From: Collimonas arenae
Lineage (GTDB): Bacteria > Pseudomonadota > Gammaproteobacteria > Burkholderiales > Burkholderiaceae_D
Direction of reading: 5' to 3'
DNA: 64,000 bases
Assembly (NCBI RefSeq): GCF_001584165.1
Contig: NZ_CP013233.1
Location: forward strand, 4,224,620-4,288,619
In this document: positions 1 through 64,000 of the stretch, piece by piece
Layout: each line of letters opens with the position of its first letter
Position numbering within the stretch: position 1 is the stretch's first letter
The notes under the pieces: generated by a model
The model's database searches: none
Told to the model about the DNA's origin: nothing
Seen by the model: the letters and a program-made list of their open reading frames with translations, nothing else
Position numbers and translations under genes: made by a program

Positions 1-757
1 ACTTCGGCGGCGTGACTGGTGCAGTTGGCCATAACCTGGACCGTTTGGAAGGTACACGTACCAACAATTCGATCCGTTACAACACACCAGACGTATCGGG
101 CTTCACAGCTAGCGCAATCTACGGCTTCGGCGAAACAGCTGGCCAAACATCGAGCGGTCAATCGTTCGGTCTCGGCGGTCAGTACGCAAACGGCCCACTG
201 GGTCTGTTCGCTGCTTACTACCAATCGAAACTGGGTACTACACCTAGCGACGTTTCCCTGACCAACAGCGCTCCAGTATTCGCTGGTGCGCACGCTGGCG
301 ACACAGCTCTGAAGACATTCTCGTTGGGCGCTAGCTACCAAGCTGGTCCAGCACGTCTGTACGGTAACTGGTCGCGCGTTAAGCAACCTCTGGCATACAG
401 CTCGACTGCTAACACAACCGGCGTTATCCAACCAGGTAGCTTCACTATCGGCAGCTTCAATAACCAAAAGCTGACATCTTCGAACTGGGCGTGAACTACG
501 CTGTTACAGCTCCTCTGCACCTGTTGGCTAGCGTTCAATACAGCAAGCTGACTTTTGCTGATGTTGGCTCGGACAAGGGCAAGCTGACCCAAATCAACCT
601 GGGTACAGACTACTTCCTGTCGAAGCGTACTGACCTGTATGCGTTTGTTTCGAACCTGCGCGCTAAAGATGCTGTCAATCCAGGCGTCCTGGGTGACAGC
701 ACCGGTTCCGACAACAACCAAACAGCAGTTGCTGTTGGTATCCGTCACAAGTTCTAA
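1..757 (+). CDS. Gram-negative trimeric porin, 3' portion, one apparent frameshift
   Basis: This is the C-terminal part of an outer-membrane general porin; the 5' end lies outside the window. Short alternating beta-strand segments with Tyr/Ala/Gly run to a C-terminal RHKF, the terminal Phe expected for BAM-dependent assembly. Translation runs in one frame from base 3 and stops at 494, while the rest of the barrel continues in the next frame through DIFELGVNYA to the stop at 755-757. One extra A in the run at 466-469 gives an uninterrupted QKADIFELGVNY. The strong terminator just downstream fits a highly expressed monocistronic porin gene. The family is certain; whether the frameshift is biological is doubtful because similar lesions recur across the window. 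Confidence 0.88.
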
Positions 758-812
758 TTTAGGCTGACCTAACCCGCTGTATTTGGCGGACCAGGTTGCT
801 TGACTAGAAATG

Positions 813-848
813 AAAAGACCCACATGGGAAACCATGTGGGTCTTTTTT
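813..848 (+). terminator. Rho-independent terminator of the porin gene
   Basis: A perfect 15-bp stem (arms 813-827 and 832-846) closes on a GAAA tetraloop and runs into a U tract. The A-rich 5' arm mirrors the T run, so it may also work on the other strand. It lies 56 bases after the porin stop. Confidence 0.93.
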
Positions 849-975
849 ATTGCATTGCGCATTCGCGCAAGAGCTAGTTGCCCCATAAAGTTGTCATGCA
901 CTGGGATAGCGGTGTACCCTAGGCCATTCTCCGCTGTTCTTTCATTTTCCTCATCACCGAACTCATCCACACCAC

Positions 976-1632
976 ATGACCACCCATCTTGATCCCGATA
1001 CTGTCGCCCAATATCTGATCGACTCGCCGCATTTTTTTGAAGAACACGCAGAACTGCTTGCCAAGATCAGGCTGACCAGCCCGCTGCTGGGGCGCGCCGT
1101 ATCGCTGCAGGAGCGCCAGATGGAAGTGCTGCGCGAAAAAATAAAAGTACAGGATTTGCGCCTCGCCGATATGGTCCGCAACGCGCAAGAAAATGACGCG
1201 ATCACGCACAAACTGCATACCTGGACGCGTAGCCTGCTGCTGGCCCGCAACGATGTTGATCTGCCGCATACGCTGGTCGACGGGCTGCGCACCACGTTCG
1301 CCGTGCCGCAGGCTACCTTGCGCATCTGGGGTGTTGCCGACGCTTATGCACATACGTGGTTTGCCGTGCCGGCATCGGATGACGCCAAGATTTTCGCCAA
1401 CGGCCTGAGCATGCCATTTTGCGGTGGCAACAACGACTTCGAGGCAGCTTCCTGGCTAGAACCGGGTGTCCAGTCGATCGCCATGCTGCCGTTGCGGAGC
1501 GGTTCGACAACCTTCGGCCTGCTGGTGCTTGGCTCTCCCGACCCACAGCGCTTCGGTGCCGATATGGCGACCGACTTCCTGGTGCAAATCGGCGAGACGA
1601 CCAGCGCCGCGTTGACCTGCCTGCTCGAATAA
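976..1632 (+). CDS. DUF484 family protein
   Basis: This 218-residue cytoplasmic protein is DUF484, a GAF-like fold found directly upstream of xerC in many beta- and gammaproteobacteria. The N-terminus shows the characteristic VAQYLIDSPHFFEEHAELL segment, followed by a helical stretch (about residues 35-75) and a GAF-like alpha/beta half. The biochemical role is unknown. The stop lies 8 bases before the xerC start, so the two are probably co-transcribed and translationally coupled. Length is normal for the family. The ATG at 976 is the first in-frame start before the conserved N-terminus. Confidence 0.85.
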   Translation: MTTHLDPDTVAQYLIDSPHFFEEHAELLAKIRLTSPLLGRAVSLQERQMEVLREKIKVQDLRLADMVRNAQENDAITHKLHTWTRSLLLARNDVDLPHTLVDGLRTTFAVPQATLRIWGVADAYAHTWFAVPASDDAKIFANGLSMPFCGGNNDFEAASWLEPGVQSIAMLPLRSGSTTFGLLVLGSPDPQRFGADMATDFLVQIGETTSAALTCLLE

Positions 1633-1639
1633 CCCTCTT

Positions 1640-2626
1640 TTGCCCGACACCGTGAGCCGCGCCGCCAACCAGGCCTATCTGACCGCCTATCTGAGCAGCC
1701 TGGCCGGTCAGCGCCAGCTGTCGCCGCACACGATCAGCAATTACACGCGTGACCTGGACGAACTCGCCGGCCTGACGCAAGGGCTTGGCGAGGGCTGGGA
1801 CTATGCCGCAGTCACGCACTTCCATATCCGCAAATTCGCCGCGCAATTGCACTCCCGTGGTTTGAGCCCAAACTCGATCGCCCGCAAGCTGTCCGCCTGG
1901 CGCGGTTTCTTCGAATGGCTGGCGGAACAAACCACGCTGGCCAGCAATCCGGTCGATGGCGTAAAAGCGCCCAAGCGCGCCAAGCCATTGCCCAAGGCCC
2001 TGGCGGCGGACGATGCGATACACCTGGTCGCCAGCGGCAACCCGCTTGCCGAGGCAGGATCGAGCCTGGCCTTGTGCAACCAGGCGATGTTCGAATTGCT
2101 GTATTCCAGCGGCTTGCGGGTGTCGGAACTGGCTGGCCTGGATCTGCGCTACACCCGCCAGGACGGCCATGAATCGGCGGGCTGGATCGATTTTGATGCG
2201 GCGGAAGTAACCGTGACCGGCAAAGGCAACAAGATGCGCAACGTCCCGGTAGGAAAGCCGGCGTTGCAGGCGATTGCCGCGTGGTTACCACAGCGGGAAA
2301 CACTGCTCAAAGGCGATCAGGTCAACGATATTTCTGCATTGTTCCTGACTGAACGTGGCACTCGCATGTCGCCACGGGTGATTCAACTGCGCCTGAAACA
2401 CCACGCGCAATCCCTCGGCATCGCCAGCAATGTCCATCCGCACGTGTTGCGCCACTCCTTCGCATCCCACATGCTGCAAGGCTCGGGCGATTTGCGCGCG
2501 GTGCAGGAATTGCTGGGCCACGCGTCGATTGCCGCCACCCAGGTCTACACCGCGCTCGATTTCCAGCGCTTGGCGCAAGTCTATGACGCGGCCCATCCGC
2601 GGGCTAAAAAAATCCCGGATAAATGA
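1640..2626 (+). CDS. xerC: Tyrosine recombinase XerC
   Basis: XerC acts with XerD at dif to resolve chromosome dimers before division. An N-terminal SAM-like DNA-binding domain (about 10-100) is followed by the catalytic domain with all six active-site residues: R160, K195, H268, R271, H294 and nucleophile Y303 (numbered from the TTG at 1640). The HVLRHSFASHML and LLGHASIAATQVYT motifs are typical. No ATG is available near the N-terminus; the start is TTG 1640 or GTG 1652. Position behind DUF484 separates XerC from XerD. The gene belongs to the core genome, and nothing suggests a mobile integrase. Confidence 0.93.
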   Translation: MPDTVSRAANQAYLTAYLSSLAGQRQLSPHTISNYTRDLDELAGLTQGLGEGWDYAAVTHFHIRKFAAQLHSRGLSPNSIARKLSAWRGFFEWLAEQTTLASNPVDGVKAPKRAKPLPKALAADDAIHLVASGNPLAEAGSSLALCNQAMFELLYSSGLRVSELAGLDLRYTRQDGHESAGWIDFDAAEVTVTGKGNKMRNVPVGKPALQAIAAWLPQRETLLKGDQVNDISALFLTERGTRMSPRVIQLRLKHHAQSLGIASNVHPHVLRHSFASHMLQGSGDLRAVQELLGHASIAATQVYTALDFQRLAQVYDAAHPRAKKIPDK

Positions 2627-2677
2627 TGTAATCCCAGATTTCAATGACATTTCGCGGGCACTACCTCATCACGACTC

Positions 2678-2755
2678 CGTCATCCTCGCGAACGCGGGGA
2701 TCCAAATTACAGAGCAGAATGAGAAAAATGGATTCCTGCGGTCGCGGGAATGACG
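2678..2755. repeat. REP-like intergenic palindromic element
   Basis: Imperfect inverted arms (2678-2704 and 2729-2755) begin CGTCAT and end ATGACG, with GCG/CGC-rich cores and GGATCCA / TGGATTC inner ends around a 24-base A-rich loop. The arms resemble dispersed extragenic palindromes of Proteobacteria. It sits between xerC and the Fur-type regulator. A dispersed copy number cannot be checked here. Confidence 0.6.
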
Positions 2756-2816
2756 CAGCTAACTGGAGCGCGGCAGCATCCGCTCGCACTCATTTGGCGC
2801 ATTTGTCACATCAAAT

Positions 2817-2833
2817 ATGCAACTGAATTGCAT
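2817..2833. promoter_or_regulatory. Candidate regulator operator upstream of the zur-like gene
   Basis: ATGCAA and TTGCAT half-sites 5 bases apart lie in an AT-rich stretch about 45 bases before the Fur/Zur-type gene, where an autoregulatory operator would sit. The motif is not a clear match to the published gammaproteobacterial Zur box, so the assignment is tentative. Confidence 0.3.
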
Positions 2834-2874
2834 TTTGGGGCATAATTGAACTCTTCCCTCTTACCATCGCGGCC

Positions 2875-3474
2875 ATGAACCCAAGTCAAAAATCCAAATC
2901 TGCCGGTGCTCAAGCTGCAACAGCAGCCAAGGACAGCTCTCATCAGCATGCTGCGGCACTGGCTGAGGCACAGCTGCGCGAGGTTGCCGTGCGCATCACG
3001 CCGGCTCGCACAAAAGTATTGGCAACCCTGCTGGAAGCGCGCTGCGCTTTCTCTCATCAGGACATGCAAGACCAGTTCGTCGACATGGACCGGGTGACGC
3101 TGTATCGCGCGCTCGATTGCCTGACCGATGCCGGCCTGGCCCACAAGATCGCCGGCGACGACCGCGTGTTTCGCTACAGCGCGGGCGCCGAGCATAGCGA
3201 TTCCGGTCACCATGGCGATCCAGGCCACCACGCCCAGCACCAGCACGGACATTTCAAATGCACGCGCTGCGCCAAGGTGTTTTGCCTGGATGGCAGCGGC
3301 GACGCCAATTTCCTCGATAGCGTACTGGCCGCCGGCAGCAGCAACGACGGCGCCAGTCCGGCCGCACTGCGCAAGCAATTGCAGCAGACCTTGCAAGAGA
3401 CGCTTGGCAAAGGCTTCCAAGGCCACGAGATCGAACTGACCATCAAAGGCTGGTGCGCCGACTGCGTTCACTGA
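2875..3474 (+). CDS. zur: Fur-family metalloregulator, probably Zur
   Basis: This 199-residue Fur-superfamily repressor is probably the zinc sensor Zur. The N-terminal winged helix (about 35-100, with DRVTLYRALDCLTDAGLAHK) is followed by a His-rich stretch (about 103-127) and two CxxC pairs, C129/C132 and C194/C197, which form the structural zinc site of the family. It is longer than ordinary Fur (about 140-150) because of a Lys/Ala/His N-terminal tail, the His-rich insert and a Ser/Ala-rich loop. The next gene is a COG0523 zinc GTPase and a ZnuD-like receptor lies 3 kb on, favouring Zur over Fur. Metal specificity is inferred from context. Confidence 0.82.
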   Translation: MNPSQKSKSAGAQAATAAKDSSHQHAAALAEAQLREVAVRITPARTKVLATLLEARCAFSHQDMQDQFVDMDRVTLYRALDCLTDAGLAHKIAGDDRVFRYSAGAEHSDSGHHGDPGHHAQHQHGHFKCTRCAKVFCLDGSGDANFLDSVLAAGSSNDGASPAALRKQLQQTLQETLGKGFQGHEIELTIKGWCADCVH

Positions 3475-3546
3475 TCCGGAGCCGACACGCGCATTACCTG
3501 GCGACTCCATCCCCTTTCTTCGTTTTTCCTTTTTCCGACTATCACT

Positions 3547-4632
3547 ATGGCACTGATCCCGACCACCATCCTGACCGGCTTTCTCGGCGCCGGCAAAACC
3601 ACCCTGCTCAACCGCATCCTGCAACAGCAGCACGGCCACAAGATCGCCGTGATTGAAAACGAGTTTGGCCAGGAAAATATCGACAATGAAATCCTGGTAC
3701 AGGACAGCACCGAGCAAATCGTTGAAATGAACAACGGCTGCATCTGCTGCACTGTGCGTGGCGACCTGATCGTCGCGCTGACCACGCTGGCGCGCCGCCG
3801 CACCGCAGGCGAACTCAATTTCGACCGGGTGATCATCGAAACCACCGGCATGGCCAATCCCGGCCCGGTGGCGCAAACCTTCTTCGTCGATGACGAAGTG
3901 GCGATGCATTTCATGCTGGACGCGATCGTCACCGTGGTCGACGCCAAGCATGCGATGTCGCAGCTCGACCAGCAGGAAGAAGCGCAGCGCCAGGTCGGTT
4001 TTGCCGACAAACTGCTGCTGTCCAAAACTGACCTGGTCGATGCCGAAGAGGTCGCCGCCCTGACGTCGCGCCTGAAACGCATCAATCCGCGTGCGCCGAT
4101 CATTACGCTCGATCCGCAGCACACGCCGATTGAAGAAATCCTGGATATCCGCGGCTTCAACCTCAACGCCAAACTGGAGATCGACCCCGATTTCCTGGAA
4201 ACCGAAGAACACGCGCACGATCACAGCGGCGACGATTGCGACCATCCTTCGCATCAGCATGACGGTGAGCATGACGGTGAGCACGACGGCCACCACGACA
4301 GCCACCACCATAACCACCATCAAGCGCACCACGACGATGAAATCGCCGCTTTTGTTTTCAAAAGTGAAAGGCCTTTCGATACCGCCCGCCTGGATGAATT
4401 CCTCGGTGGCCTGGTGCAAGTCTACGGACCGCGCATGTTGCGCTACAAAGGCGTATTGTTGATGGATGGCGCAGACCGCAAAGTCGTATTCCAGGGCGTG
4501 CATCAAATCATGGGCAGCGATGTCGGCGGCAAATGGGACGCAAATGAGACACGCGGCAGCAAAATGGTCTTCATTGGCAAAAATCTACCAAAAGACATCT
4601 TTATTCGCGGTTTGGAGCAATGTTTGGTATAA
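3547..4632 (+). CDS. CobW/COG0523 zinc-chaperone GTPase (ZigA/Zng1-like)
   Basis: This is a 361-residue G3E-family GTPase predicted to deliver zinc to client enzymes under zinc starvation. Walker A is GFLGAGKTT at residues 11-19, the metal-binding CxCC is C65-I-C67-C68, and a SKTD motif replaces the NKxD guanine site, as is common here. A strongly His/Asp-rich stretch (about 222-265, over 15 His) precedes the C-terminal CobW_C domain. It starts 72 bases after the zur-like gene on the same strand. Family membership is secure; zinc as substrate is inferred from the CxCC, the His-rich arm and the neighbours. Confidence 0.88.
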   Translation: MALIPTTILTGFLGAGKTTLLNRILQQQHGHKIAVIENEFGQENIDNEILVQDSTEQIVEMNNGCICCTVRGDLIVALTTLARRRTAGELNFDRVIIETTGMANPGPVAQTFFVDDEVAMHFMLDAIVTVVDAKHAMSQLDQQEEAQRQVGFADKLLLSKTDLVDAEEVAALTSRLKRINPRAPIITLDPQHTPIEEILDIRGFNLNAKLEIDPDFLETEEHAHDHSGDDCDHPSHQHDGEHDGEHDGHHDSHHHNHHQAHHDDEIAAFVFKSERPFDTARLDEFLGGLVQVYGPRMLRYKGVLLMDGADRKVVFQGVHQIMGSDVGGKWDANETRGSKMVFIGKNLPKDIFIRGLEQCLV

Positions 4633-4848
4633 ACTATGGCAGTTTTGCGCTGGGAAATCACTGGATAGCACACCCGAAACATGATGGCATGACTGCTGAT
4701 TTACGGGATTGTTGAGAACCAGACTGGATAGATGGACAGTCACAACTGGATGCGCAGCAAGGCGCCGGCGCGCCGATACAGCAATGCACCAGTTACGACC
4801 GACACCAATGTTCAATCTGGATCCCGACAAGCCGCAAGGGAGAGGACC

Positions 4849-5364
4849 ATGAACCTGACCGTTAAGAAGACTGTCGCCAAGCAAGCTCCGGCGGCGCTGG
4901 ATAAATTGACTGCGTCAAGCAAAGCCCAGGCCGCGGGTAAGGCCAGTGTTCCCTCCAACAAAGCAGCGACAACTGAAAAAGCAGTTGAGAAAACCCGGAA
5001 GCTTTCCGCCAAGGCGGAGCGCAAGACCGAGACGCCCACTGCTACCGCATCAAAAGCATTGCCCAAAGTTGCCAAACCCAGTCCCAAACCTGTTGTAAAA
5101 TCCTTAGCCAAGAAAACGGCGACTGCCAAGTCAGTATCGAAATCAAGTCCCGCCGCTGACGAGGCAACGCGCAATACAACGGTGAAAACCAGTAGTTCTG
5201 TTACAAAGAAACTGAATTCCCCAACGGCCAGATCCGGCGCTGGCAGCATCAGCGACAAGCCCGCAAGTGCCGGATCAACGGATAAAATTGAAAAAACGTC
5301 GTATCGAAAGCAAGCGAAGTGGCTACTAAAACAACCAAACCGACCCAAGAAACCGTTCTGTTGA
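4849..5364 (+). CDS. Lys/Ala/Ser-rich low-complexity segment, probable N-terminal extension of DksA
   Basis: This 171-codon reading frame starts at an ATG preceded by GGGAGAGGA and encodes almost only Lys, Ala, Ser, Thr and Pro, with no fold that I recognise. It overlaps the start of dksA in another frame by 46 bases. One added A in the 6-A run at 5291-5296 joins it in frame to dksA through EKNVVSKASEVATKTTK. From memory, some Burkholderiales DksA proteins carry Lys/Ala-rich N-terminal tails. I therefore favour one long DksA (4849-5762) broken by a sequencing error. The alternative is a separate small basic, histone-H1-like protein whose translation is coupled to dksA. Confidence 0.5.
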   Translation: MNLTVKKTVAKQAPAALDKLTASSKAQAAGKASVPSNKAATTEKAVEKTRKLSAKAERKTETPTATASKALPKVAKPSPKPVVKSLAKKTATAKSVSKSSPAADEATRNTTVKTSSSVTKKLNSPTARSGAGSISDKPASAGSTDKIEKTSYRKQAKWLLKQPNRPKKPFC

Positions 5365-5762
5365 CCGAAGAGCAAATCCTCAAGATGGGCGAAAAGGATT
5401 ACATGAACGAGGCGCAACTGGCTTTCTTCAAAGCGCGCTTGCAGCAGTTGGAAATCGACCTGCTCAAGAACGCCGGAGAAACCACGGAACATTTGCGTGA
5501 GACTGTCCTGGTGCCGGATCCGGCAGATCGCGCCACCATCGAAGAAGAACATGCGCTGGAATTGCGCACCCGCGACCGCGAACGCAAGTTGCTGAAAAAG
5601 GTGCAGCAGTCGATCGCATCGATCGATGCCGGCGAATACGGCTGGTGCGAAGAAACCGGCGAACCTATCGGCATTCCACGCCTGCTGGCCCGTCCGACAG
5701 CGACCTTGTCGCTGGAAGCGCAGCAACGCCGCGAACTGAAACAGAAACTTTACGGCGACTGA
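5319..5762 (+). CDS. dksA: RNA polymerase-binding transcription factor DksA, one-cysteine type
   Basis: DksA binds the RNA polymerase secondary channel and works with ppGpp on rRNA and amino-acid promoters. The 147 residues from GTG 5319 show the coiled coil with the tip motif DPADRA and the conserved ELRTRDRERKLLKKV. The globular domain keeps IPRLLARPTA, but of the four zinc-finger cysteines only C110 (YGWCEET) remains; the others are T, S and A. This resembles zinc-independent alpha/betaproteobacterial DksA forms. The GTG has a weak ribosome-binding site, which supports the idea that translation really begins at 4849 in the upstream segment. Confidence 0.9.
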   Translation: MATKTTKPTQETVLLTEEQILKMGEKDYMNEAQLAFFKARLQQLEIDLLKNAGETTEHLRETVLVPDPADRATIEEEHALELRTRDRERKLLKKVQQSIASIDAGEYGWCEETGEPIGIPRLLARPTATLSLEAQQRRELKQKLYGD

Positions 5763-5788
5763 TCCTCAATCTCGATCGGATATCGGAT

Positions 5789-5819
5789 AACGCGCCCGGC
5801 AATCCAGCGGCGCGTTTTT
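5789..5819 (+). terminator. Rho-independent terminator after dksA
   Basis: Arms AACGCGCC (5789-5796) and GGCGCGTT (5809-5816) enclose a 12-base loop and run into five Ts. It begins 27 bases after the dksA stop. Confidence 0.75.
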
Positions 5820-5891
5820 CCTTGCATCTGTCCTGATTTCCGAACGCTGCATACTGCCTCTTCAACGACTTCCGTTATCCCACGCCATCTG

Positions 5892-6272
5892 ATGTCAGCG
5901 TCGTCACATCGCTCCAGACGTTTCGGGCACGCCGCTCTCGCGCCGCTGCTCGTATTGACGATCCTGTTCGCGCAGTGGCTGGGCTTGACGCACAGCGTCG
6001 TCCATGCGGCCTGGGAAAACAAGCAATCGACCCAGCTGACGCACCTGACGTCGGTTATCGAAAAGGCTATCGAAGGCGGCGGCAAGGCGCATCACTCCTG
6101 CGCCGCTTTCGACGATGCCACCCTGGCTGCGGTCATCTACACTGTGCCGCTTATCTTGCCGCCCATGCCGGGCAAGCATGTCCTGGCAAAGTGGCAGGCA
6201 TTCGCTTCATGGGATGCGCCGTTCACCTGCCATTTTTCACCGCGCGCCCCACCCAGCCCTGACAGGCTTTGA
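5892..6272 (+). CDS. Small exported protein upstream of ZnuD-like receptor (DUF2946-like)
   Basis: The 126-residue product starts with a basic N-terminus and one hydrophobic segment (about 15-35) that ends in AHA-type residues, so it is probably exported or membrane anchored. The rest contains HHSCAAFDDATLA and a C-terminal RAPPSP tail, resembling the DUF2946-type short proteins that sit before TonB-dependent metal receptors. I do not know its function. The His/Cys cluster could bind metal. It precedes the receptor gene by 257 bases on the same strand. Start ATG at 5892; an upstream ribosome-binding site is weak. Confidence 0.6.
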   Translation: MSASSHRSRRFGHAALAPLLVLTILFAQWLGLTHSVVHAAWENKQSTQLTHLTSVIEKAIEGGGKAHHSCAAFDDATLAAVIYTVPLILPPMPGKHVLAKWQAFASWDAPFTCHFSPRAPPSPDRL

Positions 6273-6529
6273 CGCCATCGGCACCGCCCAGCGGCGCCCT
6301 CCAGAAGATCCGGCCGGACCGGATCGCCAATCATTTATTGCCGCCGCGAACAACCTTCTTTGCGTTCGATGACGCTTAGCGGCGTACCTGTGTCGCATGG
6401 CCATTGCCGTTGCGGTCGATCTGCGTCGACTGTAGTGGTGAAGCCGGCAACGTATGGGTGCGCCTTGCGTCAGAACATCCGCATTGCACATTGCAGCCAA
6501 CGGCGGCAGCAGCCTGTCAAGGAATCATC

Positions 6530-8551
6530 ATGTTTGTCCAACGTACGCTTTTATCCAGTGCGGTTCTGTCCGCACTCGCCGCTCTCTCGTCCGGCGCTTC
6601 CGCCCAAACCGCCACCAGCGAAACGCCCAGGCAACTGGCGCCGATCACGGTCACGGCAAGTCCGCTCAACGCCAATCCCGACACCCAGATACTGACGCCC
6701 ACCAAAGTGTTGTCCGGCGAAGAATTGCGCAACAAGGTCGGCACCTCGCTAGGCGACACCCTGGCGCAAGAACTCGGCGTATCGGCATCCGGCTTCGGCG
6801 CCGGCGCTTCCCGTCCGATCATCCGCGGCATGGAAGGTCCACGCGTCAAAATCCTGCAAAACGGCATGTCGGTGGCGGACGTCTCCAGCTTGTCCAACGA
6901 TCACGCGGTAGCAACTGAGGCGGCTACTGCGCGCCAGATTGAAATCCTGCGTGGACCGGCCGCCCTGCTGTATGGCTCAGGCGCCATCGGCGGCCTGGTC
7001 AATGTGATCAACGATCGCATCCCGACTGAGTTACAAAAAGGCATCAGTGGCGAGGCCGAAGCGCGTTACAGCAGCGTCGACAACGGTCGCAGCACATCGC
7101 TGGTGCTGGATGGTTCGGCTGGCCCGGTCGGTTGGCATCTGGACGGTGATTGGCGCGATACCGGCAACTACAAGATCCCCGGCCACGCCACCCGGAACGA
7201 CCCAGATTCGCCTTCAGGCCGGCTGCCGAACTCCTTCACCCATGAGACCGGGGTTGGCGCTGGCGCCTCGTATATCAGGTCCTGGGGCTATATCGGCGCA
7301 TCGGTAGCGACACTGGACGATCACTATGGCATTCCCACCGCAGAAAAGTCCTTCATCGACCTGCATCAGACCCGCTACGACATCGCCGGGCAGGTCGACG
7401 CCCCGTTCGCCGGTTTCGAAAAACTGACGTTCAAGGTGGGCCACACCGACTACACCCACACGGAGAAACAGGAAAACGGCGATCCCAATACCATTTTTTC
7501 CAACAAATCAACGGAAACCCGCTGGGAACTGGCCCACAAGCCGTTGGCCGGCTGGCATGGCACCTTCGGCATACAGACCGAAGACACGCGCTTTTCCGCG
7601 CTGGCTGCCGAGAGCGGCCTGCCGGATACCGTGCCGCGCACCAAATCCACATCGTTTGCCGCCTTCCTGGTGGAAGAGCGGAATTTTGGCCCGGTGCTGA
7701 CGAGTGCCGGCTTGCGCCTGGAATCGGTCAAGCGCCGGCCTGACGGCGATTCAGGCTTGGTCGACCGCAAGTTCAACCTGGCATCCTATTCGGTGGGCGC
7801 CTTGTGGGGCTTCATGCCGGGTTACGGCTTCGGCCCGACGGTCTCCATTGCACAACGCGCACCAGCTGCCGAGGAACTGTACTCAAACGGCCCACACGAA
7901 TCGACGGCGACGTTCGACATCGGCGATCCCGGCTTGAAAAAGGAAACCTCGCGCAATATCGAGCTGACTCTGCAGAAAACCTCGGGCTTGATCCGCTGGA
8001 AAGCCAATCTGTTCCAGAACCATGTCAGCAATTACGTGTTCGGCCGCAATGCCGGCCAGGTTGATGAAGACGGTGCAGCGAATCCGGATGGCGAATTCAC
8101 CGAGCGCTTCTGGTCGCAGGCGGACGCCACCATCCGCGGTGCCGAAGCTGAGATCAGCTATAACCTGCGCGGCGAAGGATTTTCAGTGCGCGGCTTTGCC
8201 GACACGTCGCGCGGCAAGCTGGACCAGATGGGCAACCTGCCGTTACAGCCGGCCACCCGCTACGGCGTGGAAGTCGGGTACCTGCAGGGGCCATGGCGTA
8301 GCGGCATGACCATCATGCGGGCGCAGCAGCAGGATCGCCTTGCGACCTTTGAAAACAGCGCAACGCCGGCCTACACTAAAATCGACGCCAACCTGTCCTA
8401 TACGCAGCACCTCGGCAATACGCAGGTGACCTGGTTTGCATTGGTCAAGAACCTGCTGAACCAAGACATCCGGCTGGCGACATCGGTACTGAAAGATGTT
8501 GCGCCGCAGCCGGGGCGCAGCCTGATTCTTGGCGTTCGTACAAGGTTCTGA
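6530..8551 (+). CDS. TonB-dependent outer-membrane receptor, ZnuD-like
   Basis: This 673-residue receptor starts at ATG 6530, preceded by AAGGA and followed by a clear signal peptide ending at ASAQ; upstream in-frame starts would ruin that signal. The plug domain contains the SNDHAVATEAATARQIEILR and GPAALLYGSGAIGGLVNVI motifs typical of the ZnuD branch, and the barrel ends in RTRF with terminal Phe. ZnuD-type receptors import zinc across the outer membrane using TonB energy. The zur-like gene, COG0523 GTPase and one-cysteine dksA lie just upstream. The zinc substrate is inferred from family resemblance and context; another metal or chelate is possible. Confidence 0.85.
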   Translation: MFVQRTLLSSAVLSALAALSSGASAQTATSETPRQLAPITVTASPLNANPDTQILTPTKVLSGEELRNKVGTSLGDTLAQELGVSASGFGAGASRPIIRGMEGPRVKILQNGMSVADVSSLSNDHAVATEAATARQIEILRGPAALLYGSGAIGGLVNVINDRIPTELQKGISGEAEARYSSVDNGRSTSLVLDGSAGPVGWHLDGDWRDTGNYKIPGHATRNDPDSPSGRLPNSFTHETGVGAGASYIRSWGYIGASVATLDDHYGIPTAEKSFIDLHQTRYDIAGQVDAPFAGFEKLTFKVGHTDYTHTEKQENGDPNTIFSNKSTETRWELAHKPLAGWHGTFGIQTEDTRFSALAAESGLPDTVPRTKSTSFAAFLVEERNFGPVLTSAGLRLESVKRRPDGDSGLVDRKFNLASYSVGALWGFMPGYGFGPTVSIAQRAPAAEELYSNGPHESTATFDIGDPGLKKETSRNIELTLQKTSGLIRWKANLFQNHVSNYVFGRNAGQVDEDGAANPDGEFTERFWSQADATIRGAEAEISYNLRGEGFSVRGFADTSRGKLDQMGNLPLQPATRYGVEVGYLQGPWRSGMTIMRAQQQDRLATFENSATPAYTKIDANLSYTQHLGNTQVTWFALVKNLLNQDIRLATSVLKDVAPQPGRSLILGVRTRF

Positions 8552-8573
8552 TTTTCGCCTGATTATCAGAACT

Positions 8574-8620
8574 GCTCGGATTGTCATGCCAAGTCATGTC
8601 ACATGGCAATCCGGGCGAGC
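8574..8620 (+). terminator. Possible hairpin terminator after the ZnuD-like receptor
   Basis: Arms GGATTGTCATG (8578-8588) and CATGGCAATCC (8602-8612) pair with one mismatch, and GCTC/GAGC extend the stem. No T run follows immediately; a short one appears near 8629. It may be a weak terminator or transcript-end stabiliser. The remainder of 8552-8956 is AT-rich and holds no gene that I can support; it should carry the promoter of the next gene. Confidence 0.35.
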
Positions 8621-8956
8621 AATGCAAATTTTTACTTATTGAATTGCCTTATGGAAATATTTGTGTAACAATTTATCACGCCAATGACATCTTTCCTGAG
8701 TTCCTTTGTGTTACCTTTAGCGGTATCGATTGATCGTGCTTTTTTAGTGTAAAAATTGCTAAAAAGCCGAGGCAGGGATGTGAGAAAATAACAATAAGAC
8801 AACAGCGAGTGATCCGAACGCATTGGCAAAAGCGCCCTCGGAATTCGCGAATCGGTAACCGGCAGCAGCGCAGCCGACCTCCCGCCCGGCACACGTTCTC
8901 AATCAGGCAGGGCTAGTCATACAGCTTTCACCGCAACTTACTTTCAGGGTTAATAC

Positions 8957-10339
8957 GTGGGGATTTTCTCGCTCTTCGGCAAAAATAATCGTCCAAACGG
9001 CGCACCACCGGAGGATGACAAAGTACCAGCCGCAGCAGACAATCAAACGCCGATTCTGTATGGTGACACCGTGGAGCGATCGACCAATTCGATGACTCTG
9101 CGCGATAGTGCGTCCCGCAGCACGACCTCGATGAAAATCGATGCCATCGAATCGGAAATGTCTTCCGAATTCGTCCACTTGCCGCCTACAGGCAAATCTG
9201 CCAGCGAAACCGACCTCGCGCCGACAACCACGACGCAAGGCTCCAACACCACCCAATTGACTTTACCGGTGATGAGCAGGACCACCGAGTACCTGGACAA
9301 CGAATCCCGTAGTGGCAGCATTGAAGTGTCGGTTTCCGACACGCCTGAAGTCATCGAAGAAGCTGCGGTTCTGTTCGCCAGCGATCAAAGCGAGATCGCC
9401 GAACAGCTGCTGCTCAATGCGATTGCCGATAACGATCTCGGCGCATCAACCCACATCGTCTGGTGGATGTTGCTGGACTTGTATCAAATCACCGGCAAGC
9501 AACAGGAGTTCGACAACCTGTCAGTCGACTTTGCCAACAAATTCGAAACCTCGCCGCCGACCTGGATCGACATCCTGACCCTCGATCCGCAGGCCAAGAA
9601 TCTAGAGCGGCCGGGAAGCATTCCGGCGGTAGCATTTTCCGGCAAGCTCGATGCCAACATCGGCAAGCAACTGGAACGCGCCCAGAAACTCAGCGCCAGC
9701 CACCCGGCACTGCGCCTGGAATTCACACGTGTCAGTTCGGTCGATCCGATCGGTTGCGGTCTACTGCTGCGCATGTTGAAGAAACTGCAAAAGGCCGGGC
9801 TTGACCTGACTCTGGTCGGCGCCGACGAACTGGCCGAACGAATCCGCGAAATCCTGCAGGTCGGGCGTCGCGACGAAACTGCCGCCCCCTGGCTGCTGTT
9901 GCTGGAAATCCTGCATCTGCTGAATCTCGAACAGGCTTTCGAAGACGCCAGCATCGATTATTCGATCACCTTCGAAGTTTCGCCACCGCCATTCATTGCG
10001 CCGCATAACAAAGTCATCACCGCCGCCGAGGAAAATATCCCGTCTCCCGGTATTCCGGCCGGCAATACTCTGCTGATGCCAACGCTGATCGAAGGTCGTA
10101 CCGACGAGTTGCTGACAAAAATACAGACCCATGCCAACGCTCACAGCCCGGCAATCATGGATTGTTCACGCCTGATCCGGGTCGACTTCAGCGCGGCGGG
10201 CGAGCTGCTGAATGGTTTGGCGGTGCTTGCCAGCAACGGCAACGCTATCGAATTCCATGGCGTCAACCACCTCATTACCGCCTTGTTCAAGGTGGTCGGC
10301 ATCCACGAAATCGTCCGCGTAGTGCCGCGCAAAAACTAA
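8957..10339 (+). CDS. STAS-domain protein of unknown function
   Basis: This is a 460-residue cytoplasmic protein with no signal or membrane segment. After a low-complexity Ser/Thr-rich region (1-110) and a helical segment (about 115-200) come two STAS-like modules: about 225-300 (LRLEFTRVSSVDPIGCGLLLRML) and about 375-455 (AIMDCSRLIRVDFSAAGELLNGL). Both have the helix-strand pattern of anti-sigma-factor antagonists, but neither shows an evident phosphorylatable Ser in the usual context. The GTG start is preceded by a weak ribosome-binding site. It lies upstream of hslVU on the same strand but is separated by that pair's own promoter. I cannot assign a role. Confidence 0.65.
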   Translation: MGIFSLFGKNNRPNGAPPEDDKVPAAADNQTPILYGDTVERSTNSMTLRDSASRSTTSMKIDAIESEMSSEFVHLPPTGKSASETDLAPTTTTQGSNTTQLTLPVMSRTTEYLDNESRSGSIEVSVSDTPEVIEEAAVLFASDQSEIAEQLLLNAIADNDLGASTHIVWWMLLDLYQITGKQQEFDNLSVDFANKFETSPPTWIDILTLDPQAKNLERPGSIPAVAFSGKLDANIGKQLERAQKLSASHPALRLEFTRVSSVDPIGCGLLLRMLKKLQKAGLDLTLVGADELAERIREILQVGRRDETAAPWLLLLEILHLLNLEQAFEDASIDYSITFEVSPPPFIAPHNKVITAAEENIPSPGIPAGNTLLMPTLIEGRTDELLTKIQTHANAHSPAIMDCSRLIRVDFSAAGELLNGLAVLASNGNAIEFHGVNHLITALFKVVGIHEIVRVVPRKN

Positions 10340-10429
10340 AGACTATCGAAAACAAGTTGGCTGTTTGGCAAAAATGAAGCCTCTCTTCTTGCCGTAGCTA
10401 CAACAACATTAATTCCACACAAATTTCCG

Positions 10430-10457
10430 CTTGCAATCAAGCAGGCCGTCCCCATTT
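10430..10457 (+). promoter_or_regulatory. Sigma-32 type heat-shock promoter for hslVU
   Basis: CTTGCAA (10430-10436) and CCCCATTT (10450-10457), separated by 13 bases, match the RpoH consensus CTTGAAA-N13-15-CCCCATnT with one mismatch. The site lies about 90 bases before hslV, a classic heat-shock gene. Confidence 0.75.
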
Positions 10458-10546
10458 TTTCCGAACAATATCGATTTATCGATCGATAATGAATCACATG
10501 CAGCGTGGCCGCATTCGCGCCCTGCATGATTTCTGAGGCTCGTAAA

Positions 10547-11083
10547 ATGGAACAATTTCATGGCACCACCATCCTTTCGGTACGGCGCGGCAACAGCGTT
10601 GCATTGGGCGGAGACGGTCAAGTAACGCTCGGCAATGTCGTGATGAAGGGCACCGCGCGCAAAGTGCGCAAGCTGTATCAGGGCAAGGTCCTGGTCGGCT
10701 TCGCTGGCGGCACCGCCGACGCATTCACCTTGCTCGACCTGTTTGAGGCAAAACTGGAGAAACACCAAGGCAACCTGATGCGCGCCTCGGTTGACCTGGC
10801 CAAGGAATGGCGTACCGATCGCATGCTGCGCCGCCTGGAAGCCATGCTGCTCACCGCCGACCGCGAAACCACATTGGTCATCACCGGCAACGGCGATGTG
10901 CTGGAGCCGACCGACGGCATTGGCGCAATCGGCTCGGGTGGCACGTTCGCCCAGTCCGCAGCCAAGGCGCTACAGGAAAACACCGAGCTGTCACCAGCCG
11001 AGATCGTCAAGAAATCGCTGGTGATTGCCGGCGAGCTCTGCATTTACACCAACCAGTCGCACATTATCGAAACCCTCGATTAA
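10547..11083 (+). CDS. hslV: ATP-dependent protease proteolytic subunit HslV
   Basis: HslV is the threonine protease of the HslUV (ClpQY) complex, which degrades misfolded and regulatory proteins in the cytoplasm. The 178-residue product has the leader MEQFHG followed by TTILSVRR, so Thr7 becomes the N-terminal nucleophile after processing. This short leader is typical of betaproteobacteria. The [12 protein letters not shown] and AIGSGG motifs are also present. The ATG at 10547 is preferred over upstream in-frame starts because it gives the exact family N-terminus. It lies 121 bases before hslU and behind a sigma-32 promoter. Confidence 0.95.
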
Positions 11084-11204
11084 GCCTTCATCCAATCTCG
11101 ACTGTGAAGCACTGCGCCAAATCGACTGCATGCCTGCCTGATTCAATCATGAGTCAGGCGACAGCGACATGCCCGCAGGCTTCCAAACAACACGCGGAAA
11201 AATC

Positions 11205-12551
<1,347 letters not shown>

Positions 12552-12568
12552 CTCCAGCGTAGCGGGCC

Positions 12569-12599
12569 CGGGATCGCATTGCAGGTAGCCGATCCCGGA
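12569..12599. terminator. Hairpin between convergent hslU and gspC
   Basis: CCGGGATCG (12569-12577) and CGATCCCGG (12591-12599) form a perfect 9-bp stem with a 13-base loop between the converging hslU and gsp transcripts. There is no T tract on either side, so Rho-independent termination is uncertain. Confidence 0.4.
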
Positions 12600-12619
12600 T
12601 CTCGAATCACTTGAATTCA

Positions 12620-13192
12620 TTATTTATCCTGAGCTGCCGAGGCCGGCCCTTCGACGGCGCTTTCCTGGGTAGTCATAGCAGGAGCCGGCGCTGACGCTGG
12701 CACTGGCATTTGAGTCGGCGTCAGGATCGGCGAAGCGGTCGCCATTCCCGTCTGCGGCTGCGGATCTTGCGGCAACATCACGCGCTTTAACACGCCCCCT
12801 TCCGACAACAAAACGTATGTCGCATGCACTTCCTTGACGCTGGTCCCCGGCAGCAAATCCTTGCCTTGCCGCACTGCTTGCGGCGGCTTGCCGTCGGCGC
12901 TCAGGATCGCCACGCTCTCTTCACCCTTTTTTGCCGCAACCACGCCCAACAATTGATAATTGCTGGCGACAGTTACCGCTCCCCGTCCACCAAACAGCCC
13001 TGCCGCCAATGACACGTCGACTTGCTGCTCTTCCGCCTGCGGCGGCGCCGCAACGGCGCGCAGTGGCGGCTTGATCAATTGCATCACCCAGTAAGCGATG
13101 CATGCGCACAGCAGCATGAATAGCAGCAGGCTGACCAATCCCGGCAGGCGCTTTGCATGCCTGCCCAGTTTCTTGCTAATTTGTCCGTTCAC
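12620..13192 (-). CDS. gspC: Type II secretion system inner-membrane protein GspC
   Basis: GspC links the inner-membrane platform to the secretin. The 190-residue product has a short cytoplasmic tail, one membrane helix (about 18-38), a linker and a homology-region domain (about 55-150, SNYQLLGVVAAKKGEESVAI) that contacts the N0 domain of GspD. The C-terminal tail is Pro/Ala-rich and no PDZ domain is present, which makes it shorter than enterobacterial GspC. It is the last gene of the operon, 18 bases after gspF, instead of the usual first position. Confidence 0.85.
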   Translation of the reverse strand: MNGQISKKLGRHAKRLPGLVSLLLFMLLCACIAYWVMQLIKPPLRAVAAPPQAEEQQVDVSLAAGLFGGRGAVTVASNYQLLGVVAAKKGEESVAILSADGKPPQAVRQGKDLLPGTSVKEVHATYVLLSEGGVLKRVMLPQDPQPQTGMATASPILTPTQMPVPASAPAPAMTTQESAVEGPASAAQDK

Positions 13193-13210
13193 GTTTGTCC
13201 TAGCCTCGTC

Positions 13211-14431
13211 CTAGCGCACCAACTGGTTAATTTCAATAATCGGCATCAATACCGCCAGCACAATCAGCAATACCACCACACCCATCGCCAGGATCAGGAT
13301 CGGCTCCAGCAGGCCGGCAATCGTCATGGCGCGGCGTTCCAGATCCTGCTCCTGGGCGCTGGCTGCACGCTCCAGCATGGCGGGCAACTCACCGGTGACT
13401 TCGCCGGCACGGATCATGTGGATCAGCATCGGCGGAAAATGCTTGTGCGCGGCCAGCGCACGCGCCAGGCCAACTCCTTCACGCACACTGGTCGCGGCGG
13501 TATCCACTTGCTGTCGCATGGCGACGTTGGAAAGCGTATCGCGGCTGGTTTGCAGCGCTTTCAGGATGGGTACGCCGGAACCGGTAGTGATCGCCAACGT
13601 GCTGGCGAAGCGGGCGGTGTTCAGACTGCGTTCGAACTTACCATACAGCGGCGCACTGAGCAGCCAGGTGTGCCAGCGCATCTTGGTCGCCGGATTCTTC
13701 AGGGCGGTGCGCCAACCGTAAAACAGCGCAATCACCGCGATCAGCACCATCCAGCCGTAATTGCGCACGAAATCGGAAGTAGCCAGCATCATCACCGTCA
13801 ACATCGGTAGCTTCTGCTTGGTATTGGCGAATACCGAAACGATCTGCGGCACCACGTAGGTCAATAGGAAGATCACGATCACGAACGCCACCACGGTGAC
13901 AATAGCCGGGTAAGTAAAAGCCAACTTCACCTTCTGCACCAGCGAATTGCGACGCTCGATATAGTCGGCGAGGCGCGACAGCACGCGCGACAACTGGCCA
14001 ATCTGTTCACCCGAGGCGACCAGCGCCCGGTAGATTTCAGCGAAATCGCGGGGATGGCCTGCCAGCGCAGCGGATAAGGAGGCGCCGCCCATGACTTCCG
14101 AGCGGATCGATGCGATCAGGTCGCGTTGGTAGGTGCGCTCAGCCTGCTCCAGCAACGCCGTCAAGGCCTGTTCCAGCGGCAGGCTGGCTTCCAGCAGGCT
14201 GGCCAACTGGCGCGTGAACAGGGCGATCTCGACGGTCGACAAATGCTCGCCGAAACCACGCCGCTGCATATTGCCGGCGGCATCCACCTGCTGCGCAATC
14301 GCCTCCACCGTCAGCGGCAGCAAACCCTGGGCGCGCAGGTCGGCGCGCGCCATCTTGGCGCTGTCGGCATTGACCACGCCTTTGGTGGTGCTGCCGGCGG
14401 CATCTACCGCTTCGTAACGAAATGCTGGCAC
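13211..14431 (-). CDS. gspF: Type II secretion system platform protein GspF
   Basis: GspF is the polytopic core of the assembly platform, working with ATPase GspE to add pseudopilins. At 406 residues it has normal length, with two GspF domains (about 70-195 and 270-395) and three membrane helices, including AIVTVVAFVIVIFLLTYVV and a C-terminal hydrophobic helix. It starts 12 bases after gspE and ends 18 bases before gspC. Confidence 0.93.
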   Translation of the reverse strand: MPAFRYEAVDAAGSTTKGVVNADSAKMARADLRAQGLLPLTVEAIAQQVDAAGNMQRRGFGEHLSTVEIALFTRQLASLLEASLPLEQALTALLEQAERTYQRDLIASIRSEVMGGASLSAALAGHPRDFAEIYRALVASGEQIGQLSRVLSRLADYIERRNSLVQKVKLAFTYPAIVTVVAFVIVIFLLTYVVPQIVSVFANTKQKLPMLTVMMLATSDFVRNYGWMVLIAVIALFYGWRTALKNPATKMRWHTWLLSAPLYGKFERSLNTARFASTLAITTGSGVPILKALQTSRDTLSNVAMRQQVDTAATSVREGVGLARALAAHKHFPPMLIHMIRAGEVTGELPAMLERAASAQEQDLERRAMTIAGLLEPILILAMGVVVLLIVLAVLMPIIEINQLVR

Positions 14432-14443
14432 TCTGCTCCTCGC

Positions 14444-15895
14444 TTATTCTTTGGTCACGCGCAGCAATTCGGCCTGCGTGGTGACGCCATCGGCAAGCCA
14501 GCGCTCGCCGTCCTGGCGCATGGTGCGCATGCCGTCGCGCTGCGCCACCTGCAAAATCTCGGCTTCGGAAGCGCGGTTGTGAATCTGCGCCTGTATCTCA
14601 TCGGTGGTCAGCAACAATTCATAGACCCCGACGCGGCCATGATAGCCAGTATGCCCGCATTGTTCGCAGCCGACTGCGTGCCACATCTGGCCATCGTGCC
14701 GGCGGCAGTGAACACACAACTTGCGCACCAGCCGCTGCGCCACCACGCCCAGCAGCGAGGACGACAACAGGAACGGTTCGATACCCATATCGAGCAGCCG
14801 CGTGACCGCTGCCGCCGAATCGTTGGTATGCAGGGTCGCCAGCACCAAATGGCCGGTGAGCGATGCTTGCACGGCGATCTGGGCGGTTTCAAGATCGCGG
14901 ATTTCGCCGATCATGATGACGTCCGGATCTTGCCGCAAGATCGCTCGCAAGGCTTTGGCGAACGTCATGTCGATGCGGGCATTGACCTGGGTCTGGCCGA
15001 CGCCGGCCAGCTCGTATTCGATCGGATCTTCCACTGTCAGGATATTGGTGCTGCTGGTATTCAAGCGCGACAGCGCTGCATACAGCGTAGTGGTCTTGCC
15101 CGAACCAGTCGGCCCGGTAACCAGCACGATGCCGTGCGGCTGCGCGATCAGGCGATCGAATTGCGGCAGCACCGCCGGGCTCATGCCCAGATGCTGCAGG
15201 TCAAGTCGGCCGGCTTCCTTGTCGAGCAGACGCAGCACGGCGCGTTCGCCGTGACCGGTGGGCAAGGTCGAGACCCGCACGTCGACCGGTTTGCCGCCAA
15301 CACGTAACGTGATGCGGCCGTCCTGCGGCAGGCGCTTTTCGGCAATGTCGAGCTGCGCCATGATCTTGATGCGCGAAATCAGCGAAGCATGTACCGCTTT
15401 CTTCGGCCGCACCACATCGCGCAGGCTGCCGTCAATGCGGAAGCGCACCACCGATATCTGCTCGAACGGCTCGATATGGATGTCCGACGCGCCCTCCCGC
15501 AGCGCCTGCGTCAGCAGCACGTTGATCATACGGATCACCGGTGCATCGTCAGATGATTCCAGTAGATCCTCGATTGCCGGCATATCCTGCATCAGCTTGG
15601 CCAGGTCAAGATCGGATTCGAACTCATCCACCACTTGCGCGGCGTCGCCGCCCGCACCGGCATAAGCCTTGGCAATCGCTTCATCCAGCGCATCGCGCGC
15701 CATTGAGCGGAACGTCACACGGCCAAAACGGCGACTGATTTCGGCGATGGCGGTCGGCTGGGTAGCATCGGAAATCCACACCTCGACCGGATTGTCGGCA
15801 CCATTGGTATCTTCGATGCGCTGCGCCAACACCGAAAAATTGCGGGCGAACGCATATGGCAGCAAGCGCGCGTCAGTCATTCTGGGATCGCTCAT
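14444..15895 (-). CDS. gspE: Type II secretion system ATPase GspE
   Basis: GspE is the cytoplasmic hexameric ATPase that powers pseudopilus assembly. In 483 residues it shows the N-terminal N2E-type domain, Walker [11 protein letters not shown] (about 259-268), the Asp box with MIGEIRD (about 325-331), the His box LATLHTND, and a CxxC zinc-binding pair (CVHC / CEQC, about 392-413). Its start codon overlaps the gspD stop by 4 bases (ATGA), which implies translational coupling. Confidence 0.96.
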
Positions 15896-18186
15896 GGCGC
15901 TCTGTCGTTAATGAAACCCGGCGCCGGCGAAGCTTTAGCAGGCTTAGGCATCACGAGGACAGGTGCGGCCTGGTCGGGTGTGGATGCATCCGCTGCAGCA
16001 CCCTGTTTGCGCAAGTCGAGGAAAGGGCCGCCATCCTCCGGCTTGGCCATCACTGCCGGGCCGAAATCGGTCAGGATGCTCTTGCCCGGCTGCACGCTGA
16101 TCTGTTGCTTGCGCATGTAATCGTAGCGATCGACCGACACCAGGTTGCTCTGTTCCTTGTCGCGGATGATCGTCGGCCGCAGGAAAATCATCAGATTGGT
16201 TTTGGTGCGTGAACCGGATTGATACTTGAAAAAATTGCCGATGAATGGCAGGTCGCCCAGCAGCGGCACCTTCTGGATACTGCTCTCGTTGTCGTCGCCG
16301 ATCAGGCCGCCGAGAGCAATGATCTGGCCATCGTCAACCAACACGTTGGTATCCAATGAACGCTTGGTGGTGGACGGTCCGTTCTGATTACCAGCAGTTG
16401 CCTGTATCACTTGCGACACTTCCTGCGAAATCTCCAGGCGCACCGTGCCGCCTTCCGAGATATGCGGCTTGATCTTCAGCGCGGTGCCGACGTCCTTGCG
16501 GTCAACGGTGGTAAACGGATTGGTCGTAGTGCCCCCGGTAGTGGCGTACGAACCAGTGACGAACGGCACGTTCTGACCGACGACGATCTTGGCTTCTTCA
16601 TTATCCAACGTCAGCAGGTTCGGCATCGACAGCACGTTGCCGCCCGTCGTATTGTTCAAGGCGCTGGCCAGTGCCCCCAGACCGATCTTGCCGGCAATCT
16701 GGCGGAACACACCGAGCTGCAGACCGCTGCCGATAGTCGGCACGGTGCTGGTGCTCGTACCAGAATTGATTGCCTGGCCGATTGCGGTATTAAACAGATT
16801 GCCGCTGGTGATGCCTGAATTGGTGCCGGTAAAACCTGTACCGCCGCCGACCCGGTAATTGCTGTTACTGTCGCCGGTCAGGGCCAGCCATTGCACGCCG
16901 ATTTCGCTTGCTGCGGTGTCGGTGACTTCGACGATCAACGCCTCCACATACACCTGCGCCCGGCGCGTATCGAGCTGATCGATGACGCCACGAATATTCC
17001 GGTAGACCGGTTCGCTGGCGGTAATGATGAGCGTATTGGTCGTATCGTCGGCCTGGATGAAACCGGCTGCATTGCTGCCGCCGGACGATTGCGATGAAGC
17101 GTCGTTGGCGGGCGATGGCGTCGACGTCGACGTGCCAAGCGAATTGCTGTTCGAGCTTTGCAGCATACTGCCCGAATTGCCGCCAGCACTGGCGTTCTTG
17201 CTGGACGAATTGCTGGTCGGTAGCGAAGTATCCGCAGAAACGATGGCGCGCAGGGTCTTGGCCAGCTTTACCGCATCGGCATTTTTCAGGTAGACCACAT
17301 GCACATTGCCGGCATTGGTAGTCGGCTGATCAAGCTTGGCAATCAGCGACTTGGCCAGGTTGGCGCGTCCTGCCGAAGGCGCACGGACGATCACCGAATT
17401 GGTCCGCGAATCGGCCATGATGATGGTGCGCGAACCATCGCCGGCGCCCGGCGCAGCCGAACCGGGATCAAGCAGCTTGCTGGCCATGACGGCAATATCG
17501 CTGGCTACCGCGTAACGTATCGGCACCACATCCAGATCACTGACGGCGGGTACGTCGAGAGCAGCAATCATCTTACCCAGGCGCTGCAGATTCTCGGCGT
17601 AGTCGGTTACCACCAAGGTGTTGTTGCCTGGATTGGCGTTGATCGTATTATTCGGAGAAATCAGCGGACGCAGCACCGGCAGAATATTCGTGGCCGACTC
17701 GTAGTTCAGCGAGAATATCTGTGTCGCAATCTGGTCGCCGCGAACGCCAGGTGCGCGTGCGCTGCCGGAGACTGCACCGAGCTGCAGCTTGGCGTCGGCT
17801 TCAGGCACGACCTTGACGAAGCCGTCGCCACGCACCACGGCATAACCTTGCAGGCGCAAGGTCGATGCCAACAGATCGAAAGCCTGGGCCTTGCTCAACG
17901 GCTTTTCCGACACCAGGTTGATGGTGCCCTTGACGCGCGGATCGATGATGAAAGTCATGTTGGTGTACTGGCCAACTGCCTTGATCACCGACTCGATATC
18001 GGCGCCGACAAAATTCATCACTGCCTGGCCGCTCACCCCCTCGACGGGGCTGATTGCGGTATTCGCCGCCAGCACCGGTGGCACCGCGGCAACGACGGCG
18101 CAGGTCAGCAAAGTGATGGCAGCGGCGCTACGCCAGTTGCGTGCTTCAAATGTCGAGAGTATTGCGAAATACATTTTATCTTTCAT
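15892..18186 (-). CDS. gspD: Type II secretion system secretin GspD
   Basis: GspD forms the outer-membrane channel. The 764-residue protein has a signal peptide (about 1-40, ending VLAA), an N0 domain (about 50-120), N1-N3 repeats (about 155-425, with a Ser/Asn-rich low-complexity insert in N3 near 325-370) and a C-terminal secretin domain with [15 protein letters not shown]. No pilotin-binding S domain of the Klebsiella type is obvious. Start and stop overlap gspN and gspE by 4 bases each. Confidence 0.95.
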
Positions 18187-18968
18187 GATTTGAACTCTAG
18201 TCCGATAACATTCTTGCCGTTCATCTGGCGACGCTGGCCCAGCAAACTCAGTAACGTGGCCAACTTTTCCTCTTGCCCTGCCGCCGCTTGCGCGGTCCCT
18301 GAAAACTGCAAATGCCCGTTACGAAGATTGCCGCTGCCATCCAGCAGCATTGCTCCGCTCAATGTCTCCAGCTTCAACCCTGCTTGGCGCCCGCGCCAGT
18401 CGAGGTGCATGCGATAGCTGCCAAGTGGCTTGACAGGCGACAAGCGCGACGCCATCGACAGCATATCGAGCGTCATGACGCCGGTCAGATCGACGCCGCT
18501 CGCGCTGCGCGCCAGTTCGATCTGCTGCCAAGACAGCAACATCCTGCCGGATGGCTGTAGCGTGTTCAACGGCGCACCCAGCGCCGTCAGCCGCTCTGCC
18601 GGCAATGCCAGGCTGGCCGGGCTGATGCTCCATGCATGCCAGCCGCCGCGAATAGTCACCGGCTGCGAAAGCACTTGTGCGTTAGCCAGCGACGCATCCA
18701 CCCGCCCCACTAGCACCAGCGGCGATAACTTCCAGCTGAAGCGTCCCGGCAGCAACGCCGCTACTGCTTCTCCGCCGCTCGGCGCCGCGCCGATAAATGC
18801 CGATCCGCGCCACAAAGATCCCTGCGCGTCGCCCAGCGTAATGCGTCCGTGGGTCTGGCTTTCCAGCAACGGCGCCAGCCATGCGGCCGGAAAAAACGCC
18901 AATACCGTCACCAGCACGCTCAAGAGTGCAGCCGCGGACCACATTACCGTAATGCCAAATCGCCGCAT
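18183..18968 (-). CDS. gspN: Type II secretion system protein GspN
   Basis: GspN is an accessory inner-membrane T2SS protein present in only some systems. The 261-residue product has one N-terminal membrane helix (about 10-35) and a periplasmic domain with TLGDAQGSLWRG and FSWKLSP typical of the family. I place the start at the ATG giving MRRFGITVMW, because the longer frame only adds an unlikely nine-residue prefix. It overlaps gspD by 4 bases and follows gspM by 30. Confidence 0.85.
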   Translation of the reverse strand: MRRFGITVMWSAAALLSVLVTVLAFFPAAWLAPLLESQTHGRITLGDAQGSLWRGSAFIGAAPSGGEAVAALLPGRFSWKLSPLVLVGRVDASLANAQVLSQPVTIRGGWHAWSISPASLALPAERLTALGAPLNTLQPSGRMLLSWQQIELARSASGVDLTGVMTLDMLSMASRLSPVKPLGSYRMHLDWRGRQAGLKLETLSGAMLLDGSGNLRNGHLQFSGTAQAAAGQEEKLATLLSLLGQRRQMNGKNVIGLEFKS

Positions 18969-18998
18969 CAGTAGTCCATGACATGAAAAAACCAAGCA

Positions 18999-19538
18999 TT
19001 ACTCATGCTTCTGCTGCCACAAGGTAATCGACGCATTGACGGTACCCGGCTGAACATTAGCCCCGGCGGGGACGCTGATGTTGGCGTCCACCACTTGCCA
19101 CTGACTGTTTTTCTGCGCGTCGTCGAGCCAGTCAAGCAGGCCGGCAAACGCGACTGCGGACAACTCCACCTTGGCCATGTCGCCGCTGAGCACCACGCCT
19201 TTCGGATTCAGACCTTTGCTTTTCAATGCCGTCTCAACCGCTTCCTTGCTCAGTGGCGTGGCTGGCCGTTCGGCCTGCTGGCCTGCCAAAGATGCTGCCT
19301 TGGCGGTCAGCGATTGCAACTCGGCTGCCTGCTGGCGCAACACCGGCAGATCCTTTTGCAAACGGATACGGCCGCTCCAGGCAGGAACAATCAATAACTG
19401 ATAGACGCATGCGAGCAGGATCAATGCTGCGGCAGAGCCAAGCAAACGGCGTTCGCGCTGATTGCGTTGCGACCAGTAGGCGGCCGCCGGCGTGCGGATT
19501 TTTCCCCAGGCTTGCTGCATTGGATTCATTGCCGGCAT
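18999..19538 (-). CDS. gspM: Type II secretion system protein GspM
   Basis: GspM is the inner-membrane partner of GspL. From ATG 19538 the 179-residue product has a cytoplasmic helix, one transmembrane segment (LLGSAAALILLACVYQLLIV, about 34-53), a coiled-coil stretch and a ferredoxin-like periplasmic domain. The start overlaps the gspL stop as TGATG, which decides it over the upstream in-frame start. Confidence 0.85.
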   Translation of the reverse strand: MPAMNPMQQAWGKIRTPAAAYWSQRNQRERRLLGSAAALILLACVYQLLIVPAWSGRIRLQKDLPVLRQQAAELQSLTAKAASLAGQQAERPATPLSKEAVETALKSKGLNPKGVVLSGDMAKVELSAVAFAGLLDWLDDAQKNSQWQVVDANISVPAGANVQPGTVNASITLWQQKHE

Positions 19539-20806
19539 CACTTGCCACTCCCGATTTGCCATACGCCGGTTGCCGGCTTGCTCAATGTCAGCCGGTTCGG
19601 CTGCAGCGCAGCTTTGATCTGTGCCTCAACCGCATCTGCATCGGCGGAGTTCTTCAGACGCACCAGTAAATGATGGTCACGATATTCCAGCGCTGCAATA
19701 GCGCCGGCGTCAGCGCTTTGCGGTACACCGGCCCAGGCTGCGCCGAACGCTGCCGCAAGCGCGATGAAATCATCCGGCGCCAATTGGCCGCCACTACGCT
19801 CCGAGGCAGCGATTTTTTGCTTGGCCTGGGCGACCGGATCGACAATCACGGTTTCTTTAGGAAAGGCGGCGCGATAGTTTTGCATCATGCCGGCACGCAA
19901 GCTGCCGGCTTCGCGCCGCATGCGTAACCAGTCGTAATTCAGGCTGATCACGTTTACCAGCAGCAACGCTGCCGCCAGCCCCAGCGGCCAGCGCCAGCGA
20001 TGCCAGCTGAATTCAGTACCGGCGGCGCTGGCCGTCAAACCACCCATCAAGTCGATGCCGTCGCGCGACAATTCCTGTACCCCAGCGACCCAGTGCGACC
20101 AGTCATCCGGCTGCACAGTAACCCGTTCGGCCCCCAATTCCTGATAAGCCGCCACGTTCGATTGCGGCACGTACAGAGTAAGCGCCTGCTGCGGCGCCAC
20201 CGCAGCCAGCGAGCCCAACACTTCATGCGCCACCGATTGTCCAGATACCGGCGCCAGCGACCAGCCCAACCCCTGCTCTTTCGAGGTCCGCAGCGCCACA
20301 TCGATATCGCCGCCGTGATCGGTGATGGCGGCAACCGACATGTTCGGTTCGCGCAACGGCAAGCACAACTGGCCCGGCCAGGCTTGCAATTGATTCGCCC
20401 CCAGCGCACGCAGGGTCTTGACCAGCAACTCCAGCCAATCGCGCTGTATCACGGCGATCAACCGGGAGTTGTCGGCAGCACCACGTTTGCGGCCGGCAAC
20501 GATCACGCAATCGGACGGATCGGCCAATAATTGTTCTTCCACCAAATTCGGCAATGCCAGTTTCAACTTGGCATCGCTCAATGGCGGCACTTGCAACTGC
20601 AGCAAGTTGACATCGGCGGCAGCCAGGATCAGCACCACCCGCGTGGCGGCGGCGATCGGCTCGGCCAGGCCGGACAGCTGCTCGCTGCCCTGGCGCGTAA
20701 TGCGGCCCTGGTCGGATACCAGCGCGAAGCGGCAATCCGGCATCGGCACTGCCGCCACGCTGTCCAGCGTGGTTCTTGCAGGTAGGCGGATGTATAAAGT
20801 GCTCAA
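19538..20806 (-). CDS. gspL: Type II secretion system protein GspL
   Basis: GspL recruits GspE to the membrane. The 422-residue product has an actin-like cytoplasmic domain (about 1-240; MSTLYIRLPARTTLD at the start), one membrane helix (WPLGLAAALLLVNVISL, about 275-292) and a periplasmic ferredoxin-like domain. It starts 14 bases after gspK. Confidence 0.87.
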   Translation of the reverse strand: MSTLYIRLPARTTLDSVAAVPMPDCRFALVSDQGRITRQGSEQLSGLAEPIAAATRVVLILAAADVNLLQLQVPPLSDAKLKLALPNLVEEQLLADPSDCVIVAGRKRGAADNSRLIAVIQRDWLELLVKTLRALGANQLQAWPGQLCLPLREPNMSVAAITDHGGDIDVALRTSKEQGLGWSLAPVSGQSVAHEVLGSLAAVAPQQALTLYVPQSNVAAYQELGAERVTVQPDDWSHWVAGVQELSRDGIDLMGGLTASAAGTEFSWHRWRWPLGLAAALLLVNVISLNYDWLRMRREAGSLRAGMMQNYRAAFPKETVIVDPVAQAKQKIAASERSGGQLAPDDFIALAAAFGAAWAGVPQSADAGAIAALEYRDHHLLVRLKNSADADAVEAQIKAALQPNRLTLSKPATGVWQIGSGK

Positions 20807-20820
20807 GACGTTTTATCCAT

Positions 20821-21807
20821 TTATTGTTCTCGGATCCACACGATGATGCTGCCGGTACGATTATTAATGCGCTGTAGCAAGGATACGGTATTGAGCCCTG
20901 CCCGCCCCATGCGAACCTTGCCATTCACCAAAAAAAAGTTGCTGGCGACGCTGACCAGGCTGGGATTTGAGGCTTCCGGGAATGACTTGCCAAATAACTG
21001 CGTCATTTGCGCCGACAAACTGTTCGTGTCGAGGAACGGCGCCGTGCGCCGTGCAGCTACCAGGGTATTTGCCTCCGTCAAGGATAGATTGGCGAAGCGG
21101 GCGGCCAACACCTCCGGCGGCGCGGTATTCACATTGACCGGCGTCGGCGCCGCCGCACTGGTCGGCAGCACCACCACGAAATCCTTTAACTGACGCACCA
21201 TCGCCGGCTGGAAACCGGGCAATGCCAGCAGATCGTCAACGTGCTGCATCGGCAGTGTGGCATTGCCGGAATTGGCCGGCGCCTGCTGCCCTGCCGGCGT
21301 TGTCCGCGGCTGGCTGCCGGCGATCGCCTGCGCCACGACGGTGGCCAGGCCGGTTGAAAGGCGCAGGTTGGATAAAAGACGCTGAAACATGAGCAACTCG
21401 GTCGGACTGACGATGCCGTTGACGCTGAGATTATTCAGGTTGTAGCGCGACTGCGCATCAACGATGCTGCCGGATAGCACCGCATCACCGGCATCGTCCG
21501 CCGACTGGGCGTCATCGGCATACTGGTCGAGGCGGGTTTCGGCCAGCGGCGCCGCCCAGGGTTGTCCCAGGTGATCGTAGTTGAACTGGCGGCCACTGGC
21601 GCGCAGGATCATGCTGGCCCAGTCCAGCGCACCGCGCATGATCCAGTCTTTCTGCAGTTGCAGGCGCTGGTTTTCGATCGATCGCACCTGGACCTGCTGT
21701 TGCCAGAACAGGCTGGCGACGATGGTCACGGCCAGCGTGGTCAGCAACAGCGCAGTCACTACAGCCACGCCGCGTTGGGCGTATTGTTTTCTGGCTAACC
21801 GGCTCAT
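20821..21807 (-). CDS. gspK: Type II secretion system minor pseudopilin GspK
   Basis: GspK caps the pseudopilus tip with GspI and GspJ. The 328-residue protein opens with RGVAVVTALLLTTLAVTIVA, a prepilin-like helix with the Gly-1 cleavage site. It lacks Glu+5, as is usual for GspK, and carries the large K-specific insert domain with SRYNLNNL. ATG 21807 overlaps the gspJ stop by 4 bases. Confidence 0.9.
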   Translation of the reverse strand: MSRLARKQYAQRGVAVVTALLLTTLAVTIVASLFWQQQVQVRSIENQRLQLQKDWIMRGALDWASMILRASGRQFNYDHLGQPWAAPLAETRLDQYADDAQSADDAGDAVLSGSIVDAQSRYNLNNLSVNGIVSPTELLMFQRLLSNLRLSTGLATVVAQAIAGSQPRTTPAGQQAPANSGNATLPMQHVDDLLALPGFQPAMVRQLKDFVVVLPTSAAAPTPVNVNTAPPEVLAARFANLSLTEANTLVAARRTAPFLDTNSLSAQMTQLFGKSFPEASNPSLVSVASNFFLVNGKVRMGRAGLNTVSLLQRINNRTGSIIVWIREQ

Positions 21808-22460
21808 GCAGCCCCCAGCAGGAAAGTCTTGAGCATGCTGCCGTTATGGCCGCGCAGCTGCAACGCAACCTGCAGGCCGGTCCATTGATTTGCATTGGAG
21901 CCGGTGTCCTGGCTACCGGCACTGGCCGCAGCAGGCGGCCGCCAGCCCTGGCCATCGCTGCCCCACAATTGCATCTGCATTGAAGCAAGATCTGATTGCA
22001 GCGTCACTGCCTGGCTATTCTCGGGATGATCGCCGGCGTCGTTGAGCGCGCTTTGCCATAACCCATCGAGCACGTTCAGGTCGCGCGTCGCCAGCGATTC
22101 CTGACGCGTCAGCACGCCGTTGCGCAGGCGATAGTCGATCACTTGCACGCGGGTCGGCTGCTGTTCCGCAAATACCTGTCGCACCATCAGCAAGCGGTCC
22201 TGCGTTGCCAGCAAGGTCGGGCGGGTCAGCATCAGGCTGGCTGGCGCCAACTGGGCGCAATCACTTTGCAACTGCGCGAAAGTCAGTTGCATGCCGCGCG
22301 TCTGCTCCATTTCAGTGGTCAACGCTATCCGTGAACGGACAATGCCATCGAGCCCGCGCCACCCGAGTATCGCCACCATCGCCAGGATGGTGATCGCGAT
22401 GATCATTTCAACCAGCGTAAAACCGGCGGAAGATTTCTGCGGCGCCCGGTTAACGCACAT
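21804..22460 (-). CDS. gspJ: Type II secretion system minor pseudopilin GspJ
   Basis: GspJ is a tip pseudopilin. From ATG 22460 the 218-residue product begins MCVNRAPQKSSAGFTLVEMI, with the prepilin cleavage site before Phe+1 and Glu+5. The longer frame adds an N-terminus that would disrupt the short basic leader. The start overlaps gspI by 11 bases. Confidence 0.88.
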   Translation of the reverse strand: MCVNRAPQKSSAGFTLVEMIIAITILAMVAILGWRGLDGIVRSRIALTTEMEQTRGMQLTFAQLQSDCAQLAPASLMLTRPTLLATQDRLLMVRQVFAEQQPTRVQVIDYRLRNGVLTRQESLATRDLNVLDGLWQSALNDAGDHPENSQAVTLQSDLASMQMQLWGSDGQGWRPPAAASAGSQDTGSNANQWTGLQVALQLRGHNGSMLKTFLLGAA

Positions 22461-22842
22461 TAGGCACCACCTGCGATAAGTTAACGATGCGCCGTTCGGC
22501 GTTGCCGGCATCGAACACCGAGACTTCGACACGGCGAAAATAAGGATTCGGCGTGCCCATCACGTGCTCTTCGCAGCGCAGTTGCAGCTCTCCCTGCGAG
22601 CAATCGAAGGAACGATTGCCAATGCCCGGCCATTCGTGGCCAAGGCGGATTTGCGTCAGGCGATTTTCAGCCGACCAGGTCGCCATCATTGCCGCCCGCA
22701 GGCCGTTACTGTTTTGCGTCAGGCTGCCGACCGCACGCAGGCTGGCGCCGAGTGCGGTACCGACAATGACCAATGCGACCAGCACTTCCAGCAGGGTGAA
22801 TCCGGCTTTGCGGCGACCAAAAGACGCGAATGGGATAGGCAT
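22450..22842 (-). CDS. gspI: Type II secretion system minor pseudopilin GspI
   Basis: GspI initiates pseudopilus assembly. The 130-residue product has the leader ending RRKAG, cleavage before FTLLEVLVALVIVGTALG with Glu+5, and the T2SSI domain (about 50-125) with AENRLTQIRLG. Its ATG directly follows the gspH stop (TAGATG). Confidence 0.9.
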   Translation of the reverse strand: MPIPFASFGRRKAGFTLLEVLVALVIVGTALGASLRAVGSLTQNSNGLRAAMMATWSAENRLTQIRLGHEWPGIGNRSFDCSQGELQLRCEEHVMGTPNPYFRRVEVSVFDAGNAERRIVNLSQVVPNVR

Positions 22843-23355
22843 CTATTCAACCGCAAAATGGCCGATGCCATCGGCGCGGATCACGACACTGGTGTCGCCG
22901 CTGGCCATGGTCAAGGCAAAGGGCTTGTCGACCGGTTCGCGGCCGAAGGTGATGCGCAGGGAGTTCGGGGCGCCGTTTTCCAGCGGCGGTGGCGTCATCG
23001 ACAATTGCATCGGCGTCCGTTTGAAATCGCGCTGGCGCAGCATCTCATCCTGGGCCAGTGGTTGCCAGCCGTTTTCTTCGCGCACCAGGAAGCGATAGCC
23101 GTTGGCATCGGCTTCGAATGCTGTCGGCCGATTACGCAAAATGGCCTCTTCGCGCGTCAGCTGCAGCAGCAGTGCGATACGTTGCGCATCGTTCTGCATG
23201 ACTTGGCGGTCACTGCGAAAAGCGTTAAGCGAGACCACGCCCAGCGTGATGCCGGCGATGACCACCACCACCAGCAACTCCAGCAACGTAAATCCATTGG
23301 GTGCAATGGCTGGCATCTGGCGCGCGCGCAAATTGCGATGCGCCACGACAGGCAT
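22843..23355 (-). CDS. gspH: Type II secretion system minor pseudopilin GspH
   Basis: GspH joins the tip complex to the major pseudopilin. The 170-residue product carries a leader followed by GFTLLELLVVVVIAGITLGV with Glu+5 and the GspH domain (LLLQLTREEAILRNRPTAFE). The start at 23355 overlaps the gspG stop as TAATG, which decides it over the ATG four codons upstream. Confidence 0.88.
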   Translation of the reverse strand: MPVVAHRNLRARQMPAIAPNGFTLLELLVVVVIAGITLGVVSLNAFRSDRQVMQNDAQRIALLLQLTREEAILRNRPTAFEADANGYRFLVREENGWQPLAQDEMLRQRDFKRTPMQLSMTPPPLENGAPNSLRITFGREPVDKPFALTMASGDTSVVIRADGIGHFAVE

Positions 23356-23819
23356 TACAGGTCCCACGAGCCGATATCGGCGTCGACACCTTCACCGCCC
23401 GGCTGACCATCGGCGCCGTACGAAAACACATCGACTTCGCCCTTGATCCCAGGCGACAGGAATTGATAGGGATTGCCCCACGGGTCCTTCGGCAACTTGT
23501 CGATATAACCACCGGTTTTCCAGCCGTTGGCGGCCGGGCCGCTGGTCGGCTTGGTGACCAATGCCTGCAGCCCCTGCTCCGTCGTCGGATAGCGCTGGTT
23601 GTCGAGCTTGTACAGCTTGAGCGCCTGCATCAGCGTGCCGATATCCTGGCGCGCGGCCTGGATCCGCGCATCGTCGGTACGCCCCATCAGTTTGGGCACG
23701 ACCAAAGCAGCAAGAATGCCCATGATCACAACGACCACCATGATTTCAATCAGCGTGAATCCGCGTTGCATGACAGCTGCGGAGCGATGTCGAATAGACG
23801 GGTACATTGTGTTCAGCAT
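23355..23819 (-). CDS. gspG: Type II secretion system major pseudopilin GspG
   Basis: GspG is the main pseudopilus subunit. From ATG 23819 (AAGGAAAG upstream) the 154-residue product has the leader ending MQRG, then FTLIEIMVVVVIMGILAALV with Glu+5, and the conserved calcium-loop region and DPWGNPYQFLSPG. It is the first gene of the 12-gene operon, so the promoter should lie in the 264 bases upstream, where I see no clear motif. Confidence 0.95.
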   Translation of the reverse strand: MLNTMYPSIRHRSAAVMQRGFTLIEIMVVVVIMGILAALVVPKLMGRTDDARIQAARQDIGTLMQALKLYKLDNQRYPTTEQGLQALVTKPTSGPAANGWKTGGYIDKLPKDPWGNPYQFLSPGIKGEVDVFSYGADGQPGGEGVDADIGSWDL

Positions 23820-24083
23820 TTCTTTCCTTATCAAAAAGCCATGGCCATATTTGGAAAGGCCGATTATATGCCGCAATCCTTGCCTACAAGCATGAAAATA
23901 TACTTAATTCTAAAGAGTGTATCTACTGGAATTTTGTCACTGTTTTGACACATAGAAATGGTATTACTGCCAGGACGCATTTCATCACCATTTGCGGGCC
24001 GCATTCTTGCCGGTACAGCGACATTGCATCACTGGGTCCGAACGCGCGATCAAGGACCGCGCGCCGGCATTATGCAAGATTGA

Positions 24084-25100
24084 TCAGAGCGATTCTTCAC
24101 GCGGATTGCGCGACCACAGCAACTCCATCACGGCTTGCAGCGAATCGCCATCGAACAGCAGACCGGCTACCGCATTGGTGATCGGCATATCGACACCGCG
24201 CTCCTGCGCCAGCGCGCGCACTGCAGCGGCGCAACGAACCCCCTCGGCCACGTGACCGAGTTCGGTCACGATCGATTCCAGTTTCTTGCCTTGCGCCAGC
24301 CCCAACCCGACTCGGCGATTACGCGACAGGTCGCCGGTGCAGGTCAGGATCAGATCGCCGACGCCCGACAATCCCATGAAAGTTTCGCTGCGGCCGCCAA
24401 GCGCCACGCCCAACCGCGTGATTTCTGCCAGGCCACGGGTAATCAGCGCCGCCCGCGCGTTGAGGCCGAGTCCCAAGCCATCGGCAACGCCAGTGGCGAT
24501 CGCCAGAATATTCTTTACCGCGCCACCAACTTCGACACCGACCAGATCATCGGTCGAGTAGACCCGGATATGCCCGCCATGCACAGCCGCAACCACTTGC
24601 TCGCACAACCCCGCGTGTCCGCTGGCGACCGACAACGCACACGGCAGGCCGCGTGCGACTTCCTGCGCGAAGGAAGGCCCGGACAGTGCCGCGGCAGGAA
24701 TCGCCGAACCCAGGACCTGCTGCACGATCTGGTGCGGCAACAGACGGGTGCTCTCTTCGAAGCCTTTGCATAACCAGACGATATTGGGGATCGGATGTGC
24801 CTTCAATTGCTGCGCCAGTTCGCGCAAGCCGGCCACCGAAGACGCCACGATCAGCAGCGCTTCGCTGTTGGCGGCAACGGCCTCGGTCGTCACATGCTGG
24901 ACGGCTTGCTCGAAATCGGCGCTGAGCACCAGATTGTCCGGCAGCGGGAAGCCTGGAAGATAAGCAGTGTTTTCGCGCTGCGCGGCAGCGGCGGCCATGG
25001 TATCCGGATTGCGCCCCCACAGCATTACCCGATGCCGCTGCGCCAACGCGATCGCCAGCGCAGTACCCCAGGCTCCGGCGCCAAGCACGGTGATATTCAT
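24084..25100 (-). CDS. gpsA: Glycerol-3-phosphate dehydrogenase [NAD(P)+] GpsA
   Basis: GpsA reduces dihydroxyacetone phosphate to sn-glycerol-3-phosphate for phospholipid synthesis. The 338-residue product starts MNITVLGAGAWGTALAIALA with the GxGxxG dinucleotide site; NIVWLCKGFE and the catalytic-Lys region GAVKNILAIATGVADGL follow. I choose ATG 25100 because it gives the canonical N-terminus, although the frame is open nine codons further up. Grouping with secB and grxC is conserved in the lineage. Confidence 0.94.
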   Translation of the reverse strand: MNITVLGAGAWGTALAIALAQRHRVMLWGRNPDTMAAAAAQRENTAYLPGFPLPDNLVLSADFEQAVQHVTTEAVAANSEALLIVASSVAGLRELAQQLKAHPIPNIVWLCKGFEESTRLLPHQIVQQVLGSAIPAAALSGPSFAQEVARGLPCALSVASGHAGLCEQVVAAVHGGHIRVYSTDDLVGVEVGGAVKNILAIATGVADGLGLGLNARAALITRGLAEITRLGVALGGRSETFMGLSGVGDLILTCTGDLSRNRRVGLGLAQGKKLESIVTELGHVAEGVRCAAAVRALAQERGVDMPITNAVAGLLFDGDSLQAVMELLWSRNPREESL

Positions 25101-25254
25101 GGAAGGGATGGTAAGGTCAGATGACACGGGTGGCTACTCGCGGTTTCTATAATTCAGGCACAAGGACCGAGAAGATACCTGTCAGCGCGATGCAATGACG
25201 GTCTTGTGCCCGATTTGGTTGGTGAATTGGGAATTATCGGTAACAGGCCTGAAC

Positions 25255-25713
25255 TCAGTCGCCCCACACCTCGGTCGCCTTGACATACCCGGTCTGGCCG
25301 TCGCGATGACGCACCTTGGCCCAGCCGGACGCCACTGGATCAACCAATTCCAGCAATACGCCTTTATCCGCGCTGAATACTACCGGCGCTGCATCGTCAG
25401 GATTGGCGCGGATCTTGGCGTTGGCGACGCTGACCTGCAGATTGCGTTTGGCGACAAGACCCTTGGACTGCAGCCATGACAGATCGCCGCTGGCATCGCG
25501 CACCTTCGTCCATTCGCCGTAAGTCAGCACCACTTCGACCGGCATGCCGCGCGGTGCGACTGCTACGCGACGGCCTTTTTCAGACGGCGCATCGTACAGG
25601 ATCACCGGCGCAGCGCCAACCGCCTTGAAATCGAGCGCATGCGCAGAATTGGCGAGACCAAGCAGGCTTCCCAGCAACAGCGTGGCGGAAGCGGCTATGC
25701 GTGCAAATTTCAT
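25255..25713 (-). CDS. Exported SH3-domain protein
   Basis: The 152-residue product has a signal peptide (1-26, cleavage after AHA) and two bacterial SH3-like modules (about 28-90 and 93-150) with GEWTKVRDASGDLSWLQ and GWAKVRHRDGQTGYVKA. Such periplasmic proteins probably bind cell-wall peptides; the exact role is unknown. It lies between gpsA and secB on the same strand. Confidence 0.75.
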   Translation of the reverse strand: MKFARIAASATLLLGSLLGLANSAHALDFKAVGAAPVILYDAPSEKGRRVAVAPRGMPVEVVLTYGEWTKVRDASGDLSWLQSKGLVAKRNLQVSVANAKIRANPDDAAPVVFSADKGVLLELVDPVASGWAKVRHRDGQTGYVKATEVWGD

Positions 25714-26003
25714 CTAATGGTCTCCAAATGTGGCTCTTGCTGGCCGGGACGGATAACGTTGCGCTCGCCGTCCTGCTCGTGCCTGCCAGTTTTTCCCTGT
25801 GCCCGAAGCCTGAGACCTGCTTGCATCAAGCAAAGTTTCCCCGCAACCGACAACTTTACGGTCTGCTCAACCAACAACTGCAGAGGGCCAGCTCATCGCG
25901 CAGACGCGTGGCTTGGCCCTGTTTTGTTCCACAACGGCTAAGGGCACCTCTAAAAATCTACTGGATGCGACGATTTTTCGAGGCTTCCCAAAGCCACGCG
26001 GGA
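25714..26003. other. 290-base intergenic stretch with no gene seen
   Basis: No frame here gives a recognisable protein, and no tRNA or terminator structure is visible. Forward frames across it run into antisense of secB and look like shadows. The promoter of the SH3-protein gene is expected here. Confidence 0.5.
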
Positions 26004-26516
26004 TTAGTTGATTGCGGTCGAGCCGTCAACTGCGATGCTGTCGCCGCTACCCTTTTGCTGTTGCTCAGCCAGTGCTTGCAGGCGCTGCTGGTAGAACACT
26101 TCAAAATTGATTTCGGCCAGGTGGATCGGCGGGAAGCCGGCGCGAGTGATGGCATCGGCCAGGTTGGCGCGCAGGTAAGGGTAAACGATGTTCGGGCAGC
26201 CGATGCCGAGCAGCGGATCCAGCTGTTCGGTCGGGATATTGCGCAGTTCGAAAATACCGGCTTGCTTGCCTTCAACCAGGAACGCTACCTTATCCTTGAC
26301 CTTGGCGGTCACTGTGACTGTCACGGTCGATTCGAAAATGCCTTCGGCCAACGCTTCGGCGCCAACGTCTACCGCGACTTCGATCTGCGGAGCGTCCTGC
26401 TCAAGGAAAATGGCCGGCGAATTCGGTTGTTCAAGCGACAAATCCTTCAGGTACACGCGTTGAATCTGGAACACCGGTTGTGCCGCTTGTTCTGCTTGTT
26501 GGTTCTCTTCAGCCAT
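26004..26516 (-). CDS. secB: Protein-export chaperone SecB
   Basis: SecB is a cytosolic tetrameric chaperone that keeps preproteins unfolded and hands them to SecA. The 170-residue product shows [14 protein letters not shown] and [25 protein letters not shown], the family signatures. Acidic and Gln-rich tails are normal. It is followed by an unrelated SH3 gene and preceded by grxC. Confidence 0.95.
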
Positions 26517-26604
26517 GACACTCTTTCAGTTAATTTTAAAATAAGTTAAATAACGGCAAACGCCATCCCTTGCAACCGGTAACAATAACAGCTATTACCG
26601 AAAA

Positions 26605-26868
26605 TCAGGCATTTTGCAGCAGGGGCTCAAGCTTGCCATCACGATCAAGCGCATGCAAGTCATCGAAGCCGCCAACGTGCGTTTCTCCGATATATATTTG
26701 CGGCACGGTGCGACGCCCGGTCTTCTGCATCATCGTATCGCGCTGGGAAGGATCGAGGTCGATTCTGATCTTTTCGATATTTTCCACACCTTTAGCCTTT
26801 AACAATTGTTCGGCGCGGATGCAATATGGGCATACGGCAGTGCTATACATTACAACGTGAGCAGTCAT
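26605..26868 (-). CDS. grxC: Glutaredoxin 3
   Basis: This is an 87-residue dithiol glutaredoxin with the CPYC active site (residues 12-15) and the TVPQIYIGETHVGGFDDL glutathione-binding region. It reduces disulfides and mixed disulfides with glutathione. ATG 26868 is chosen; the frame remains open 19 codons upstream but without homologous sequence. It lies between the rhodanese gene and secB. Confidence 0.93.
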   Translation of the reverse strand: MTAHVVMYSTAVCPYCIRAEQLLKAKGVENIEKIRIDLDPSQRDTMMQKTGRRTVPQIYIGETHVGGFDDLHALDRDGKLEPLLQNA

Positions 26869-26988
26869 GACTCTTCCTTTCAGGGCCTGGGCCGGGCAGT
26901 AATCACTCCGGTCCAGCTTATTCAATCCGCATGGGGCGCAGGGTGGGTAAAAAAGCTATCCAACTTACCTACTCCAGGACGGGGTAAT

Positions 26989-27390
26989 TTATTTGACGGT
27001 CGGCAAACCCTGAGTCTGCCAGGCGGCAATCCCGCCTTCCAGGCTATACGCCTGTGCAAAGCCAGCCTGGGCCAGCTGTGCAACGGCTTTCGACGACTGG
27101 GTTCCGGTCTGGCACACCACCACTACAGTCTTTGCTTTAAACTTGTCCAATTCGGCGATACGCTGCGGCAAGTCCTTTAACGGAATGTTCTTGGCGTCGA
27201 TCAGGTGGCTGGCGGCAAAGGCATCGCTATCGCGCACGTCCAGTATCAATGTTTTACCCTGATTAATGAATTGGGTCGCTTGCAGGGTCGTTACCCGATT
27301 ACCGCGTTTTTGCAACAATGGCAGCAACAGTGCGCCACCAGACAAAATTGCTACGGCAACCAGAAAAATGTTATCAATCAAGAATTTCAC
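26989..27390 (-). CDS. Membrane-anchored rhodanese-like protein
   Basis: The 133-residue product has one N-terminal membrane helix (about 6-26) and a rhodanese domain (about 32-130) with the active-site loop CQTGTQSS, where Cys is the persulfide nucleophile. It probably transfers sulfane sulfur at the membrane face; the substrate is unknown. The gene order rhodanese-grxC-secB is conserved in betaproteobacteria. Confidence 0.85.
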   Translation of the reverse strand: MKFLIDNIFLVAVAILSGGALLLPLLQKRGNRVTTLQATQFINQGKTLILDVRDSDAFAASHLIDAKNIPLKDLPQRIAELDKFKAKTVVVVCQTGTQSSKAVAQLAQAGFAQAYSLEGGIAAWQTQGLPTVK

Positions 27391-27584
27391 AGGGATCCAA
27401 TGGTATTAGTCAATCCCGCCATTATAAAATAGAAGCTGCAGCGCCATTCAATTCGTATCGGGTCCCGCGAAAAAGTCTGGTGCGTTGTTGCTATTGCATC
27501 GTGGCCAACAAGCATGAATTTTGCAGTTTCGCAGTTTATATCTCATGCTTTCTTTGTAATTTAACCTTTTATCTGATCAGTTGA

Positions 27585-27629
27585 GGACAGAGTAATTCGC
27601 CACGCTGCGGTGGCTCTTAAACTCTGTCC
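27585..27629. repeat. Compound palindrome (REP-like) before gpmA
   Basis: Outer arms GGACAGAGT (27585-27593) and ACTCTGTCC (27621-27629) and inner arms GCCAC / GTGGC form a two-stem hairpin ending 11 bases before the gpmA start. The outer arm resembles a dispersed betaproteobacterial extragenic palindrome that I recall near RAYT-type elements; copy number is not visible here. Confidence 0.55.
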
Positions 27630-27640
27630 CGCAATTTACT

Positions 27641-28387
27641 ATGTATAAAATCGTATTGATGCGCCACGGCGAATCCACCTGGAACCTGGCCAACCGCTTC
27701 ACCGGCTGGGTCGATGTTGACCTCACAGAAAAAGGCGTGGCCGAAGCCAAGCAAGCCGGGAATTTGCTGAAACAGGCCGGCTTCACCTTCGACCTGGCGT
27801 ACACATCGGTGCTCAAGCGCGCCATCCGCACGCTGTGGGGCACACTCGACGAAATGGATCTGATGTGGCTGCCGGTCAAGCACAGCTGGCGCCTCAACGA
27901 GCGCCACTACGGCGCGTTGCAAGGCTTGAACAAGGCAGAAACCGCGGCCAAGTACGGCGACGAGCAAGTCATGGCGTGGCGCCGCAGCTACGACACCCCG
28001 CCGCTGCCGCTGGAACCAAGCGATCCGCGTACCTCTTACAACGATCCGCGCTACGCCGGCCTGAAACGCGAAGAAATCCCGCTGACCGAATGCCTGAAGG
28101 ATACTGTGGCCCGCGTCCTGCCATTCTGGAACGACGAAATCGCACCGGCAATCCGCAGCGGCAAGCGCATCATCATCTCGGCCCATGGCAACAGCCTGCG
28201 CGCCATGATCAAGATGCTGGACGGCATCTCCGACGATGATATCGTCGGCCTCAACATCCCCAACGGCCAGCCGCTGGTGTATGAACTGGATGCCAACCTG
28301 AAGCCAATCAAGAGTTACTACCTGGGCGACCAGGCCGCGATCGAAGCGGCGATGAATGCGGTCGCCAGCCAGGGGAAAGCGAAATAA
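27641..28387 (+). CDS. gpmA: 2,3-bisphosphoglycerate-dependent phosphoglycerate mutase
   Basis: GpmA interconverts 3- and 2-phosphoglycerate in glycolysis. The 248-residue product begins [15 protein letters not shown] (phospho-His9), has [11 protein letters not shown], and the second catalytic His in [10 protein letters not shown]. Length matches the dPGM family. It is divergent from the rhodanese gene. Confidence 0.96.
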
Positions 28388-28488
28388 ATATCTCGCTGGA
28401 GAAAATCCTGGGCATCTGCGTACAGGGCCGTGCCGCCAAGCGGCGGCTGGCGGCTGCCGCGCTGATCCTGGCAGCAACGCTGGGAGGA

Positions 28489-29931
28489 GTGCTGCCGCTC
28501 CCGGCCCAGGCCGCTCCCAAAGCGACCGAGCGCAGCAAGCAGAAACAGGCGGCAGAAGCGCAGCGGGCCGACTTGCGCGAAAAACTCGACGTCCTCAAGC
28601 GCGACATCAGCCAGACCGAAACTGAAAAAGACAATGCCAGCGACGCCCTGGCCGATTCCGAAAGCGCCATTTCCAAGGCCAACCGCTCGTTACGCGACCT
28701 GAGCACGGAGCAAAGCCAGACCCAAGCCAAACTGGCCCAGCTGGCGAAGAAACACGACGAACTCAGCAAGACCGTGACAACCCAGCAGACCCAACTGGCC
28801 AACCTGCTGCGCCAGCAATACTTGGCTGGCAACGAAGACCGCATCAAACTGCTGCTGTCGGGCGACAACCCGAACCGCATCAACCGAGATCTGCAATACA
28901 TGGGTTATGTGTCGCAGGCGCAAGCCAAGCTACTGGAATCGCTGCGCGCCAACCTGGCGGCGGTCGAAGCCAACCAGACCGAAACCCAGAATGCCAAGGA
29001 TGACCTGGATGAAATTGCCCAGGAACAACGCGATCAAAAGACCTTGCTGGAAAAAGAAAAATCCAAGCGTGCGGCGCTGCTGACCCAGTTGTCAGGCAAA
29101 TTGGCCAGCCAGCGCAAGGAAGTCGGCAATATCCAGCGCGACGACCAGCGCCTGTCGGGCCTGGTCGACCGCCTCGACCAATTGATCGAGGCGCAAAAGA
29201 AAGCCGATGCCGCCGCCCGCGAGAAACTGCGCCAGCAACAATTAGCGCAGGCTCAGGCCCAAGCGCAAGCCAAGGCTCAGGCCGCACGCGAGCGCCAGAA
29301 AGCATTGGAGCAGCAACGCGCTGCCGCGCTGGCGCGGAAAACGCCGCCGGCGAGCGATACCCGGGACAAGCCAAAAACAGTTAATCCGGATGCCATCGAC
29401 GACGACCAGCCGCCGCCGACTGCGGCCGTGACCAAGCCGGTACCGGCGCCACCGGTGGTAGAAACCGCGCCGACCGCAACCGACCGAAACGAACTGACGC
29501 CACTGCCTGACGCCAAGGATGGCGCCTATGGGCGGCCGTTCGAATCGCTACGCGGCCAGTTGCGGCTACCGGTGCGCGGCGACCTGATGGCGCGCTTCGG
29601 CTCCAAGCGCGGCGACGGTCCGACCTGGAAAGGACTATTCATCCGTACTGCGGAAGGCGCCGAGGTCAAGGCGGTCGCCGCCGGCCGGGTGGTCTTTGCG
29701 GACTGGCTGCGCGGCTTCGGCAATCTGATCATTGTCGACCATGGCAACCAGTACATGACCATTTACGGTAATAATCAGGCATTATTGAAGCGGCCCGGCG
29801 ACGCGGTCAAAACCGGCGACGTGATTGCCAGTGCAGGCAACAGCGGCGGTAACGAACAATCGGGTTTATACTTCGAAATTCGGCATCAGGGCCGTGCGTT
29901 TGACCCACTCGGATGGGTAACTACTAGGTGA
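28489..29931 (+). CDS. envC: Murein hydrolase activator EnvC family protein
   Basis: This periplasmic factor activates cell-separation amidases. Long coiled coils (about 20-260), an Ala/Gln/Pro-rich linker and a C-terminal LytM domain (about 355-478) are seen. The LytM zinc ligands are largely missing (WKGLF in place of the H-D motif; EIRHQG at the end), so it is an activator and not a hydrolase. Start problem: the only standard start is GTG 28489, but the in-frame codons upstream (28396-28488) encode an obvious signal peptide ending LPAQAA, so translation probably begins near 28396 at an unusual codon or the sequence has an error there. Confidence 0.85.
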   Translation: MLPLPAQAAPKATERSKQKQAAEAQRADLREKLDVLKRDISQTETEKDNASDALADSESAISKANRSLRDLSTEQSQTQAKLAQLAKKHDELSKTVTTQQTQLANLLRQQYLAGNEDRIKLLLSGDNPNRINRDLQYMGYVSQAQAKLLESLRANLAAVEANQTETQNAKDDLDEIAQEQRDQKTLLEKEKSKRAALLTQLSGKLASQRKEVGNIQRDDQRLSGLVDRLDQLIEAQKKADAAAREKLRQQQLAQAQAQAQAKAQAARERQKALEQQRAAALARKTPPASDTRDKPKTVNPDAIDDDQPPPTAAVTKPVPAPPVVETAPTATDRNELTPLPDAKDGAYGRPFESLRGQLRLPVRGDLMARFGSKRGDGPTWKGLFIRTAEGAEVKAVAAGRVVFADWLRGFGNLIIVDHGNQYMTIYGNNQALLKRPGDAVKTGDVIASAGNSGGNEQSGLYFEIRHQGRAFDPLGWVTTR

Positions 29932-29934
29932 AAC

Positions 29935-31439
29935 ATGGGCAGTAAACTCAAGAATATCGGTCTCATCAGCTTGGGCGTGATCGCAGGGATCGGCGCTTCA
30001 ATCCAGTTCGACGCCATTGCGCAGAAGAGCGCGGCCGCTCCGTTGCCGCTGGAAGAACTGCGGCAACTGGCCGATGTATTCGGACTGATCAAGTCCGACT
30101 ACGTCGAACCGGCGGATGACAAAAAACTGCTGACCGAAGCCATTTCCGGCATGGTAGCGTCGCTCGATCCGCACTCGGCCTATCTGGACAAGAAAGCTTA
30201 CAAAGAGTTGCGCGAGAGCACGCAAGGCAAGTTTGTCGGTCTCGGCATTGAAGTCGGCATGGAAGACGGCTACATCAAGGTTGTGTCGCCGATCGAAGAT
30301 TCACCGGCCTACCGGGCCGGGATCAAGGCCGGCGACCTGATCACCCGCCTCGATGCAACTCCGGTCAAGGGCTTGACCCTGGACCAGGCGGTCAAGCGCA
30401 TGCGCGGCGAACCGAACACCAAGATCACGCTGACCATTTCCCGCAAGGATGAAGACAAGCCGTTGATCATCAGCATCACGCGCCAGGAAATCAAGGTCCA
30501 GAGCGTCAAGGCCAAAGTAGTCGAACCGGGCTATGCCTGGCTGCGGGTAACTCAGTTCCAGGAACCGACGGTTGACGACATGGCCAAGAAGATCGCTGCG
30601 ATCTACGCGCAGGAGCCGAATCTGAAGGGTCTGGTGCTTGACCTGCGTAACGATCCGGGCGGCGTACTGCCGGGTGCGATCGGCGTCTCTGCCGCCTTCC
30701 TGCCGAAGGATTCGGTAGTGGTCACCACCAACGGCCAGTTGCCAAGCTCGAAGGCGTCGTTCTACGCCAAGCGCGAATACTATGCGAATCCAGGCAGCGA
30801 TCCATTGGCGAAACTGCCTGAAGCGCTGAAGAAGGTGCCGATGGTGGTGCTGGTCAATACCGGTTCGGCCTCTGCCTCGGAAATCGTCGCCGGCGCGCTG
30901 CAGGATTACAAGCGTGCGACCATCATGGGCACCCAGACCTTCGGCAAGGGTTCGGTGCAATCGGTGATCGCATTGCCGCCGGACCGCACCACCGCGGTCA
31001 AGCTGACCACTGCGCGCTACTACACGCCGAACGGCCGCTCGATCCAGGCCAAGGGCATCGTGCCGGATGTGATGGTCGATGAATACGCCGACGGCGATGG
31101 CCTGAACGGACTGCGTCTGCGTGAAGCCGACCTGACCAAGCATTTGAGCAACGACACCGACAAGGGGCCGGAAGTAACCTCGCCAAAAGTCGATGAGCTG
31201 GAAGAAGCACAACGGATTGCCGCTGCCGAGAAAAACGCAAGCCGCTGGAATACGGCAGCAAAGACGATTTCCAGTTGGCGCAGGCGCTTAACCAGCTGAA
31301 GGGCTTGCCGGTCAAGATCTCCAAGGTGAAGCCGGAAAGCCGCAGCGACGCCGAAAAGGATGACAAGGACGACAAGACGCCGCTCGACGATGACAAGGCC
31401 GGTGGCGGCGCCATCATCAAGAAAGAGCAGAAAAAATAA
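29935..31439 (+). CDS. ctpA: S41 family carboxy-terminal processing protease, one apparent frameshift
   Basis: This is a periplasmic tail-specific protease with an N-terminal hydrophobic segment (about 6-24), a PDZ domain (about 95-170) and an S41 protease core with Ser313 (in TGSASASEIVAG) and Lys338 (in TFGKGSVQ). The open frame stops at 31299, but the family tail continues in the next frame as EYGSKDDFQLAQALNQLKG to a Lys-rich end at 31439. One added A in the 5-A run at 31231-31235 restores it. It follows envC by 3 bases; the terminator lies downstream. The envC-ctpA pair is usual in this order. Confidence 0.9.
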
Positions 31440-31458
31440 AACTTTTTTCAGCTACACT

Positions 31459-31486
31459 AAGGCCGCAGCGATGCGGTCTTTTTTTT
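31459..31486 (+). terminator. Rho-independent terminator after ctpA
   Basis: A GGCCGCA / TGCGGTC stem with a 4-base loop is followed by a run of eight Ts. Its position just after 31439 supports the restored ctpA end. Confidence 0.85.
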
Positions 31487-31529
31487 CGCCCCGTCACTCT
31501 GCACTTCCGGACTTTATCGACAGCATCCT

Positions 31530-32288
31530 ATGAACGACCAGCAACTACTCCGCTACTCGCGCCACATCCTGCTGGATGACATCGACATCGAAGGCCAGGA
31601 GAAAATCCTGGCGGCGCGCGCGCTGGTCATCGGCGCTGGCGGACTCGGCTCGCCGGTGGCGCTGTACTTGGCTTCGGCCGGCGTCGGCAGCATCACGCTG
31701 GTCGACAACGACACGGTCGACCTGACCAACCTGCAGCGGCAAATCCTGCACACCAGCGACCGCGTCGGCCAGGCCAAGGTAGCTTCCGGCAAGACCGCAT
31801 TGGCGCAGATCAATCCGGATATCAAGGTCGTCGCACTGGCCGAGCGCGCCGACGAAACGCGTCTTGCGGAACTGATCGGTAACGCAGACGTGGTGATCGA
31901 TTGCAGCGACAATTTCGCCACCCGGCACGCGATCAACCGTGCCTGCGTTGCGCACAAGGTGCCGCTGGTATCGGGCGCGGCGATCCAGTTTGATGGTCAG
32001 ATCAGCGTATTCGATGCACGTGACGAAAGCTCGCCCTGCTACGCCTGCCTGTTTCCGCCGGATCGGGAATTTGAAGAAATCGCCTGCGCCACCATGGGCG
32101 TGTTCGCGCCACTGGTCGGCATCATCGGCAGCATGCAGGCCGCCGAAGCGCTCAAGCTGATCGCCGGTATCGGCACGCCGCTGGTCGGCAAGTTGCTGAT
32201 GCTGGATGCACGCAGCATGGAATGGAGCCGCATCGGCGTTGCGCGCGATGCCGGCTGCCTGGTGTGCGGAACGCATCCACACTCCTGA
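31530..32288 (+). CDS. moeB: HesA/MoeB/ThiF family adenylyltransferase
   Basis: This 252-residue E1-like enzyme adenylates the C-terminus of a sulfur-carrier protein (MoaD or ThiS). The ATP site is GAGGLGSPVALYLASAGVG (about 32-50), followed by DLTNLQRQ and the catalytic-loop Cys region. Zinc cysteines appear as CYACL and CLVCG. No rhodanese domain is fused. It could serve molybdopterin or thiamine synthesis; the partner is not in this window. Confidence 0.9.
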   Translation: MNDQQLLRYSRHILLDDIDIEGQEKILAARALVIGAGGLGSPVALYLASAGVGSITLVDNDTVDLTNLQRQILHTSDRVGQAKVASGKTALAQINPDIKVVALAERADETRLAELIGNADVVIDCSDNFATRHAINRACVAHKVPLVSGAAIQFDGQISVFDARDESSPCYACLFPPDREFEEIACATMGVFAPLVGIIGSMQAAEALKLIAGIGTPLVGKLLMLDARSMEWSRIGVARDAGCLVCGTHPHS

Positions 32289-32346
32289 TTTAGGCCCTCG
32301 GTCATCGCCCACCGTTAGCCCGGCAGGCGATGGCGGATTACGCAAT

Positions 32347-32934
<588 letters not shown>

Positions 32935-33046
32935 GCGCGTTGGATCGAAAGGAGGCAGGAATTTACACGACAGGCAATCGCAGTGCGGCACGCGTCCGCC
33001 GCGCGCAGCAACACTCAAGCCCGTCCAGGCAAACACCGGACCGCCT

Positions 33047-33188
33047 GTTCTCTCTTTATCCGGACTATACCGTCGGCCCCGGGATCACACCGGGTCTGCT
33101 GACCTTGTCGCTACTCCGACAAGCGCTCGCGGGCTATGCGCATTGCACGCAATTACCGCCGGTGGGGAATCGCACCCGCCCTGAGAAC
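33047..33188 (-). ncRNA. FMN riboswitch (RFN element)
   Basis: Read on the minus strand this segment has the RFN core: AGGGCGGGTG then ATTCCCCACCGGCGGTAAT, AGCCCGCGAGC, CCCGGTGTGATCCCGGGGCC and GACGGTATAGTCCGGAT, with closing arms GTTCTC / GAGAAC. It lies 146 bases before the lumazine synthase gene and is expected to lower its expression when FMN is plentiful. The arrangement suits translational control. Confidence 0.95.
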
Positions 33189-33286
33189 ACTCGCTTAATT
33201 AATTAAGCGAGCAGCAAATTTATCACAGAAATTGCGGCGCTGCACAAGCCGGACGAATCCGGCGTCGCTGATCGAATCAATTCGCA

Positions 33287-34045
33287 TCAATGGGTTTTCT
33301 TCGCCAATCCAAGGTAGGTGTCGATCACCTTTGGATCATTTGCCAGCTCCGCCGCCGGACCTTGCAAGACCATGTCGCCGGTTTCCAGCACATACGCATA
33401 ATCGGCGGCCTGCAATGCGGCGCGCGCATTCTGTTCAACCAGCAGGATCGCCACGCCGGTCTGCTTCAGGCGCACGATGATGTGGAAAATCTCTTTGACG
33501 ATCAACGGCGCCAGGCCGAGGCTTGGCTCGTCCAGCATCAGTAGCTGCGGCTTGGCCATCAGCGCGCGGCCGACCGCCAGCATCTGCCGTTCGCCACCAG
33601 ACAAGCTGCCAGCCTGTTGCTTGCGCCGCTCCTGCAGGCGCGGAAACAGATCGTACACGACCGCCATCTGGTCGGCATAGGCACGCTCTCCGGCCTTGTA
33701 GCGGCGGTAGCTGCCGAGCAGCAAATTGTCTTCCACCGTCATGCTGGCGAACAACTCACGCTTTTCCGGCACCAGGCACATGCCGCGCGCGACGCGGGTT
33801 TCGATCGCCACGCCGGCAGTATCCTGGCCCAGCAAACGCACGGTGCCGCGCATGCTGCCGTTGTTCGGCATGGCGCCGGCAATCGCGTTGAGCATGGTCG
33901 ATTTGCCGGCGCCATTGGGGCCGATGACGGTGACGATCTGGCCGGCGCCGACTTGCAGGCTGGCGCCGTGCAGCGCCTCGACCTTGCCGTAGGCGACATG
34001 CAGATCGGTGACTTCGAGCACGGGATTGACGACAGCATTAGTCAT
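33287..34045 (-). CDS. livF: Branched-chain amino acid ABC transporter ATPase LivF
   Basis: This is the second ATP-binding subunit of a HAAT-type importer. The 252-residue product has Walker [10 protein letters not shown], signature [16 protein letters not shown], Walker [14 protein letters not shown] and the Liv-type H-loop. ATG 34045 overlaps the end of the preceding fusion gene by 8 bases; the longer frame is not homologous. It is last in the operon. Confidence 0.93.
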
Positions 34046-35843
34046 CGATACCTCCCAGATAGGCTTCCAGTACGGCCGGGTCTTGCTGTATCTCCGCCGG
34101 CAAGCCCTGAGCAATTTTGGTGCCGAATTCCATCACCACCAATTGATCGGTCAGGTTCATCACAAAATCCATATCGTGCTCCACCAGCAAAATACTCATG
34201 CCCTCCGCCTTCAGCTTGCGCAGCAATTCCGCCAGCGCCTGTTTCTCCTGATAACGTAAACCCGCCGCCGGTTCGTCCAACAGCAGCAAGGTCGGATCGC
34301 AACACAGCGCGCGAGCGATTTCCAGGATGCGCTGCTGGCCCAACGCCAGGCTGCCGGCCTCTTCATACAACAAATGCCCGAGGCCGACGCGTTCCAACTG
34401 CTGCTTGGCTTCAAACAGCAGTGCCCGCTCCTCATTGCGATTGAGCCGCAGCAGGCTGACGGCGATGCCATTGACATCGTTATGGCTGCCGCGCAGATGG
34501 GCGCCAATGGCAACGTTCTCCAGCACCGTCATGGCCGGCATCAGCCGCACATGCTGGAAGGTACGTGCAATGCCGCGCGCCACGATCTGGCGCGAAGGCA
34601 AGCCCGATATCTGTTGCAACTCGCGTTGCGCGCGGAAACGGATCGTACCGCTGGTCAGCGGCAAGACGCCGGTGACCAGATTAAACATGGTCGACTTGCC
34701 GGCGCCGTTGGGGCCGATCAAGCCGACGATCTGTCCGGCGCGCACATTGAAGCTGATGTCGTTGACTGCCACCAGGCCGCCGAATTCCTTGCGTGCGTTT
34801 TCAATCTCCAGCACCACGTCGCCATCCGCATGCCGGGCGCGAATCGGCAATGCTGTCGCCGATAGCGGCGCCACTGCCGTCGGTTTGCTCGGCACCAGCT
34901 TGCGCAAATACGGCCACAAGCCGTCGCGGGCGCGCTGCAACAGCAGCAGCATCAGGATGCCGAACACGATGGTTTCGAAATTGCCGCTGGCGCCGAGTAA
35001 TTTCGGCAACAGCGATTGCAATTGATCCTTCAGCAAGGTCAGCAGCGCCGATCCGAGGATTGCGCCCCATACGTAACCGGCGCCGCCGACTACCGCCATG
35101 AACAGGTATTCGATACCGGCATTGAGGCCAAACGGCGTCGGGCTCACCGAGCGCTGCAGGTGTGCATACAGCCAGCCGGAGACGCTCGCCAGCAGCGCCG
35201 CCAGCACAAAGATCAGGACCTTGATCCAGGCCGTATTGACACCCATCGCCTCGGCCATCACGCCACCGCCGTTCAGTGCACGGATGGCGCGTCCGGGACG
35301 GGAATTCAGCAGGTTCTGCAAGCCGGCCAGTGCGATCAACAAGATCATCCAGATCAGGTAAAACATCTTGCGCCCGGTATCGAGTTCGATGCCAAACAGG
35401 TTGATAGAGGGAATGCCATTCAAACCGTCGTACTTGCCGAGAAATTCCAGATTGCCGAACAGGAAGTACAGCGACAAGGCCCAGGCGATCGTGCCAAGCG
35501 GCAGATAATGACCGGACAAGCGCATCGTGATGGCGCCGATGGCCAACGCCGCCAGCGTCGTCACACACAAACCGGCCAGCAGGCCGAGCCATGGCGACAG
35601 GCCGAACTGGGTACTCAGGTAAGCGGTCGAATAGGCGCCAAGGCCGACGAATGCCGCCTGGCCGAACGAAGTCAGACCGCCGACGCCGGTCAGCAGCACC
35701 AGGCCCAGCGCGACGATGGCATACAGGCCGATGTAGTTGGCCAGCGTGATCCAGAATTCCGGTGTCGGCAAGACTGGCAGCAAAACCAGGATCGCAGCGA
35801 AGACGATGAACGGCAGCTTGCCGATGGAGAGCTGACGCATCAT
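34038..35843 (-). CDS. Fused branched-chain amino acid ABC transporter permease LivM and ATPase LivG
   Basis: A single 601-residue reading frame joins a LivM-type permease (about 1-325, eight or more membrane helices; [30 protein letters not shown]) to a LivG-type ATPase (about 345-601; Walker [10 protein letters not shown], signature [15 protein letters not shown], Walker [12 protein letters not shown]). A linker of about 20 polar residues links them. Start ATG 35843 overlaps the livH stop (ATGA). Such fusions occur in some Burkholderiales. The substrate is not necessarily leucine; HAAT systems also carry urea, aromatic acids and amides. Confidence 0.93.
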
Positions 35844-36901
35844 TGATCCTCCTCGTCGACCTGCTTGCTGGTCAGCGAGCGCCACAGCAGTACCGGGATG
35901 ATCAGCGTGAATACGATCACTTCCTTGAAGGCGCTGGCCCAGAACGACGAGTACGATTCCAGCAGGCCAACCAGCATGGCGCCGGCAGCGGCAATTGGAT
36001 AACTGCCGAGGCCACCGATGATGGCGCCGACAAAACCTTTTAAGCCGATCAGAAAGCCGCTGTCGTAATACACAGTGGTCAATGGCGCGATCAGGATGCC
36101 GCACAAGGCGCCCAATGCAGCCGCCAGCGTAAACGCCAAGCGCCCCGCCTGCACGGTGCCGATGCCGACCAGCTGCGCACCGAGACGGTTGACGGCGGTG
36201 GCGCGTAGCGCCTTGCCGGACAAGGTTCGTTCAAAATACAGATAGAGCGCCACGATCAGCAGCAATGCCACGCCAATGATCACGCAACTTTGGCCCGATA
36301 CAGTCAAGCCGCCGACCTGGAAGCTGGCATCGGAAAACGGTATGGTGCGCGACCCCTCGGCGCCGAACATCAGCAGCCCGATGCCAATCAATGCGTAATG
36401 CACTGCCACCGACACGATCAGCAGAACCAGGGTGCTGGCTTCCGCCAGCGGCTGGAACGCCAATCGATACACCATTGGCCCCATCGGCACCACGATCAAC
36501 AAGGTCAACAGAACCTGCAGCGGCATCGCCAGCGTGGCATGGCCGTATAGGCGCGCGAACGCATAGACCGCCAGCGGGAACAGCACGAATTTCAGGAAAG
36601 CCAGGGCGATGCGGCGCACGATGGCGGGCCGACTTTCGCCGTTACGGCCAAGCATGGCCGCTACCGTTTCCTGGATGAAGCTGAGAATACCGAGCAGCAC
36701 CAGCAGCGTTGCCGACAGGGGAAATTTGTCCGCTTGTATCGCGGCCAACGTCAATGCACCAAAGGCGACGAACTCGCCTTGCGGAATGAAAATGACGCGG
36801 GTAACCGAAAACACCAGTACCAGCGCCAGCGCCAGCAGCGCATAAACGGCGCCGCTGGTGATGCCATCCTGAGCCAAGATGGCGGCGATTGAAAGATCCA
36901 T
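35840..36901 (-). CDS. livH: Branched-chain amino acid ABC transporter permease LivH
   Basis: LivH-type permease, 353 residues with about eight membrane helices, opening [19 protein letters not shown] and ending with [22 protein letters not shown], both family hallmarks. An extra hydrophilic/hydrophobic insertion (about 65-110) makes it longer than E. coli LivH (about 308). It overlaps the next gene by 4 bases and begins directly after the binding-protein stop. Confidence 0.9.
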
Positions 36902-38073
36902 TTACTGCGCAGCGCCCAACAGTTTCCACTTGCCGTTGACGATTTCCACCATCACGCGCGAGCGCTGGTCGAAGCCCACGTGGTCGGTTGGACTCATGTT
37001 GACGATGCCTTGCGACACCGGCAGATTCTTGATCGCTTCGATGTCGTCGCGCAGCGCAGCTCGGAATTCCGGCGTGCCTGGCTTGCCCTTCTTCAGCGCT
37101 TGCGGGCGGCTGCGCCCAGCAGCATGCCGGCATCCCAGGCGTGGCCGCCGAAAGTGGAAATGCTGCCGGCGCCATAGGCCTTTTCATAGGCGGTACGGTA
37201 GGCCATGGCGGACTTCTTGACCGGATTGCTGTCCGGCAGCTGTTCGGCCACCAGCAACGGCCCGGCTGGCAGGTACGTGCCTTCGCAATCCTTGCCGCAG
37301 ACGCGCAGGAAATCGTTATTGGCAACGCCGTGAGTCTGATAGATCTTGCCTTTGTAACCGCGTTCCTTCAACGTCTTTTGCGGCAATGCGGCCGGCGTAC
37401 CGGCGCCGGCAATCAGCACCGCATCAGGGTTCGCGCTGACGATCTTCAGCACTTGTCCGGTTACGGAAGTATCGGGGCGAGCGAAACGTTCATTGGCAAC
37501 AATCTTGATCTTGCGCAGTTCAGCCAGTTTGGAGAACTCGCGATACCAACCTTCGCCGTAAGCATCCGAAAAGCCGATGAAGGCCACGCTCTTGACGCCG
37601 GCATCCAGCATATGAGCGACGATTGCTGTCGCCATCTGCGAGTCGTTTTGCGGCGTCTTGAAAATCCAGCGGCGCTTGGCATCGACCGGCTCGACCAGCG
37701 ACGCCGAAGCGGCCATCGAAATCATCGGCGTACCGGATTCGGCGGCAACGTCGCTCATCGCCAGCGAACCGGGAACCGCTGTCGAGCCGATCAGCAGATC
37801 AACCTTTTCTTCACTGATCAGCTTGCGCGCGTTCTTGACGGCGGTGGTGCTGTCGGTGGCATCGTCGAGCACGATGTATTGCACTTTCTGGCCGGCGATT
37901 TCCTTCGGCAACAGGGGGAAGGTATTTTTCTCGGGAATGCCGAGCGAGGCTGCGGGTCCGGTGGCAGAGACACTCACGCCGACCTTGATCTGGGCGAATG
38001 CACTGCCGTAGCTGGCAGCCAACGCCACTGTCATTAATGCGGAAAGGGTGGTCCCCAACCATGCTTTTTTCAT
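36902..38073 (-). CDS. ABC transporter periplasmic substrate-binding protein (LivK type), one apparent frameshift
   Basis: Periplasmic binding protein of the HAAT importer, about 390 residues once repaired. A signal peptide (1-26, ending SAFA) is followed by a type I periplasmic-binding fold with KVGVSVSATGPAASLG. The frame stops at 37093 after GMLLGAA, but the conserved tail continues in another frame as KPGTPEFRAALRDDIEAIK and NMSPTDHVGFDQRSRV to a stop at 36902. One extra base in the G run at 37104-37106 (C run on the coding strand) restores it. The ligand is unknown. First gene of the liv operon. Confidence 0.88.
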
Positions 38074-38299
38074 TTGATGTGCTCCATTATGGTGGTAACG
38101 CCTGGTTTTAGCGTCTATGCTCAGCGGCAACAGCCTCGGTCGCCACGACCGCAGATGTTAGCAGGGTACTGAGTTGGCGGCTGCCAGTGTAGCTTTTCGA
38201 CTACCGCCAGACAAGCAGGCCACACCACAACGAGATAGGCAAAATCGGGAAATTCGGCCAAATCGCATCGAACGGGACGGATCCAGCCAGGTAACATCA

Positions 38300-38875
38300 T
38301 TACACCAGCATCAACGCGATCTGCTGTGCGGCATCCTCGCCCGGCTTGTGCTGGAAACGGCTCTTGGCGAAACGCTGCCAGCGCCCCAGCACAAAACTGG
38401 TGAGGATGTTGGCGCGCAGCGTCGCTTCGGTGTCATTCGTTTCGCCTTGCGAAGCGGCGAGCCGCAGCGCCTGCTTCAGCGCCAGCTCGATGCGGTCGAC
38501 AAACTGGTTCATGCGCAATTGCAGACGTTCATCTTCGTTGACCAGCGCATCGCCGATGATGACGCGCGTCATGCCCGGATTGCGCTCGGCGAAATTGAGC
38601 AGCATCAGCGCAATCGCCTGCGCCTGGTGCAAGCCTTTTTCCTGCTGCTCGGTGATCTGGTTGACCAGCCCGAACACGGTCGATTCGATGAATTCGATCA
38701 GGCCTTCGAACATCTGCGCCTTGCTGGCGAAGTGCCGGTACAGTGCCGCTTCCGATACCTCGATCTTTGCAGCCAGCGCGGCGGTGGTGATTTTTTCACC
38801 CTTGGGCTGTTCCAGCATCGTCGCCAATGTCTGCAGGATTTGTAGTTTGCGTTCGCCAGGTTTGGTAGTTGCCAT
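38300..38875 (-). CDS. slmA: Nucleoid occlusion factor SlmA (TetR family)
   Basis: SlmA binds chromosomal sites and blocks FtsZ assembly over the nucleoid. The 191-residue product from ATG 38875 (MATTKPGERKLQILQTLATM) has an N-terminal helix-turn-helix (about 28-55, TTAALAAKIEVSEAALYRHF) and the SlmA-type C-terminal helices with RNPGMTRVIIGDALVNEDERL. Earlier in-frame starts lack homology. It follows the HAD gene by about 150 bases, the usual betaproteobacterial order. Confidence 0.9.
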   Translation of the reverse strand: MATTKPGERKLQILQTLATMLEQPKGEKITTAALAAKIEVSEAALYRHFASKAQMFEGLIEFIESTVFGLVNQITEQQEKGLHQAQAIALMLLNFAERNPGMTRVIIGDALVNEDERLQLRMNQFVDRIELALKQALRLAASQGETNDTEATLRANILTSFVLGRWQRFAKSRFQHKPGEDAAQQIALMLV

Positions 38876-39025
38876 GATTTTTATTTTAGTAATGGATCGA
38901 ATCGATCGAGATAAAGAAAACGAGACTGCCGCCATGCCTGCCGTTGTTGCACTCCCTGCAACGTCCGTGGCTATCCGTCGTGATTGACGGCGAACCCGGA
39001 ATGGTAGACATTGAACGACTGAATT

Positions 39026-39721
39026 TCAACGCAGCCGATGCAAATTCCTTGCCAGCTTCCGGACGGATTTTACTTTGACATCGACGTAGCCGGGGCGCTT
39101 TATCACATCCCGATTGTCCCCCAGGTACTGCGTCACCCATGCCGTGCGCATGCCGACCCATTTGGCGGCCTTCAGCGTAGCGATCGTATCCTCTACCAGA
39201 ATGCAGCGCCCTGCCGCCACCCGCTCCCGCGCAATCAGTTGCCGCAGCATGTGACGCGACGGTTTCGGCCGCAGTTGCCGGTGCACGTGCATCGACTCGA
39301 TCGAGATATGCTTGCCGAAATGCCGCTGCAAGCGCAAATGCCGCATCACATCGCTCGAATAACGGTGCGGCGCATTGGTCAGCAATATCTTGCGGCCTGG
39401 CAGCCGCTTCAACAAATTGATCAGGCCGCGTTCGGCCCGAATCATACTCAACAAATCGTCGAAATGATGCGCTTCCCGCAAAAAATCCTCTGGCCGCACC
39501 TGGTGATGCTTGACCAGGCCCAGCAAAGTCGCGCCATAACGCCGCCAGTAGGTCTCCCTGGTAGCATCTACCGTGGCGGCGTCGGCATTGACGCCATCGC
39601 GGCCCAACGTGCGCGCCATGAATGCATTCATATTGTCATGAATCGCCGGAAAAATCGCGTGCGATGCATCATGCAGCGTGTTGTCCAGATCGAACAGCCA
39701 GAGCGCTGTAGTATTCGTCAT
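39026..39721 (-). CDS. HAD-family pyrimidine 5'-nucleotidase
   Basis: The 231-residue HAD hydrolase of the SDT1/YjjG-like group has motif I WLFDLDNTLHD (Asp nucleophile), motif II LTNAP, a motif III Lys and motif IV LVEDTIATL. It probably dephosphorylates pyrimidine nucleotides in the cytoplasm. ATG 39721 is chosen because it gives MTNTTALWLFDLDNT. Co-orientation with slmA is conserved. Confidence 0.87.
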   Translation of the reverse strand: MTNTTALWLFDLDNTLHDASHAIFPAIHDNMNAFMARTLGRDGVNADAATVDATRETYWRRYGATLLGLVKHHQVRPEDFLREAHHFDDLLSMIRAERGLINLLKRLPGRKILLTNAPHRYSSDVMRHLRLQRHFGKHISIESMHVHRQLRPKPSRHMLRQLIARERVAAGRCILVEDTIATLKAAKWVGMRTAWVTQYLGDNRDVIKRPGYVDVKVKSVRKLARNLHRLR

Positions 39722-39777
39722 TCGTTTGTGAGCCACTGTTTTGCCGGAAACGGAGAATCGTTGATCAAGGGGGAAAT

Positions 39778-40788
39778 GTGTTTCGTCAGATTATAGTGAT
39801 ATTGGGCTTAAGCGCCGCATTACTCAACAGGCTGTCCCACTCGGCGCGGAACCGCGGGTTGGGACGACTGATGCTGCCGCTGGGCCTGGGTGCCTTGCTG
39901 GTCGCGGCAGCCCCGGCCGGCGCCAACGACGCTGCCGTGCCAGGAAAGCCGACGACGACAACCAGCCGCCAAGGCGGCGCGCTGTTCAAGATCCAGCGCG
40001 CCGGTCACAGCGCCTACGTGTTCGGCACCATCCACGTCGGCCGCGCCGATTTTTATCCGCTCGATGGCAAGGTCTTGCAAGCCCTACAACATTCGTCGTG
40101 TATCGCGCTGGAAATCGATCCGAACAATGCCCAGGCGCTGGCTCCGCTCATGGCCAAGTATGGCGTCTATGCCGATGGCAAACCACATCAGAAAGACCTG
40201 CCGGCCGCGCTGCAAAAGGATCTTGGCGCCTTGTTGGAAAAGTACGGCGTGACGCCGGCCAGCGTCGCCAACTTGAAGCCGTGGCTGCTGGCTACAGTGC
40301 TCGGCATCAGCGAATACACCAGCCAAGGTTATCTACCGCAATACGGCGTCGACACCAACCTTGCGAATTTCGCAAAAAGCAGCAACAAGCGCCTGGTTGA
40401 ACTGGAAACGCCGGAACAACAATTGTCGTTGCTGGGCAGCCTGTCGGACAGCGAGCAAATCCAGTTCCTGCAGGACAGCGTCGACGAGATTCAGGACCCG
40501 GTCAAGGCGCAGCGCTCGCTGCAACTGATAACCCTGTGGCGCAACGGCGACACCGACGGCCTGGCGGCGATGCTGGCTGAGATGACCGGCGAAGACACGT
40601 TTACCGGCCGCTTCGTGCAACGCGCATTGCTCGATGGCAGGAATCCCGGCCTGGCGGACGGCATTGACAAGCTGACCAACGCCTCGCCCGATGCCTTCGT
40701 CGGCGTCGGTATGCTGCATCTGGTTGGCGCCAATAGCGTGCTGACGCTGCTCCAACAGCGCGGCTATACGGTACAGCGGGTTTACTAG
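39778..40788 (+). CDS. TraB/GumN family protein
   Basis: The product has 336 residues from GTG 39778, which has AAGGGGGAA just upstream; a later ATG at 39871 would begin directly at a signal peptide (MLPLGLGALLVAAAPAGA). The TraB/GumN domain (about 65-330) has YVFGTIHVGRADFYPL and FVGVGMLHLVGANSVLTLL with the paired GTIH/GxxH motifs of a tiki-like metalloprotease fold. Activity is unproven in bacteria. It is divergent from the HAD gene. Confidence 0.8.
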   Translation: MFRQIIVILGLSAALLNRLSHSARNRGLGRLMLPLGLGALLVAAAPAGANDAAVPGKPTTTTSRQGGALFKIQRAGHSAYVFGTIHVGRADFYPLDGKVLQALQHSSCIALEIDPNNAQALAPLMAKYGVYADGKPHQKDLPAALQKDLGALLEKYGVTPASVANLKPWLLATVLGISEYTSQGYLPQYGVDTNLANFAKSSNKRLVELETPEQQLSLLGSLSDSEQIQFLQDSVDEIQDPVKAQRSLQLITLWRNGDTDGLAAMLAEMTGEDTFTGRFVQRALLDGRNPGLADGIDKLTNASPDAFVGVGMLHLVGANSVLTLLQQRGYTVQRVY

Positions 40789-40906
40789 GGCTCATCTGCG
40801 GCGTTTTCCGCTTATCTCGCAAATCTTTGATCGAAGTCAACGTCTGGCCTTTGCAAATCTTCTAAGATCGGCCGGCGTCTCTCTCTTCATTATCAAAGGT
40901 TTGTCC

Positions 40907-41995
40907 ATGATTTCGTCCCACTTGCCCGATCCGGTGCCGCCGTCGGCACCCATGCCGCATCGCAAGGTGATCCGCTCCTGGCTGCTGCCCGTCGCACAAC
41001 GCAACACCGGTCGCGCACTGGCCCTGGTGTTACTCGACCTGGCCCTGTTCGCGCTGGCGATCAGCGCCACTGTGTGGCTGCACAATGCCGCGGCAAAATT
41101 ATTTTTCGGCTGCGTCGCAGGTTTCGTCATCGGTCGCCTGTTCATTCTCGGCCACGATGCCTGCCATCAAAGTTTCACGCCGCACCGGCGCCTCAACCGC
41201 TGGCTCGGGCGCCTGGTGTTCCTGCCGTCGCTGACGCCGTACAGCTTGTGGGATGTCGGCCATAACGTGGTGCACCACGGCTACACCAACCTGAAGGGTT
41301 TCGACTTCGTCTGGCATCCGCTCTCGCTGGAGGAGTTCCAGGCGCTGCCGCGCTGGCGCCAGTGGCTGGAGCGCATCTATCGCAGCGGCTGGGGCCCGTG
41401 GCTGTACTATCTGGTTGAAATGTGGTGGCAGCGCATGTACTTCCCGAGCCGCAAGACCATGCCGACGCGACGTTCGGTATTCATCTGGGACGGCATACTG
41501 GTAACCGTGGCGGCGCTGCTCTGGATCGCCGCACTGAGCGCCGCTGCACTGGCTACCGGGCAGGCGCTCTGGCTGACCTTGCTGGCCGGCTTTGTGGTGC
41601 CGTTCCTGTTCTGGAACGCAATGATCGGCTTCGTCGTGTATGTCCATCACACCCACACCGGCGTTGCCTGGTATGACCAGAAAACCGTCTGGGCCGCAGC
41701 GCAGCCATTTGTCTCGACCACAGTGCACCTGACCTTCCGCTATCGCATCGGCGCGCTGCTGCATCACATCATGGAACACACCGCGCATCACGTCGACATG
41801 AGCATCCCGCTGTATCGCTTGCAGGAAGCACAGCAGATCCTTGAAACCATGTTGCCGCTGCGAATCGTGATCCAGAAATTCTCGTGGCGCTGGTATTTCG
41901 ATACGGCGCGGCGCTGCAAACTCTACGATTTCCGCCGGCGCTGCTGGACCGATTTCTCTGGCATACCGACCAGCGCAGCGACAATTGTCGCTTGA
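40907..41995 (+). CDS. Fatty acid desaturase
   Basis: The 362-residue integral membrane di-iron desaturase has His boxes HDACH, HNVVHH and HTAHH, plus four to six membrane helices. It introduces a double bond in acyl chains of membrane lipids; regiospecificity (delta-9 or delta-12) cannot be read directly. ATG 40907 is preferred over TTG 40901. It lies upstream of fnr on the same strand but is separated by 90 bases. Confidence 0.88.
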   Translation: MISSHLPDPVPPSAPMPHRKVIRSWLLPVAQRNTGRALALVLLDLALFALAISATVWLHNAAAKLFFGCVAGFVIGRLFILGHDACHQSFTPHRRLNRWLGRLVFLPSLTPYSLWDVGHNVVHHGYTNLKGFDFVWHPLSLEEFQALPRWRQWLERIYRSGWGPWLYYLVEMWWQRMYFPSRKTMPTRRSVFIWDGILVTVAALLWIAALSAAALATGQALWLTLLAGFVVPFLFWNAMIGFVVYVHHTHTGVAWYDQKTVWAAAQPFVSTTVHLTFRYRIGALLHHIMEHTAHHVDMSIPLYRLQEAQQILETMLPLRIVIQKFSWRWYFDTARRCKLYDFRRRCWTDFSGIPTSAATIVA

Positions 41996-42085
41996 TTTGG
42001 CCCGATAGCGGCAATTCATTGGTGCGTGGCGGTAGAATAGCGTGTCGTGGCATGTGCAACGCCACGCCTTCTATCGGACCGCGCC

Positions 42086-42838
42086 ATGAATCAACCGTCA
42101 CTCTGTACAGCGCCGCTGCTGGACATTTCCGCCTTACGCAGCAGCTGCTCCTCGTGCAGCATGCACCAGCTTTGCCTGCCGATGGGGCTGGAAGAAGCCG
42201 ATATGCAACGTCTCGACCGCATTATCGGCCGCCGCCGCGTGCGGCGCGACGACACCTTGTATCGGATCGGTGACAAGTTCAGCTCACTGTATGCGGTACG
42301 GGTAGGACAATTCAAGACCTACCAGGCCAACCCAGATGGCGCGCAACAGATCACAGGCTTTCAGATGAGCGGCGAGCTGCTCGGCATGGATGCCATCAGC
42401 ACCGACACCCATCAATGCGATGCAGTGGCGTTGGAAGATAGCGAAGTATGCGAAATTCCATTCTCCCGCCTGGAAGAATTGTTCAGCGACATCCCGACAC
42501 TGCTGCGTCATTTCCATCGCATCATGAGCAAGGAAATCACGCGCGAGCAAAGCGTCATCCTGTTGCTCGGCAATATGCGTGCCGAACAACGTTTTGCGGC
42601 TTTTCTGGTGAACCTGTCGGCACGTTATGCCGCGCGCGGCTACTCTCCGACCAATTTTCAATTGCGCATGACGCGCGAAGACATTGGCAACTATCTCGGA
42701 TTAACCATCGAAAGCATCAGTCGCATGCTTTCCAAGCTGAAGAAAGACGGCATGCTGAAGGTCAGCAACCGCGATATCGAATTGGTCGATCTGGCAGCCC
42801 TCAAAATAGTAGCGACCGGCGCCGAGGTCTGCAACTGA
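42086..42838 (+). CDS. fnr: Oxygen-sensing transcription regulator Fnr/Anr
   Basis: FNR is a [4Fe-4S] global regulator of anaerobic metabolism. The 250-residue product from ATG 42086 has C21, C24, C30 and C111, spaced as in FNR, a cyclic-nucleotide-like fold (about 40-150), the dimer helix and an HTH with ESISR, the residues that read TTGAT. It converges on hemN with 12 bases between stops, and an FNR box sits before hemN, so hemN is a likely target. Confidence 0.95.
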   Translation: MNQPSLCTAPLLDISALRSSCSSCSMHQLCLPMGLEEADMQRLDRIIGRRRVRRDDTLYRIGDKFSSLYAVRVGQFKTYQANPDGAQQITGFQMSGELLGMDAISTDTHQCDAVALEDSEVCEIPFSRLEELFSDIPTLLRHFHRIMSKEITREQSVILLLGNMRAEQRFAAFLVNLSARYAARGYSPTNFQLRMTREDIGNYLGLTIESISRMLSKLKKDGMLKVSNRDIELVDLAALKIVATGAEVCN

Positions 42839-42850
42839 TCCAGCCCCGCA

Positions 42851-44269
42851 TCAAATGGTTTTCGAATAGCGCAACGGAGATTTTTCCGGATCAAGATAGC
42901 GGTCGAATACCATGCAGATATTGCGGATCAGCAGGCGCCCTTTCATAGTGACGGTAATCCATTCGTCATCCAGATTGAGCAAGCCGTCCGCGGCCAGCAG
43001 TTCCAGCTGCGCCAGTTCGCTGGCGAAATACTCGGAGAATTTGATCGGATGCGCTATCTCGATCGATGCCAGCGACAGCTCGAAGTGACACATCAGGTGC
43101 TGGATGATTAGACGCCGCAGCAAATCATCCATGCTCAGCTTGATGCCGCGCGCAATCGGCAACTCATGCCGATCGAGACGCTGGTAATAAGCCTCCAGCG
43201 TCTTCTCGTTCTGGCTGTAGCTGGCGCCGACCGCACTGATGGCAGATACGCCGCAGGCGACCAGATCGGCCTCGGCATGCGTCGAATATCCCTGGAAATT
43301 GCGGTGCAGGCGACCCTGACGCTGGGCAATCGCCAGGTCGTCATCCGGTTTGGCGAAATGATCCATACCGATGTAGACATAACCGGCATCGGTCAGGCGC
43401 TTGATGCACAGGAACAGCATGTCGATCTTGGCATCCGGGGTCGGCAGCTCACTCTCGGCAATGCGGCGTTGTGGCTTGAAAATATGCGGCATGTGCGCGT
43501 AATTGTAGATCGCGATGCGATCCGGCGATGCGGCAATTACCTTGTTCAGCGTTTGCGACATCGAGATTACATTCTGCCGCGGCAATCCGTAGATCAGGTC
43601 GATGCTAACTGACCGAAAACCTGCATAACGTGCGGCATCGATTATCTTCAACGTATCTTCTTCAGGCTGGATGCGATTGACTGCCTGCTGCACCGCCGGA
43701 TCGAAATCCTGCACGCCCAGACTGATCCGATTGAAGCCTTGCCGCCGCAAAGTGACGATGCGAGCCGGCGTCACCGTACGCGGATCGATCTCGATCGAGT
43801 ATTCGCCCTGTTCGTCCGCTGCGAACTCGAAGTTGCGATGCAGGTGCGCCATCAGTCCATCCATCTGATCGTCACTCAGAAAGGTTGGCGTGCCGCCGCC
43901 GAAATGCAACTGCTCTACCTGATTCATCCCTTCGAACAAGGCCGCTTGCATCGATATCTCGCGCTGCAGATATGTCAGATAGAGAGCCGCCTTGGCGGTA
44001 TTCTTGCTAACCACTTTGTTGCAAGCGCAGTAATAGCAGATGGTGTTGCAGAACGGGATGTGCAGGTAGAGCGACAGAGCATGGCGCGCCCCCATGTCGC
44101 GCCGACGCGCAACCGCATGCTGATAATCATCGGCCGTGAACGCCTCTGAAAACCGGTCAGCCGTTGGATAGGAGGTGTAGCGCGGCCCAAGCTGATTAAG
44201 CTTGCGCAACAGCGCGGCGTCGAAAGCAACAGCTGCAACGGCAGGCGTCGATTCATTGGAAATCTGCAT
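42851..44269 (-). CDS. hemN: Oxygen-independent coproporphyrinogen III oxidase HemN
   Basis: HemN is a radical-SAM enzyme that decarboxylates coproporphyrinogen III in anaerobic heme synthesis. The 472-residue product (ATG 44269; MQISNESTPAV) has the CxxxCxxC cluster motif CNTICYYC followed by C in ACN, GGGTPTFLS, and the HemN C-terminal domain. Longer in-frame starts lack homology. An FNR box lies 88 bases upstream. Confidence 0.95.
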   Translation of the reverse strand: MQISNESTPAVAAVAFDAALLRKLNQLGPRYTSYPTADRFSEAFTADDYQHAVARRRDMGARHALSLYLHIPFCNTICYYCACNKVVSKNTAKAALYLTYLQREISMQAALFEGMNQVEQLHFGGGTPTFLSDDQMDGLMAHLHRNFEFAADEQGEYSIEIDPRTVTPARIVTLRRQGFNRISLGVQDFDPAVQQAVNRIQPEEDTLKIIDAARYAGFRSVSIDLIYGLPRQNVISMSQTLNKVIAASPDRIAIYNYAHMPHIFKPQRRIAESELPTPDAKIDMLFLCIKRLTDAGYVYIGMDHFAKPDDDLAIAQRQGRLHRNFQGYSTHAEADLVACGVSAISAVGASYSQNEKTLEAYYQRLDRHELPIARGIKLSMDDLLRRLIIQHLMCHFELSLASIEIAHPIKFSEYFASELAQLELLAADGLLNLDDEWITVTMKGRLLIRNICMVFDRYLDPEKSPLRYSKTI

Positions 44270-44356
44270 GTACAAGCTCCGGCAATTGGATGCGTCAGCA
44301 ACTTGCACTGACCACATCGACCAGACCAAGCGTATCCTGCGCAGGTGGCGAGCGCT

Positions 44357-44370
44357 TTGACATAGATCAA
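44357..44370 (-). promoter_or_regulatory. FNR/Anr binding site upstream of hemN
   Basis: On the plus strand the 14-mer is TTGACATAGATCAA; its complement TTGATCTATGTCAA matches the consensus TTGAT-N4-ATCAA in 9 of 10 positions. It lies between the divergent hemN and mnmC genes, near the centre of the region, and the fnr gene is adjacent to hemN. Confidence 0.8.
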
Positions 44371-44461
44371 CTTGACGCGGCTCTTGCCAATGCTGCATAT
44401 GGGTATTGCGCGCCGATACTGCATATAATCCGGTCTTATCCACTTACCATGCTGTCACTCC

Positions 44462-46261
44462 ATGCCTTCAACCCACAACGCGACCGCATTGTCAGATCTC
44501 CGCCGTCGCTGGAACGGACGGCAGCGTTTCGTATTGCTGGATAACGAATTTGGCGACGGTGCGCATTTTCTTGCCGCCTGGCAGGCCTGGCGCGATGATC
44601 CTCAACGGCCGCGTCGGCTGAATTACCTGGCGTTGGCGCCGCACATGCCAACAGTGCAGGATGTGCAACGAACCTGCAACCGGCAACCTGCATGGCAAAC
44701 GCTGTCGACCGAACTGTGCGCCTCATGGCCCGCAGCGCTCCCGGGATTTCATCGCCTGCTTCTGGAACGAGAACAGGTGGTTCTGACGCTGATGTGCGGC
44801 GACAGCGCCACCTGTTTGCGGCAAATTGCAGCTAGCGTTGATGCTTTCTACCTGCATGGGTGCAACTGGCAGGACTGGTCGCTGCCGACGCTCGGCACAC
44901 TGGGTAAACTGGCCGGCAAACATGCCGGTCTCACACTTCCGGCCGTTGACGAAGCACGGCGCAAGAGACTTGAACAAAGCGGCTTCGCATTCGGCAACGA
45001 TGCACCTGATGCCGATGGCATGCTGCATGCGGAGTTTGCACCGCGCTTCACCGCACGCGTACCTCTTGCAGCCGCGCGACCGGACGGCGAGCGCCACGCA
45101 ATCGTCATCGGCGCCGGGCTGGCCGGCAGCGCCGCCTGCCAGCGCCTGGCGCGACGCGGCTGGCGCGTCACACTGCTGGAAAGCCACGCAGCGCCGGCGC
45201 AGGAAGCGTCGGGCAACAGCGCCGGCATTTTCATGCCGCTGCTGTCGCGCGACGACAACCCAAGCTCGCGTCTGAGCCGCAACGCCTACCAGTTTGCGCA
45301 ACAAGTGTGGCGCAATCTCGGCGGCATCGGCCAGGCGTTCAGCGGCGCCACCTGTGGCGTCCTGCAAATTGCCCGCGACGATACGCATGCCGAAGCACAA
45401 CGCCAATTGGCCGCGCACTGGCGCTATCCTGCCAAATTTGCCGAATGGATCGAGCAAACCGCGGCATCGCGCCTTGCCGGTTGCCGAGTCAGCGCCGGCG
45501 GCTGGCACTTCCGCGCCGCCGGCTGGGTGCAGCCGGGTAGCCTGTGCCAAGCCATGCTGGAAGATTGCGGCACCGCGCTGCAATCTCATTTTGGACAACG
45601 CGCGGCCAGCCTTGAACGCATCGACGAGGAATGGCTGGTGCGCGATTCACACGGCGCGAAGATTGCCAGCGCGCCGGTAGTCATCCTGGCCAACGCCTGC
45701 GGCGCATTGGATTTCCCGCAGGCGCAAGACCTGCCGTTGACAGCCATCCGCGGGCAGATTACCCATCTCGACACGGCCAGCGTGCCTGCCATCGCTCCGG
45801 TACTGTGCGGCGAAGCCTACCTGACGCCGGCCTATGCCGGTATCTGCAGCAGCGGCGCGTCGTACGATGAGGATGATCAACCGACGCTGCGGCAAACCAG
45901 CCAGGACGATAACCTGACGCGCCTGGCAAGAATGTTGCCGGACTGGCGTCAAGAAAATTTGCCATTGCGTGGACGAGTCGGCTTTCGCTGCGTGGCGAGC
46001 GATCGTTTGCCGTTGGTGGGTGCGTTGCCGGACAGCGGCGCGGCAAGCCCTGTGCGCGAACCAAAACTACACGACTTGCCACGCCTACACGGACTCTATG
46101 GTCTGCTCGGCTACGCCTCGCGTGGCCTGATCTGGGCGCCGCTGGCAGCGGAAATATTGGCGGCGCAACTGGACGGCGAACCGCTACCGCTGGAAAGCGA
46201 ACTGGCGGCAGCACTTGATCCGGCGCGGTTTTTACTCAAAAAACAACGTCGCACCGAATAA
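44462..46261 (+). CDS. mnmC: MnmC-like bifunctional tRNA modification protein with degraded methyltransferase domain
   Basis: MnmC completes mnm5s2U34 in tRNA; its FAD half removes the carboxymethyl group and its methyltransferase half adds the methyl. In this 599-residue protein the FAD oxidase (about 215-595) is intact (AIVIGAGLAGSAACQRLARRG, ASGNSAGIFMP, GYASRGLIWAPL). The N-terminal half keeps the scaffold, but the usual ETGFGxGxNF SAM site reads DNEFGDGAHF, the catalytic LDGFAPAKNPDxW reads LHGCNWQDW, and about 35 N-terminal residues are absent. The methyltransferase activity is probably lost. Alternatively an upstream frameshift hides part of the N-terminus. Confidence 0.85.
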   Translation: MPSTHNATALSDLRRRWNGRQRFVLLDNEFGDGAHFLAAWQAWRDDPQRPRRLNYLALAPHMPTVQDVQRTCNRQPAWQTLSTELCASWPAALPGFHRLLLEREQVVLTLMCGDSATCLRQIAASVDAFYLHGCNWQDWSLPTLGTLGKLAGKHAGLTLPAVDEARRKRLEQSGFAFGNDAPDADGMLHAEFAPRFTARVPLAAARPDGERHAIVIGAGLAGSAACQRLARRGWRVTLLESHAAPAQEASGNSAGIFMPLLSRDDNPSSRLSRNAYQFAQQVWRNLGGIGQAFSGATCGVLQIARDDTHAEAQRQLAAHWRYPAKFAEWIEQTAASRLAGCRVSAGGWHFRAAGWVQPGSLCQAMLEDCGTALQSHFGQRAASLERIDEEWLVRDSHGAKIASAPVVILANACGALDFPQAQDLPLTAIRGQITHLDTASVPAIAPVLCGEAYLTPAYAGICSSGASYDEDDQPTLRQTSQDDNLTRLARMLPDWRQENLPLRGRVGFRCVASDRLPLVGALPDSGAASPVREPKLHDLPRLHGLYGLLGYASRGLIWAPLAAEILAAQLDGEPLPLESELAAALDPARFLLKKQRRTE

Positions 46262-46273
46262 CGCCGCATGAAA

Positions 46274-46295
46274 AAAGGCGCCCACAGGCGCCTTT
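46274..46295. terminator. Bidirectional terminator between mnmC and the WXXGXW gene
   Basis: A perfect AAAGGCGCC / GGCGCCTTT stem with CACA loop has A runs on the left, giving T runs for the minus strand. It serves the converging mnmC and minus-strand gene. Confidence 0.75.
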
Positions 46296-46325
46296 CGCAT
46301 CAGATCAAGCGGCTTAGTAACCGGC

Positions 46326-46643
46326 TTAACGAGCCCACTGATTCGGCCTGAACCGCCAATCGCCGCGCGGACCACGCTCCCAGCGTGGTGGCACATAGCG
46401 GTAACCCGGCCGCGCCCTGATCCACGAACCGCTCATCCACACATGCCGACGGCCATCCCAGCGCCAATAACCCGGCGCCCAGACAAAACCGCGACGTGGC
46501 GGCGGCACCACTTCATAGCGTGGTGGAGGTGGTTGGCCGATACGGACACTCACATAGGCCTGCGCCTGCGCAGGGCTCATTGGCGCCATCAATCCTGCGC
46601 CCAAGGTCAGCAAGCTGATGCACAAAATGGATTTGATTTTCAT
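46326..46643 (-). CDS. Exported YXWGXW/WXXGXW-repeat protein
   Basis: The 105-residue product has a signal peptide (1-27, ending AQA) and a Pro/Arg/Trp-rich mature part with repeats such as FVWAPGYWRW, HVWMSGSWI and RYVPPRWERG. These short repeats occur in small periplasmic or surface proteins of unknown function in Burkholderiales. Monocistronic, with GGAGG before the start. Confidence 0.75.
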   Translation of the reverse strand: MKIKSILCISLLTLGAGLMAPMSPAQAQAYVSVRIGQPPPPRYEVVPPPRRGFVWAPGYWRWDGRRHVWMSGSWIRARPGYRYVPPRWERGPRGDWRFRPNQWAR

Positions 46644-46911
46644 CGACCACCTCCTGATTCGTTTAAAAACATCGAGCGACGATTAAATATAGGTCATAAA
46701 TATGCAGGCACTTGTAATTTTGTGTTTCCAAAAGATACAGACTCCAGCCGCTCCTGAATCGCCCGCAGGGCTGCCACGGCGCCGCCCCTAAGGTAAAATG
46801 GCGCTCTGCCGGACGGCATTGTCGTTTTACAAAATAATTGTGGGGCAACGCAGCAAAGTTGCCGCAGTGCGACGCCAGACCCGAAACCCCACCTGACTTC
46901 CCGGAATACCC

Positions 46912-48531
46912 ATGTTGCGATTGAATGAAGTACAACTCCCCCTCGACCACCCGGAAGACGCGCTACACAGCGCGATCCTGGAACGCCTGGGAATCGGCGC
47001 CGAAGCCATGCTTGGTTACACGATTTTCCGCCGTAGCTACGATGCGCGCAAAAAATCCGCGGTCATCCTGACCTACACCGTGGATGTCGAGTTGAAGGAT
47101 GAAGCCGAAGTCCTCAAACGCCTGGCGCGCGACCGCACCGTGATGCCGACGCCGGATACCAATTACCACTTCGTGGCGCAAGCGCCGAGCCAGTTGAAAT
47201 CGCGTCCGGTGGTGATCGGCACCGGCCCTTGCGGCCTGTTTGCCGGCCTGATCCTGGCGCAGATGGGTTTCAATCCGATTATCCTGGAACGCGGCAAAGC
47301 GGTGCGGGAACGTACCAAGGACACCTGGGGTTTGTGGCGCAAACGGGAGCTGCAACCGGAATCGAACGTCCAGTTCGGCGAGGGTGGCGCCGGCACTTTT
47401 TCCGACGGCAAGCTGTGGACCCAGATCAAGGATCCCAAGCATTACGGCCGCAAGGTGCTGACTGAATTCGTCAAGGCCGATGCGCCCGAAGAAATCATGT
47501 ACGTCAGCAAACCGCACATCGGCACTTTCCGGCTGGTCAAGATGGTCGAGCAGATGCGCGCTACCATCGAAGCGTTGGGCGGCGAATTCCGCTTCCAGCA
47601 AAAGGTGGAAGACATCACCATCAAGTCCGAAAACGGCCAGGGCCAGGTACAGGCCGTGGTGCTGGCCAGCGGCGAGACCATCGTTACCGACCATGTGGTG
47701 CTGGCGATCGGTCACAGCGCCCGCGACACCTTCCAGATGCTGTACGACCGCGGCGTCTACATCGAAGCCAAACCGTTCTCGCTGGGCTTCCGCATCGAGC
47801 ATCCGCAATCACTGATCGACCGCTGCCGCTTCGGCCCCAGCGCCGGCAATCCTATCCTCGGCGCGGCTGACTACAAGCTGGTGCATCATGCCGAAAATGG
47901 CCGTGCGGTTTACAGCTTCTGCATGTGCCCGGGCGGCACTGTAGTCGCAGCCACATCGGAGCCGGGCCGCGTCGTTACCAACGGCATGAGCCAGTATTCG
48001 CGCAACGAACGTAATGCCAATAGCGGCATCGTGGTCGGCATCACGCCGGCCGACTATCCCGGCCATCCGCTGGCCGGCATCGCCTTCCAGCGCGAGTGGG
48101 AATCGCGCGCCTTCGAACTGGGCGGCGGCACTTACGACGCTCCCGGCCAGCTGGTCGGCGACTTCCTCGCAGGCCGTCCATCGACTACGCTCGGCTCGGT
48201 GATCCCATCCTACAAACCCGGCGTGCACCTGGGCGATCTCAGCACCGCGCTGCCGGACTACGCTATTACCGCCATGCGTGAAGCATTGCCGGCATTCGAC
48301 AAACAAATTCGCGGCTTCGCGATGGCCGATGCGGTGCTGACCGGCGTTGAAACCCGCACTTCGTCACCGATCCGCATCAAACGTCACGACGACAATCTGC
48401 AAAGCCTGAACACTACTGGCCTGTTTCCGGCCGGCGAAGGTGCCGGTTATGCGGGAGGCATCATGTCGGCGGCGATTGACGGCATCCGGGTGGCGGAAGC
48501 GGTGGCGCTGAGCATACTGGGGAAAAATTAA
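46912..48531 (+). CDS. FAD-dependent NAD(P)-type oxidoreductase (COG2509)
   Basis: A 539-residue flavoprotein of the COG2509 family. An N-terminal domain (about 1-90) precedes the FAD-binding motif VVIGTGPCGLFAGLILAQMG (about 99-118), then GEGGAGTFSDGKL and the C-terminal AGEGAGYAGGIMSAAIDG that closes the FAD site. Substrate unknown. It is transcribed alone and followed by a strong terminator. Confidence 0.8.
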   Translation: MLRLNEVQLPLDHPEDALHSAILERLGIGAEAMLGYTIFRRSYDARKKSAVILTYTVDVELKDEAEVLKRLARDRTVMPTPDTNYHFVAQAPSQLKSRPVVIGTGPCGLFAGLILAQMGFNPIILERGKAVRERTKDTWGLWRKRELQPESNVQFGEGGAGTFSDGKLWTQIKDPKHYGRKVLTEFVKADAPEEIMYVSKPHIGTFRLVKMVEQMRATIEALGGEFRFQQKVEDITIKSENGQGQVQAVVLASGETIVTDHVVLAIGHSARDTFQMLYDRGVYIEAKPFSLGFRIEHPQSLIDRCRFGPSAGNPILGAADYKLVHHAENGRAVYSFCMCPGGTVVAATSEPGRVVTNGMSQYSRNERNANSGIVVGITPADYPGHPLAGIAFQREWESRAFELGGGTYDAPGQLVGDFLAGRPSTTLGSVIPSYKPGVHLGDLSTALPDYAITAMREALPAFDKQIRGFAMADAVLTGVETRTSSPIRIKRHDDNLQSLNTTGLFPAGEGAGYAGGIMSAAIDGIRVAEAVALSILGKN

Positions 48532-48565
48532 ACGGTCGGATTTGGATTTTTCGATTCTTTGCCGC

Positions 48566-48601
48566 AAAAAAATACGCCAGTTCAAGCTGGCGTATTTTTT
48601 T
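48566..48601. terminator. Bidirectional terminator after the FAD oxidoreductase gene
   Basis: Arms AAAAAAATACGCCAG and CTGGCGTATTTTTTT form a 15-bp perfect stem with a 6-base loop. The A/T ends serve both strands, between converging genes. Confidence 0.9.
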
Positions 48602-48626
48602 GGAAAATCCTATCTACGACGAACGA

Positions 48627-48989
48627 CTACTTGCTGGCGTCGCGCGTTGCCTGCACCAGACATTTCGACAATTTGTCGAAATGCAGCCAGGCGGCCTGGC
48701 TCAACTCGATCTGCTTGCGGCGCGTATCGTCGGTATCGCTGAGGACGATCCAGCCTTTTTCGCGCATTGATTTCAGGCGCGCATGCAGCATGGCCGGCGA
48801 ACCGAGTTCACTTTGCGCCATCATGTCGCGCACCGACAGGCGCTCCTTCGCTTGCCCGGCGCGCGCCACGAAAGCCAGGATGCGATCTTCCAGCGGGTCC
48901 AGCGATGGCAACGACGGCAAGCCGCGCAAGGCATTCGCCAATTGCAGAAAACGCACGTAAATATCGGCGGGGCGATTATGTTTGTCCAT
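48627..48989 (-). CDS. Winged-helix (MarR-like) transcription regulator
   Basis: The 120-residue product has a winged-helix DNA-binding segment (about 45-90) with LSVRDMMAQSELGSPAMLHARLKSM and a basic wing SDTDDTRRKQIELS. It is similar in layout to short MarR-type regulators. No target can be named; it is divergent from the membrane protein gene at 49126. Confidence 0.65.
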   Translation of the reverse strand: MDKHNRPADIYVRFLQLANALRGLPSLPSLDPLEDRILAFVARAGQAKERLSVRDMMAQSELGSPAMLHARLKSMREKGWIVLSDTDDTRRKQIELSQAAWLHFDKLSKCLVQATRDASK

Positions 48990-49125
48990 GGCTACTTTAT
49001 CAATTCTGTAATGTGGAACAGTCTGGTAGCGCTCTTAAATTTGTATCGATGATACTCGTCATTTAACAACATTCGCAAGTATCTTTCCTGCGCGCATACG
49101 GATACTTCGGTAATATACGCGCGCC

Positions 49126-49695
49126 ATGTCCTCCACTTCGTCTCCTGCCGCGAAATTGCACCTCAGCCTGATGACGGTCAGTACCACCGTGGTCGTCTAC
49201 ATACTGGTCTACATGGCAAATGACTGGCTGTTCAAGCAAATCGAGTTTACACAAGGAATCGCCTGGGTCTATCTGCCTGCCGGCATACGGCTTATTTGCA
49301 CCTTGCTGTTTGCCGAATCCGGCGTGCTCGGCATCCTCATCGCCTCGCTGCTGACCTCCAGCATCTATGCCATATTTCCCGGCGATCCAGTCACCACTGT
49401 CGGCTATAGCGTGATCTCGGCGCTGGCGCCCTATCTGGCTTATCGCTTCACGCTGCAGGAAATGCACCTGCAGCGCTCGTTGAGCAATCTGACAACCACC
49501 CGCCTGCTCGCTTGCATCCTGTTGTATGGCCTGACCAATCCACTGCTGCAGCTGATGTGGTTCGTCATGCGCGGCATCTCCTATCATTTCTGGTCGGGCC
49601 TGATCGTGATGTCGATCGGCGACCTGACCGGTTCGCTGATCGTGGTCTACGCGATCAAGATGCTACTGTCCTTCTTTCCACTGCCCCGCCGTTAA
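49126..49695 (+). CDS. Hypothetical polytopic membrane protein (MASE1-like layout)
   Basis: The 189-residue protein has about five hydrophobic helices (about 14-32, 45-70, 78-100, 125-147, 155-180) and few charges. The pattern GIAWVYLPAGIRLI recalls MASE1-type sensory membrane domains, but no output domain is attached. Function unknown. It lies about 180 bases upstream of exbD on the same strand. Confidence 0.55.
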   Translation: MSSTSSPAAKLHLSLMTVSTTVVVYILVYMANDWLFKQIEFTQGIAWVYLPAGIRLICTLLFAESGVLGILIASLLTSSIYAIFPGDPVTTVGYSVISALAPYLAYRFTLQEMHLQRSLSNLTTTRLLACILLYGLTNPLLQLMWFVMRGISYHFWSGLIVMSIGDLTGSLIVVYAIKMLLSFFPLPRR

Positions 49696-49781
49696 TCATT
49701 TGCAATTACTCGCACGGCAATAACGCGCAAGCACGTGGTGCTGCGACCACATGCGCCGTAATTGAAACCGATTGTAATACT

Positions 49782-49797
49782 GACGAAATATTTCGTC
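49782..49797. promoter_or_regulatory. Perfect 16-bp palindrome upstream of exbD
   Basis: GACGAAATATTTCGTC is an unbroken palindrome 81 bases before exbD, in the leader of the exbD-tonB-receptor operon. It resembles a dimeric repressor operator. The regulator is unknown. Confidence 0.5.
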
Positions 49798-49825
49798 GTT
49801 ATCCTGCCGCACAGTTATAGAAATT

Positions 49826-49848
49826 ATAGCGATCAAACAGATCGCTAT
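49826..49848. promoter_or_regulatory. Inverted repeat near the exbD start
   Basis: ATAGCGATC and GATCGCTAT form a perfect 9-bp inverted repeat with a 5-base AAACA spacer, 29 bases before exbD. It could be an operator or a leader hairpin. Confidence 0.45.
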
Positions 49849-49877
49849 CTCTGCAAATATTCAACTGGAGTGCGGCA

Positions 49878-50285
49878 ATGCGTAGTTGGGACGAACCAAA
49901 AAAGCGGAAAGCCCGCGTCGAAATTATTCCGATGATCGACGTGATGATGTTCCTGCTGGTGTTTTTTGTATTGATCAGTCTCAACGTGATTCCCGCGCTC
50001 GGCTTGAAAACCCATTTGCCGAGCGCCAGCAGCGCGCAGGATTTAAAACCGCAAAACAAGGCCGTTATCACGATCGGTTTGAACGACGCATTGCAGGTGG
50101 ATGGCGTCGATACCAAAATCGGTGAGCTGGCAACGCGCCTGAATCAAGCCAAGAAGGACGGCGAGAAACTTAACGTGATCGTCAATAGTGACCGTGGCGT
50201 CGAGGTGCAGCGCCTGGTGGAAGTCATGGACAACCTGAAGCAGAACGGCTTCGAGTCGATCTCCATCGCTACCCGCAAGCCGTAA
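49878..50285 (+). CDS. exbD: ExbD/TolR family biopolymer transport protein
   Basis: ExbD with ExbB forms the proton-driven motor that energises TonB. The 135-residue product has one membrane helix (about 19-42, IPMIDVMMFLLVFFVLISL) with the conserved Asp in IDVMM, and a periplasmic domain with NVIVNSDRGVEVQRLVEVMD. It is the first gene of a TonB-type operon; its partner exbB is unusually placed three genes downstream. Confidence 0.92.
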   Translation: MRSWDEPKKRKARVEIIPMIDVMMFLLVFFVLISLNVIPALGLKTHLPSASSAQDLKPQNKAVITIGLNDALQVDGVDTKIGELATRLNQAKKDGEKLNVIVNSDRGVEVQRLVEVMDNLKQNGFESISIATRKP

Positions 50286-50293
50286 GCCCAGAC

Positions 50294-51031
50294 ATGACGA
50301 CCACGCCGTTTTTTTATCGATTCCGAGATGCGGTGGCAACGCTGCCGTCGCTACTCATACTCGCCATCCTGATCCTTGCCGGCATCCAGAAGGCAGTAAA
50401 GATCCAGGCACACACAGACGATTCCACAGTGCAGATTGCGTTGACGGAACCCGATCCACCTGCGCCGCCCGTGGTAACACCAGTGACGCCTACGCCGCCA
50501 ACGCCAACACCGCCGCAGGTTGTGAAACCGGTTCCGGTAATGCAACCGGTGCGCCCGCAGCCGGTGCCGCAACCGACAGTCAACCCCACACCTGTCAGCA
50601 CTCTACCGAGCGCTGAAATGGCTGCTCCGGCTCCAGCACCGATTCCTACCCCGGCGCCGCCAAAAGCCGTTCCGGCACTCCCGACGCCAGCACCGGAAGC
50701 GCCGCCCGCCAAGCCGAGCAACGCCAGCGTCGAGTCCGGCTATGTCGCCAAATTACGTGCACACCTGAACAGCATCAAGCGCTATCCGACAGGGCGTGAA
50801 GCCAGCCAGCAAAGGCCGCAAGGCAAGGTCAAGGTCTGGTTTGTCCTGAAGCGCGACGGCACGCTGGTCGAGCAAGGCATCGACGAGTCATCGAACTCCA
50901 TGCTGCTTGACGACGCTGCCCGCAAAACCATCAACAGAGCTGCTTTTCCCGCTTTTCCCGAATCCAGCTGGACCGGAGAGGCGACACACCGATTCAGCGC
51001 CGAGTTGGAGTTCGTCCCGGGGGCGGGATGA
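50294..51031 (+). CDS. tonB: TonB family energy transducer
   Basis: The 245-residue TonB-like protein has one membrane helix (about 16-34), a long Pro-rich periplasmic stretch (about 50-145) able to span to the outer membrane, and a C-terminal TonB domain (about 155-242) with YVAKLRAHLNSIKRYPTGRE and KVKVWFVLKRDGTL. It starts 9 bases after exbD and is 60 bases before the receptor gene, so it is probably dedicated to it. Confidence 0.9.
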   Translation: MTTTPFFYRFRDAVATLPSLLILAILILAGIQKAVKIQAHTDDSTVQIALTEPDPPAPPVVTPVTPTPPTPTPPQVVKPVPVMQPVRPQPVPQPTVNPTPVSTLPSAEMAAPAPAPIPTPAPPKAVPALPTPAPEAPPAKPSNASVESGYVAKLRAHLNSIKRYPTGREASQQRPQGKVKVWFVLKRDGTLVEQGIDESSNSMLLDDAARKTINRAAFPAFPESSWTGEATHRFSAELEFVPGAG

Positions 51032-51091
51032 TTTTTGAAACACGCACTTTTTAATCACTTACAACACCGAAAACGTACAGGGAGTAATGCC

Positions 51092-53485
51092 ATGCAATTC
51101 AAAGTCACCCGGCTGTCACTGCTGATCTCCGGGTTATTCATCGCCGCCAGTCCACTGACCTACGCTGCCGACACCACTGAAGTCGGCAAGGTCACCGTGC
51201 AAGGCGATGCCAACGGCGGTCAAAGCACTGGACTGATCCAGCAAGAAGAAACGCCGAAAGCGCGTAGCTCGGTCAATCGCGATTACATGGAAAAGCAAAG
51301 CACCACCAGCAATCCATACCAGATGATCAATCTGCTGCCAGGCGTGAACTCCTACGACCAGGACGGCACCGGCCTGTTCGGTGGCAACGTGCGTGTGCGC
51401 GGCTTCAACAGCGATCAGTTGGGCTTCACCATCAATGGCGCACCGGTCAACGATTCGGGCAGCTTCGCCGTCTATCCGCAGGAATACACCGACGCCGAGA
51501 ACCTGTGCGACATCTTCGTCACGCAAGGCTCGACCGACACCGAAGCACCGCATGTCGGCGCCTCCGGCGGCAATATCGGCATGACCATGTGTACACCGGA
51601 AGACAAGCAACGCTTCCGCACCGAATACACATTCGGCTCCAACAGCCTGCAGAAGGGCTACGTGCGCTTCGATTCGGGCAAGATTTTCAACGACCGTTTC
51701 AAGTTCTTCCTGTCCTACTCGAAAACCCAGGCTGACAAGTTCAAGGGCGAAGGCCGTGCCGACAAGGAACACGTCGACTTCAACAGCAAGTTCGATCTGG
51801 GCGGCGGCAGCTATGTCGACACCGGCTTCATGTACAACTCTGCCATCAACAACAACTACCGTTCGCTGACCAAGGCACAGATCGCCCAGTACGGCCCGAA
51901 CCTGGATTTCGGCACTGTCGCTCCAGTACATCAACCGGGTGGACCTGGCGCGCAAAACGATTCGACTTACGGTCCGAATGCCGGCATCAACACCGGCGCC
52001 AAGAACCTGTACTACGGCTACAACCTGAATCCGTTCAAGAACTGGCTCGGCACCATGAATGCCCACTTCCAGCTGGCACCGACATCGAGCATCGATGTCA
52101 GCCCCTACATGTGGTACGGCTTCGGCACCGGCGGCAACCAGTTGCAGACTGTCACCGAAGGCAATGCCGGCAACCTGTTGGGCGGCGGCGTACGTGATGC
52201 CAACGGCGACGGCGACACCAAGGACACCGTGTTTGCTTATGAAGGCAGCCGCACCCGCACGTATCGCCCAGGCGTGACGATCAAGTACAACCAACAGATC
52301 GACAATCACAAGCTGATGGTCGGCTACTGGTATGAGCGCGCACGTCACCAGCAAACCGGCCCATACACCACAATCGACAACAGCGGCAATGCTTCCGATG
52401 TCTGGCTCAACAACCCGAGCGCATGGCTGAAAAATCAGGATGGTTCCTACGTTCAGTATCGCGACACGATGACCATCAGCACCGGTAAATCGGCGTTTGC
52501 GCAAGATAGTATCAGCCTGCTGCAAGACAAGTTGAATCTGCAGGTTGGCGCCCGCTATTCCAGCATCGACCGCGACTTCACCAACAACCCGAGCCAAAGC
52601 TCGCCAGGCTTCTATACCTTACAGAAATCGTACTCCGATCTGCTGCCTAGTTTCGGCGCACGCTATCAGCTGGATCAGGTGCAATCGGTGTTCTTCAATG
52701 CGGCCAAGAACTTCAAGGCGCCTGGAAATTTCTCGTATTTCAACCTGATCTCCGGCGGCACTATCGTCAACGGCGTGTACACCGGCGGCACCGTCCGTCC
52801 TGTGCCGGTCGACAAGGAAACTTCGTGGAACTACGACCTCGGCTACCGTTACGCTGCTGACAAATGGACGTTCTCCGGCTCGCTGTTCTATATCAATTTC
52901 AAGAACCGCATCGCCACTTCGTACAACCAGGACACCAACAGCAATACCGATTACAACGTCGGCGATTCGACCTCCAAGGGCCTGGAACTGGAATCCGGTT
53001 ACTCGATCACCAAGAACCTGAGCCTGTACGGTTCGCTCTCTTACATCAAGAGCAAGATGGACAACAACATGCAATATTCGGCGACCGCGACGTTGCCGAC
53101 TGCCGGCAAGGAGTTTCCTGATACGCCGAACTGGCTGAGCGGCATGAGCCTGCAGTACGCGCAAGACAACTGGTATGTGTTCAGCCAGGCCAAATACACC
53201 GGTAAGCGCTACACCACGCTGGTCAACGACGACAGCATCGGCGGCTATACCGTGTTCAACGCCGGCGCAGGATACACCTTCCCGTCGTCGACCTGGCTGA
53301 AAAGCCCGACGCTCAAGTTCAACGTCAACAATATTTTTGACAAGAAATTCCTGAGCCTCAGCTCCGGCAGCGGCAGCCAATTCACCACGAACTCCGTGGC
53401 GATCGGCAGCATCGCGGCATCGGCGCCGTCGTTCTATGTCAGCCCACCGCGTACCTTCAGCGTATCGTTGATCGCGGATTTCTAA
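51092..53485 (+). CDS. TonB-dependent outer-membrane receptor of unknown substrate
   Basis: The 797-residue receptor from ATG 51092 (CAGGGAG upstream; signal peptide ending TYAA) has a plug domain (about 50-175) with MINLLPGVNSYDQDG and a 22-strand barrel ending in LIADF with terminal Phe. The TonB-box region is near the mature N-terminus. The substrate is unknown; its own ExbD/TonB/ExbB, a 5'-nucleotidase-like lipoprotein and a phospholipase D family protein suggest a phosphorylated or nucleoside-like ligand. That is inference from context. Confidence 0.88.
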   Translation: MQFKVTRLSLLISGLFIAASPLTYAADTTEVGKVTVQGDANGGQSTGLIQQEETPKARSSVNRDYMEKQSTTSNPYQMINLLPGVNSYDQDGTGLFGGNVRVRGFNSDQLGFTINGAPVNDSGSFAVYPQEYTDAENLCDIFVTQGSTDTEAPHVGASGGNIGMTMCTPEDKQRFRTEYTFGSNSLQKGYVRFDSGKIFNDRFKFFLSYSKTQADKFKGEGRADKEHVDFNSKFDLGGGSYVDTGFMYNSAINNNYRSLTKAQIAQYGPNLDFGTVAPVHQPGGPGAQNDSTYGPNAGINTGAKNLYYGYNLNPFKNWLGTMNAHFQLAPTSSIDVSPYMWYGFGTGGNQLQTVTEGNAGNLLGGGVRDANGDGDTKDTVFAYEGSRTRTYRPGVTIKYNQQIDNHKLMVGYWYERARHQQTGPYTTIDNSGNASDVWLNNPSAWLKNQDGSYVQYRDTMTISTGKSAFAQDSISLLQDKLNLQVGARYSSIDRDFTNNPSQSSPGFYTLQKSYSDLLPSFGARYQLDQVQSVFFNAAKNFKAPGNFSYFNLISGGTIVNGVYTGGTVRPVPVDKETSWNYDLGYRYAADKWTFSGSLFYINFKNRIATSYNQDTNSNTDYNVGDSTSKGLELESGYSITKNLSLYGSLSYIKSKMDNNMQYSATATLPTAGKEFPDTPNWLSGMSLQYAQDNWYVFSQAKYTGKRYTTLVNDDSIGGYTVFNAGAGYTFPSSTWLKSPTLKFNVNNIFDKKFLSLSSGSGSQFTTNSVAIGSIAASAPSFYVSPPRTFSVSLIADF

Positions 53486-53503
53486 TCCAGCTGTAGTAAC
53501 CCC

Positions 53504-53527
53504 GGCGGTGGACTTCGGTCCACCGCC
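53504..53527 (+). other. Intercistronic UUCG hairpin between receptor and exbB
   Basis: GGCGGTGGAC and GTCCACCGCC form a perfect 10-bp stem closed by a TTCG tetraloop, with no T run. It is a very stable RNA hairpin 36 bases before exbB, suited to transcript processing or partial termination. Confidence 0.7.
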
Positions 53528-53563
53528 ATGAATTTAAGTGCATTCGTGCGCAGAGAGGTCAAT

Positions 53564-54214
53564 ATGAACATGCAATTATTCCACGAACTCGCTTTCTACC
53601 TGATGTACGCCTGCGCCGCCCTGGCGCTCTTCGTGATTGTGGAACGCGGACTCTTCTTCAACTACACACTGCGCCAGGCCATCGGTCTGGAAAAGGCCAT
53701 GACCCATGCAGTCCAGCATGTGCAGGAACTGCCGGCCGAGTTGACGGCGCGCGCCAGCCTGCCGCTGACCCTGGTGTCCGATATCCTGGCCGAAAAACAT
53801 CAGTTGACCAGCGAGAAGGATCTTGAGGATTTCAGCGAGTCCGTTTATATCGCCAACCGCGGCGAAGTGCAGCACCGCCTGTGGATTCTCGACACCATCG
53901 TCACCGCAGCGCCGCTACTCGGACTGCTCGGCACGATTTTGGGTATTATCGATACCTTCAAGGCGTTGGCAGTATCCGGCGTATCCGATCCAGGCCAGGT
54001 ATCGCAGGGCATCGGCACCGCACTATATGCAACAGCATTGGGGATCGGCATTGCCGTGGTCGGCATGTTCTTCTTCAACATGTTCCAGGAACGGATCGAG
54101 CGCATCAACGATCACCTGAAAGTCTTGATGTTGCGCGCCTGCGTCGGCCGAGTCGCTGATAATGGCGCCAAAGCCGCGGCTGCGGCAGAAGCCCGAAATT
54201 TACATTTGGCCTGA
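53564..54214 (+). CDS. exbB: ExbB/TolQ family (MotA-type) proton channel
   Basis: The 216-residue protein has three membrane helices (about 10-30, 105-130, 150-178) with APLLGLLGTILGIIDTF, the MotA/TolQ/ExbB signature. With ExbD it forms the motor for TonB. ATG 53564 is preferred (MNMQLFHELAF); the earlier in-frame ATG at 53528 lies directly at the UUCG hairpin. It follows the receptor, an unusual order because exbB normally precedes exbD. Confidence 0.92.
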   Translation: MNMQLFHELAFYLMYACAALALFVIVERGLFFNYTLRQAIGLEKAMTHAVQHVQELPAELTARASLPLTLVSDILAEKHQLTSEKDLEDFSESVYIANRGEVQHRLWILDTIVTAAPLLGLLGTILGIIDTFKALAVSGVSDPGQVSQGIGTALYATALGIGIAVVGMFFFNMFQERIERINDHLKVLMLRACVGRVADNGAKAAAAAEARNLHLA

Positions 54215-54245
54215 TTAAATTCTATTTGAAGACTGGTTGAACTCC

Positions 54246-55976
54246 ATGCGTGCAATCTCCATTGGCCGGACCAAGTTATTGTGCTGCATGGCCGCGGCCT
54301 TGCTGGGCGCTTGCAGCAGCTTGCCAAACGCCCCGGCCAGTGCGCCGGTAGAGCTCAACCTGGTCGCCATCAATGACCTGCACGGCCACCTCGAAGCCGA
54401 AACAAAGAGCTTTGCCAGCATTGCCGACGCCGTCGGCACCGCGCCGCGCAAGCTCAAGGTTGGCGGCATCGACACCATCGGCGGCGCCCTCAATGCCTGG
54501 CGCGCCGAAGATCCGCAACTGCTGCTGGTCGGCGCCGGCGACCTGATCGGCGCCAGCCCTGCACTATCCTCCATCTGGGCCGATGAACCAACCATCTCCG
54601 CCCTCGGCCAACTCGGCCTGCGCGTCAGTTCAGTTGGCAACCATGAATTCGACCAGGGCAGCGCAGAGTTGCTGCGCTATCAAAACGGCGGCTGTAAATC
54701 CACTCGCCCCGACAAGGCTTGCCAGTTCGAAGCCCATTATCCTGGTGCGAAATTTTCCTACCTCGCGGCCAACGTGATCGACAATGCCAGCGTCCAGCCA
54801 ATGCTGCCGCCCTACCGCATCGAACAAATACGCGGCGTCAAGATCGCCTTCATTGGCGCAGTCGTGCGCGGCACCGAAAAAATGGTCTCCGCCGACGGCA
54901 TCGCCAACGTCCATTTCATTGATGAGGCCGAGGCCATCAACCGTTGGGTGCCCGAGATCAAGGCACAAGGCGTCAGCGCCATCGTGGTCCTGATTCATCA
55001 GGGCGGCGAAACCAAGGAACCGTTCGACAAGGTGGCCTGCAGCCAATTGCAAGGCCCGATCGTCGACATCGTCAAACACCTCGATCCAGCCATCAAGCTG
55101 GTGATCAGCGCCCACAGCCACCAGGGCTACACCTGCCAGGTCGACGGGCGCACCGTCACGCAAGGCGAATCGTTCGGCCACATGCTGACCCGCATCAGCC
55201 TGACCATCGATCCGCGCGTTGCCGACCTGCCTGGAAAAATTACCGCGATCCGCGCATACAACGTGCTGATGGATACGCAGCGCTTCACTCCCGATCCGGC
55301 GCTGTCGGCGTTCCTGCAAAAACTCAAGGCACGCAGCGACGTAGTGCTGGCGCAACCGATTGCGCGCATCGCGGTGCCGCGCATCGATAACCACATCAAC
55401 GAAGCCGGCGAATCGCCGCTCGGCGACGTGCTGGCCGATTCGCAACTGGCGGCCACGCGCAAGCTCGGTGCGCAAATCGCCATGACCAATCACAAGAGTA
55501 TCCGCGAAAGCCTGGAAAGCGGTCCGGCCGGGACCAACTACGCACAGGTTGCCGCCACCACGCCGTATGGCAATACGCTGATCCTGCTGACGCTCACCGG
55601 CAGCCAGATCCAGGCCTTGCTGGAACAGCAAAGCTGGCTCGAACAGGATCGCCAGGGCGGCCGCGTCATGCTGCAGGTTTCACACGGCTTGAGCTATCGC
55701 TGGGACGCCGCCAAACCACTCGGACAGCGCGTGCTGCCCGGCAGCATCAAGCTGAACGGCGCCGCCTTGGATCCGCGCGGCCAATACCGCGTCAGCGTCA
55801 ACAGCTTCATCTCGCAGGGCGGCGACGGTTTCAGTTTGCTGACCCAAGGCGCAGATCGCGTCGACACCGGCATCAACGACCTCGATGCGTTGAGCCATTA
55901 CCTGATCGCCAGCGAGCACGATGGCCATCCGGCCGGCAGCGCCCAAACAGCCGGTCGCATCGTACGCGTTCATTAA
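54246..55976 (+). CDS. Lipoprotein of the bifunctional metallophosphatase/5'-nucleotidase family
   Basis: The 576-residue protein from ATG 54246 has a lipoprotein signal (LLGACSS, Cys about 23). The calcineurin-like metallophosphatase domain (about 38-270) shows INDLHGHLE, GAGDLIGASP, VGNHEFD and SAHSHQGYT, the metal ligands of the UshA group. The 5'-nucleotidase C-terminal domain (about 360-545, NHKSIRESLESGPAG) binds substrate. It should release phosphate from nucleotides or similar esters in the periplasm or at the outer membrane. It follows exbB by 31 bases. Confidence 0.88.
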   Translation: MRAISIGRTKLLCCMAAALLGACSSLPNAPASAPVELNLVAINDLHGHLEAETKSFASIADAVGTAPRKLKVGGIDTIGGALNAWRAEDPQLLLVGAGDLIGASPALSSIWADEPTISALGQLGLRVSSVGNHEFDQGSAELLRYQNGGCKSTRPDKACQFEAHYPGAKFSYLAANVIDNASVQPMLPPYRIEQIRGVKIAFIGAVVRGTEKMVSADGIANVHFIDEAEAINRWVPEIKAQGVSAIVVLIHQGGETKEPFDKVACSQLQGPIVDIVKHLDPAIKLVISAHSHQGYTCQVDGRTVTQGESFGHMLTRISLTIDPRVADLPGKITAIRAYNVLMDTQRFTPDPALSAFLQKLKARSDVVLAQPIARIAVPRIDNHINEAGESPLGDVLADSQLAATRKLGAQIAMTNHKSIRESLESGPAGTNYAQVAATTPYGNTLILLTLTGSQIQALLEQQSWLEQDRQGGRVMLQVSHGLSYRWDAAKPLGQRVLPGSIKLNGAALDPRGQYRVSVNSFISQGGDGFSLLTQGADRVDTGINDLDALSHYLIASEHDGHPAGSAQTAGRIVRVH

Positions 55977-55997
55977 TCAAATTCTTCTGGATTCCAA

Positions 55998-57214
55998 ATG
56001 CGTAAACTGATCGTCTCGATTGCCATCCTGCTTGGCTATGGCACTGCCGCCCATGCCGAGTTCGGCATCCCCGGCTATGAACTGGTGCATACAGTGCCAG
56101 TTGAAACCGCGCTGGCCACGCCCGATTTGCGTGAACCGCTGCAGGTCTGGAGCGAAATGTTCGACGGCGCCAAGCACGATATCGTGCTCGGTCAGTTTTA
56201 CGTTGCCAGCCAGCCTGGCGCAGCGTTTGAACGCGTCATTGAACGGCTTGCCGCCGCCGGTAAGCGCGGCGTCAAGATCCGCTTCCTGATGGAAGAAAAA
56301 GGCAAGTTCGCCTCCGACATGCCGACCATCGAACGCCTGAAGAAATTCCCAATCTGGAATTCCGCTATCTCGATTATTCCAAGCTGACTGGCAACGGCAT
56401 CATCCACGCCAAATACATGGTGAGCGACGGCAGCACCGCCTATGTCGGCAGCCAGAATTTCGACTGGCGCTCTTTCGCGCACATCCACGAAACCGGTTTG
56501 CGCATCACCGATCCGGTGGTGGTCGCCCAGGTACAAAATATTTTCGAGCATGATTGGCAGGCACAAGAATTGATCGCACAAGGCAAGCCGGTGCCACGCC
56601 TCAATCAAACCGCAGTGGCCGCCAACGACCAGCAAGCGACATTCCTGGTGGCCAGCCCGAACGCCTTCAATCCTCCCGGCGTTGGCGACTCCGAAACCGA
56701 GCTGCCGAAACTGCTGGCTGCCGCCAAATCCGAAGTACGGATCCAGCTGCTCGACTACGCGCCGCTCAGTTACGGCCCCAATCACACGCGTCCTTTTTAC
56801 GCGGTGATCGACGATGCGATCCGCAGCGCATTGGCGCGTGGCGTCAAGGTCAAGCTGATGGTGTCAAACTGGAACACCGAGAAGCCGGCAATCGATTATT
56901 TGAAGAGCCTGGCGCTGCTGCCCGGTATGGAGATCAGGATTGTGACGCTGCCGCAAGCCAGCAGCGGCTTCATTCCGTTTGCGCGGGTGATCCACAGCAA
57001 AACCATGGAAATCGACGGCCAAGTGGCCTGGATAGGCACCAGCAACTGGAGCGGCGGCTATCTGGATAACTCACGTAACCTGGAAATCGTGTTGCGCAAC
57101 GAGAAGATGGCGAAACGGATTGCCGATCTGCACCTGCAAACCTGGGATTCGGCGTATGCCGAGCCGATCGATGTGATGAAGGATTATCCCAAGCCGGTCA
57201 AGGGCAAGGAATAA
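55998..57214 (+). CDS. Phospholipase D family protein, one apparent frameshift
   Basis: This exported protein (signal peptide 1-18, ending AHA) has two HKD motifs: HAKYMVSDGSTAYVGSQNF and HSKTMEIDGQVAWIGTSNW. The frame breaks at 56387, just before the first HKD; EFRYLDYSKLTGNGIIHAK continues in the next frame. One extra base in the AAATTCCC tract at 56343-56350 gives an unbroken protein of about 405 residues. It cleaves phosphodiesters; the substrate (lipid or nucleic acid) is unknown. It follows the nucleotidase gene by 21 bases and probably shares its transcript. Confidence 0.85.
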
Positions 57215-57278
57215 TCCTGGATGTCGATAAGCGCTGTTCATACTTATCGACTAGAGCCACTCAAACAAATCAAACAGA

Positions 57279-58075
57279 TCAGGCCGTCCCCACCACCGCA
57301 GTCAGCATGCTGATCGAGCCGATATCGATGCCGTCCACCGCAATCGAAATCGCCTCGTCATCGTGCTTGGTGCCGGCAATGTACAACAGCGGCAGATAAT
57401 GCTCCGGCGTCGGCACCGACAATTGCGCGTCCTGGCCCTGGTCGGCGTAGTCGATCACCGCCTGCAGATCGCCGTTCAGCAACGACGCGCGGATGTGGTC
57501 GTTGAAACGCAGCGCCCAATCGTGCGCCGCGGCGGGCCGCCGCGCGTCATCAGGCGCAGGTTGTGCACCACATCGCCGCTGCCAATGATCAGCACGCCCT
57601 GCTCGCGCAGCACCGCCAACTTGCGGCCCAGGTCAAAATGAAACTGCGCCGGCTGCGTGGCATCGATGCTCAGCTGGATCACAGGCACATCGGCCTTCGG
57701 AAAAGCCTTGACCAGCACCGACCAGGTGCCGTGATCCAAGCCCCAGGATTGATCCATCGTCACATCGAGCGGCGCCAGCAAATCACGCACCTGCGCTGCC
57801 AACGCCGGATCGCCAGGAGCCGGGTAGCGAACATCGAACAATGCCTGCGGGAAGCCACCGAAATCATGGATGGTTTTCGGTTGCGGCATCGCCGTCACGC
57901 CAATGCCGCGGGTGTACCAATGCGCGGAAATCGACAGGATCGCTTTCGGCTGCCGCAGCGCCACGCTGGCGCCCAGCTGTTCCCAGGCGGCGGTATAACG
58001 GTTGTCTTCCAATGCATTCATCGGGCTGCCGTGACCGAAGAAAATCGCCGGCATGCGGGTGGCGCTTGTGCTCAT
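57279..58075 (-). CDS. DODA-type extradiol aromatic ring-opening dioxygenase (YgiD-like), one apparent frameshift
   Basis: This is a LigB-superfamily protein resembling 4,5-DOPA dioxygenase, about 265 residues after repair. FFGHGSPMNAL, SISAHWYTRG and GLDHGTWSVL supply the metal-binding His residues. The main frame stops after the RLMTRGG segment, and the remaining third (AAAHDWALRFNDHIRASLL, then EHYLPLLYIAGT) continues in another frame. One extra base in the G run at 57534-57536 restores it. ATG 58075 chosen. It is the second gene of a doxX operon divergent from a LysR gene. The natural substrate is unknown. Confidence 0.85.
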
Positions 58076-58109
58076 CTTGATCTCTTTCAAAAAAATTCCT
58101 GCAATGCGC

Positions 58110-58514
58110 TTATTTTGCCTTGCTCAACGCAAACGCGCCGTTACCCAGCAGGGCGATGGCAATCGCGGTCACCACCATGAATGCCGGATATTCCCAGCCG
58201 CCGTTCGGACTGGTAAATACCCAGCCGTTCGGGGCATGCACCGACAGGGCGCCGAGCAGCACCGGCAGCGAAATGATAGCTGCAATCCTTGCCTGCAATC
58301 CCAACACCAGCGCAATACCGGTCAGCACTTCAACCGCCACCACAGGGTACACCGACCAGCCTGGAAAGCCTTGACTGGCAAAAAATGCAGCGGCGCCCGG
58401 CAGCGTGAAGACAAACACTTTCAAGTAGGCGTGCGCCAGCAGCGCAATGCCCAAGGTCAGGCGCAGCAGGGTGGCGGCATAAGCGCCGGTGTCGATGGTT
58501 TTTGTCGTAGTCAT
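58110..58514 (-). CDS. DoxX family membrane protein
   Basis: The 134-residue protein has four membrane helices and the DoxX/DUF417 pattern LLRLTLGIALLAHAYLKV near the start and YPAFMVVTAIAIALLG near the end. DoxX-like proteins are small quinone- or redox-related membrane subunits, but the function here is not known. ATG 58514 gives MTTTKTIDTGAYA. It precedes the dioxygenase gene by 34 bases; both are divergent from lysR. Confidence 0.83.
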   Translation of the reverse strand: MTTTKTIDTGAYAATLLRLTLGIALLAHAYLKVFVFTLPGAAAFFASQGFPGWSVYPVVAVEVLTGIALVLGLQARIAAIISLPVLLGALSVHAPNGWVFTSPNGGWEYPAFMVVTAIAIALLGNGAFALSKAK

Positions 58515-58647
58515 GATGTTCTCTTCTTGATATTGGTTAAAAGCCGGAGCCATGCGCGTTTTGCGGGCAATAACTCGATGATTTGTTCATGGATCGGTTT
58601 TCACTATATATTCTTCCAATTGAAAGAAAAATACGATTTTATTGAAA

Positions 58648-58673
58648 TATTATTTCCGAATTCCAAAATAATA
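58648..58673. promoter_or_regulatory. Candidate LysR-type operator between doxX and lysR
   Basis: TATTATTT (58648-58655) and AAATAATA (58666-58673) are exact inverted arms around a 10-base GAATTC-containing centre, 10 bases before the lysR start. It is AT-rich like LysR targets. Confidence 0.5.
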
Positions 58674-58683
58674 AGGGTCGCCG

Positions 58684-59598
58684 ATGAACCTGTTTGAAGC
58701 GATGAAAGTGTTTGTCAAAGTGGCCGAGGTTGGCAGCCTGTCGGGCGCTGCGCGCATCCTGGACTTGTCGAATCCGTCGGTGACGCGGCATATTGCCGAT
58801 CTGGAAACCTATCTCGGTGCGCGCCTGCTCAATCGCAGCACCCGGCGCCTGAGCCTGACAGATACCGGCAGCGCCTACCTGGAACGGTGCCGCCAGTTGC
58901 TGGCCGACCTGGAACAGGCCACGCTGGCGGCCGGCATGCACGCGGCCAATCCGAACGGCGTGTTGCGCATCAATGCGCCGGTATCGTTTTCGGTCAATCA
59001 TCTGGGTCGGCTGCTGCCGCTGTATGCGCAGCGTTATCCGAATGTCGAGCTGGACGTGACGCTGTCGGACCGGGTTGTTGATCTGGTCGAGGAAGGTTTT
59101 GACTTGGCGATCCGCATCGGCAAGCTGCAAAACTCCAGCCTGGTGATGCGCAAACTGGCGCCGGTACATGTCCTCACCTGCGCTGCCCCGGCCTACCTGG
59201 AACAGCATGGCGTGCCGCAGCATCCGGACGACCTGGCGCGGCACGCCTGCCTGACCTATGCCTATACCATGCCGGACAATGAATGGCGCCTGCAACGTGA
59301 CGGCAAGGTACATACAGTACGTATCGGTGGCGGCTTGCGTTGCAACAATGGCGATCTGCTGCTAGCGGCAGCGCTGGCCGGCATGGGCATCATCCGCCAG
59401 CCGACCTTCATCATCGGCGATGCCATCCGTGCCGGAAAACTGCTGCCAATACTGACTGACTACCGCAGCGATCAACTAGCCATTCATGCGGTATATCCAA
59501 GCCGGCAGCACTTGTCAGCCAAAGTGCGCACTTACGTCGATTTCCTGGCCGAGCAGTTCGGCGAATCGCCGGAATGGGATCGTGACTTGCCGATATGA
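58684..59598 (+). CDS. LysR family transcription regulator
   Basis: The 304-residue regulator has an N-terminal winged helix-turn-helix (about 1-60, MNLFEAMKVFVKVAEVGSLS and NPSVTRHIADLETYLGARLL) and a periplasmic-binding-like effector domain (about 88-295). It is closest in layout to the AaeR/CrgA-like group. Divergent placement from doxX and the dioxygenase suggests that pair is its target. Effector unknown. Confidence 0.92.
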   Translation: MNLFEAMKVFVKVAEVGSLSGAARILDLSNPSVTRHIADLETYLGARLLNRSTRRLSLTDTGSAYLERCRQLLADLEQATLAAGMHAANPNGVLRINAPVSFSVNHLGRLLPLYAQRYPNVELDVTLSDRVVDLVEEGFDLAIRIGKLQNSSLVMRKLAPVHVLTCAAPAYLEQHGVPQHPDDLARHACLTYAYTMPDNEWRLQRDGKVHTVRIGGGLRCNNGDLLLAAALAGMGIIRQPTFIIGDAIRAGKLLPILTDYRSDQLAIHAVYPSRQHLSAKVRTYVDFLAEQFGESPEWDRDLPI

Positions 59599-59601
59599 CA
59601 A

Positions 59602-59625
59602 AAAAGGCCGCTGATGCGGCCTTTT
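59602..59625. terminator. Bidirectional terminator between lysR and the phasin gene
   Basis: A perfect AAAAGGCCGC / GCGGCCTTTT stem with TGAT loop lies 4 bases after the lysR stop and 51 bases before the converging phasin stop. Confidence 0.9.
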
Positions 59626-59676
59626 CAACAAACGTTTTGTTAGCGCCTACTACCACGCCAACACTTATTCCGTCGC

Positions 59677-60231
59677 TTACTTCTTGCTGCGTGGGGTCGC
59701 TGCCTTGGTCAGCTGGGCAGTAGCATTACTCAGGTTTGCTTCCAGCGTCTCCACCGCCTGCTTGGTATTTTTTGTCAGCTGCTCATAGCCGGCATTGGCA
59801 TTGCTGATGACGGTTTTCAGAATGGCAATCGCATTCTCCGAACCGGCCGGCGCGTTCTTGCTGACTTCTTCAATCAACGCGTTGATGCGGCGTGTAGTTT
59901 CTGCGACTTGCGCTTCCGCAGCGCGCGTCAATTCCGCCTGGGTGCCGGAAGCAATGCCGGCCAGATGACGGCCGTAGGCAGCGGCCTTGTCGGCTCCGGG
60001 CTTTGCCTGGGCGGCAGAGATGTTGAGAAATTCCTGTGGATCCTTGGCGCTCAACAACTGTTTGGCGGCGCCGCTGGATTCCTCCAGCGAGGCCTTGGCG
60101 GCATTCAAATTGAGTTCGATGACCTTTTCCACACCTTCGAAAGTCTTGGTGGTCAGGGTATTGAGTAATGCCAACTGGGCTTCGAAATGCGCTTTTGTAG
60201 CTGCGGCGAACTGTTCATGAAACGAAAACAT
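59677..60231 (-). CDS. phaP: Phasin family protein (PhaP-type granule protein)
   Basis: The 184-residue helical protein has the phasin family layout: MFSFHEQFAAATKAHFEAQL, then NLNAAKASLEESSGAAKQLL and QAELTRAAEAQVAETTRRINALIEE. Phasins coat polyhydroxyalkanoate granules and control their size. No signal peptide. The terminator lies between it and lysR. It is monocistronic, suggesting PHB storage in the organism. Confidence 0.92.
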   Translation of the reverse strand: MFSFHEQFAAATKAHFEAQLALLNTLTTKTFEGVEKVIELNLNAAKASLEESSGAAKQLLSAKDPQEFLNISAAQAKPGADKAAAYGRHLAGIASGTQAELTRAAEAQVAETTRRINALIEEVSKNAPAGSENAIAILKTVISNANAGYEQLTKNTKQAVETLEANLSNATAQLTKAATPRSKK

Positions 60232-60349
60232 GGTCTTCTCCTGTGTGAACAAATCAACTCTTGCAAGGTTGTATCCAACTGCGGCGAAACATATTACATA
60301 GCCACAAATGCAGGGTAGTTATCATATTAACGGCCCCGGCAAATTTTTG

Positions 60350-61141
60350 TCAGCCTGCTGCCGCTGCGCAAGCCTTGCGAGTCTTCGGCTGGCTGCCATG
60401 GGCATTGCGGCAAGAACGATAGCCGACGATCGATTCTTCAAAGGCGCGCCGCGCTTGCGCGACCGGCAGCTTCGCCATGCGCTCGGCCAACTTGCGGCTG
60501 ACCTGGAAATGCTGGTAGTCGATCGGTTTTTTCCAGTCGCCGCCCCAGATCAGAAAGCCATGCTGCGCAAATAGTTCCACCACCTGTTCGCTGCTACCGG
60601 CTCGCTCCACCGTGCGCCGAGCGAACGCCTGTCCGGCCGGCGGGCTGTATTCCAGCCGACCTTGCATGTCGCTCTGCACATACGGATTTTGCAAAGGATT
60701 GATATCGATCGCCAAACCGTATGCGTGCAAGGATATTGCCTTGCCGCCGGTGATCGGCCGGTCGTTAAAGGCGGAAGTATTGTTGTCCGCCATCGACACA
60801 TCGTCATTGCCTTGATAATGCTCCATCAAACGGGCCTGCGCAAGCGGGAATCGCCGCTTGAACAATTCCTCGAAGATCGCCCTCACTTGCGGCGCGACTG
60901 CCGCCATCACCATGATTTCACCATCCTCGTGGCGCTTGCCGTCGAAGTCGACATAGGGGAAACGCACAACCTGCAACTGCTGGCAATTTACCGGCGCCCC
61001 AGGCTGGAGAACGCGCTGCCTGACGGCCTCGCATTGCCGGGTATCCAATCCCGATCCATCGGACGACTGGGCATTGGCGAACATCGCCATGCCGAACAGC
61101 AGCGGTAACAATAACGCAAAACGAAATACCGGCATCTGCAT
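60350..61141 (-). CDS. M15-family D-alanyl-D-alanine carboxypeptidase-like peptidase
   Basis: The 263-residue exported protein (signal peptide 1-24, ending ANA) has the M15 zinc motifs: SLHAYGLAIDINP with H and D, and DYQHFQV with H. Such enzymes trim peptidoglycan stem peptides. A mature Cys pair is likely (CEAVRQ and NCQQLQV). The start codon overlaps the patatin stop (TGATG), so both genes are co-translated. Confidence 0.85.
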   Translation of the reverse strand: MQMPVFRFALLLPLLFGMAMFANAQSSDGSGLDTRQCEAVRQRVLQPGAPVNCQQLQVVRFPYVDFDGKRHEDGEIMVMAAVAPQVRAIFEELFKRRFPLAQARLMEHYQGNDDVSMADNNTSAFNDRPITGGKAISLHAYGLAIDINPLQNPYVQSDMQGRLEYSPPAGQAFARRTVERAGSSEQVVELFAQHGFLIWGGDWKKPIDYQHFQVSRKLAERMAKLPVAQARRAFEESIVGYRSCRNAHGSQPKTRKACAAAAG

Positions 61142-62325
61142 CAGGTCACCGGCGGCATGACCAGTTCGTGTACCACCAGGCCGGCGTCGGAACTGCCGAA
61201 AGTTTCACCGTTGGCGCGGATGCGCTCTGCGGCTTGCATTGCGTCCGTGTAGCCTTGCTCCCAGCGCCATTCCACCGAACCGCGGGAGAAATTGATGTCC
61301 TTGGATGGCATGTTCCAGTCGTGGCCGCTGTAACGCAAGCGCACGATATGAATGGTACTGTTGTCGGACAAACCCTCGAATTCCTTGAGGTCAGACTTCT
61401 TCCGCAGCGCTGGAGGCAGCTTGTCATACAGTGCCTGCGCGGCCCGGCGCAATTGATACATGCGCAAGTAATTTTCGATGTGGCGTTCCGAACGCGAGGC
61501 GAATGTCACGTCTTTCTGGCGGTTGGTGATCTGGTCCAGGGTCACCGGCTCGGGGCCGTTGGCGCTCCACAAATCCACCATGACGCACAAGGTGTTGCCA
61601 TCGACATCGGTTTTGGATTCATCGTCCAGCACCACTTCCAGCGGCGTATTCGAATACAGGCCGCCATCCCAATACAGGTCGCCATCGATGCGCACCGGCG
61701 CAAAGCCGGGCGGCAGGGCGCCGCTGGCCATGATGTGTTCGACGCCGATGGTCCGCTCCTGGGAATCGAAATTGACCAGGCTGCCGCAAGCGACGCGCAT
61801 CGCGCTGACGGTCAGGCGCATCCCGCCCGGGGAGTTCAGGTACTTGAAATCGACCAGGCGTCCCAGCGTCTCAGCTAACGGGGTAGTGTCGTAAAAACTG
61901 GCTTGTTCGGCCTCCACCGGCATACCCAGCAGAAACGGATTGAGTCCACGTGGCGAGAAAAATCCTGGCACGCCTCGGGTGGTCACATCGGTGGTGGTCC
62001 ACCAAGTATTGAACTGGCGCACACTGTCAGGAACCCGGCTGAGATCCATCAGGTCGCCGTGGCCGACCTGCTCCCAGAACTCCTTCAGGCGCGACAGGCG
62101 CAGATCGCGCTCGTTACCAGCGATGATCGCGGCATTGATTGCGCCAATCGAGGTTCCCACCACCCAATCCGGAGTCAAGCCATTCTCATGCATCGCATGG
62201 TAAACCCCTGCCTGATAAGCCCCCAGCGCGCCGCCTCCCTGCAACACCAGCGCCACGCGCGGTGTTGTGGACTCGGCCTTGCTCGTAGTGCGCGGTTGCG
62301 ACTTGGAAGTGGTTCTATTGCTCAT
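61141..62325 (-). CDS. Patatin-like phospholipase with DUF3734 tail
   Basis: The 394-residue protein has a Ser/Thr-rich N-terminus (1-22), a patatin domain (about 24-220) with oxyanion loop GGGALG, nucleophile Ser59 in GTSIG and the catalytic Asp in WDGGLYSN, and a C-terminal DUF3734 region. Enzymes of this group hydrolyse lipid esters, and some PHB-related lipases share it; the phasin nearby is compatible but not proof. ATG 62325 is chosen; the earlier start gives an unrelated prefix. Confidence 0.87.
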   Translation of the reverse strand: MSNRTTSKSQPRTTSKAESTTPRVALVLQGGGALGAYQAGVYHAMHENGLTPDWVVGTSIGAINAAIIAGNERDLRLSRLKEFWEQVGHGDLMDLSRVPDSVRQFNTWWTTTDVTTRGVPGFFSPRGLNPFLLGMPVEAEQASFYDTTPLAETLGRLVDFKYLNSPGGMRLTVSAMRVACGSLVNFDSQERTIGVEHIMASGALPPGFAPVRIDGDLYWDGGLYSNTPLEVVLDDESKTDVDGNTLCVMVDLWSANGPEPVTLDQITNRQKDVTFASRSERHIENYLRMYQLRRAAQALYDKLPPALRKKSDLKEFEGLSDNSTIHIVRLRYSGHDWNMPSKDINFSRGSVEWRWEQGYTDAMQAAERIRANGETFGSSDAGLVVHELVMPPVT

Positions 62326-62420
62326 TTGACGCCCATCTTGTGTATGGAGGAACAACCATATTAACCGATCGCGATAATAGGCAACGACGGCGCCTTATAT
62401 GTCATCAAATCATCATAAAC

Positions 62421-62439
62421 AGTAACGATTCTCATTTGT
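62421..62439. promoter_or_regulatory. Candidate Fur box upstream of the iron-binding protein gene
   Basis: AGTAACGATTCTCATTTGT contains GATTCTCATT, close to the core of the Fur consensus (GATAATGATwATCATTATC). It sits about 80 bases before the gene, in the divergent patatin/fbpA spacer. The match is partial, so confidence is moderate. Confidence 0.5.
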
Positions 62440-62517
62440 GTTATATTTGGCAATCGCCAAGTGTAACAATTTGTTACAAGCAACAAAATATCATTTCAAT
62501 CATCAAAAGAGGAATGC

Positions 62518-63554
62518 CCATGCTTTTGCGCTCCATCATCGCCACCGCCATCCTGGCTGCAGGAACCACAGCCTCTGTCGCACAGAACCAGGTCCTGAAC
62601 CTGTATTCGGCGCGTCATTATCCAACCGACGAAGCGCTGTACAGCAACTTCACCAAGGCCACCGGCATCAAGGTCAACCGTGTCGATGGCGACGATGCCG
62701 GCACCATCGCCCGCCTGAAGAGCGAGGGCGCAGCCAGCCCGGCCGACGTGATCCTGCTGGTCGATGCCGCGCGCCTTTGGCGCGCCGAGAACGACGGCCT
62801 GTTCCAGCCGGTTAAATCGGCGGTCCTCGAGCAGCGCATCCCGGCCAACCTGCGCGGCAAGGACGACGGCAAAGGTTCGCAATGGTTTGGCTTTTCGACA
62901 CGCGCCCGCGTGATCGTCTACAACAAACAGAATGTCCAGCCGCAAGACGTTGAAACCTACGAAGCGCTGGCCGATCCGAAGAACAAGGGCAAGCTGTGCA
63001 CCCGTTCCGGTTCGCATCCGTACAACGTCTCGCTGTTCGGCTCCTTGCTGGAGCATCATGGCGAAGCCAAGACTGAAGCGCTACTCAAGGGCTATGTCGC
63101 CAACCAGGCGCGACAACCGGTCGGCGGCGATACCGACCAGATCAAGGCAGTCGCTTCCGGCGAATGCGGTGTGGCGATTTCGAATTCCTACTATGTGGCG
63201 CGCCTGATGAAATCAAGCAAGCCGGAAGATATCGACGTGATGAAAAAAGTCGCGGTGATCTGGCCTAACCAGAACACCACCGGCACCCACGTGAATATCG
63301 CCGGCGCCGGCGTCGCCAGGCATGCGCCGCATCGTGAAGCTGCGGTCAAGTTCCTGGAATATCTGTCGAGCGACGATGCCCAGCGCTATTTCGCCGAAGG
63401 CAATAATGAAACCCCGGCAGTCAAGGGCGTAAAGACTGGCAATCCGGCGCTGGATGCGCTGGGCCCGTTCAAGGCTGAAGTGATCGATGTCTCGGCGGTT
63501 GGCCGCAATCAACAAAAAGTGCAGCAATTGCTGGATCGCGCCGGCTACAAATAA
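62518..63554 (+). CDS. fbpA: Fe(3+) ABC transporter periplasmic binding protein (FbpA/FutA type)
   Basis: The 345-residue periplasmic binding protein has a signal peptide (about 1-23, ending SVAQ) and the type II fold with VLNLYSARHYPTDEALY, FSTRARVIVYNK and ISNSYYVARLM, where paired Tyr residues bind ferric iron. ATG 62518 has AAGAGGA upstream, and the upstream open frame is not homologous. A candidate Fur box lies in its leader. The ATPase of an iron-type ABC system converges from the right edge. Confidence 0.92.
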
Positions 63555-63575
63555 GTCGCGCGAGCCCAGACATAA

Positions 63576-63610
63576 AAAAGGCTGGCGAACTGCGTGTTCG
63601 CCAGCCTTTT
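63576..63610. terminator. Bidirectional terminator between fbpA and the small membrane gene
   Basis: Perfect 15-bp arms AAAAGGCTGGCGAAC and GTTCGCCAGCCTTTT surround a 5-base loop, 21 bases after the fbpA stop. T and A runs serve both strands. Confidence 0.92.
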
Positions 63611-63629
63611 CCTATAACGGAGCAACAAT

Positions 63630-63713
63630 TCATTTTCTCCTGATCATGTAGATTGCCAGTCCGATCAGCAGTACCACACCAAATTCCAGCCCGACCACAA
63701 CATACTTTGCCAT
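63630..63713 (-). CDS. Putative 27-residue single-pass membrane protein
   Basis: A short frame starts at ATG 63713 and ends at 63630: MAKYVVVGLEFGVVLLIGLA, then IYMIRRK. It has one hydrophobic helix (about 5-23) and a basic end (RRK), so it would sit in the membrane with that end in the cytoplasm. It lies 27 bases after the stop of the ATPase gene and before the shared terminator, so it would be its last cistron. The ribosome-binding site (GGTAA) is weak. A real small protein is plausible but unproven. Confidence 0.45.
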   Translation of the reverse strand: MAKYVVVGLEFGVVLLIGLAIYMIRRK

Positions 63714-63740
63714 GATGATTTACCAAAAAAGTCGTTCAAT

Positions 63741-64000
63741 TTACAACGGAAATGTCACCACGTGATTAACGTCCAGCTTGATGCCGATCCATTCGTCAAT
63801 CGCATGATCGTGATGAGACGGCACCAAAGCCAGCAGCTCCTGCCCGCTCGCCAGTTGCAATGTGTACAGGAATTCCGCACCACGGAAAGACTTGCGCACG
63901 ATCCTCGCCTTGAACGGCGACGCATCGTCATGCACGATATCATCCGAACGCAACAGTACATCGAATTGCCGACCGGCGTCGCTATCGGTCCGGATCTCCG
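63741..64000 (-). CDS. ABC transporter ATP-binding protein, C-terminal part (TOBE domain)
   Basis: An open frame enters from the right edge and ends at the stop at 63741. It shows DVLLRSDDIVHDDASPFKAR and ELLALVPSHHDHAIDEWIGI, the TOBE domain of MOI/FbpC-type ABC ATPases, which regulates or stabilises the ATPase dimer. The nucleotide-binding domain lies outside the window. The nearby iron-binding protein gene makes an iron transporter ATPase the best guess. Confidence 0.75.
   Translation of the reverse strand, partial: EIRTDSDAGRQFDVLLRSDDIVHDDASPFKARIVRKSFRGAEFLYTLQLASGQELLALVPSHHDHAIDEWIGIKLDVNHVVTFPL

Follow-up and report, generated by a model that had tools for sequence, protein, structure and literature searches.

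Six genes within a stretch of 64,000 nucleotides of the Collimonas arenae genome (the window, positions 4224620-4288619 of contig C1 of assembly G000) have each lost one base and with it their reading frame. Judging from comparison with related sequences, these six breaks are almost certainly (probability about 0.96) single-base deletions left behind as errors in a long-read consensus and not mutations of the organism. Homopolymer run length is a weak point of an HGAP3/Quiver consensus built from PacBio RS II reads; a base dropped there would shift the frame, and gene callers would then report truncated genes. The original prediction, which had favored an artefact over gene decay, is supported by the breakage of essential genes, the bias toward losses, the enrichment of homopolymers, an intact dioxygenase gene on another contig, the intact state of mutS and mutL and the PacBio method published for the likely strain.

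Breaks in the window were located by aligning the proteins of five Collimonas relatives, each represented by 80 kb of matching DNA, to its six-frame translation. A 6 kb piece of the window is matched in all 12 of the same-genus (Collimonas) genomes searched, and the top matches of the ctpA piece among named genomes are Collimonas as well. The scan returned 13 clusters of frame change, exactly six of which are backed by all five relatives, namely those in the genes for a porin, DksA, CtpA, LivK, a PLD-like protein and a dioxygenase. Both the protein frame scan and the DNA comparison give each of these six genes a net change of -1 base, and there is no gain among them, which agrees with the claim that every locus was broken by the loss of one base. 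The other seven clusters have one to three supporters and represent, in our reading, gene starts or over-called upstream stretches. With each of the five relatives taken as the target, 4, 6, 1, 2 and 4 clusters had at least two supporters and none had more than three of five; this control loses power near the ends of the stretches, where the relative G012 has a loss (331564) that was seen only in a wider scan.

The C-terminal ends of the predicted proteins point to the same genes. Of 58 window genes, these six and no others differ at their C-terminal end from all relatives by at least 12 residues, whereas in each relative only 1 or 2 of 55-62 genes disagree. No seventh broken end was found among the 58 genes in this comparison, which would miss a loss lying between genes or in roughly the last dozen codons of one. 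The expectation that other intact-looking ends may be affected thus fails inside the window and holds outside it, where many more genes are broken. All breaks are stated from comparison with intact relatives. Taken alone, six losses out of six give a two-sided P of 0.03; as this is weak evidence, it is the wider survey described below that carries the case.

Five of the six predicted homopolymer runs were located where expected, four by the gap in the DNA alignment and the dioxygenase run by an identical protein. The exception is the porin: the upstream piece of this Gram-negative porin (Porin_4; 12-494, plus strand) loses its frame near 464, and the remainder lies in another frame. The break, net -1, falls within 464-469, with the gap after 464 in all five relatives, which is two bases from the predicted run at 466-469; the locus is right, and the run itself is a candidate. 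This gene reads +11 in the protein frame scan, which modulo 3 is the same as the -1 found at the DNA level. In the DksA-family gene, DNA comparison puts the missing base (net -1) in an A run at 5290-5296 on the plus strand, as predicted (5291-5296). This break lies inside a long N-terminal extension carried by the upstream piece (4732-5364, plus strand), upstream of the DksA domain, which stays open as an ORF of its own (5319-5762, plus strand).

The upstream piece of the S41 C-terminal processing peptidase (CtpA-like; 29935-31299, plus strand) holds both the PDZ and the peptidase domains. Its break, net -1, lies at 31230-31235 on the same strand (predicted 31231-31235), with the gap placed after 31232 in four of five relatives and after 31235 in one, and a relative of 504 aa spans it in one frame, being 98.8% identical ahead of the break and 87.5% identical beyond it. 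The LivK-like periplasmic binding protein (Peripla_BP_6), whose N-terminal piece occupies 37093-38130 of the minus strand, has lost a base at 37104-37106, exactly as predicted, with the gap after 37105 in all five relatives. For the PLD-like protein (PLDc_2), with its upstream piece at 55998-56387 and its downstream piece at 56417-57214, both on the plus strand, the net loss of one base falls within 56342-56350 (predicted 56343-56350); the best fit is 56342-56344, and single relatives place it from 56338 to 56350. The window also contains an FMN riboswitch (RF00050; 33045-33192, minus strand, 102.8 bits), its sole Rfam match at the gathering threshold.

The sixth gene encodes a 4,5-DOPA-type extradiol dioxygenase of the LigB family, of which the N-terminal piece lies at 57476-58090 on the minus strand. 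A protein of 265 aa (P0001), encoded on another contig of 4,709,377 bases, is identical to it (100%) before as well as after the break, with residues 1-181 in frame -1 and residues 181-265 in frame -3. This match places the net loss of one base at 57533-57536 (predicted 57534-57536), as against 57537-57542 from the five relatives. The existence of an intact gene identical on both sides argues for an artefact and against decay. It is the sole gene of the six with such a match, and the only one compared with that contig.

The wider survey added 400 kb to the window, for a total of 464 kb in three regions (304, 80 and 80 kb; 57.3% GC), and compared it with two relatives, G003 and G012. Counts derive from identity-weighted gene calling. 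Calling on alignment score alone chose antisense ORFs at some loci, including livK, and was replaced; two clusters that read -1 under score-only calling (OWN_A 74627 and OWN_C 20169) are absent from the identity-weighted list and were left uncounted. The same applies to the 10 clusters with support from a single relative (45 less 35). Of the 35 clusters backed by both relatives, two (OWN_A 3754 and 211082) were excluded before the count as upstream or N-terminal artefacts, which leaves 33, distributed over 28 of the 356 genes compared (about one in thirteen).

At the DNA level, 30 of these 33 clusters consist solely of one lost base against either relative, and one more is the loss of two bases. 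The porin shows a net -1 in both relatives, and a TonB-like cluster (OWN_A 9485), which was retained, reads +5 or +2. Losses therefore make up 32 of the 33, and the DNA comparison with the two relatives revealed no single-base gain among the 33 clusters in 464 kb. Breaks occur in all three regions, at 6.6, 8.8 and 7.5 per 100 kb, and this spread, together with the one-sidedness of the changes, argues for an artefact over decay. The non-loss in the TonB-like cluster counts against this reading. Since the sample is non-random, the genome-wide figure of some 336 breaks (roughly 224-458) is an estimate extrapolated from 464 kb.

Over a similar compared length, G012 has five clusters, all losses, and G003 has two, both gains; the excess of breaks in the present genome over these relatives is significant (4e-6 for G012 and 4e-8 for G003). 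One of the five in G012 (G012_C 79174) reads as two losses against G003 and is messier against the present genome, and a gain at G012 233226, seen against G003 in the score-only scan, is absent from the identity-weighted scan. We infer that G012 is C. fungivorans and fits strain Ter6, whose genome came from the same project and sequencing method as that of the likely source strain; its lower set of breaks, all of them losses, suggests that another assembly of that project shares the fault.

A mixed origin of the six breaks also has to be weighed, with nearly all breaks in the genome being sequencing errors and one or a few of those in the window being true mutations. Such a mixture would be compatible with the finding that only the dioxygenase has a counterpart identical on both sides. 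The frequency of breaks offers it little room: the window contains 9.4 per 100 kb and the sequence outside it 6.75, which do not differ (P 0.27), and errors alone can hence explain all six. We consider the mixture unlikely.

The position of the losses relative to homopolymers bears on their cause. For each loss cluster we determined where a cut agrees best with the two relatives and which is the longest run touching that place, and as a null, 3000 random deletions were simulated in 324 of the genome's own genes and placed in the same way. A run of at least three bases is touched by 21 of the 32 localisable losses, compared with 18.5% of simulated deletions (5.9 expected; P 6e-9), and a run of at least four by 6 of 32, compared with 5.2% (P 0.006). 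With relatives at about 80% identity a loss can be placed only to within a few bases, which the dioxygenase illustrates, and the null carries the same uncertainty. The enrichment over the simulated null argues for an artefact and against decay. Most of the runs touched have only a few bases (2-4 for 27 of the 32 losses, at most three for 26 of 32). That 11 of the 32 losses touch no run of at least three weighs against the artefact reading.

Homopolymer enrichment would also be expected of a mutator lineage, in which a defect of mismatch repair lets runs slip. Both mutS (888 aa) and mutL (667 aa) are nevertheless open, above the family cut-off and with scores like those of the relatives, which speaks for an artefact; slippage should moreover have yielded single-base gains, of which none were seen, and it would have to account for losses mostly at runs of three bases or fewer and for hits in essential genes. 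A mutator origin thus appears highly improbable, slightly more so than ordinary gene decay.

A conflict between the sequence as assembled and a living cell concerns four genes, ffh, murE, mraY and dnaE, which are essential in bacteria. All four are broken in the sample, ffh and dnaE (DNA polymerase III alpha) twice each, alongside murE and mraY (family 4 glycosyltransferase). Whole-genome searches returned profile positions 2-79 and 76-411 of Ffh on separate pieces, and two further hits of this profile have scores similar to those that FtsY-like and more distant proteins reach in the relatives. MurE is split into 6-101 and 101-471, and a second MurE-like gene that is present in G003 and G012 was not seen in the present genome by the same search. 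MraY is divided into 2-169 and 172-321, and DnaE lies in three pieces. The relatives carry, beside an intact dnaE, a separate DnaE-type protein of 1074 aa that is intact here too; apart from this different protein, no other intact copy of ffh, murE, mraY or dnaE was found in the whole-genome searches. A cell with all four essential genes broken would hardly be culturable, hence the sequence must be wrong at these sites, and the losses in the window resemble those elsewhere in the sample both in kind and in how often they occur. That essential genes are broken in the same manner as the others argues for an artefact rather than decay.

Real decay, which would make pseudogenes of the six and of some 300 further genes, could draw on the fact that the frames are truly broken in the sequence and that coding density is reduced: if the count is confined to ORFs that have counterparts within the set of three genomes, 80.4% of the sample is coding, with a mean length of 309 aa, compared with 86.7% and 87.6% and 333-338 aa in the two relatives. 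It is very improbable in view of broken essential genes for which the searches showed no second, intact copy, of one-base losses making up 32 of 33 breaks and of the dioxygenase that is intact, and fully identical on both sides, on another contig. It is barely conceivable, and the least probable reading of all, that hundreds of real losses, those in ffh, murE, mraY and dnaE included, are tolerated, for example through pervasive transcriptional or translational slippage. A few breaks could be real mutations among the errors; likely places for them, in our judgement, are a HipA-like gene with two breaks and rpoS with one, both in region C of the sample.

From size, GC content and coding density we infer that the assembly, a single contig of 4,723,987 bases, represents C. 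arenae Ter10 or else Ter282, a sister strain almost identical to it; Ter10 is the favored of the two. Both strains are reported to have chromosomes of 4.7 Mb with 56.8% GC (PMC4690342) and share an average nucleotide identity of 99.97% (PMC11288634). For the likely strain, the methods section describes one SMRT cell on the PacBio RS II, assembly by HGAP3 and consensus by Quiver; Illumina reads (2 x 51 b HiSeq for Ter10 and Ter282) were assembled separately by Ray, with no polishing described in that section. The results section, for its part, refers to Illumina and PacBio being combined, a point against the artefact reading (PMC4690342). This published method, together with documented precedent, favors an artefact over decay.

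The closest precedent is the HGAP3/Quiver assembly of Enterococcus faecium ATCC 700221, for which 561 single-base homopolymer deletions are reported (PMC4888979). Their density is of a similar order (561 in about 3.2 Mb, against 33 in 464 kb here, where coding sequence only was counted); those deletions were detected with Illumina reads, whereas the present ones emerge from comparison of frames with relatives. Weakness of Quiver at long homopolymers is also described for SMRT assemblies of Xanthomonas oryzae, in which homopolymer frameshifts are ascribed to the Quiver consensus (PMC4853030). That report differs in describing few cases and a long run of nine G, while the runs here are mostly of 2-4 bases and the sites far more numerous. 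Among titles on Collimonas frameshifts or on Ter10 none concerns errors in this assembly; this was judged by titles, and it does not imply that the fault is unreported.

An unpolished source of either long-read or flow-based type had been proposed. The long-read half of this proposal agrees with the PacBio RS II and Quiver record, and the flow-based half is the less likely one. Sequencing by 454 or Ion Torrent could have produced the errors in place of PacBio, as miscounted homopolymers are named as a fault of those platforms (PMC6742220). The near absence of anything other than losses, the short runs involved, the recovery of the genome as one contig and the naming of PacBio RS II, HGAP3 and Quiver for the likely strain (PMC4690342) all speak for the PacBio consensus instead, and render a flow-based origin quite improbable.

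With 28 of 356 compared genes broken, the advice that pseudogene calls in this genome need checking is well founded: gene-loss calls are untrustworthy without reads, and gene-loss, pan-genome or pathway claims drawn from this assembly are unsafe. A completeness score of 99.99% fails to reveal a fault of this extent. If the strain is Ter10, the symptom already stands in the published table, where Ter10 is listed with 78.4% coding sequence and a mean CDS of 834 nt; the five further strains range over 85.4-87.8% and 899-927 nt (PMC4690342).

The search for the cause of a phenotypic difference between the sister strains could likewise be misled by single-base errors in the Ter10 assembly. An acyl-homoserine lactone (AHL) signal is reported as lacking from Ter10 and AHL as present in Ter282 despite their 99.97% identity (PMC11288634), while an earlier study recorded none or traces in both Ter10 and Ter282 with one reporter and positive results for all strains with another (PMC4690342).
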